A stretch of 25,963 bases of DNA, taken from the IMG/VR virus record IMGVR_UViG_3300013120_001000, positions 1 through 25,963 of that record. One strand, written 5' to 3'. Of this stretch, positions 1 through 25,963 are shown in pieces. The notes under the pieces are model-generated. The model was given only the letters and a program-made list of their open reading frames with translations. It had not been told where the DNA came from and did not search any database. How positions within the stretch are numbered: position 1 is the stretch's first letter; each line of letters opens with the position of its first letter. Position numbers and translations under genes: made by a program. The DNA comes from a virus.

Positions 1-1
1 C

Positions 2-76
2 AACGTAGGGTGCCCCAACGCACTTCTCGAGGCGATGTCCTGTGGATGTGTGGTCACGGCAACAGGGGATTTGGGG
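2..76 (+). pseudogene. 3' fragment of a host glycosyltransferase (GT4-like), cut by the prophage
   Basis: Frame 2 reads NVGCPNALLEAMSCGCVV and then TATGDLG. This is the hallmark C-terminal block of GT4-family glycosyltransferases, usually of the form G-x-PN-x-LLEAM-x-G-x-PVVAT, in which the Glu helps bind the nucleotide sugar. Similarity fades after about base 76, where a family member would continue with a GG-x-x-E segment. The frame stays open into the phage operon only because it runs antisense to it. The gene is 5'-partial at the window edge, so its full length and sugar substrate cannot be given. I infer that the phage integrated here and that the rest of the gene lies beyond the right end of the prophage. 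The exact end of host sequence is uncertain by tens of bases. Confidence 0.55.
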
Positions 77-172
77 CAGCCGCTGCTTCCCGCTGCCAAG
101 GTGGAGCCGTTGCATCAGGCCGAATCCAGGAGATTGACCCTAACGGGCGCCGCAGAGCTTAGATGTTACCAT
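50..172. other. Probable left attachment junction (attL region)
   Basis: This short stretch lies between the recognisable glycosyltransferase end and the stop of the last gene of the integrase operon. Large serine recombinases integrate at short sites close to their own gene, so attL is expected here. No core sequence can be defined because the right junction is outside the window. Apart from the junction I see no gene in it. Confidence 0.4.
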
Positions 173-610
173 TTACCACACGATCTCTCTCTGCTTCCCC
201 CAGCACATGGGCAAGTAATTGTGCAACTTGGCCAGGCTGATTCCTTGCGGCTCATCGCCGCGCAGGATCGCCTCGACGATGTCCGGCGCAAGCGACGTCA
301 GGCGCAGTATCCGACCGGCGTACGTCCGGTCGACGCCGAGGGCTTGAGCCAAGTCCTCGACGCCGGCGTACTCGCCGGACTCGATCTGCTCCTGCCAGCG
401 ATGGGCCTTGGCGATGGCTTCGATGAGCGTCTGGTTGGCGTCAGGCTCGCACGCTGCAGATGGCGCCCCGTCGGTCAGGATCATTTGCCTCCCGTTGCGG
501 CGGCGGAATCGCATGGGGATGTGAACTACCATGGCCCCGTTCTCGCGTCGTATGCGGAGGCCTGGATAGCGGCGTTCCTGTTCGTTTTCGATGACTGTCG
601 TGTCACGCAT
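173..610 (-). CDS. HTH protein with ParB/KorB-like helix-turn-helix, last gene of integrase operon
   Basis: A 145-aa protein of unknown exact role. The N-terminal ~45 residues are basic (RFRRRNGRQ). Residues about 83-103 (VEDLAQALGVDRTYAGRILRL) form a helix-turn-helix of the ParB/KorB type, followed by LTSLAPDIVEAILRG. Proteins of this kind commonly sit directly after a serine recombinase and DUF2924 gene in other genomes. The start overlaps the end of the recombinase gene by 8 bases, so translation is probably coupled. A role in DNA binding is likely. It could act as a recombination directionality factor or as an operon regulator, but nothing in the sequence decides between these. Confidence 0.75.
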   Translation of the reverse strand: MRDTTVIENEQERRYPGLRIRRENGAMVVHIPMRFRRRNGRQMILTDGAPSAACEPDANQTLIEAIAKAHRWQEQIESGEYAGVEDLAQALGVDRTYAGRILRLTSLAPDIVEAILRGDEPQGISLAKLHNYLPMCWGKQREIVW

Positions 611-2144
611 GTGTTCGTTCCTCGATGGGTTGGAGTTCGTCGACGATCTGTTCGATGCCGTTGGTGCGGAAGCGGACGTCGATGCCGCTGACGCCTACGG
701 TGATGTCCTCGACCAGCAGTTGCACGATCCGCTGCTGTTCCTCGGCGAAAAGCACGTCCCACACCGGGTCAATGGCCCGCAAGGCTTCGGCCACGCGGTC
801 GAGTTCCATTGGCTCGGCCTGCGTGGGCTGGGCCTCGATTTCGTGGATGCCCTGCTCCAGGGCCTTCAACTCGCCGTTCAGGCGCTTGAGTTCCTCGGCC
901 ATGAAACCCTCGTCCTGATCGCCCACGTTCAGCACGGCCCGGATGGACTTCTGCGTCTGAGCGTGCTGTTGGCGCAGGTCGTTCAGACGGGCCAGCGTGG
1001 CATCGTCTGGCCCCGTGTCGCCGCTACTGCGCACCTCGCGGTACGTTCGGGCAATCACGTCGGGGTGGCGCAACAGCGCCCGCAGTTGGTCCACGACGGC
1101 GGTTTCGATCTCGCCCGCCGGCAGCGAGGGGAGCGGGCACTGGCCGTACCCGGTGCGGACCTTCTTGGCGCACGTGTAGTAGCGATACTCCCGCCCGTGA
1201 TTCTTCGACCAGGCCGGTTGGACCAGGCTCCCGCAATGCCCACAGTGCAGCATCCGGCGAAGCAGCGCGAACCGCCGGACCTGGTGCCTGTGCGTGTATG
1301 TCTTGTTCGCCCGCAACTGAGCAGCGATCCGCTCGAACTGCTCAACCTGAACGATGGCGTCATGTTCCCCGGGGTAGGCTTTGCCCTTGTGAACGATCTG
1401 TCCGATATACTTGCGATTCGTCAGGACGTCATACACCTGCCGGTACGTCCACCCATTTCCGCCACGGGCCTTGCCGGTCTTCGTGACGTATTGCTTTGTC
1501 CGAATGCCTTCGGCATTCAGGACGGTGGCCACCTTTCGGCAGGATTCGAGCTTCTCGAAGATCCCGAAGATGCGACGGACCAGCTTGGCCTCGGCTTCGT
1601 TGACCACGTACTTCTTGTCCACGACGTCCAGGCCCAGGATCGGCCCCCCACCCACGTACTTGCCCTGGCGGGCGGTGGCGAGTTTCTTGTCGCGGATGCG
1701 CTCGCCGATGATCTCCCGCTCGAACTGCGCGAACGACAGCAGGATGTTCAGCGTCAGCCGGCCCATCGACGTGGTGGTGTTGAACTGCTGCGTGACCGAG
1801 ACGAAGCACACCTCGTGCTCGTCGAACAGGCTGATCAGCTTGGCGAAGTCCAGTAGCGACCGGCTCAGACGGTCGACCTTGTAGACCACCACGCAGTCGA
1901 TCCGCCCGGCCTGAATGTCGGCGAGCAGATCCTGAAGGGCGGGGCGCTCCATGTTGCCGCCGGTGTACGCGGCGTCGTCATAGCGCTTGCGGAGGCACTG
2001 CCAGCCTTCGTTGCGCTGAGACTCGATGAACGCCTCCCCCGCCTGGCGCTGGGCGTCCAGCGAGTTGAACTCCTGGTCCAGGCCTTCCTCGTGGCTCTTG
2101 CGCGTGTAGATCGCGCAGCGAATAGTGGGTTTCCTGTTGGTCAT
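603..2144 (-). CDS. Large serine recombinase (phage integrase)
   Basis: A 513-aa site-specific recombinase that would integrate and excise the prophage through a Ser-DNA intermediate. The resolvase domain is at the N-terminus: the catalytic Ser is residue 17 in IYTRKS, with KVDRLSRS near 89-96 and FEREIIGERI near 141-150. A Recombinase domain follows (about 165-285), then a zinc ribbon with Cys301, Cys304, Cys325 and Cys336, a helical coiled-coil-like stretch (about 370-430) and a C-terminal tail. The chosen ATG overlaps the stop of the DUF2924 gene as ATGA. The frame is open further upstream, but that part is antisense-like shadow. Domain order and length fit the large serine integrase family. 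Its position at the prophage edge, reading toward the left end, fits an integrase gene beside attL. Confidence 0.93.
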   Translation of the reverse strand: MTNRKPTIRCAIYTRKSHEEGLDQEFNSLDAQRQAGEAFIESQRNEGWQCLRKRYDDAAYTGGNMERPALQDLLADIQAGRIDCVVVYKVDRLSRSLLDFAKLISLFDEHEVCFVSVTQQFNTTTSMGRLTLNILLSFAQFEREIIGERIRDKKLATARQGKYVGGGPILGLDVVDKKYVVNEAEAKLVRRIFGIFEKLESCRKVATVLNAEGIRTKQYVTKTGKARGGNGWTYRQVYDVLTNRKYIGQIVHKGKAYPGEHDAIVQVEQFERIAAQLRANKTYTHRHQVRRFALLRRMLHCGHCGSLVQPAWSKNHGREYRYYTCAKKVRTGYGQCPLPSLPAGEIETAVVDQLRALLRHPDVIARTYREVRSSGDTGPDDATLARLNDLRQQHAQTQKSIRAVLNVGDQDEGFMAEELKRLNGELKALEQGIHEIEAQPTQAEPMELDRVAEALRAIDPVWDVLFAEEQQRIVQLLVEDITVGVSGIDVRFRTNGIEQIVDELQPIEERTHA

Positions 2145-2614
2145 GTTTTGCCTCGCTTGGGGTTGCTCTTCGGTGTCAGGCCGAAGAACCGGTTGCCGCT
2201 CCAGCCCGAGCCGGTGATGGCCCGGGCCACGGCCGTCAGGCTCTTGTAGCGCTTGCCGTCGTAGAGATAGCCGTCCTCCTTGACGATCACCTCGTAGCGG
2301 TCGCCGTGCCAGTCCCGCAACAGGCGCGTACCCGGCTGAAGCTTCCTTTTCCGCCGTTTCCGCGCTTCGGCCACTGCCTTGGGCGGTGATCCGTTGGCGA
2401 TGTTGTTCAACTCCCGCCGTGCATCTCGGCTGAGCCCGCCGAAGGCGAGTTCCTGGATGCGGTAGGCCAGCCGGCGGATCACGTACTTCCGGCCCAGCCT
2501 GCCGGGGTCGGTCCCCAGCAAATCGGCCCATCGCTTGCGGAGCTGGGCCATCGACATGCGGTTGAGCTCGTCGATCTGCTTCAGAACGGTTTTCTGCATC
2601 TGCATCGGTTTCAT
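2141..2614 (-). CDS. DUF2924 family protein
   Basis: A 157-aa basic protein. The core LRKRWADLLGTDPGRLGRKY, then RRLAYRIQELAFGGLS, and the C-terminal LQPGTRLLRDWHG with a GYLYDGKRYKSLTAVARAITG segment match the DUF2924 family. This family is known mainly as a constant neighbour of serine recombinases. Its biochemical role is unknown; partnership with the recombinase (accessory or directionality function) is an inference from the gene pairing. It overlaps the recombinase start by 4 bases (ATGA) and the 67-aa gene stop by 4 bases, so all three are probably translated from one message. A second ATG lies three codons in; the first is kept because of the ATGA overlap. Confidence 0.88.
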   Translation of the reverse strand: MKPMQMQKTVLKQIDELNRMSMAQLRKRWADLLGTDPGRLGRKYVIRRLAYRIQELAFGGLSRDARRELNNIANGSPPKAVAEARKRRKRKLQPGTRLLRDWHGDRYEVIVKEDGYLYDGKRYKSLTAVARAITGSGWSGNRFFGLTPKSNPKRGKT

Positions 2615-2814
2615 GTCACCTTCCTTCCATCCGGTTCGTCCGAACGGGTGACACTGAGCCTCGTTTCTGCGGGGACCTCAAGGGAGTTCTCCCGGTCAAA
2701 ACGAGTCTTTTTCGCCGCAATTCGAAGCACGCCGCGGGCGAGGATCTCTGCCAGTTCGCCGAGCCGTGCATCGGTCGTTGAGGGCACGCGCTGTTGAGTG
2801 TTCAAGCAGACCAT
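2611..2814 (-). CDS. Small hypothetical protein of the integrase operon
   Basis: A 67-aa protein with a helical middle (ARLGELAEILARGVLRIAAK) and a charged, probably flexible C-terminus. Small proteins with a similar helix are often seen beside DUF2924 genes, but no function is established. The start overlaps the stop of the sigma-like gene (TGATG) and its stop overlaps the DUF2924 start (ATGA). This packing in the middle of an overlapping operon is the main evidence that it is a real gene. Confidence 0.65.
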   Translation of the reverse strand: MVCLNTQQRVPSTTDARLGELAEILARGVLRIAAKKTRFDRENSLEVPAETRLSVTRSDEPDGRKVT

Positions 2815-3329
2815 CAGTCGAGCCCCCTGTTGGTAAAGGCCGCGCGAATGTGACGGACGTGGCGCCGGATGGTCTCGTAATGCATGCCCGTGCGACGGGC
2901 AATCAGATAGACGCTTTCACCATCCGCCAGAGCCTGGCAGATCTCCTGCCGCAGCGGCGGCAGTTGCGCCACGACCGAGCGGACCTCTTCCTCGACGATC
3001 GCGTCCTCGGGCAGGCGTGTGTCCTCTACCTGCTGTGACATCTGCCCAAGCCTCTCCAGCATCGCCAGGCGTCGCGCGTTGCATCGGGCGAGCATCTTGA
3101 TCCGGCGGTCGAAGAAGCGGCAGAGGATCGTCTCCTCGCTGGCCCCATGCGATTTGGCAGGGTCGAACCGGAACTCGTGGACCACGATGGCCAGCTCCTG
3201 CATCGTGTCCTCCCACGAGTCCGGCGGGACCCGAAAGTGCCGTAGGCGCCCGATGGCCAGCCTGATCTGCCACGATTTCAGTGCGTTGACGTACTGCTTG
3301 TACAGCTCTCGAGTTCGGTTCTGCTTCAC
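2814..3329 (-). CDS. Sigma-70-like (ECF-type) factor heading the integrase operon
   Basis: A 171-aa protein resembling small sigma factors. Residues about 20-90 look like region 2, including WEDTMQELAIVVHEFRF, which parallels the D-x-x-QE helix of sigma region 2. Residues about 123-165 look like region 4: LPPLRQEICQALADGES, then an HTH (YLIARRTGMHYETIRRHVRH). I chose the GTG at 3329 because a GGAGAG ribosome site sits seven bases before it. A longer reading from a GTG at 3416 is open, but that GTG lacks a ribosome site and lies inside a repeated GGTGCCA motif. It is the first gene of a minus-strand operon ending with the recombinase and is divergent from the early genes. It may direct polymerase to phage promoters (inference); an HTH regulator derived from a sigma factor is the alternative. 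Confidence 0.72.
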   Translation of the reverse strand: MKQNRTRELYKQYVNALKSWQIRLAIGRLRHFRVPPDSWEDTMQELAIVVHEFRFDPAKSHGASEETILCRFFDRRIKMLARCNARRLAMLERLGQMSQQVEDTRLPEDAIVEEEVRSVVAQLPPLRQEICQALADGESVYLIARRTGMHYETIRRHVRHIRAAFTNRGLD

Positions 3330-3405
3330 GATTCGGCTCTCCGTAACCAGTGCCTCGTTGTCGCCCGGACCTTTCCCAAGCGTCTGAGGCAATGGTTGCA
3401 GCGCG

Positions 3406-3544
3406 ACCGGTGCCACGTATCTAGCAGTGGATGTGAAGCGGCAAAATCACATGAGCGTCACATGAGCGTCACATGACGTGGCACCGGTGCCAAAAGCGCT
3501 CACATGATCGTCATGTGAGCGCTCATGTGATTTTCGATGGCACC
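3406..3544. promoter_or_regulatory. Divergent control region with two operator cassettes
   Basis: TCACATGA occurs at 3447, 3458, 3469 and 3500, and its reverse complement TCATGTGA at 3511 and 3523. The first three are exactly 11 bp apart, one helical turn. GGTGCCA at 3409-3415 faces TGGCACC at 3479-3485, and GGTGCCA at 3486-3492 faces TGGCACC at 3538-3544, so two abutting cassettes each hold three octamers. Larger perfect inverted repeats are 13-bp arms at 3406-3418 and 3476-3488, 15-bp arms at 3443-3457 and 3520-3534, and 13-bp arms at 3495-3507 and 3511-3523. A weak minus-strand promoter is possible (TTGCCG at 3444-3439, TAGATA at 3423-3418, 15-bp gap). The region between the sigma-like start (3329) and the early genes probably controls both directions. 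Confidence 0.75.
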
Positions 3545-3578
3545 GCGAAGTTTTCGGCCTCTGCGGCAATAAGCACTA
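3545..3578 (+). promoter_or_regulatory. 34-bp conserved element, early copy (candidate phage promoter)
   Basis: The block begins GCGAAGTTTT and ends GCGGCAATAAGCACTA. It matches 21401-21434 at 32 of 34 positions, in the same orientation, with differences only at its 11th and 14th bases. It starts immediately after the last TGGCACC of the operator cluster and lies 39 bases before the first early gene. A 15-base palindrome, GCAGGCA-A-TGCCTGC, follows at 3584-3598. A promoter role is inferred from placement before two separate modules. It could also be a conserved leader RNA or protein-binding site. Confidence 0.6.
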
Positions 3579-3617
3579 CGGACGCAGGCAATGCCTGCCA
3601 AACACGGGAGTCCGAGA

Positions 3618-4442
3618 ATGCCGCAGACAGACGAACACGGTGTACTGATCGACCTTGGCGTGCTAACCGCTGAGCCCGCAGAGGAATATCACGCCAAGGC
3701 CGGCGAGTTCCTTTCGAGCCATCAGCTGCTCGACTTCATGTCCTGCCCCTGGCTCTACCGAAAGAAGCGGCTCGGGCTGATCGGCGACGCCGACACGCCC
3801 GCGATGTTCATCGGTAGGGCCACCCACTGCCGGATCCTCGAAGGCCGAGACGCCTACGAAAGCCAATTCGCCTTTGGCGGCCCCGTCAACCCCAGGACCA
3901 ACAAGCCCTTTGGCTCGAACACAAAGGCCTTCGCCGAGTGGGCCCGAGCCCAGGGCAAGCCGGTTGTCTCACACGAGAATGTTGAACTCATCGAGCAGAT
4001 GGCCAGCGGCGTGGCCATGAACGATGAGGCGTGCGACCTGCTGCTGTACGGCCGCTCGGAGGGCGTCGTCCGTACCGAATACTGCGGGACACCGTGCCAG
4101 ATCCGGATCGACTGGACCCATCCGCACCGGGGAATTGTGGACCTCAAGACCACCAAGGACCTGACCTGGTTCGAGAATGAGGCCAGGCGCCGGCGCTACC
4201 ACAACCAGATCGCTTTCTACCAGGCCGTCCTGGGTGAGGTCGTGGGCCAGGCCGTTCCCGTCTACTTCATCGCCGTTGAAAAGTGCGAGCCGTTCCGCTG
4301 CGGCGTCTGGCGCGTCAGTGACGACACCCTCGCCATCGCCCGGCAGGAGAACGAGGCGGCGATCCGCCGGCTGCGCCGGGCCTCGGAGATCGACGCCTTT
4401 CCCACCGGCTACGAGGGCATCCGCTTCCTCGACTTCCCCTGA
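3618..4442 (+). CDS. PD-(D/E)XK exonuclease, RecE/exonuclease VIII-like
   Basis: A 274-aa nuclease, likely a 5'-3' double-strand exonuclease that makes 3' overhangs for phage recombination. It carries the RecB/RecE-type fold motifs: His70 in GRATHCRIL, Asp165 in QIRIDW, Asp175 and Lys177 in IVDLKTT, and the Q-x-x-x-Y motif QIAFY at 197-201. Its length matches the isolated C-terminal nuclease domain of RecE. The ATG at 3618 is preferred over an in-frame ATG nine codons earlier because GGGAG lies seven bases before it. It opens the early operon, downstream of the 34-bp element. Its recombination partner is probably the Sak4-like ATPase encoded next. Confidence 0.88.
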   Translation: MPQTDEHGVLIDLGVLTAEPAEEYHAKAGEFLSSHQLLDFMSCPWLYRKKRLGLIGDADTPAMFIGRATHCRILEGRDAYESQFAFGGPVNPRTNKPFGSNTKAFAEWARAQGKPVVSHENVELIEQMASGVAMNDEACDLLLYGRSEGVVRTEYCGTPCQIRIDWTHPHRGIVDLKTTKDLTWFENEARRRRYHNQIAFYQAVLGEVVGQAVPVYFIAVEKCEPFRCGVWRVSDDTLAIARQENEAAIRRLRRASEIDAFPTGYEGIRFLDFP

Positions 4443-4538
4443 TCCTCACTTCCGCCCGGGTGGGCCGGCGTGCCGTGCGGCAGGGATGCCATCACGGATG
4501 AACGCGGCCGGACTCCCACGTCCACCCGGGCGCTTTTC

Positions 4539-4611
4539 GGCAGGGCCGGGCTGTTCGGGGCTTCTTTGCTAAAGGGCCCCGAAGACGCGGGTTCGACTCC
4601 CGCACCTGCCA
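4539..4611 (+). tRNA. tRNA-like sequence with atypical D and anticodon arms
   Basis: The stretch is 73 bases, the usual tRNA length. A perfect T arm is present (GCGGG, loop TTCGACT, CCCGC; 4587-4603). The 3' strand ACCTGCC plus A (4604-4611) pairs six of seven bases with 5' GGCAGGG (4539-4545). No CCA is encoded. A TTGCTAA loop (GCT anticodon, Ser) can be drawn, but its stem has two G-T pairs and a C-C mismatch. The alternative stem CGGGG/CCCCG leaves a 16-base loop, and no normal D arm is seen. It fills most of the 228-base gap between the exonuclease and ATPase genes. It may be a divergent phage tRNA, a decayed tRNA or a tRNA-mimicking element. The rest of the gap (4443-4538 and 4612-4670) shows no gene. 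Confidence 0.4.
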
Positions 4612-4670
4612 TTCGGCTGGCCAGCCACATGTGACAGAACACGACAACCACGAGCAAGAAGGAATCGCCC

Positions 4671-5450
4671 ATGAGCTCGATGAAGCAAGTCCATAGCGGC
4701 CGACGCCACTCGCCACCGAGATTGCTGATCTACGGAACCGAGGGCATTGGCAAATCCACGACGGCGGCCGAGGCGCCGAGCCCGATCTTCGTTCCGACCG
4801 AGGACGGTCTGGACCAGATCGACTGCCATTCGTTCCCCCTGGCCCGCAACCTGGCCGACGTCCAGGCGGCGCTGCAGGCCCTAATCCAGGAGAAGCACGA
4901 TTTCGAGACGGTCGTCCTGGACTCGGTCGACTGGCTGGAACGCCTGGTCTGGGATTCCCTGTGCGAGCAGTATGGGGTGACCAGCATCGAGAAGGTCGAC
5001 GGCGGCTATGCCAAGGGCTACACGCACGCCCTGACGCCCTGGCGGTCGATCCTCAACGACCTCAACACCCTCCGCAGTCAGCGTGGAATGTGCGTGATCC
5101 TGCTGGCCCATGCCAAGGTCGAGAAATTCGACGACCCCGAGCATTTGGCCTATGACCGCTACTCGCCCCGCCTGCACAAGCACGCGACCGCCCTGATCAC
5201 CGAGTGGGTCGACGCCGTGCTTTTCGCCACACGCAAGGTCATCACCAAGACCGAGGACTCAGGCTTCAACCGCGAACGGACGATTGCGGCCGGGCTTGGC
5301 AAGGACGGCGGCGAGCGCATCCTTCGGTGCGTCGGCAACCCCGCCTGCGTGGCGAAGAACCGTTACAACCTGCCGGCCGAATTACCCCTCTCGTGGCCCG
5401 CCCTGATGCAGGCCCTCACCAGCGACACCACCCAGAACAAGGAGAACTGA
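4671..5450 (+). CDS. Sak4-like RecA-fold ATPase (phage recombination)
   Basis: A 259-aa ATP-binding protein of the AAA_24/Sak4 type, a RecA-like core used by phages for single-strand annealing or strand exchange. The Walker A motif is GTEGIGKST (22-30) and the Walker B strand is TVVLDSVDW (about 80-88). The region around CVILLAHAKVEKF may be the sensor strand. Size and motif order fit the family. A ribosome site (AAGGA) lies before the ATG. The gene is followed after four bases by the DUF669 gene, a pairing well known in phages, and is preceded by the RecE-like nuclease. Together these form a complete recombination module. The call is firm for the fold; the exact biochemical activity is inferred from family and context. 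Confidence 0.85.
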   Translation: MSSMKQVHSGRRHSPPRLLIYGTEGIGKSTTAAEAPSPIFVPTEDGLDQIDCHSFPLARNLADVQAALQALIQEKHDFETVVLDSVDWLERLVWDSLCEQYGVTSIEKVDGGYAKGYTHALTPWRSILNDLNTLRSQRGMCVILLAHAKVEKFDDPEHLAYDRYSPRLHKHATALITEWVDAVLFATRKVITKTEDSGFNRERTIAAGLGKDGGERILRCVGNPACVAKNRYNLPAELPLSWPALMQALTSDTTQNKEN

Positions 5451-5454
5451 GATC

Positions 5455-5913
5455 ATGGCAGACCTGAATGGATTCAACGCAAACGAAGTCGAACCCACCA
5501 CATCCTTCGACCCGGTCCCCGCGGGCAAGTACCTTGCGGCGGTCACCGAGTCGGAGATGAAGGCGACCAAGAGTGGCAACGGTAGCTACCTCCAGCTGAC
5601 CTTCACAATCGTCGAGGGCGAGTACAAGAACCGCGTCCTCTGGGCCCGGCTGAACCTCAACAACCCCAACGCCACGGCGGTCAAGATCGCCCAAGGCGAA
5701 CTGTCGGCCATCTGCCGAGCCGTCGGCGTCATGCAGCCCAAGGACAGCGCGGAACTCCACAATCTCCCCTTGATCCTTACGGTGAAGGTGAAGAAGCGTT
5801 CCGACACCGACGAGCTGACCAACGAGATCAAGGGCTACGAGGCCAAGGCCGCTGCCGCCGGTCAGCCGCAGCAGGCGCCGGCGACCGACTCGACGCCCCC
5901 GTGGAAGCGGTAA
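5455..5913 (+). CDS. DUF669 family protein, likely phage ssDNA-binding protein
   Basis: A 152-aa protein. The N-terminal SFDPVPAGKYLAAVTESEMK and the central GSYLQLTFTIVEGEYKNRVLW are typical of DUF669, a family regarded as phage single-strand DNA-binding proteins with an OB-like fold. An Ala/Gln/Pro-rich linker leads to a short end TPPWKR; a flexible tail of this sort often carries partner-binding residues in ssDNA-binding proteins. AAGGAG precedes the ATG by eight bases. The gene sits between the Sak4-like ATPase and RusA, so its job is most likely coating single strands during phage recombination and replication. Its stop overlaps nothing; RusA starts 11 bases later. Confidence 0.82.
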   Translation: MADLNGFNANEVEPTTSFDPVPAGKYLAAVTESEMKATKSGNGSYLQLTFTIVEGEYKNRVLWARLNLNNPNATAVKIAQGELSAICRAVGVMQPKDSAELHNLPLILTVKVKKRSDTDELTNEIKGYEAKAAAAGQPQQAPATDSTPPWKR

Positions 5914-5924
5914 GGGAGCGTCCG

Positions 5925-6347
5925 ATGGAACTGGTCCTGCCCTTTCCCCCGTCGGTGAACCACTACTGGCGGAAATGGCGTAACCGCATGGTCATCAGCC
6001 CCGAGGGCCGGGAGTACCGCACCGCCGTGTGCGGGCTCCTGGCCCCGGGCGGCGGCGGAATCCGTCGGCCGCCGATGGGCGGGCGCATCGCCCTGGCCAT
6101 GGACGCCTTCCCGCCAGACCGACGGCGTCGCGACCTCGACAACCTGCTGAAATGCAGCCAGGACTCCCTCGCCCACGCCGGGATCTACGAGGACGACAGC
6201 CAGATCGACATGTTGGTCATCCGTCGGCGCAGGCCCGTCAAGGGCGGAAGGCTCGACGTTCAGGTAGACCTGCTCCCGTGGCGTCGCTGCCCGCTTTGCG
6301 GCGGCAAGTTCCCCAACACAGAAAGCGAACATACCCATGACAACTGA
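5925..6347 (+). CDS. rusA: RusA family Holliday junction endonuclease with added zinc-binding tail
   Basis: A 140-aa junction resolvase. The hallmark segment RRRRDLDNLLKCSQDSLAHA, then GIYEDDSQID, holds the acidic residues (DLDN, D, EDD) that bind metal in RusA. The N-terminal LPFPPSVNHYW is also typical. RusA cuts four-way DNA junctions as a dimer, which suits a phage with its own recombination genes. The ATG at 5925 follows GGGAG; an earlier in-frame GTG would overlap the DUF669 gene. The C-terminus is unusual: after the resolvase domain comes CPLCGGKF and then HTH near the end, a C-x2-C ... H-x-H set that could hold a zinc ion. The gene overlaps the following ParB-like gene by 11 bases. 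Confidence 0.88.
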   Translation: MELVLPFPPSVNHYWRKWRNRMVISPEGREYRTAVCGLLAPGGGGIRRPPMGGRIALAMDAFPPDRRRRDLDNLLKCSQDSLAHAGIYEDDSQIDMLVIRRRRPVKGGRLDVQVDLLPWRRCPLCGGKFPNTESEHTHDN

Positions 6348-7107
6348 ACCCGAGACCTTGAGGCTCGACCAGATCCGCATCGACGGCGGCACGCAGCCGC
6401 GGGTGGCCATCGATGAGCAGGTCGTGGCCGACTACGCCGAGTTGTACGGCGCCGGCGTCAACCTGCCGCCGGTGACGGTGTTCTTCGACGGCGCGACCTA
6501 CTGGCTGGCCGACGGCTTCCATCGCTACTGGGCCAACAAGCGGATCGAATGCGAATACGTCCACGCGGATGTCCGCCAGGGCGCCCAGCGCGACGCGATC
6601 ATCCACTCGGTCGGCGCCAACGCCACCCATGGCCTGCGCCGCACCAATGCGGACAAGCGCAAGGCCGTGCTGACCATGCTGGAGGACGAGCAGTGGTCCG
6701 CATGGTCGAATCGAGAGATCGCCAAGCAGTGCGGCGTGAGCGAGTACATGGTCCGCAACACTCGCGAGAAGCTCACTGCGATTGAATCGCAGTCAGAATC
6801 GCAGGCGCGCACCTACAGGACCAAGCATGGCGACACGGCTCGGATGAAGACGGGCAAGATCGGCCGCTCGCGCAAACGGAAGTTCAATCCTACCGGCGGG
6901 ATCGCCAAGGGCGCGTTCCGTACCCGCCAGCCCCATTCCCAAGGCAGCCCCGTTCCCATGCGGAATGTCGACCTGCCTATCAACAACCCCCGGAAGGCCG
7001 CCCAGTGCATGTTCAGCGTCTACGGCGAGGAATACATGCGGGCGCTCTGTGACGAACTCAACTCCATTTTCAACAAGAAGAAGGGCGAACCCAATGACAG
7101 CGATTAG
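6337..7107 (+). CDS. ParB-like protein with N-terminal ParB/Srx fold and HTH
   Basis: A 256-aa protein. The N-terminal domain has GGTQPR (17-22) and DGFHRYWA (59-66), which match the ParB/sulfiredoxin-like fold, where the latter motif contributes to nucleotide binding. A helix-turn-helix follows (about 125-145, NREIAKQCGVSEYMVRNTRE). The middle is basic (GRSRKRKF), probably DNA-binding, and the C-terminus is helical. No parA gene is nearby, so plasmid-type partition is not indicated; phages carry many such solo proteins of unknown role. A perfect 19-base palindrome at 6775-6793 encodes the end of the HTH segment (TAIESQ). The gene overlaps RusA upstream and the second ParB-like gene downstream by 14 bases. 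Confidence 0.78.
   Translation: MTTEPETLRLDQIRIDGGTQPRVAIDEQVVADYAELYGAGVNLPPVTVFFDGATYWLADGFHRYWANKRIECEYVHADVRQGAQRDAIIHSVGANATHGLRRTNADKRKAVLTMLEDEQWSAWSNREIAKQCGVSEYMVRNTREKLTAIESQSESQARTYRTKHGDTARMKTGKIGRSRKRKFNPTGGIAKGAFRTRQPHSQGSPVPMRNVDLPINNPRKAAQCMFSVYGEEYMRALCDELNSIFNKKKGEPNDSD
6775..6793. repeat. 19-base perfect palindrome inside the first ParB-like gene
   Basis: ACTGCGATT and AATCGCAGT flank a single G. It lies just after the helix-turn-helix and is followed by a partial direct repeat (GAATCGCAG at 6796-6804). Its outline, ACTG-N5-G-N5-CAGT, is shared with the palindrome at 22178-22200. Confidence 0.6.
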
Positions 7108-7915
7108 CACCACCACCGATATCCGCACTACCTACATGGACGTGAATCCCGATGTGGCGATCCAGTGGCTTGAGGGCAATGTCCGCAACCGGAAGATCGA
7201 CCAGAAATGGGTCGACTATCTCGCCGCCGAGATGTCGGCCGGTCGATGGAAGACCACCCACCAGGGCCTCGCGTTTGACGGCAGCGGAACATTGATCGAT
7301 GGCCAGCACCGGCTCTGGGCGGTGATCCAGTCGGGCTGCACGATCCGTGTCGCCGTCTCGCATGGCCTCGATCCGGACGACATTGACAACATCGACGACA
7401 ACAAGCCCCGGAACAAGGCCACCCGCATGTCGCTGACCCGGAAGTTCGGCGATGAGGGGGTCAGCAAGAATCACACTGCCGCGTTGTCTGAGGCGGCGGC
7501 GGGCCTGAGTGGTTCGAAGAATCACACCTATCACCAACTCCGCGACCTGATGGAGCAGCACGTCGATGCCGCCCGGTTCGCCGTCTCGCATGTCTCGGCG
7601 CGGGTCAAAGGCGTGGGCGTGGCGTATGTCCGGGCGGTGGTGCTTCGAGCGTGGTACACCGTCGATCTCGACGACTTGTCCCGCTTCTGCCGTGTGCTCT
7701 CGTCAGGGATTCCCGAGTCTCCGCACGATGTGGGCATCATCAGGCTGCGGGATCACCTGATCACCGTCGGCGGCTTGAAGAACCCCGTCCTCCGACGGGA
7801 ACTGTATGCCAAGGTCGAACGGGTACTGATGACCTGGCTGAAGGGCGAAAGCCGCAAGAGCATCCGGCCCGTGCAGAAGGAGTACTTCCCCCTGCCCGAG
7901 GAAGTGAGCGCTTGA
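7094..7915 (+). CDS. Second ParB/Srx-fold-like phage protein
   Basis: A 273-aa protein. Its motif LIDGQHRLWAVIQSG (68-82) corresponds to the ParB-type G-x-HR-x-x-A motif, preceded by RWKTTHQGLAFDGSG. The next block, GLDPDDIDNIDDNKPRN, is typical of this group of phage proteins. The rest is helical without a clear named domain; an HTH is not obvious. The ATG at 7094 lies inside the end of the upstream ParB-like gene, with AAGGG eight bases before it. The two consecutive ParB-like proteins look like a functional pair, but they share only the motif and are not recent duplicates. The role is unknown; DNA binding or NTP-dependent regulation is possible. A small GCCCA/TGGGC hairpin follows at 7917-7931. 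Confidence 0.7.
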   Translation: MTAISTTTDIRTTYMDVNPDVAIQWLEGNVRNRKIDQKWVDYLAAEMSAGRWKTTHQGLAFDGSGTLIDGQHRLWAVIQSGCTIRVAVSHGLDPDDIDNIDDNKPRNKATRMSLTRKFGDEGVSKNHTAALSEAAAGLSGSKNHTYHQLRDLMEQHVDAARFAVSHVSARVKGVGVAYVRAVVLRAWYTVDLDDLSRFCRVLSSGIPESPHDVGIIRLRDHLITVGGLKNPVLRRELYAKVERVLMTWLKGESRKSIRPVQKEYFPLPEEVSA

Positions 7916-7973
7916 CGCCCAGGGGGTGGGCAAGCACGCGGGATCCAGCCACCTGTTTGGAGAGCAACTTACG

Positions 7974-8633
7974 ATGAACCAAAACCAACGCATCTACATT
8001 GCCGGGCCGATGACCGGTCTGCCCGAGCACAACTTCCCGGCCTTCCACGCGGCGGCCAAGCGCTTCCAGGAAGCGGGCTGGGAGACCGTCAACCCGGCGG
8101 AGAATTTCGACGGACGGACGGACCTGTCTCGCGAGACGTACCTTCGGGCCGACATCAAGCTGCTGGCCACCTGCGACGCGGTGGCCATGCTGCCCGGCTG
8201 GGAAGACTCGCGCGGAGCAAAGCTCGAGTATCTGATCGCCTGGGAACTCGCCATGCCGGTCCTCGACACCCAGACGCTGGACTCGCTTGAGCGCCCGGCA
8301 ACCCCGGCCGTCAACCTCCACCGCCTCGCCGTCGTTCGCGAGGAGCCAACCGAAGCGCCCGAGTCTGTGTTGGACGAGGCCAAACGCCTGACCGCCACGG
8401 ACCGGCAGCAAGACTACGGTCACCCGTTGGCGGACTTCACGCACACGGCGATGTTGTGGACGGGCATCCTCGCCGGGCGGCTGCGCAACGGCCAGCACAT
8501 CACGCCGATGGACGTGCCGCTATGCATGATCGCCGTCAAGCTTGCGCGTCAGGCCCATCGCCACAAGCGGGACAACCTGGTCGACATCGCCGGGTACGCC
8601 CGCACCGCCGCCATGGTCGCCGGAGAGGAATGA
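7974..8633 (+). CDS. DUF4406-DUF6378 fusion protein
   Basis: A 219-aa protein with two parts. Residues 1-95 (IYIAGPMTGLPEHNFPAF, then AMLPGWEDSRGAKLEYLIA) match DUF4406, a fold related to nucleoside 2-deoxyribosyltransferases. The AGPM loop and the SRGAKLE segment are the conserved positions. Residues about 130-217 (DYGHPLADFTHTAMLW, then DVPLCMIAVKLARQAHRHK) match DUF6378, a helical phage domain found alone elsewhere. A variable linker joins them. The first domain suggests an enzyme acting on a nucleotide or nucleoside; no substrate can be named. GGAGAG lies nine bases before the ATG. The stop is followed one base later by the start of the phosphoesterase gene. Confidence 0.75.
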   Translation: MNQNQRIYIAGPMTGLPEHNFPAFHAAAKRFQEAGWETVNPAENFDGRTDLSRETYLRADIKLLATCDAVAMLPGWEDSRGAKLEYLIAWELAMPVLDTQTLDSLERPATPAVNLHRLAVVREEPTEAPESVLDEAKRLTATDRQQDYGHPLADFTHTAMLWTGILAGRLRNGQHITPMDVPLCMIAVKLARQAHRHKRDNLVDIAGYARTAAMVAGEE

Positions 8634-8634
8634 T

Positions 8635-9405
8635 ATGGCCAAGGCGCACAGCAAGACATTCCTGGCCTTCGGCGATGTGCATGTACCGCACCAGAACGGC
8701 CCAGCCCTGGAGGTCTTCTGCCAGGCCGCCGAGCGCATTCGGCCCGACGTGATTGTCTGTCTGGGCGACCTGCTCGACTGCGGTCAGTTCTCCACGCACC
8801 CGCCGACGTACGGCCAGCCGGAGACGGACTATGTGGACGATCTCCGTATGGCCAACGAGCTGCTCGACCGCCTGCAGGCGACCTGCGGCCGGCTGGTCAT
8901 GGTCGAGGGCAACCACGAGTACCGCCTCGATCGCTGGGCGGCCGGAACGGCGGAGGGGCGCGGGGCATACTCGATGCTGGCTCCGCGCATCCGGCTCACT
9001 AAGGGCCGGTCGAAGTACACCTACGTCCCGTACGGGTCGGTCGCGGGGCGGTATCCCCACTACCAACTCAACAGTCGCGTGGTCGCGGTGCACGGTTGGT
9101 CGTACGCTCGGCACGCAACGAAGAACCACCTTCAAATCAGCCAGGGCAAGAGCGTCATCCACGGTCATACGCACCGAGCCGACGCCAGCATCATGCAGAA
9201 CATCTGGTCGCCGGGGAAGGTCATCCAGGCCCGCAGCTCCGGATGCCTGTGCAAGCCCATCCCGCTCTACGGCACCGGTAGGCCCGTCGAGTGGGTCAAC
9301 GCCTTCATCCTCGGCTACCTCGGTCGGCGCAGCGACACGCTTTACACGATCCCGATCCTGGGCGGACGCTGCATTCTGCCCGACGGCACGGAGGTGTCGG
9401 CATGA
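8635..9405 (+). CDS. Calcineurin-like metallophosphoesterase
   Basis: A 256-aa phosphoesterase with the full set of two-metal motifs in order: GDVH (13-16), GDLLD (44-48), GNHE (92-95), HGW (153-155) and GHTH (177-180). It would hydrolyse phosphomonoesters or phosphodiesters; the substrate is unknown. Phage members of this family are often linked to nucleic-acid end processing. GGAGAGG lies before the ATG, which begins one base after the previous stop. The last codons overlap the helicase start (ATGA). Together with the kinase encoded after the helicase, it could form an end-processing pair, but that is inference. Confidence 0.88.
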   Translation: MAKAHSKTFLAFGDVHVPHQNGPALEVFCQAAERIRPDVIVCLGDLLDCGQFSTHPPTYGQPETDYVDDLRMANELLDRLQATCGRLVMVEGNHEYRLDRWAAGTAEGRGAYSMLAPRIRLTKGRSKYTYVPYGSVAGRYPHYQLNSRVVAVHGWSYARHATKNHLQISQGKSVIHGHTHRADASIMQNIWSPGKVIQARSSGCLCKPIPLYGTGRPVEWVNAFILGYLGRRSDTLYTIPILGGRCILPDGTEVSA

Positions 9406-11129
9406 GGGGAGGGCTATTCCCACCCCCGAAGGCCGCACCGATTGTGCTGCGGCCGTACCAACAGGAAGCGGTCGACGCCGTCTACGACCACCTGCGCCGC
9501 CGGGATGACAATCCGTGCATCGTCATCCCGACGGCTGGGGGCAAGACGCCCGTGATGGCCGCAATATGCCGCGACGTCGTGCAGCAATGGAACGGTCGCG
9601 TGCTCATCCTGGCCCACGTGAAGGAACTGCTCGAGCAGGCCGTCGAGAAGCTTCACGCGATGGCGCCGGATCTTTGGGATCGCATCGGCGTTTACTCGGC
9701 GGGCCTGCGAAGCCGTGACACGGAACATTCGGTAATTATCGCCGGCATCCAGTCGATTTTTCGCCGGGCCGCGGAGCTGGACCGGTTCGACGTCGTTCTG
9801 GTCGATGAATCGCATCTTATTCCGCCGTCCGGCGAGGGAATGTACCGCACGTTCCTGGCCGACGCGAAGGTGGTCAACCCGAACCTTCGCGTGATTGGCC
9901 TGACGGCCACACCGTACCGCATGACCACAGGGACGATCTGCGGATCCGAGAATCTGCTCAACCACGTGTGCTACGAGGTCGGTGTTCGCGAGCTGATCGT
10001 CCAGGGCTACATCTGCCCGCTCAAGACCAAGGCCGGGCGCCGGAAGGCCGACACCTCGGGTCTGCACATTCGAAGCGGTGAGTTCATCGCCGGCGAGGTC
10101 GAGGCCCTGATGGATGACGACTCGCTGGTCCGGTCGGCATGCCACGAGATCGCGGACCACACGCAGGACCGCCGTTCGGTGCTGATCTTCGCCAGCGGTG
10201 TGAAACACGCGCAGCACGTCCAGCGTGTCCTCGGCGAGATGGGGCACGAATGCGGCTTCGTCTGCGGGGAGACGCTGCCGTTCGACCGGGCCGAGACGCT
10301 CCGCCGCTTTCGCGACGGCGAGCTCAAGTTCCTGGTCAACGTCAACGTCCTAACCACGGGATTCGACGCGCCGAACATAGACTGTGTGGCGTTGCTGCGC
10401 CCCACCAACTCCCCGGGCCTCTACTACCAGATGGTCGGTCGGGGCTTTCGACTGAATCCGCCGAAGGACAACTGCCTCGTGCTGGACTTCGGGGGTAACA
10501 TTATCCGGCACGGCCCCGTCGATGCGCTCCAGATCACGGACAGGGCCCAGGGCACCGGTGAAGCGCCCGCCAAAGAATGCCCCGAGTGCCAGGCGGTGAT
10601 CCACGCCGCCTACGCCGTCTGCCCAGACTGCGGCCACGAGTTCCCGCCGCCCCAGCGCGAGCAACATGACCGCCAGGCGTCCACGGCGGGGATTCTCACT
10701 GGCGAGGTAACTGAGACCGAGTACGACGTCAGCGAGGTCTACTACAGCGTCCACGTCAAACGGGGCGCCCCCGAGGACCATCCCCGCAGCCTGCGGGTGG
10801 ATTACCGCTGCGGCCTCAACGACTACCACAGTGAATGGGTCTGCTTCGAGCACACCGGTTATGCCCACACGAAGGCCGAGGCCTGGTGGAAGGCCCGCAG
10901 CCACGAGCCCATGCCCGAGATGATCGAACAGGCCGTGGACATTGCCGAGGCCGACGGGATCGCGCCCACGCTGGCCATCACCGTTCGCTCCGTGGCCGGG
11001 GAGAAGTACGACCGGATCGTGAAGCACCAACTTGGGCCCATTCCGCCACGGCTCGATGGCAGCGACGAGCGCGAGGACGGTAGCCAGGGCCCGCCGGCCT
11101 GGGTGGGCAAGGACGACATCCCTTTCTGA
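9402..11129 (+). CDS. SF2 DEAD/DEAH-type helicase with zinc ribbon
   Basis: A 575-aa ATP-dependent nucleic-acid helicase, probably involved in phage replication or recombination. The Q-like region is RPYQQEAV (17-24). Motif I is PTAGGKT (43-49), motif II DESH (135-138), motif III LTATPYR (about 167-173), and motif VI QMVGRGFR (343-350). DFGG follows, as is usual in this group. A zinc ribbon has Cys393, Cys396, Cys407 and Cys410. The C-terminal third, of about 150 residues, contains YSVHVKRGAPEDHPRSLRVD and ends GKDDIPF. That tail is common in phage helicases of this type and may contact partner proteins. The start overlaps the phosphoesterase stop (ATGA). Confidence 0.9.
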   Translation: MRGGLFPPPKAAPIVLRPYQQEAVDAVYDHLRRRDDNPCIVIPTAGGKTPVMAAICRDVVQQWNGRVLILAHVKELLEQAVEKLHAMAPDLWDRIGVYSAGLRSRDTEHSVIIAGIQSIFRRAAELDRFDVVLVDESHLIPPSGEGMYRTFLADAKVVNPNLRVIGLTATPYRMTTGTICGSENLLNHVCYEVGVRELIVQGYICPLKTKAGRRKADTSGLHIRSGEFIAGEVEALMDDDSLVRSACHEIADHTQDRRSVLIFASGVKHAQHVQRVLGEMGHECGFVCGETLPFDRAETLRRFRDGELKFLVNVNVLTTGFDAPNIDCVALLRPTNSPGLYYQMVGRGFRLNPPKDNCLVLDFGGNIIRHGPVDALQITDRAQGTGEAPAKECPECQAVIHAAYAVCPDCGHEFPPPQREQHDRQASTAGILTGEVTETEYDVSEVYYSVHVKRGAPEDHPRSLRVDYRCGLNDYHSEWVCFEHTGYAHTKAEAWWKARSHEPMPEMIEQAVDIAEADGIAPTLAITVRSVAGEKYDRIVKHQLGPIPPRLDGSDEREDGSQGPPAWVGKDDIPF

Positions 11130-11139
11130 GGTAGCGGCC

Positions 11140-11565
11140 ATGGACGGCAACAGACCCATCTGTCACATCATTCGCGGCCTGCCGGGGGCCGGCAAGAGCA
11201 CAATTGCCTCCCGGTTGGGATGCTTGGTGATCTCGCCGCAGGATATGTATGCCACGCGGGCCGGGGTCTACCGATTCCGCCAGGGCCAGGACGTCGAGGC
11301 GCTGGACTGGGCGACGAAGGTCGCGCTGCTGGCCATGGAGACCGGTGTCGACGTGGCGATCGCCGAAGTCTTGCCACGCCACGAGGACGTCGCCTACTGG
11401 GCGAACCTGGCCCGCCGGCACGGCTACCGCGTGCGCGTCACGGACCTCTACATCACGTCGGCGCTGTCTGACCGCCGCAACGTCCACGACGTGCCCCGCC
11501 CGGTGATTGACGCCATGGCGAAGGCCTGGGAATCCTGGGACGTCGAGGCGGAGGTCGTTGGGTGA
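11140..11565 (+). CDS. P-loop kinase-like ATPase (AAA_33 / polynucleotide-kinase-like)
   Basis: A 141-aa protein with Walker A GLPGAGKST near residues 13-21 and LVISPQDMY just after it. The C-terminal block DRRNVHDVPRPVIDAM is the R-N-x-H-x-V-P signature of the AAA_33 family, which includes the polynucleotide-kinase-like and NEDD4-binding-protein-2-like proteins. It likely transfers a phosphate from ATP to a nucleic-acid end or other small substrate. A GAGG ribosome site lies eight bases before the ATG. It overlaps the primase gene by four bases (GTGA), so translation is probably coupled. The substrate is not shown by sequence. Confidence 0.82.
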   Translation: MDGNRPICHIIRGLPGAGKSTIASRLGCLVISPQDMYATRAGVYRFRQGQDVEALDWATKVALLAMETGVDVAIAEVLPRHEDVAYWANLARRHGYRVRVTDLYITSALSDRRNVHDVPRPVIDAMAKAWESWDVEAEVVG

Positions 11566-14039
11566 AGGACGCGGCCCGCGCCTATCTCGACGCCGGACTG
11601 TGCGTACTTCCGGCGCGGCGGGACGTGAAGTACCCGGCCCTGCAGACCTGGGGGCAATACAAGGAGCGCCTGCCGACGCGGTCAGAGGTCGACGCCTGGT
11701 TTGCCAACGACCACGACGCCTTGTGCATCGTTACGGGCGCCGTGTCGGGCAACGGGGAGATGATCGACTTCGACTTCGCCGGGGAGCTGTTCGACCCGTG
11801 GTGCGCTCGCGTCCGTGCGGCCGCCCCGGGCCTGCTGGACAAACTGGTCATCGAGGGCACGCAGTCCAGCGGCTGGCACGCAGCGTACCGCGCACAGGAA
11901 AAGGTCTGCGGCAGCATGAAGCTGGCCCAGCGCAAGCGCCCCGCCCGGGACGAGGAGATCACGCTCAACGACAAGGGCATGGAAGTCGTCGTTCTGCACG
12001 GTAAGGAGTACATCGTTCGCATCGACAGCGACGGCTCGAAATACGTGATCATCACCCTGATCGAGACCCGGGGCGAGGCCGGGCTGTTCCTCTGCGACCC
12101 GACCGAGGGCTACACGGTCGTCCAGGGCGACTTCCGCAAGTTGCCCGTCCTGACGGCTGAGGAGCGCGACATCCTGCTGCGCTGTGCGTGGGATCTGAAT
12201 GAATACGTGCCCCCCGTGGCCGACCGCACGGCCCGGGCCGCCCCACGGGGCCACACGTTGGCCCCAGGCGCCAACGGGGCCGACCCGGCGGCAGATGGGC
12301 AAAGCGTGGGCGGTCTTCGCCCTGGCGACGATTTCAGCGCTCGTGGCGACGTGCGGGCCGTGCTACAGCAGCACGGCTGGACGCTGGTCAAGGGTGGCGA
12401 GAACGAATATTGGTGCCGGCCCGGCAAGCAGACGGGCACGTCGGCGACGCTCAAGGACGGTGTGTTCTACGTCTTCTCGTCGAATGCCCTGCCCTTCATG
12501 CCCAACGAGCCGTATGCGCCCTTCAGCGTGTACGCGCTGCTTGAACATGGTGGCGATTTTGAGCAGGCCGCCAGGGCGCTGCGGTCCGAAGGCTACGGCA
12601 GCGATGAGCCCGACGATGGCGATGTGGACATTTCCGCCATCGTCCAAGCCTTCGGGCCACAGCCGCGCGATGATTCGGACAGTGCCCACGACGGACCCGA
12701 CATTGCGAACCCCGGCCCGTTCCCGGCCCACCTGCTGGAGAACCTGCCCGAGTTGGTCAAGACCGCGATGGACCACTACATGACCAACGCCTTCGAGGCC
12801 CAGCCGGTGATGTTCCTCGCTTCGTTCCTGGCGGCCACAGGCACGATCCTGGGCCACAAGATCAAGGACGCCTCCGGCCTACGGACGAACATCTACACCG
12901 TCGGGGTGCTGGGCACCGGCGGCGGCAAGGAGGCCACGCGGGAGACTGTGGATCGCATCTTCCAGCGCGCCGGCCTCGCGCCCATGTGCGGGGCCGAGGA
13001 CTTCGCCTCCGACTCCGGCATGATCAAGGCGGTCAGCATTCAGAACCCCATCCTGTTCCAGATCGACGAGTTCGGCCGTCTGATGCACTCCATCCAGCTG
13101 GGGGCCAAGCGAAGCCCGCACCTGTACAACATCGCAAGCGCGCTGCTGAAACTCTACAGCAAGGCAAATGGAACGTTCCGGTCCAAGGCCTACGCCGACC
13201 CGAAGCGAAACATGCGAATCGACTACCCGCATGTCTGCGTGTACGGCTCAACTGTAGTGGGCAACTTCTGGGACGCCCTGAGCTACGAGGCGGTCAAGGA
13301 CGGCTTCCTGCCCCGACTGATGATCTTCGAATCGCTTGGCGAGAACATCGAGGGCCAGGGCCTGGAGACCGAGCCGCCCGACGAGTTGGTGGAGTTCTTC
13401 AGCTACTGGGTCGCCCGGCGCATCACCAGCGGGAATATGGAGCGCGTTTTCCCAAGCCCGATGGTCGTACCGTACTCGCCCGAGGCGGCGAAGATGATGG
13501 CGGACTTCCGCGCCGAGCAGAAGCGCGAGGCGCCCGCATATGACGAACTCGGGCCCCTGTGGTCGCGCGCCCGCGAGAACGCCGGCAAGCTCGCCCTGAT
13601 CCACGCCTGCTGGACGAACTCCGAACAGCCCATCGTCGAGACGGACTCGGCCCGGTGGGCGGTGCAGGTGACGCGGCATGTGGTCCGCCAGACAATCTGG
13701 CGCGCCAGCCTATCGCTGGTGGACAACCCCTTCCACGCCGAGTGTCAGAAGGTCCTCCAGAAGCTTCAGAAAGCTCCGTCCGGCGAACTGTCCCACAGCA
13801 GGCTGCTCAAGCGGATGAAGATGAAGGCCCGTGAGTTCCGCGAGTTGATCCAGACGCTCGAGCAGCGCCGCGACATCGAGCCTGTTCGGCAAAGCACGTC
13901 GGGCCGCCCAGGGCTGTTTTACCGGCTCCGATCGCGCTGGGGCAGGGGTGAAGGATCGGGGGAAAGGGTGAAAGAAGTAAGCCCAAATCGGCCCAAAGGG
14001 GGGGTGAAAGAGGGAAAGAAGGGTGAAAGAAGTGTGTGA
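11562..14039 (+). CDS. Primase-polymerase with DUF3987 helicase-like domain (replication protein)
   Basis: A GTG-initiated 825-aa replication protein. The N-terminal bifunctional primase/polymerase domain (about 1-215) has the catalytic pair Asp69 and Asp71 in MIDFDFAGE and the SSGWH motif (102-106). A spacer domain (about 265-350) contains GGENEYWCRPGKQ. DUF3987 follows (about 385-720), with an odd P-loop GTGGGKE (451-457), where Glu replaces the usual Ser/Thr, and a Walker B-like QIDEF (500-504). Such proteins prime and unwind phage DNA. The extreme C-terminus (RVKEVSP, GGVKEGKKGERSV) is encoded by the GGGTGAAAGAAG repeats of the candidate origin, so the gene runs into it. The start overlaps the kinase stop as GTGA. 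Confidence 0.88.
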   Translation: MKDAARAYLDAGLCVLPARRDVKYPALQTWGQYKERLPTRSEVDAWFANDHDALCIVTGAVSGNGEMIDFDFAGELFDPWCARVRAAAPGLLDKLVIEGTQSSGWHAAYRAQEKVCGSMKLAQRKRPARDEEITLNDKGMEVVVLHGKEYIVRIDSDGSKYVIITLIETRGEAGLFLCDPTEGYTVVQGDFRKLPVLTAEERDILLRCAWDLNEYVPPVADRTARAAPRGHTLAPGANGADPAADGQSVGGLRPGDDFSARGDVRAVLQQHGWTLVKGGENEYWCRPGKQTGTSATLKDGVFYVFSSNALPFMPNEPYAPFSVYALLEHGGDFEQAARALRSEGYGSDEPDDGDVDISAIVQAFGPQPRDDSDSAHDGPDIANPGPFPAHLLENLPELVKTAMDHYMTNAFEAQPVMFLASFLAATGTILGHKIKDASGLRTNIYTVGVLGTGGGKEATRETVDRIFQRAGLAPMCGAEDFASDSGMIKAVSIQNPILFQIDEFGRLMHSIQLGAKRSPHLYNIASALLKLYSKANGTFRSKAYADPKRNMRIDYPHVCVYGSTVVGNFWDALSYEAVKDGFLPRLMIFESLGENIEGQGLETEPPDELVEFFSYWVARRITSGNMERVFPSPMVVPYSPEAAKMMADFRAEQKREAPAYDELGPLWSRARENAGKLALIHACWTNSEQPIVETDSARWAVQVTRHVVRQTIWRASLSLVDNPFHAECQKVLQKLQKAPSGELSHSRLLKRMKMKAREFRELIQTLEQRRDIEPVRQSTSGRPGLFYRLRSRWGRGEGSGERVKEVSPNRPKGGVKEGKKGERSV

Positions 14040-14164
14040 GCATAAGACTAGCAATAACAATATAATAGAAAGATTATTCCCCCTTTCTTCTTCTTTCACC
14101 CCCTATGTATTTTACCCCTGTTTTTGGGGGTCTCTATATAGGGGGGGGAATTGGGGAAAGAAGG
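13966..14164. other. Candidate replication origin: GGGTGAAAGAAG repeats and AT-rich stretch
   Basis: GGGTGAAAGAAG occurs at 13966-13977 and 14021-14032. Near copies are at 14002 (GGGTGAAAGAGG), 14012 (GGGAAAGAAGG) and 14153 (GGGGAAAGAAGG), and an inverted perfect copy is at 14090-14101. Between the direct and inverted copies lies an AT-rich segment (about 14041-14085), rare in this GC-rich window. Further on are CTATATAG (14134-14141) and a run of eight G. The repeats follow the primase-helicase gene, a usual place for a phage origin. The remainder up to 14271 has a CCCGG/CCGGG hairpin (14176-14190) and GACAG/CTGTC repeats but no gene. Confidence 0.5.
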
Positions 14165-14271
14165 CATGGTTCCTTCCCGGGCAGTCCGGGAGTTGATGCC
14201 GGGGGGAACAGTCGCGTCCCCAGACAGAGTTACTTTTGACTGTCCGGTTTTTTGACAGGAGACCTCGATGC

Positions 14272-14619
14272 ATGAACACAGTGAGACCCAAACGCACGGC
14301 AGACCCTTGGCGAAGGACGGCCACTCACCTTGTCGGCCGGCTTCGCACGGACTACCGCAACAGCCAGGTTCTTCGGGACCCGTGGTCCCGGGCGGCGCGC
14401 TGCATGGTGAACGGGTGGCGCATCCGTCTCAGCCGCCCACCGGCGAAAGGGAACGCCCGCGTCGCCCCCAGGCCAACGTGGCGGGTGTTTGCCAGCCGGG
14501 CTGCGGGGATCGCCGCCACAAAGGCGAACCACGCGAGGCGAACCGCCTGGCACCTGTGGGCCACGCGGCGAGTGTCGGCGGGCAGTCGGTACATCCCCAA
14601 GCGCAGTCGCAGCTGGTAG
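14272..14619 (+). CDS. Small basic hypothetical protein
   Basis: A 115-aa protein rich in Arg and Trp (PWRRTATHLVGRLRTDYRN, RCMVNGWRIRLSR, TAWHLWATRR). I recognise no family. Its charge suggests nucleic-acid binding, but this is inference. AGGAGA ends nine bases before the ATG at 14272. Codon third positions are mostly G or C, as in neighbouring genes. An alternative ATG at 14268, four bases earlier and in another frame, opens a 207-aa reading that ends with the HNH domain. That frame has weaker third-position GC and a low-complexity Pro/Gly/His-rich N-terminus, so I prefer this one. Confidence 0.5.
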   Translation: MNTVRPKRTADPWRRTATHLVGRLRTDYRNSQVLRDPWSRAARCMVNGWRIRLSRPPAKGNARVAPRPTWRVFASRAAGIAATKANHARRTAWHLWATRRVSAGSRYIPKRSRSW

Positions 14620-14639
14620 GCGCCGCCCCGCATGGCTCC

Positions 14640-14891
14640 GTGTCCACGGGCAACGTGCTGCGCCTGCTGGAGCATCAGCAGTACCGCTGTGCCCTAACCG
14701 GCCGCAAGCTGACACCGCAGACCGCCGCCATCGACCATATCGTGCCCGTTCGCCGGGGCGGCGAACACGTCATTGAGAACGCCCAGATCCTGCACAGGGA
14801 TGTGAACCGGGCCAAGGGGTCGATGACCAGCGACGAGTTCACCTGCATGTGCCGTGAAGTCGTTCGCTGGTCTGACTCTCCGATTACTTGA
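14640..14891 (+). CDS. HNH endonuclease
   Basis: An 83-aa HNH-type nuclease domain. It has CALTG (17-21), DHIVPV with the general-base-like His33, Asn47 in ENAQILH, and the third position around DVNRAKG (54-60). HNH proteins cut DNA with one metal ion; in phages they often assist packaging or act as homing nucleases. The first C-x-x-C zinc pair found in many HNH proteins is absent (CALTG). The start is uncertain. GTG at 14640 begins just before the domain but lacks a good ribosome site, and the same frame is open back to an ATG at 14268, giving 207 aa. The following methyltransferase gene begins 11 bases after the stop. Confidence 0.72.
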   Translation: MSTGNVLRLLEHQQYRCALTGRKLTPQTAAIDHIVPVRRGGEHVIENAQILHRDVNRAKGSMTSDEFTCMCREVVRWSDSPIT

Positions 14892-14902
14892 AAGGAACTG
14901 CA

Positions 14903-16246
14903 ATGACCACTACTACACAGAAGTTCGCTGTCGTGTTCCGCAAGATCGACGCCATCCGACCGTACGAGCGGAACCCCAGGATCAACGACCCGGCCGTGGA
15001 CGCCGTGGCGGCCTCGCTTGCCGAGTTCGGCTTCCGCCAGCCGATCGTGGTCGATGCCGACGGCGTGATCATCGCCGGCCACACGCGGTGGAAGGCGGCG
15101 AAGAAGCTGGGCCTGGCCAAGGTGCCGGTCCACGTGGCCACCGACCTGACGCCCGAGCAGGTCCGGGCGTACAGGATCGCTGATAACAAAACGAGCGAGC
15201 TGGCGGAGTGGGACTTCGAGATCCTGCCCATCGAGCTGGCCGAGCTGCGCGAGGGCGGGTTCGACATGAGCATGCTCGCCTTCGACGATGACGAGCTGGC
15301 CAGGCTGCTCACCGAGGGGATGGGCGTAACCGAGGGCCTGACCGACGCTGACGCCGTACCCGAGCCGCCGGACGATCCCGTCACGCAGCCCGGCGACCTG
15401 TGGATCCTGGGCGACCATCGCCTGCTATGCGGCGACTCGGGCAGCGCCGAGGATCTGGACCGGCTGCTCGACGGGAACACAATCGATTTAGTGAATATGG
15501 ACCCGCCGTATAATGTCAAGGTCGAACCGCGATCGAACAATGCCATCGCCGCCGGCCTGTCGTCGTTCAGCAACACCCACCACCAGGGCCTGGACCTGGC
15601 GCGTCACCCGAAGAAGGCCAAGGCCACACACAAGAAGATGCGGGCCAAGGATCGGCCGCTTGAGAACGACTTCGTCTCGGACGAAGCCTTCGACGAGATG
15701 CTCCTGGCCTGGTTCCACAACGCCTCGCGCGTGCTCAAGCCGGGCGGGTCGTTCTACATTTGGGGCGGGTACGCCAACCTGGGCAACTACCCCGCGCCGC
15801 TGAAGGCCGCAGGGCTGTATTTCAGCCAGGCGGTCGTGTGGGACAAACAACATCCAGTGCTCACGCGGAAGGACCTGATGGGAGGATTTGAACTGGCGTT
15901 CAAAGGCTGGAAGGAGGGCGCAGGGCACCACTTCTACGGCCCCAACAACGCCACGGACCTCTGGCACGTCAAGAAAGTCAACCCCCAGTCGATGATCCAC
16001 CTGACCGAGAAACCCGTCGAGCTGGCGGTCCGGTCCATCCAATACTCGTCCAAGCCAGGTGAGAACGTGCTGGACCTGTTCGGTGGTTCGGGCTCGACAC
16101 TGATCGGCTGTGAGCAGACCGACCGGCGGGCGTTCTTGATGGAGATCGATCCCCCGTATTGTGACGTCATCGTCCAGAGGTGGGAGGAGTTCACGGGCAA
16201 GAAGGCCGAGCGTGTCCCGGCCGGGGCTGCGGAGGTGCTGGCATGA
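14903..16246 (+). CDS. ParB-domain DNA methyltransferase (N4/N6 type, beta class)
   Basis: A 447-aa fusion. The N-terminal ParB-like domain contains FGFRQPIVVDADGVIIAGHT and AGHTRWKAAKKLG (58-70). The methyltransferase domain follows, with the catalytic DPPYN (200-204) upstream and the AdoMet-binding DLFGGSGST (391-399) downstream, which is the beta-class order. TEKPVEL (368-374) is the usual neighbour of motif I. It should methylate adenine or cytosine amino groups at a specific site; the target is not readable from sequence. Such orphan methylases can protect phage DNA from restriction. AAAGGA lies before the ATG. No cognate restriction enzyme is adjacent; the HNH gene upstream is small and not clearly a partner. 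Confidence 0.92.
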   Translation: MTTTTQKFAVVFRKIDAIRPYERNPRINDPAVDAVAASLAEFGFRQPIVVDADGVIIAGHTRWKAAKKLGLAKVPVHVATDLTPEQVRAYRIADNKTSELAEWDFEILPIELAELREGGFDMSMLAFDDDELARLLTEGMGVTEGLTDADAVPEPPDDPVTQPGDLWILGDHRLLCGDSGSAEDLDRLLDGNTIDLVNMDPPYNVKVEPRSNNAIAAGLSSFSNTHHQGLDLARHPKKAKATHKKMRAKDRPLENDFVSDEAFDEMLLAWFHNASRVLKPGGSFYIWGGYANLGNYPAPLKAAGLYFSQAVVWDKQHPVLTRKDLMGGFELAFKGWKEGAGHHFYGPNNATDLWHVKKVNPQSMIHLTEKPVELAVRSIQYSSKPGENVLDLFGGSGSTLIGCEQTDRRAFLMEIDPPYCDVIVQRWEEFTGKKAERVPAGAAEVLA

Positions 16247-16665
16247 GCGACCGGGCACCGAATCGGCCAGCGGGTGTGGGCAAGGTGCTTCAGGACTTGC
16301 TGGACTACCAACTCCGCAATGAGGTCATTGGCGGCGTCTCTTTGGCGGAAGTTCTTGACTGTGTGGATCTGGACGTGGCGTACAGCCCGGTGGTCGAGTT
16401 TTCGGTTGATGACGACTGGCCGAGGCCGGAGCAGTTGTGCGTGACGACCCTGATCAAGCGCGACGACGGCCGGTACGAGGCGCGTCGCCAGACCGACGCG
16501 GGGCCGACGTTCGACCTCTTCGGCCCAGAGCAGGTTCGCATTATGCGCGCCCGGTATCTGCTCTGCCGCGACCACTTCGCCAAGTCGATCGAGCAATACA
16601 GCTACCCGCAGCAGCAGCGGATTCTGGCCGGTTTCTTCCCCCACGGGCTCTGGAGGCCGAGGTGA
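16243..16665 (+). CDS. Hypothetical phage protein
   Basis: A 140-aa protein that I cannot assign to a family. It starts with an ATGA overlap on the methyltransferase stop and ends with a GTGA overlap on the next gene, which supports it as real. The sequence is soluble and mixed: VGKVLQDLLDYQLRNEVIGG at the N-terminus, an acidic middle (DDDWPRPEQL), and a C-terminal helix-like segment (RARYLLCRDHFAKSIEQYS). No signal peptide, membrane segment or metal motif is seen. Confidence 0.65.
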   Translation: MSDRAPNRPAGVGKVLQDLLDYQLRNEVIGGVSLAEVLDCVDLDVAYSPVVEFSVDDDWPRPEQLCVTTLIKRDDGRYEARRQTDAGPTFDLFGPEQVRIMRARYLLCRDHFAKSIEQYSYPQQQRILAGFFPHGLWRPR

Positions 16666-16904
16666 TCTTCCACCCGCGAATCGGACAGCACGTCCGCATG
16701 CACTACGCCAAGCGGTCGGCGGCCGTCATGCCGCACCACGGCAAGACGGGCGTCGTGCGAGTCGTGTCCCCAGGGCCGGGGCCTCGGAATGCCGGTGTGG
16801 AAATTGACGGGCGGCTCGCGGTGATCCCCCGTGGGAACCTGGTGGCCACGGAGAGGCCGAAGAACACCCCGGCGCGGGCCGGGGTGTCGAAGGAGGGTGC
16901 GTGA
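16662..16904 (+). CDS. Small protein with possible KOW/SH3-like barrel
   Basis: An 80-aa GTG-initiated protein. The pattern IGQHVRMHYA, then HHGKTGVVRVVSPGPGPRNA, VEIDGRLAVIPRGNLV resembles a KOW or SH3-like barrel, where a Gly-x-Val-x-x-V strand pair is followed by a strand carrying a basic loop. Small phage proteins of this shape are common and their roles unknown. It overlaps the preceding gene by four bases (GTGA). A 10-bp hairpin falls within its last codons, and it converges with the HARE-HTH gene nine bases after its stop. Confidence 0.6.
   Translation: MIFHPRIGQHVRMHYAKRSAAVMPHHGKTGVVRVVSPGPGPRNAGVEIDGRLAVIPRGNLVATERPKNTPARAGVSKEGA
16864..16887. terminator. Candidate terminator hairpin between convergent operons
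   Basis: The perfect 10-bp arms ACACCCCGGC (16864-16873) and GCCGGGGTGT (16878-16887) enclose a GCGG loop. It lies at the meeting point of the early plus-strand operon and the minus-strand cassette. There is no T run on either side, so intrinsic termination is uncertain, and the hairpin overlaps the end of the upstream gene. Confidence 0.4.
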
Positions 16905-16913
16905 ATGGTCGTC

Positions 16914-17483
16914 TCAGCGTTTCAGGCTCAGGGAGAATCGGCCCCGCTCGACCTTCTCGAAGCGGCTGTCGTCGCCCTTGGTGTTGATCTCGCGCAGGAT
17001 CGCGGAGTAGAGCGTGTTGGCCGGCGTCTTGCCGCCCCGGGCGGGCGTCCAGTAGCCCTTGGCGGCCATGCGCTCGATCATCTGCTTGCAGTTCAGCGGG
17101 CCATCGGCGGGATCACGTTCCTTGAGGACCTTCGCGGCCGCGCTGAGGGCCGAGAGGCGTTTGGGCCCGCCCGAGGGCGCGCCACTTTCGCCCGTGTCGC
17201 GATGTGTCGCGGCCTTTGCCTTCGTGGCCGCCGGTCGGGTCTTCTTGGCCTTGGGGGCCGACTTGGCCATGGCCCGTTTGCTGGCGCCCGTGCCGCTCTT
17301 GCCGGGCGCCCGCGTCTCGTGGCGAAGGCGCTGGGCGCTCTTGATGCGCACCTTCTTGCCCGTGGTGATGTTCGTCGCTTCCCAGCCACCGTGCGGGCTC
17401 TCCGCGTCGATCCGGATGGTCGCCATGCGGCCGCTGACCTTCGCGGCGTAATGCGTCCCGGTCTTGATCTCGTTCTTCTTCAT
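16914..17483 (-). CDS. HARE-HTH domain protein
   Basis: A 189-aa protein with three parts. The N-terminal ~50 residues (GWEATNITTGKKVRIKSAQR) form a conserved small domain of unknown role. A long Lys/Ala/Pro-rich linker (about 55-105) looks disordered and DNA-contacting. The C-terminal region (about 107-187) fits the HARE-HTH winged-helix fold: LSALSAAAKVLKER, then LNCKQMIERMAAKGYW, TPANTLYSAILREI, and FEKVERGRFSL. HARE-HTH domains occur in restriction enzymes and chromatin factors and are thought to sense or bind modified DNA. GAGGAGA precedes the ATG. It is the last gene of the minus-strand cassette. Regulation of phage or host DNA is a reasonable inference, no more. Confidence 0.82.
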   Translation of the reverse strand: MKKNEIKTGTHYAAKVSGRMATIRIDAESPHGGWEATNITTGKKVRIKSAQRLRHETRAPGKSGTGASKRAMAKSAPKAKKTRPAATKAKAATHRDTGESGAPSGGPKRLSALSAAAKVLKERDPADGPLNCKQMIERMAAKGYWTPARGGKTPANTLYSAILREINTKGDDSRFEKVERGRFSLSLKR

Positions 17484-17511
17484 CGTTCGATCTCCTCTTG
17501 CTGCGGGCCTG

Positions 17512-17700
17512 TTACGAGGCCCAGTCCTTCAGGAATGCGACCCACTCGTCGCGGGTCATCGGTTCGTGTGCTTCGGTTGCCCCGTCGTCCTCGACCCGCC
17601 ACAACGATGCGTCGACGTGGTCGGTCGACACGCGGACGGTCCCGCGTGCGAGTCGGTTGGCCTCGCGGATCGTCAGGGGCTTGTCCTTGCCCCGGTTCAC
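17512..17700 (-). CDS. Small hypothetical protein
   Basis: A 62-aa GTG-initiated acidic protein. The middle (RGTVRVSTDHVDASLWRVEDDG) looks like beta strands, and the C-terminus (MTRDEWVAFLKDWAS) like one helix. No family recognised. It overlaps the stop of the 93-aa gene (GTGA), and GAGGAGG lies upstream, which supports translation. Confidence 0.55.
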   Translation of the reverse strand: MNRGKDKPLTIREANRLARGTVRVSTDHVDASLWRVEDDGATEAHEPMTRDEWVAFLKDWAS

Positions 17701-17978
17701 AGGCCCACCTCCTCGGCCAGGCGGCTCTGGGCCTTGGCGCCGCCGAGCGTCTCGGTGAGCTGCTCGGCAAACCAGCGGACCTCCTCGTCCACGTCCTGAT
17801 CGCCCGTTCGGACCGGCTGGAGGAACGAGACGATCGTCGCGACGGCCTGCGGGGTGAGGTTGTCCTGAATCCAGTCCCGCAGGACATCCGGCTCGTCGTC
17901 TTCCGGGACGGTCACCCGGACCGTCCGCCCGTTGGCCTCGACCGGGTACGTTCTGGGCTTGTTGGGTTTCTTTGCCAT
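17697..17978 (-). CDS. Small hypothetical protein
   Basis: A 93-aa acidic protein starting MAKKPNKPRTYPVEANGR. The first 30 residues are strand-like (RTVRVTVPED), the rest helical (DVLRDWIQDNLTPQAVATI and DEEVRWFAEQLTETLG). No family recognised. GGAG precedes the ATG, and its stop overlaps the 62-aa gene start. It is the third gene of the minus-strand cassette. Confidence 0.6.
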   Translation of the reverse strand: MAKKPNKPRTYPVEANGRTVRVTVPEDDEPDVLRDWIQDNLTPQAVATIVSFLQPVRTGDQDVDEEVRWFAEQLTETLGGAKAQSRLAEEVGL

Positions 17979-18004
17979 GGTTTACTCCTTGTGCTCGAGG
18001 GTCT

Positions 18005-18043
18005 GGCCTATCCAGGCCCCGGCGCTGGCCCGCCGCGGCGGGC
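18005..18043. other. Paired GC hairpins in the gap between two cassette genes
   Basis: The 81-base gap has two inverted repeats: GGCCT/AGGCC with a four-base loop (18005-18018) and the 16-base palindrome GCCCGCCGCGGCGGGC (18028-18043). On the minus strand they follow the 95-aa gene and precede the ribosome site of the 93-aa gene. They could slow or stop transcription, but no T run follows. Confidence 0.35.
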
Positions 18044-18059
18044 TCGCGTCGAGGTCCGG

Positions 18060-18347
18060 TCAGTCGGCCAGCATCTGGATGGCCCCGCAGTAGTCGTTAA
18101 CGTCGCTGTTGGTGCCCTTCTGCCCGTCGAGGGCGTGCTGGAGGATCTCGGCCATCGACCAGATGTCGTCGGGGTCGTCGGCCCCAACCTTGTGTGTCCG
18201 CTCGCCCGCGTGGGTGAGCAGTTCGACGGTGATGAACTCGTCGCCGTCCGTCCGGCTGATCTTGGCGAAGGCCCGGGGGAGCCCGGCGGATCCGTCGCGG
18301 AGGGTGGTTCTGCTGCTTCCGGCCAGTTCGATGCTCGTAATGCGCAT
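18060..18347 (-). CDS. Small hypothetical protein
   Basis: A 95-aa protein: MRITSIELAGSSRTTLRD, then AFAKISRTDGDEFITVELL and a C-terminal helix (DDIWSMAEILQHALDG). The first part looks like a short beta sheet. No family recognised. The ATG at 18347 is chosen because AGGAGA lies just before it; a TTG five codons earlier would read through that ribosome site. Confidence 0.6.
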   Translation of the reverse strand: MRITSIELAGSSRTTLRDGSAGLPRAFAKISRTDGDEFITVELLTHAGERTHKVGADDPDDIWSMAEILQHALDGQKGTNSDVNDYCGAIQMLAD

Positions 18348-18374
18348 GGTCTTCTCCTTCAAGGTTCGTGGCGT

Positions 18375-18566
18375 CTACTCGCCCTTGCCCGCGAGGCGTC
18401 CGGCCTCGTAGGCAGTCTTCAGGGCCTTGGCGATGCTCCAGACCGCCAGATCGTGGAAGTCCAGCTCGTCGCTCCTTCTGGTCTCGAGTGTCTCGACGCC
18501 CAGAGCGTCCCGGGCGATCTCGGCCAGGGCGTTGTCGCGTTTGGCGGTCCTGCGTTGTTCGTTCAT
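18375..18566 (-). CDS. DUF6900-like small protein
   Basis: A 63-aa protein. The line ALAEIARDALGVETLETRRS, then DELDFHDLAVWSIAKALKTA, resembles DUF6900, a short family of unknown function found on phages, plasmids and other mobile DNA. The assignment rests on recall of the LETR..D.LDFHD.AVWS pattern. GGAGA precedes the ATG at 18566; an upstream in-frame start is less likely because it would include the ribosome site. It is the first gene of the minus-strand cassette, next to the divergent control region. Confidence 0.6.
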   Translation of the reverse strand: MNEQRRTAKRDNALAEIARDALGVETLETRRSDELDFHDLAVWSIAKALKTAYEAGRLAGKGE

Positions 18567-18693
18567 CGCTATCTCCTTGTTTTCAAGTCGTTTACGTTCG
18601 CCATCCAACGCTCACATGTTACCTCGAATTCCGGACTCATCAAGGCAATTAAGTCCCTTTATGATAAGAAGTTGCAGATTCTGGTAAGTCGCC
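18567..18693. promoter_or_regulatory. Divergent intergenic control region before the packaging genes
   Basis: This 127-base gap separates the minus-strand cassette from the terminase genes and is more AT-rich than its surroundings. GCTCACATG at 18610-18618 repeats nine bases of the operator cluster at 3498-3506. GGACT and AGTCC (18633-18637, 18652-18656) form a short inverted repeat. TATGAT (18660-18665) could be a plus-strand -10 box, but no good -35 box is seen. No copy of the 34-bp element is present here. Confidence 0.45.
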
Positions 18694-18912
18694 ATGACAC
18701 AAAGACATGACACCCCGAAATCCCTGAAGATCACGGCCATTTCCGTGGCCGACGCGGCCAAGGTGCTGGCCTCGGCCTACGGGCGGCGCGTGACGGAAGA
18801 GCAGGTCCGCGAGATTGCCGATGCGGGTGGTCTGCTTGCCCCCGACGGGACGATCAACCTGCTGGAATACGCGGCATATCTGGTGCGGGAGCTGGCCCAT
18901 GGAAGCGATTAA
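18694..18912 (+). CDS. Small TerS-like protein, related to the N-terminus of the next gene
   Basis: A 72-aa protein. Residues 16-67 (SVADAAKVLASAYGRRVTEE, QVREIADAGG, INLLEYAAYLVREL) align with residues 12-62 of the terminase large subunit encoded next (SVLARLLNSVGQGEVISERQ, LRRHRNRAG, VDLFRYAAWLTLEY). Shared positions include the Leu-x-Ser-x-x-Gly core, E-x-QlR, AG, and YAA-x-L. Both look like a compact helical DNA-binding unit. By position, directly before TerL and overlapping it by 14 bases, it may be the small terminase subunit or its DNA-recognition part; this is inference. The ribosome site is weak. Confidence 0.6.
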   Translation: MTQRHDTPKSLKITAISVADAAKVLASAYGRRVTEEQVREIADAGGLLAPDGTINLLEYAAYLVRELAHGSD

Positions 18913-21181
18913 CCCGCGCCGGCTGAAGCCCTCCGTCCTGGCCAGGCTGCTGAACTCCGTGGGCCAGGGCGAGGTAATCTCCGAGCGCCAGCTCCGCCGG
19001 CACCGCAACCGGGCCGGCTACACCATTGGCGACGCCAAGACGGTGGACCTGTTCCGTTACGCCGCCTGGCTGACGCTGGAGTATCTTTCGCCAAAGAGGC
19101 CCAAGGAAGAGCCCGCCAGCTACGAGGAGGTCAAGCGCCGCCAGGCCGAACGGAACGCCGAGTTGGTCCGCGCCGCCCAGGACATCGGCGAGATCCCCGA
19201 CGTGGTCGATCCCGAGCGGAGGGCCCGGGCGGAAGGCTCGTTCCGCTTCTTCTGTGAGACGTACTTCTCGGAGGTCTTCTACCTGTCGTGGTCGAACGAC
19301 CACCTCCGGGTGATCGACAAGATCGAGAGGGCCGTCCGCACGGGCGGGCTGTTCGCCATGGCCATGCCGCGTGGCAGTGGCAAAACCGTCCTGTGCCAGA
19401 CGGCGGTGGTGTGGTCGGCGCTGATCGGGGCGACGCCGTTCGTCTGCCTGATCGCCGCCTCGGCAGAGCGCGCCAAGGACCTGCTGGAGAACATCAAGGT
19501 CTGGCTGGAGACCAACCCACTCCTGCATGCCGACTTTCCCGAAGTGACGTACCCTATCCAGTGCCTCGAGCGGATCACGAACCGCCAGAAGGGCCAGAAG
19601 CACAACGGCCAGCCGACCCGCATCGAGTGGACGTCGGACAGAATCGTCCTGGCGACCATCGCGGCTTCCAAGGCCAGCGGGGTGGTGATCTCCAGCTCGG
19701 GCATGAAGGGCTCGGACATCCGCGGGCAGAACTACGCCCGCGCCGACGGCAAGGTTGTGCGCCCGCAGCTCGTGCTGGTAGATGATCCGCAGACGACCGA
19801 ATCGGCATGGTCGCCGTCGCAGTCGCAAAGGCGCGAGTCGATCCTTGCCGGCGACGTGCTCGGCATGGCCGGCCCTGGCAAAAAGATCGCCGGGCTGATG
19901 GCCTGTACCGTCATTCGCCCCGACGACATGGCCGACCGCCTGCTCGACCGCGACAAGCACCCCGAGTGGCAGGGCGAGCGGACGAAGATGGTCTACTCGT
20001 TCCCGTCCAGCGAGAAGCTATGGGCCCAGTATGCAGAGATCCGCTCCGATAGCCTTCGCAATGACGGCGACGGTTCAGCAGCGACCGCTTTCTACCAGGC
20101 CAACCGCGAAGCGATGGACGCCGGCGCGGTGATTGCCTGGCCCCAGCGCCACAACGATGACGAACTGTCGGCCCTCCAGCACGCGATGAACCTGAAGCTC
20201 CGCGACGAGGCGGCGTTCTTCGCCGAGTACCAGAACGAGCCCATCGTCGAGGTGCTGGGCGAGGAGATGCTCACCGCCGACCAGATCGCCGCAAAGCTCA
20301 ACGGCTACAAGCACGGCGAGGTCCCCCTCGGCTGCAACCACCTGACGATGTTCATCGACGTGCAGCAGAAGGTCCTGTTCTGGCTACTCTGCGCGTGGGA
20401 GGAGGACTTCACCGGCTACGTGATCGACTACGGCGCCTGGCCCGAGCAGAAGCGGACGTACTTCACATTGCGGGATATCCGCTCAACGCTCGGACGGGCC
20501 ACCCCCGGCGCGGGGCTGGAGGGGCAGATCTACGCGGGGCTGGAGAAGTTGACGGCCGAGCGGCTGGGGAGGGCCTACCGACGCGAGGACGGCGCCGAAA
20601 TGCGGATCGACCGCTGCCTGATCGACGCCAATTGGGGCCAGAGCACGGACGTCGTCTACCAGTTCTGCCGCCAGAGTTCATTTGCAGGGATCCTCTTGCC
20701 CAGCCATGGCAGATATGTGGGCGCTTCCAGCGTGCCCTTCAGCGAATACAAGCGCAAGCGCGGCGACCGTGTCGGCCTGCACTGGCGAATCCCCAACACC
20801 ACCGGCCGCCGCCAGGTTCGTCACGCACTGATCGACACGAACTACTGGAAAACGTTCGTCCACGCCCGCCTGGCCGTCGCCATGGGCGACCCCGGATGTC
20901 TGTCACTTTCCGGCCGCGATGATTCTGCCAAAAGGGCCCACCGCTTGCTGGCGGACCACCTGACGGCCGAGTACCGAGTCCAGACCCTCGCCCGGGGGCG
21001 GACGGTCGATGAATGGAAGCTCCGCGCCACACGCCCGGACAACCACTGGCTGGACTGCCTGGTTGGCTGTGCGGTGGGTGCTTCCATCCAGGGCGCGGGC
21101 CTGCCCGGCGTGGCGGCCCTGGCAGTTCAGCCCCGCAAGCCGCTTCGGCTGTCGCAGCTCCAGCGGGGCAAGCGCGCATGA
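18899..21181 (+). CDS. Terminase large subunit with N-terminal helical extension
   Basis: A 760-aa packaging motor and nuclease. Walker A is MPRGSGKT (156-163), and the Walker B strand is LVLVDDPQ (291-298). The C-terminal nuclease half has acidic positions in MFIDVQQK, RCLIDANWGQ and DNHWLDCLVG. The motif layout suggests a GpA-like/large phage terminase that cuts and pumps DNA into procapsids. The first ~65 residues are an extra helical unit resembling the upstream 72-aa protein. GGGAG lies before the ATG at 18899, which is inside the end of the small gene. Its stop overlaps the zinc-ribbon gene (ATGA). Confidence 0.9.
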   Translation: MEAINPRRLKPSVLARLLNSVGQGEVISERQLRRHRNRAGYTIGDAKTVDLFRYAAWLTLEYLSPKRPKEEPASYEEVKRRQAERNAELVRAAQDIGEIPDVVDPERRARAEGSFRFFCETYFSEVFYLSWSNDHLRVIDKIERAVRTGGLFAMAMPRGSGKTVLCQTAVVWSALIGATPFVCLIAASAERAKDLLENIKVWLETNPLLHADFPEVTYPIQCLERITNRQKGQKHNGQPTRIEWTSDRIVLATIAASKASGVVISSSGMKGSDIRGQNYARADGKVVRPQLVLVDDPQTTESAWSPSQSQRRESILAGDVLGMAGPGKKIAGLMACTVIRPDDMADRLLDRDKHPEWQGERTKMVYSFPSSEKLWAQYAEIRSDSLRNDGDGSAATAFYQANREAMDAGAVIAWPQRHNDDELSALQHAMNLKLRDEAAFFAEYQNEPIVEVLGEEMLTADQIAAKLNGYKHGEVPLGCNHLTMFIDVQQKVLFWLLCAWEEDFTGYVIDYGAWPEQKRTYFTLRDIRSTLGRATPGAGLEGQIYAGLEKLTAERLGRAYRREDGAEMRIDRCLIDANWGQSTDVVYQFCRQSSFAGILLPSHGRYVGASSVPFSEYKRKRGDRVGLHWRIPNTTGRRQVRHALIDTNYWKTFVHARLAVAMGDPGCLSLSGRDDSAKRAHRLLADHLTAEYRVQTLARGRTVDEWKLRATRPDNHWLDCLVGCAVGASIQGAGLPGVAALAVQPRKPLRLSQLQRGKRA

Positions 21182-21357
21182 AGCCGCAGGCCATGACCGC
21201 CGCGAAGGCGTCCCCGCACGTGGGCCTGGTCTGCCGGGACTGCGGGTGCCGGCACTTTCTGACCGTGTACACCCGTCCGCGGAATGACGGAATTGTTCGC
21301 CGGAAACGCTGCCGCAACTGCGGCAGAGCGGTCACGACTCGCGAGAAAATCGTCTGA
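21178..21357 (+). CDS. Small zinc-ribbon protein
   Basis: A 59-aa protein with Cys19/Cys22 in VCRDCGC and Cys45/Cys48 in RCRNCGR, separated by a basic loop (RPRNDGIVRRKR). The pattern C-x2-C, RP-x-x-DG-x-x-RRK-x-C-x-x-CG-x-x-x-TTRE resembles the N-terminal zinc ribbon of NrdR. It also recalls the small zinc-finger activators (Ogr/Delta type) of other phages, though it is not clearly one of them. It overlaps TerL (ATGA) and is directly followed by the second 34-bp element, so a role in switching on the head genes is an inference from position. Confidence 0.7.
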   Translation: MKPQAMTAAKASPHVGLVCRDCGCRHFLTVYTRPRNDGIVRRKRCRNCGRAVTTREKIV

Positions 21358-21359
21358 AA

Positions 21360-21399
21360 TACCATATCTGGTACGTTCTCCCCTTTCTGGCGGAAAGGG
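21360..21399. promoter_or_regulatory. Two inverted repeats before the late 34-bp element
   Basis: TACCA-TATC-TGGTA occupies 21360-21373. CCCTTTC (21381-21387) and GAAAGGG (21393-21399) form a perfect 7-bp stem with loop TGGCG. They end one base before the conserved element, like the operator cluster before the early copy. They may be operators or a terminator for the upstream transcript; a TTTT follows only after eight bases. Confidence 0.45.
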
Positions 21400-21400
21400 C

Positions 21401-21434
21401 GCGAAGTTTTGGGGCTCTGCGGCAATAAGCACTA
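21401..21434 (+). promoter_or_regulatory. 34-bp conserved element, late copy (candidate phage promoter)
   Basis: It matches 3545-3578 at 32 of 34 positions in the same orientation. The shared parts are GCGAAGTTTT, CTCTGC and GGCAATAAGCACTA. It lies 33 bases before the first head-module gene. GGGCGC (21436-21441) and GCGCCC (21450-21455) form a hairpin after it, as a palindrome does after the early copy, though the hairpin sequences differ. A shared promoter for the phage sigma-like factor is the simplest reading, not proven. Confidence 0.6.
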
Positions 21435-21467
21435 TGGGCGCTCGGAACCGCGCCCGGAGCAGAGCCC

Positions 21468-21665
21468 ATGACCGACACCCTCGAGAACTCGATCCGCCAG
21501 AATGCCGAAGGGCCCAAGCGGGCCAGCGCCGACGGCGTCAGCGCCGAGCAGCATTCGCTGGCAGACCAGATCGCAGCGGACAAGCACCTCGAGTCCAGGA
21601 AGGCCAGCCGGGCTGCGGGGCTGGGGATCAAGCTGACGAAGCTCTCGCCGGGAGGGACCGTATGA
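21468..21665 (+). CDS. Small protein between terminase and portal
   Basis: A 65-aa hydrophilic, helical protein (TLENSIRQNAEGPKRASADG, then EQHSLADQIAADKHLESRKA). Short proteins with a similar QHSL-x-DQI-x-AD pattern are found at this position, before the portal, in other lambda-like prophages. The function is not established; the position fits a gpW-like connector, but the sequence does not show this. GGAG lies eight bases before the ATG. The stop overlaps the portal start (ATGA). Confidence 0.65.
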   Translation: MTDTLENSIRQNAEGPKRASADGVSAEQHSLADQIAADKHLESRKASRAAGLGIKLTKLSPGGTV

Positions 21666-23146
21666 TGTGGCCGTTCCGCAAGACCAGGAACGCCCGCCGG
21701 TCCCTCCCGGCTTCTTCTTCGGCTTCGCGGGGGCGGACCCGGATGGTCCGAGCGCGGTACGACGCGGCGCAGACGACCACCGACAACGCCCGGCACTGGG
21801 CGATGGCGGATTCGCTGTCGGCCGACAGGGCCGCTTCGGCGGACGTGCGGCGCAAGCTGCGGCAACGCGCCCGCTACGAGGTGGCGAACAACTCCTACGC
21901 CAAGGGCGTCGCGTTGACGTTGGCGAACGACTGTGTCGGCACCGGGCCGCGCCTCCAACTTCTCACCGACGACAACGAAACCAACCACCGCGTGGAGGCC
22001 GCGTTCGCCGACTGGGCCAAGGCGGTGGACCTGGCGGAGAAGCTCCGCACGATGCGGATGGCCAAAACGGCCGACGGGGAGGCTTTCGCCGTCCTGACGG
22101 CCAACCCGCTCATCGACTCGCCGGTAATGCTCGACGTGCAGCTCGTCGAGGCCGACCGTGTAACCTCTCCGGCGAGCACACTGTCATCGGATGACAGTGT
22201 CGACGGCGTCATCCTGGACGCCTGCGGCAACCCCACGGCGTACACAATCCTGCGCCGGCATCCCGGCGACCGGTCGTCATGGAAGATGCAGTACGACCTG
22301 GTGGGCGCCGACGCGGTGCTTCACTGGTTCCGGTCGGACCGGCCGGGTCAGCACCGGGGCATCCCCGAGATCACGCCGGCGCTGCCGCTGTTCGCGCAGC
22401 TGCGGCGGTACACGCTGGCGGTGATCGCGGCGGCGGAGACGGCGGCCGATTTCGCGGCGGTCCTGTTCACCGACTCGCCTGCCAACGGCGAGGCCCAGGC
22501 GCTGGAGCCCATGGACGTGGTCGAGTTGGAGAAGCGCATGGCCACCGTCTTGCCCGATGGCTGGCGGCTTGGTCAGGTCGAGGCACGCCAGCCGACGACC
22601 ACATATGCAGAGTTCAAGCGAGAGATCCTCAACGAGATCGCCCGTTGCCTGAACCTGCCGTTCAACATCGCGGCGGGCAACTCGTCGGGCTACAACTACG
22701 CCTCGGGGCGGTTGGATCACCAGACCTACTACAAGAGCATCCGCATCGAGCAATCGCACCTGGCCGAGGTGGTCTTGGACCACGTTTTCAGTGCATGGTG
22801 CGACGAGGCGATGCTGACGTCGGAGCTTTCCATACTTCGGCAAAGCCGAAGTATCCCACACCAGTGGTTCTTCGACGGGACCGAGCACGTGGACCCGGCC
22901 AAGGAGGCGACGGCCCAGGAGCGGCGGCTGAGGAACAACACCACCACGCTGGCGGACGAGTACGCCAAGCAGGGCAAGGACTGGGAGGTCCAGCTCCGCC
23001 AACGCGCCAAGGAAAAGCGGCTCATGACGGAACTGGGCCTCTCGGCCACCGAAAGCGCCCCGAAACGTGGAACGGAAGACAGTACCAAGAAGGTTCGACA
23101 GGACTCACCGCAGGAGAACACGGATGTCCCCCACCAAGCTGCCTGA
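21662..23146 (+). CDS. Portal protein, lambda gpB family
   Basis: A 494-aa portal, the dodecameric ring through which DNA enters the head. The N-terminal RARYDAAQTTTDNARHWAMA, the block NNSYAKGVALTLANDCVGTG, and later AEFKREILNEIARCLNLPF with NIAAGNSSGYNYASGRLD are typical of the lambda-type portal family (Phage_portal_2). GGGAGG precedes two adjacent ATG codons (21662 and 21665) in the same frame. Two perfect short palindromes lie in variable parts of the gene, at 22178-22200 and 22832-22854. The C-terminal tail is charged and disordered. It overlaps the protease-capsid gene by 23 bases. Confidence 0.92.
   Translation: MMWPFRKTRNARRSLPASSSASRGRTRMVRARYDAAQTTTDNARHWAMADSLSADRAASADVRRKLRQRARYEVANNSYAKGVALTLANDCVGTGPRLQLLTDDNETNHRVEAAFADWAKAVDLAEKLRTMRMAKTADGEAFAVLTANPLIDSPVMLDVQLVEADRVTSPASTLSSDDSVDGVILDACGNPTAYTILRRHPGDRSSWKMQYDLVGADAVLHWFRSDRPGQHRGIPEITPALPLFAQLRRYTLAVIAAAETAADFAAVLFTDSPANGEAQALEPMDVVELEKRMATVLPDGWRLGQVEARQPTTTYAEFKREILNEIARCLNLPFNIAAGNSSGYNYASGRLDHQTYYKSIRIEQSHLAEVVLDHVFSAWCDEAMLTSELSILRQSRSIPHQWFFDGTEHVDPAKEATAQERRLRNNTTTLADEYAKQGKDWEVQLRQRAKEKRLMTELGLSATESAPKRGTEDSTKKVRQDSPQENTDVPHQAA
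22178..22200. repeat. 23-base perfect palindrome inside the portal gene
   Basis: ACACTGTCATC and GATGACAGTGT surround one G. It encodes part of a variable loop (TLSSDDS). The inner 19 bases have the form ACTG-N5-G-N5-CAGT, as in the copy at 6775. Confidence 0.6.
22832..22854. repeat. Second palindrome inside the portal gene
   Basis: ATACTTCGGC and GCCGAAGTAT enclose AAA. It encodes SILRQSRSI-like residues just before the conserved PHQWFFDG. The inner 19 bases begin ACT and end AGT like the other two, but the core differs. Confidence 0.6.
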
Positions 23147-25190
23147 CTTCGTGATGATGATCGCCACGCCCACCATCGAGGCTGCCGCCGGCGACGACAA
23201 GGAACTGCCCCGGTTCAGCATGGTCGCCTACACGGGCGGGACGATGCGGATCGCGGGGTTCCCACGCCCCGTGATCGTGGATCTGGCCGGGCTGGAGATC
23301 CCCAGCCAGAACCTGCCGATCCGCCTGGACCACGAGCGCCGCCAGGGAGTGGGCCACACCCAGCGGATCGCCATCGACAACGGCCGGCTGGTCGCGGAGG
23401 GCCTGATCTCGCGCGACACGTCCTGGGCACGGGACGTGGCCCGCAGCGGCGCGAAGGGGTTCCCCTGGCAGGCGTCGATCGGTGCGCAGGTCGTCGAGGC
23501 CGAGCTCGTGCCGACCGGCGTGCGCATTGGTGTCAACAGTCAGACATTCGAGGGCCCGGTGCATGTGGTGCGCCGGGCGATTCTCAAGGAAATCAGTTTC
23601 GTCGACAGCGGCGCCGATCGCGGCACGTCCGCGAAGGTGGCTGCACAGGATTCTTTGGCAGAGACCCAGGAGAAAACAATGAAGACCGACGTCAAGGACG
23701 ACAAGAAGGGCGCGCAGGATCAGGGCGCAGAGGACACGGCAGCGCAGGCGCCGGTCGCCGCGGAGACGCCGGCTGAGCCGAAGCCCGTCGAGACCGAAGC
23801 CCTCGCCGAAACCGCCGGCGTCCCCGCGGCGCCGAAGGAGGTCGAGGCGGCGGCCGATCCGGTGCTGGAGTTGCGCGCCCGCGTCGCCGCCGAGACGCAG
23901 CGGATCGCTGGGATCCGGAAGGTCTGCGGCGACGACGGCAAGCACACCGACATCGAGGCCAAGGCCATCGAGGAAGGCTGGGACGCCACCCGGTGCGAAC
24001 TGGAGGTCCTTCGCGCCTCGCGGCCGAAGGCGCCGGCCGTGCATGTCCGGGACGCCCACAGCGTTGACAGCAGGGTCCTCGAGGCCGCCTGCCTGGTAAC
24101 CGGCGGGATTCGAGGGGACGACCTGCTGGCCTCGCACGGCGAGCAGGCCCTCGAGACCGCCGCCACCCGCTACCGCGGTGGGATCGGTCTGCAGGAGCTG
24201 CTGCTGGAGGCGGCGTGGGCCAACGGCTACACGGGGCGCAACTTCCGCGACAGCCGCGCCGTGTTGCGATTTGCATTCGGCCATCGCGTCGAGGCCGCCT
24301 TCTCGACGATCGACATCGGCGGGATCCTGTCCAACGTCTCCAACAAGTTCCTGCTGGAGGGCTTTTTCAGTGTCGAGCGGACCTGGCGGAACATCTGCGC
24401 GGTGCGTAACGTCAGCGACTTCCGCGCGGTGACCAGTTACCGGCTGATCGGCAAGGACCAGTACGAGCGTGTCGCGCCCGGCGGGGAGCTCAAACACGGC
24501 TCGCTGGGTGAGGAGACGTACAGTAACCAGGCCGACACGTACGGCCTGCTGCTGAGCGTCGATCGACGCGACATCATCAACGACGACCTCGGCGCGATCA
24601 CCACGGTGCCCCGCAAACTCGGCCGGGGCAGCGGTCTGAAGATCAACGACGTCTTCTGGGGCGTGTTCCTCAACAACGGCGCGTTCTTCAAGACCGCCAA
24701 CAAGAACTACATCTCGGGGGCAGCCACCGCCCTGTCGATCGATGCGCTGACCACGGGGGAGGTCACCTTCATGGACCAGGTCGACGGCGATGGCAAGCCA
24801 ATCGGCATCATGCCGGCGGTCCTGCTGGTTCCCACGGCGCTGAGCGCCATGGCCACCCAGCTTCAGAAATCGCTGGAGGTCCGTGACACCACGGCCAGCA
24901 CGAAGTACCCGGTCGCCAACCCGCACCAGGGCAAGTTCCGCAGCGAGGTCAGCCGGTACCTCTCCAACAGCAGCTACACCGGCAACAGCGCCAAGGCGTG
25001 GTTCCTTCTGGCCGATCCGGCGGATCTGCCGGTGATCGAGGTGGCGTTCCTCAACGGCCAGGAGTCTCCGACCATCGAGACGGCGGAGGCGGATTTCAAT
25101 GTTCTCGGAGTGCAAATGAGGGGTTACCACGATTTCGGCGTGGCCCTGCAGGATCCCAAGGGCGGCGTGAAGAGCAAGGGCGAGGCCTGA
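23124..25190 (+). CDS. Prohead protease - scaffold - major capsid fusion protein
   Basis: A 688-aa three-part head protein. Residues about 1-170 resemble the HK97-type prohead protease (U35): RLDH with His70 and WQASIG with Ser118 as likely catalytic residues, then LKEISFVDSGAD. Residues about 186-300 are acidic, Ala/Pro/Glu-rich and end in helices, as expected for a scaffold. The remainder is capsid-like, with SNKFLLEGFFSVERTWRNIC and LLLSVDRRDIINDDLGAITT, resembling the Mu gpT-like major head group. AGGAG lies seven bases before the ATG. The protease would cleave the scaffold during maturation. A second strong start inside the gene, at 23679, could give a 503-aa scaffold-capsid product without the protease. 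Confidence 0.88.
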   Translation: MSPTKLPDFVMMIATPTIEAAAGDDKELPRFSMVAYTGGTMRIAGFPRPVIVDLAGLEIPSQNLPIRLDHERRQGVGHTQRIAIDNGRLVAEGLISRDTSWARDVARSGAKGFPWQASIGAQVVEAELVPTGVRIGVNSQTFEGPVHVVRRAILKEISFVDSGADRGTSAKVAAQDSLAETQEKTMKTDVKDDKKGAQDQGAEDTAAQAPVAAETPAEPKPVETEALAETAGVPAAPKEVEAAADPVLELRARVAAETQRIAGIRKVCGDDGKHTDIEAKAIEEGWDATRCELEVLRASRPKAPAVHVRDAHSVDSRVLEAACLVTGGIRGDDLLASHGEQALETAATRYRGGIGLQELLLEAAWANGYTGRNFRDSRAVLRFAFGHRVEAAFSTIDIGGILSNVSNKFLLEGFFSVERTWRNICAVRNVSDFRAVTSYRLIGKDQYERVAPGGELKHGSLGEETYSNQADTYGLLLSVDRRDIINDDLGAITTVPRKLGRGSGLKINDVFWGVFLNNGAFFKTANKNYISGAATALSIDALTTGEVTFMDQVDGDGKPIGIMPAVLLVPTALSAMATQLQKSLEVRDTTASTKYPVANPHQGKFRSEVSRYLSNSSYTGNSAKAWFLLADPADLPVIEVAFLNGQESPTIETAEADFNVLGVQMRGYHDFGVALQDPKGGVKSKGEA
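23668..23681 (+). promoter_or_regulatory. Internal ribosome site and in-frame ATG in the capsid fusion gene
   Basis: AGGAG at 23668-23672 is followed six bases later by ATG (23679-23681), in frame with the fusion gene at codon 186. It falls exactly between the protease part and the acidic scaffold part. This resembles the nested scaffold start in the lambda protease gene. Confidence 0.6.
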
Positions 25191-25243
25191 TCGTAGTCTG
25201 TAGCCAGGAGCCGATATCCCGGAACTACAAGGAGATATAACAG

Positions 25244-25585
25244 ATGGCAACTGCAACATTCATTCATGACGGAAACTCGATCGACTACACCCCCGGCAGC
25301 GCTGTAGCTGCCGGGGACGTGGTGGTCCAGGGCGAACTCGTGGGTGTCGCGAAGACGCCCATCGCGGCAAGCGCCCGCGGGGCGCTCGCGATCGCGGGCG
25401 TCTTCGACTTCCCGAAGGCCACGGGCGCCAGCACGGCGATCGCCGCCGGCGCGAAAGTCTACTGGGACGTGGGCGACACCGAGGCCAAGGAAGACGACGA
25501 GTCCGCGGCGAACAAGCTCATCGGCAAGGTCGTTGCGGCCGCCGGCGACAACGACGCGACGGTCCGGGTCCGCCTGAACCAGTAA
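25244..25585 (+). CDS. DUF2190 family protein, probable capsid decoration protein
   Basis: A 113-aa protein rich in small residues. ATATFIHDGNSIDYTPGSAV, then AAGDVVVQGELVGVAKTPIA and GAKVYWDVGDTEAKEDD, match DUF2190, a beta-rich family that includes phage head decoration (cement) proteins. It follows the major capsid gene by 53 bases, the standard position. Its ribosome site, AAGGAGATATA (25229-25239), is the strongest in the window, which fits a protein made in hundreds of copies per head. The gap before it (25191-25243) shows no gene. Confidence 0.87.
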   Translation: MATATFIHDGNSIDYTPGSAVAAGDVVVQGELVGVAKTPIAASARGALAIAGVFDFPKATGASTAIAAGAKVYWDVGDTEAKEDDESAANKLIGKVVAAAGDNDATVRVRLNQ

Positions 25586-25603
25586 CCCGCGGAGGCCTGC
25601 GCG

Positions 25604-25963
25604 ATGGGTGACCTACTTAAGCAGGGAAGCCAGTGGCTGGCGGGCGTGCTCAATCAGCACGCCGCCAGCCCGGTCACCTACCGCCGTGGCGAGACTGAGG
25701 CCCCCATCAGCGCCACGTTCGGGCGGACGGAGTACGAGGTCGAGGACGAGTTCGGCCTCCGTATCGCCGCCCACGCGACCGACTTCCTTATCGTCGCCGC
25801 CGACTTTGAACCCACCTTCGGCGAGCCGGAGCCGGGCGATCAGATCATGGCGGACGGGCAAGTCCACGAGGTGCTCGATCTGGCCGGGCAGGGACACTGG
25901 CGATGGAGCGACCCGCACCGGACAACCATGCGAATCCACGCGAAGCAGATCGGGACGGAGTAA
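25604..25963 (+). CDS. Probable head-tail joining protein (lambda FII-like position)
   Basis: A 119-aa protein that ends with TAA on the last base of the window. The features FGRTEYEVEDEFGLRIAAHA, then ATDFLIVAADF, PEPGDQIMADGQVHEVLDL and HRTTMRIHAKQIG suggest a small beta barrel like phage head-tail attachment proteins. The identification is mainly by position, after the decoration gene, and by size and strand pattern. GGAGG lies eight bases before the ATG. The next tail genes would follow beyond the window. Confidence 0.6.
   Translation: MGDLLKQGSQWLAGVLNQHAASPVTYRRGETEAPISATFGRTEYEVEDEFGLRIAAHATDFLIVAADFEPTFGEPEPGDQIMADGQVHEVLDLAGQGHWRWSDPHRTTMRIHAKQIGTE

Follow-up and report, generated by a model that had tools for sequence, protein, structure and literature searches.

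Genes and repeated element in the window

The analysed stretch of DNA, here called the window, comprises 25,963 bases and is an entire IMG/VR virus record (Table 1). The gene of a predicted sigma-70-family factor lies divergent from the early module, which opens with an exonuclease VIII-like gene. Downstream of the sigma gene and co-oriented with it, a large serine recombinase is encoded. A terminase gene is found just upstream of a second intergenic region, which is followed by a small ORF and the portal gene.

Table 1 Features of the window and of the repeated element
Feature	Position	Strand	Basis or occurrence in related loci
Large serine recombinase	603..2144	-	Pfam Resolvase 8e-36, Recombinase 5e-16
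Predicted sigma-70-family factor (ECF-like, regions 2 and 4), 200 aa, GTG start; proposed reader of both elements	2814..3416	-	
Operator-like array of TCACATGA/TCATGTGA repeats, sigma gene to early element	3447..3530	.	Sequence
Early copy of the element	3544..3578	+	Same place in L064, L067, L068, L071, L037 and others
Early copy, -35-like block CGCGAAGTTTT	about 3544-3554	+	
Early copy, -10-like block GCGGCAATAAGCAC	about 3563-3576	+	
First early gene, exonuclease VIII-like / DUF3799	3618..4442	+	Pfam 5e-28, phrog_412 2e-42
Sak4-like annealing ATPase, early module	4671..5450	+	phrog_124 3e-44
Single-strand DNA-binding protein (DUF669), early module	5455..5913	+	phrog_6015 2e-48
Palindrome TACCATATCTGGTA, about 30 nt 5' of late element	21360..21373	.	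Sequence
Late copy of the element, 5' of small ORF and portal	21400..21434	+	Same place in L003, L005, L007, L009, L010, L012, L042
Late copy, both blocks	about 21400-21410 and 21419-21432	+	
Small conserved ORF directly 3' of late element	21468..21665	+	ORF list; kept before portal in related loci
Portal protein	21662..23146	+	Pfam Phage_portal_2 1e-56

One element occurs twice in the window, in the same orientation and with 17,856 nt between the copies. The segments 3545-3578 and 21401-21434 are identical at 32 of 34 positions, as an earlier note on this DNA had reported together with the common orientation and the distance of about 18 kb. The consensus of both copies is CGCGAAGTTTT[C/G]GG[C/G]CTCTGCGGCAATAAGCACTA, and the longest span of the repeat covers 42 nt (38/42, 90% identical). 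With the two differing positions freed, the pattern was found twice in the window and in none of 100 dinucleotide shuffles; the chance expectation for such a pair is zero. A scan of the whole window gave no third copy, the next-best site being at noise level. The ATG (3618) that opens the exonuclease/early module follows copy 1 after about 40 nt, and the small ORF starts with its ATG (21468) about 34 nt after copy 2. The former label "head genes" for the second module holds insofar as the portal module follows copy 2, but directly downstream are the small ORF and the portal gene, and the terminase lies on the upstream side.

Further sequence features were observed near the two copies. The array upstream of the early copy contains half-sites of TCACATGA in direct and inverted orientation and probably represents candidate repressor sites, as judged from its sequence. 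Equivalent phage-specific arrays are present in four other loci (L067, L272, L273, L299); in relatives with a divergent sigma gene, arrays of other sequences occupy this position, like immunity operators. The palindrome upstream of the late copy may be the site of a second regulator. In G003, G005, G030 and G076 a palindrome likewise precedes the late element by some tens of bases, its sequence outside the window being, for example, GTTCCAGTATTGGAAC or GTTCTACATGCGGAAC. Between the exonuclease gene and the next gene, a tRNA-like sequence (GGCAGGGCC...GGTTCGACTCCCGCACCTGCCA, 4530-4615) was noticed, which was not called by ARAGORN.

Element in related phages and host genomes

The core 20-mer of the element was detected in nine viral contigs and, with one position freed, also in planctomycete MAGs. 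In true relatives with visible context the element was always situated at one or both of the same two places. Both copies together were found in the viral contig IMGVR_UViG_3300037483_001267 and in the Planctomycetales MAG contig DAOWOP010000008.1.

To cover more distant phages, 160 related viral loci were fetched, 80 around exonuclease and 80 around portal relatives. These phages carry a different element sequence at the same two places, and at least nine sequence classes were distinguished: A, GCGGCAATARGCA; B, GCGGGTAATCAC; C, CGGCAAATAAC; D, GCATAGGTAAC; E, CCGGGTAA(N)TNAC; F, GCAGATGTAG; G, GTAATAACT/TATAGAGGG; H, GCAAAAAGACAA; and J, ACGAAAAAACAATA. A contig scan with a looser pattern returned only class A, since the -10 block is also different in the remaining classes. 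The long identity including the spacer is a trait of the class of the window. Thus, the conserved span of 34 bp described before is valid within this class, but across the classes only two inner blocks are constrained.

Where early loci extend far enough upstream, a sigma homolog adjoins the exonuclease gene in nearly all of them, either divergently or just upstream in the same direction. For portal contigs, a search with a single sequence missed most sigma relatives; more were found with a family HMM. No element was recognised in six early loci having upstream sequence and no sigma homolog (L116, L118, L125, L130, L139, L140). Seven early loci possess a sigma homolog and no element recognised by pattern (L080, L084, L107, L114, L117, L131, L133); L107 shows a plausible variant. 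The element is present in G043, and no sigma gene lies in its 22.7-kb fragment. In two loci the sigma homolog immediately precedes the small ORF and portal instead of adjoining the exonuclease (L186:2329-2811, L220:2241-2810).

An exonuclease relative was identified in 27 of 294 Planctomycetota genomes. With an adjacent sigma homolog, a class element or near variant was usually visible (L272-L275, L281, L287-L289, L299, L300); at the host-genome exonuclease loci without one, no element was recognised. For L304 (G320) the best match of the early element within 19 kb, 25 of 28 positions, lies 256 nt before the portal gene.

Several arrangements were seen beside these classes. In the late region of G078 (L248), class F and class H follow each other in tandem before the head genes, as if this region were fireable by two sigma factors. 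Class-E early elements upstream of the exonuclease are situated inside long inverted repeats (L102, L100, L096, L098, L093). The arms of about 10-15 bp, e.g. CCGTTTTCCCCTG...CAGGGGAAAACGG, mirror the -35 block and are missing from the late copies; this arrangement could be a two-way promoter. Furthermore, a tRNA-Met (CAT) occupies the place of the late element before the small ORF and portal in L155 (2723-2794), L163 (2724-2795) and L190 (2724-2795), and likewise in L209-L211 and L213-L216 (about 2650-2810; L215:1237-1310). On the contigs of eight tRNA-Met phages (G021, G032, G044, G045, G046, G048, G050, G051), which are possibly fragments, no sigma or exonuclease homolog was found. Located where the late operon begins, this tRNA could act in place of a promoter or as a processing substitute, or represent a relic of an attachment site.

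Early and late copies within one phage

The two places were compared in 21 further phage contigs with both modules on one contig; G094, with a short portal fragment only, was left out. The best 24-nt match between early and late region of the same phage averaged 19.45 of 24, a value reached in 0 of 100,000 permutations of the pairing (permuted mean 15.97, sd 0.39). After thinning of close relatives to 14 phages, the mean was 19.0 versus 16.0 permuted (again 0/100,000). Hence, early and late copies are alike within a phage and different between phages. No clear match was seen for G064, G066, G072, G077, G090, G096 and G100 despite the presence of both modules.

Eight other phages were scanned as a whole with their own element. 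Two strong sites and otherwise noise were obtained, except for G033 and G062. The third site in G033 (L261, contig position 51415) precedes excisionase-like and integrase-like proteins, and a weaker third site in G062 (L253, contig position 26498) precedes a phrog_11806-like gene and a serine recombinase; these proteins were named from their translated sequences. Strong copies in the window and in these scanned phages are directed towards phage modules and none towards the sigma gene, where operator-like arrays are found in the divergent classes.

The form of the element was examined with 15 early/late pairs, which were aligned on the -10-like block alone, leaving the second block unanchored. 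Within this alignment a 7-nt block (-19 to -13) showed an identity of 0.87-1.0 and a 14-nt block (0 to +13) an identity near 1.0. In the variable spacer between them identity fell to 0.27, and the background further out was near 0.3. Judged by sequence, this pattern would look like a -35 element, a spacer, and a -10 element with discriminator; it would not be expected from a structured RNA.

Common variation of sigma factor and element

When the nine element labels are placed on the sigma tree (48 phages), 8 changes are required, which is the minimum possible (shuffled labels: mean 31.9, minimum 25), the classes having been defined on the same data as used for this test. The same labels need 23 changes on the tree of the exonuclease, although in most phages only a few dozen bases separate the element from the start of this gene. 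Sigma distance and similarity of the late element were correlated as well (Mantel r 0.54). The partial correlation was unchanged at 0.54 with portal distance controlled (0 of 5,000 permutations), and no correlation was seen between sigma and portal distances (r 0.03). Therefore, the relatedness of whole phages is not the cause of this correlation. Physical linkage of the early element to the sigma gene could by itself keep both together, but the late copy about 18 kb away and the contrast with the exonuclease tree argue against such an explanation. The check proposed in the earlier note thus gave a clear answer: in related phages the element occurs at the same two sites, accompanies a sigma homolog and varies with it class by class.

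The product of 2814-3416 was identified through its family, since the protein of the window alone stays below the curated cut-off for sigma families. An alignment of 55 homologs (A1) displays regions 2 and 4. The full-length sigma70-ECF model TIGR02937 and the PHROG sigma factor family phrog_1740 each match 51 of the 55 homologs, Pfam Sigma70_r2 33 of them. Profile matches in the PDB are ECF sigma factors (CnrH, E 2e-10, and also SigE). The AF2 model of the window protein is all-helical with a mean pLDDT of 90, consisting of two confident helical parts and a weaker linker. The top Foldseek matches are the ECF sigma factors SigL, SigE and SigH (E about 1e-3, probability near 1). Their whole-chain TM is low, which would be expected from a different placement of the two domains. 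No match at E 0.01 was obtained for the window protein in a collection of 50,697 phage records. Regions 2 and 4 without region 3, as typical for ECF factors, are thus found in this family, and a subgroup-specific -35/-10 promoter would be given by the two-block element that varies with the sigma phylogeny. According to profiles and model, the gene formerly noted as sigma-like is predicted to encode a true sigma-70-family factor of ECF-like type with regions 2 and 4.

Alternative explanations

The protein could instead be an activator binding to the element, comparable to late regulators of the RinA/ArpU kind, with a host sigma factor making the start. Only an HTH is recognised by Pfam in the window protein, and two of the 55 homologs weakly match phrog_836, a family of late transcriptional activators of phages. 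The sigma models matched by most homologs and the fold matches to ECF factors speak against an activator, and the spacing of the two blocks fits recognition of -35 and -10. RinA/ArpU families were absent among the families listed for the window protein and the 25 most frequent homolog families (Pfam, NCBIfam, PHROGs). We regard this explanation as improbable, albeit the best of the alternatives.

Still less probable is a conserved leader RNA, the other option named in the earlier note; it would head both transcripts, for instance as a put-type antiterminator or a riboregulator. The two different hairpins mentioned there were found again, GCAGGC-aat-GCCTGC from about 3585 after copy 1 and GGGCGC-n8-GCGCCC from about 21436 after copy 2, but they fold only slightly better than shuffled sequences (z -2.5 and -1.2, respectively). 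Late copies of the window class contain an inverted repeat GGCTCTGC...GCAGAGCC extending to the ribosome-binding site, and the inverted repeats around several class-E early copies would also fit an RNA; the former is missing in the early copies and broken in L004, and no structure is common to early and late leaders. Rfam scans of the window and 15 relatives gave no relevant match; a plant miRNA model scoring below threshold in the window was attributed to chance. Moreover, compensatory changes are not what separates the classes: from one class to another the element sequence is exchanged wholesale, along with the sigma protein.

A promoter of the host flagellar sigma factor (sigma-28/FliA type) has the consensus TAAAGTTT-N11-GCCGATAA. 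The spacing and a partial match, AAGTTT-N11-G(G)CAATAA, are given in class A of the window and in class C only; other classes (CTGCAAAAAGACAA, TGCAGATGTAG, GCATAGGTAAC) are unlike this consensus though the phages are closely related. The element follows the tree of the phage sigma factor, and this candidate was rejected with hardly any probability left to it. A promoter of the T7/T3/SP6 type, suggested by starts with TATAGAGGG in some classes, was dropped too: the spacing varies between the classes, covariation with the sigma factor explains the data, and none of the scanned window proteins resembles a phage RNA polymerase.

A dispersed host repeat, feared earlier as the finding that would speak against a promoter, is largely refuted, because the 2.7-Mb Planctomycetales MAG carrying the prophage contains only two matches (up to 3 mismatches), both inside the prophage. 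A recombination or packaging site could make use of a near-identical pair at module boundaries for module exchange, but the orientation towards a start codon at short distance, the bipartite conservation and the covariation with the sigma factor leave this reading, like the host repeat, practically without probability.

Proposed function

The element, with its position, its pairing, its two-block form and its class-wise covariation with a factor of sigma fold, is very probably a virus-specific promoter, and we consider it highly likely that the ECF-like product of the sigma gene (2814-3416) recognises this promoter. The earlier proposal of a phage-specific promoter for both modules gains support from the covariation. 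The sigma gene would probably be held off by a repressor at the array 3447-3530. Upon induction the factor would be made, bind the host core RNA polymerase and the DNA of the element, and direct the polymerase to the copy before the recombination/early module as well as to the near-identical one before the small ORF and portal. Both modules could then be fired together by one factor, with transcription presumably starting a few bases 3' of the -10-like block. In relatives, factor and elements appear to have diverged jointly into at least nine specificity classes and to move between phages as a matched set.

A further step is proposed tentatively, with slightly less than an even chance in our estimation. 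Sigma factor and matched early and late, sometimes also integration, promoters may form an interchangeable transcription code, diversified into at least nine specificities that do not recognise one another and exchanged between phages, with the effect that prophages residing together would not fire each other's modules. The promoters of ECF subgroups are largely orthogonal (PMC3817407). By analogy, no cross-activation between the sigma classes is predicted.

The system is likely a master switch of these Planctomycetota prophages, which form a large and uncultured group. It would provide naturally occurring pairs of sigma factor and promoter, the specificities of protein and DNA having evolved jointly many times at one locus, and both the specificity code and the orthogonality between co-resident prophages are directly testable. 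For genome reading, a matching pair of two-block elements, one before the exonuclease module and one before the portal module, might serve to predict from sequence alone where an uncultured phage has its two main promoters.

Comparison with known systems

Phage sigma factors are already known, but literature searches on planctomycete prophage sigma factors returned nothing on the family found in the window. Hence, it is regarded as a new family of ECF-like sigma factors in prophages, strongly diversified and accompanied by matched promoters at two sites.

Xpf serves as a late positive factor in the prophage PBSX. For this protein of Bacillus subtilis the term sigma-like prophage factor is used (PMC4243946). 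Both systems comprise a prophage-encoded sigma-like regulator of prophage functions. In contrast to Xpf, the family described here belongs to a different host phylum, has two or three matched promoters per phage including that of the recombination/early module, and has diversified its specificity family-wide.

T4 gp55 and SPO1 gp28/gp34 are phage sigma factors (PMC9429907) and likewise redirect the host RNA polymerase to phage promoters. T4 and SPO1 are lytic with sequential middle and late classes, whereas here one factor of a temperate phage appears to serve the early recombination and the head modules. Sporulation-like phage sigma factors are also phage-encoded proteins of the sigma-70 family, but act on host sporulation genes (PMC9429907); here the predicted cognate promoters lie in the phage itself.

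A resemblance in form is also given by ECF sigma factors with subgroup-specific promoters (Rhodius et al. 2013, PMC3817407), which share the two-domain structure of regions 2 and 4, the pair of -35 and -10 motifs and the subgroup-specific promoter motif. In contrast to these, the factor of the window is phage-borne, the promoters proposed as its targets serve phage modules separated by about 18 kb, none of the strong element copies in the window points towards the sigma gene, and closely related phages differ in specificity at a single gene position.
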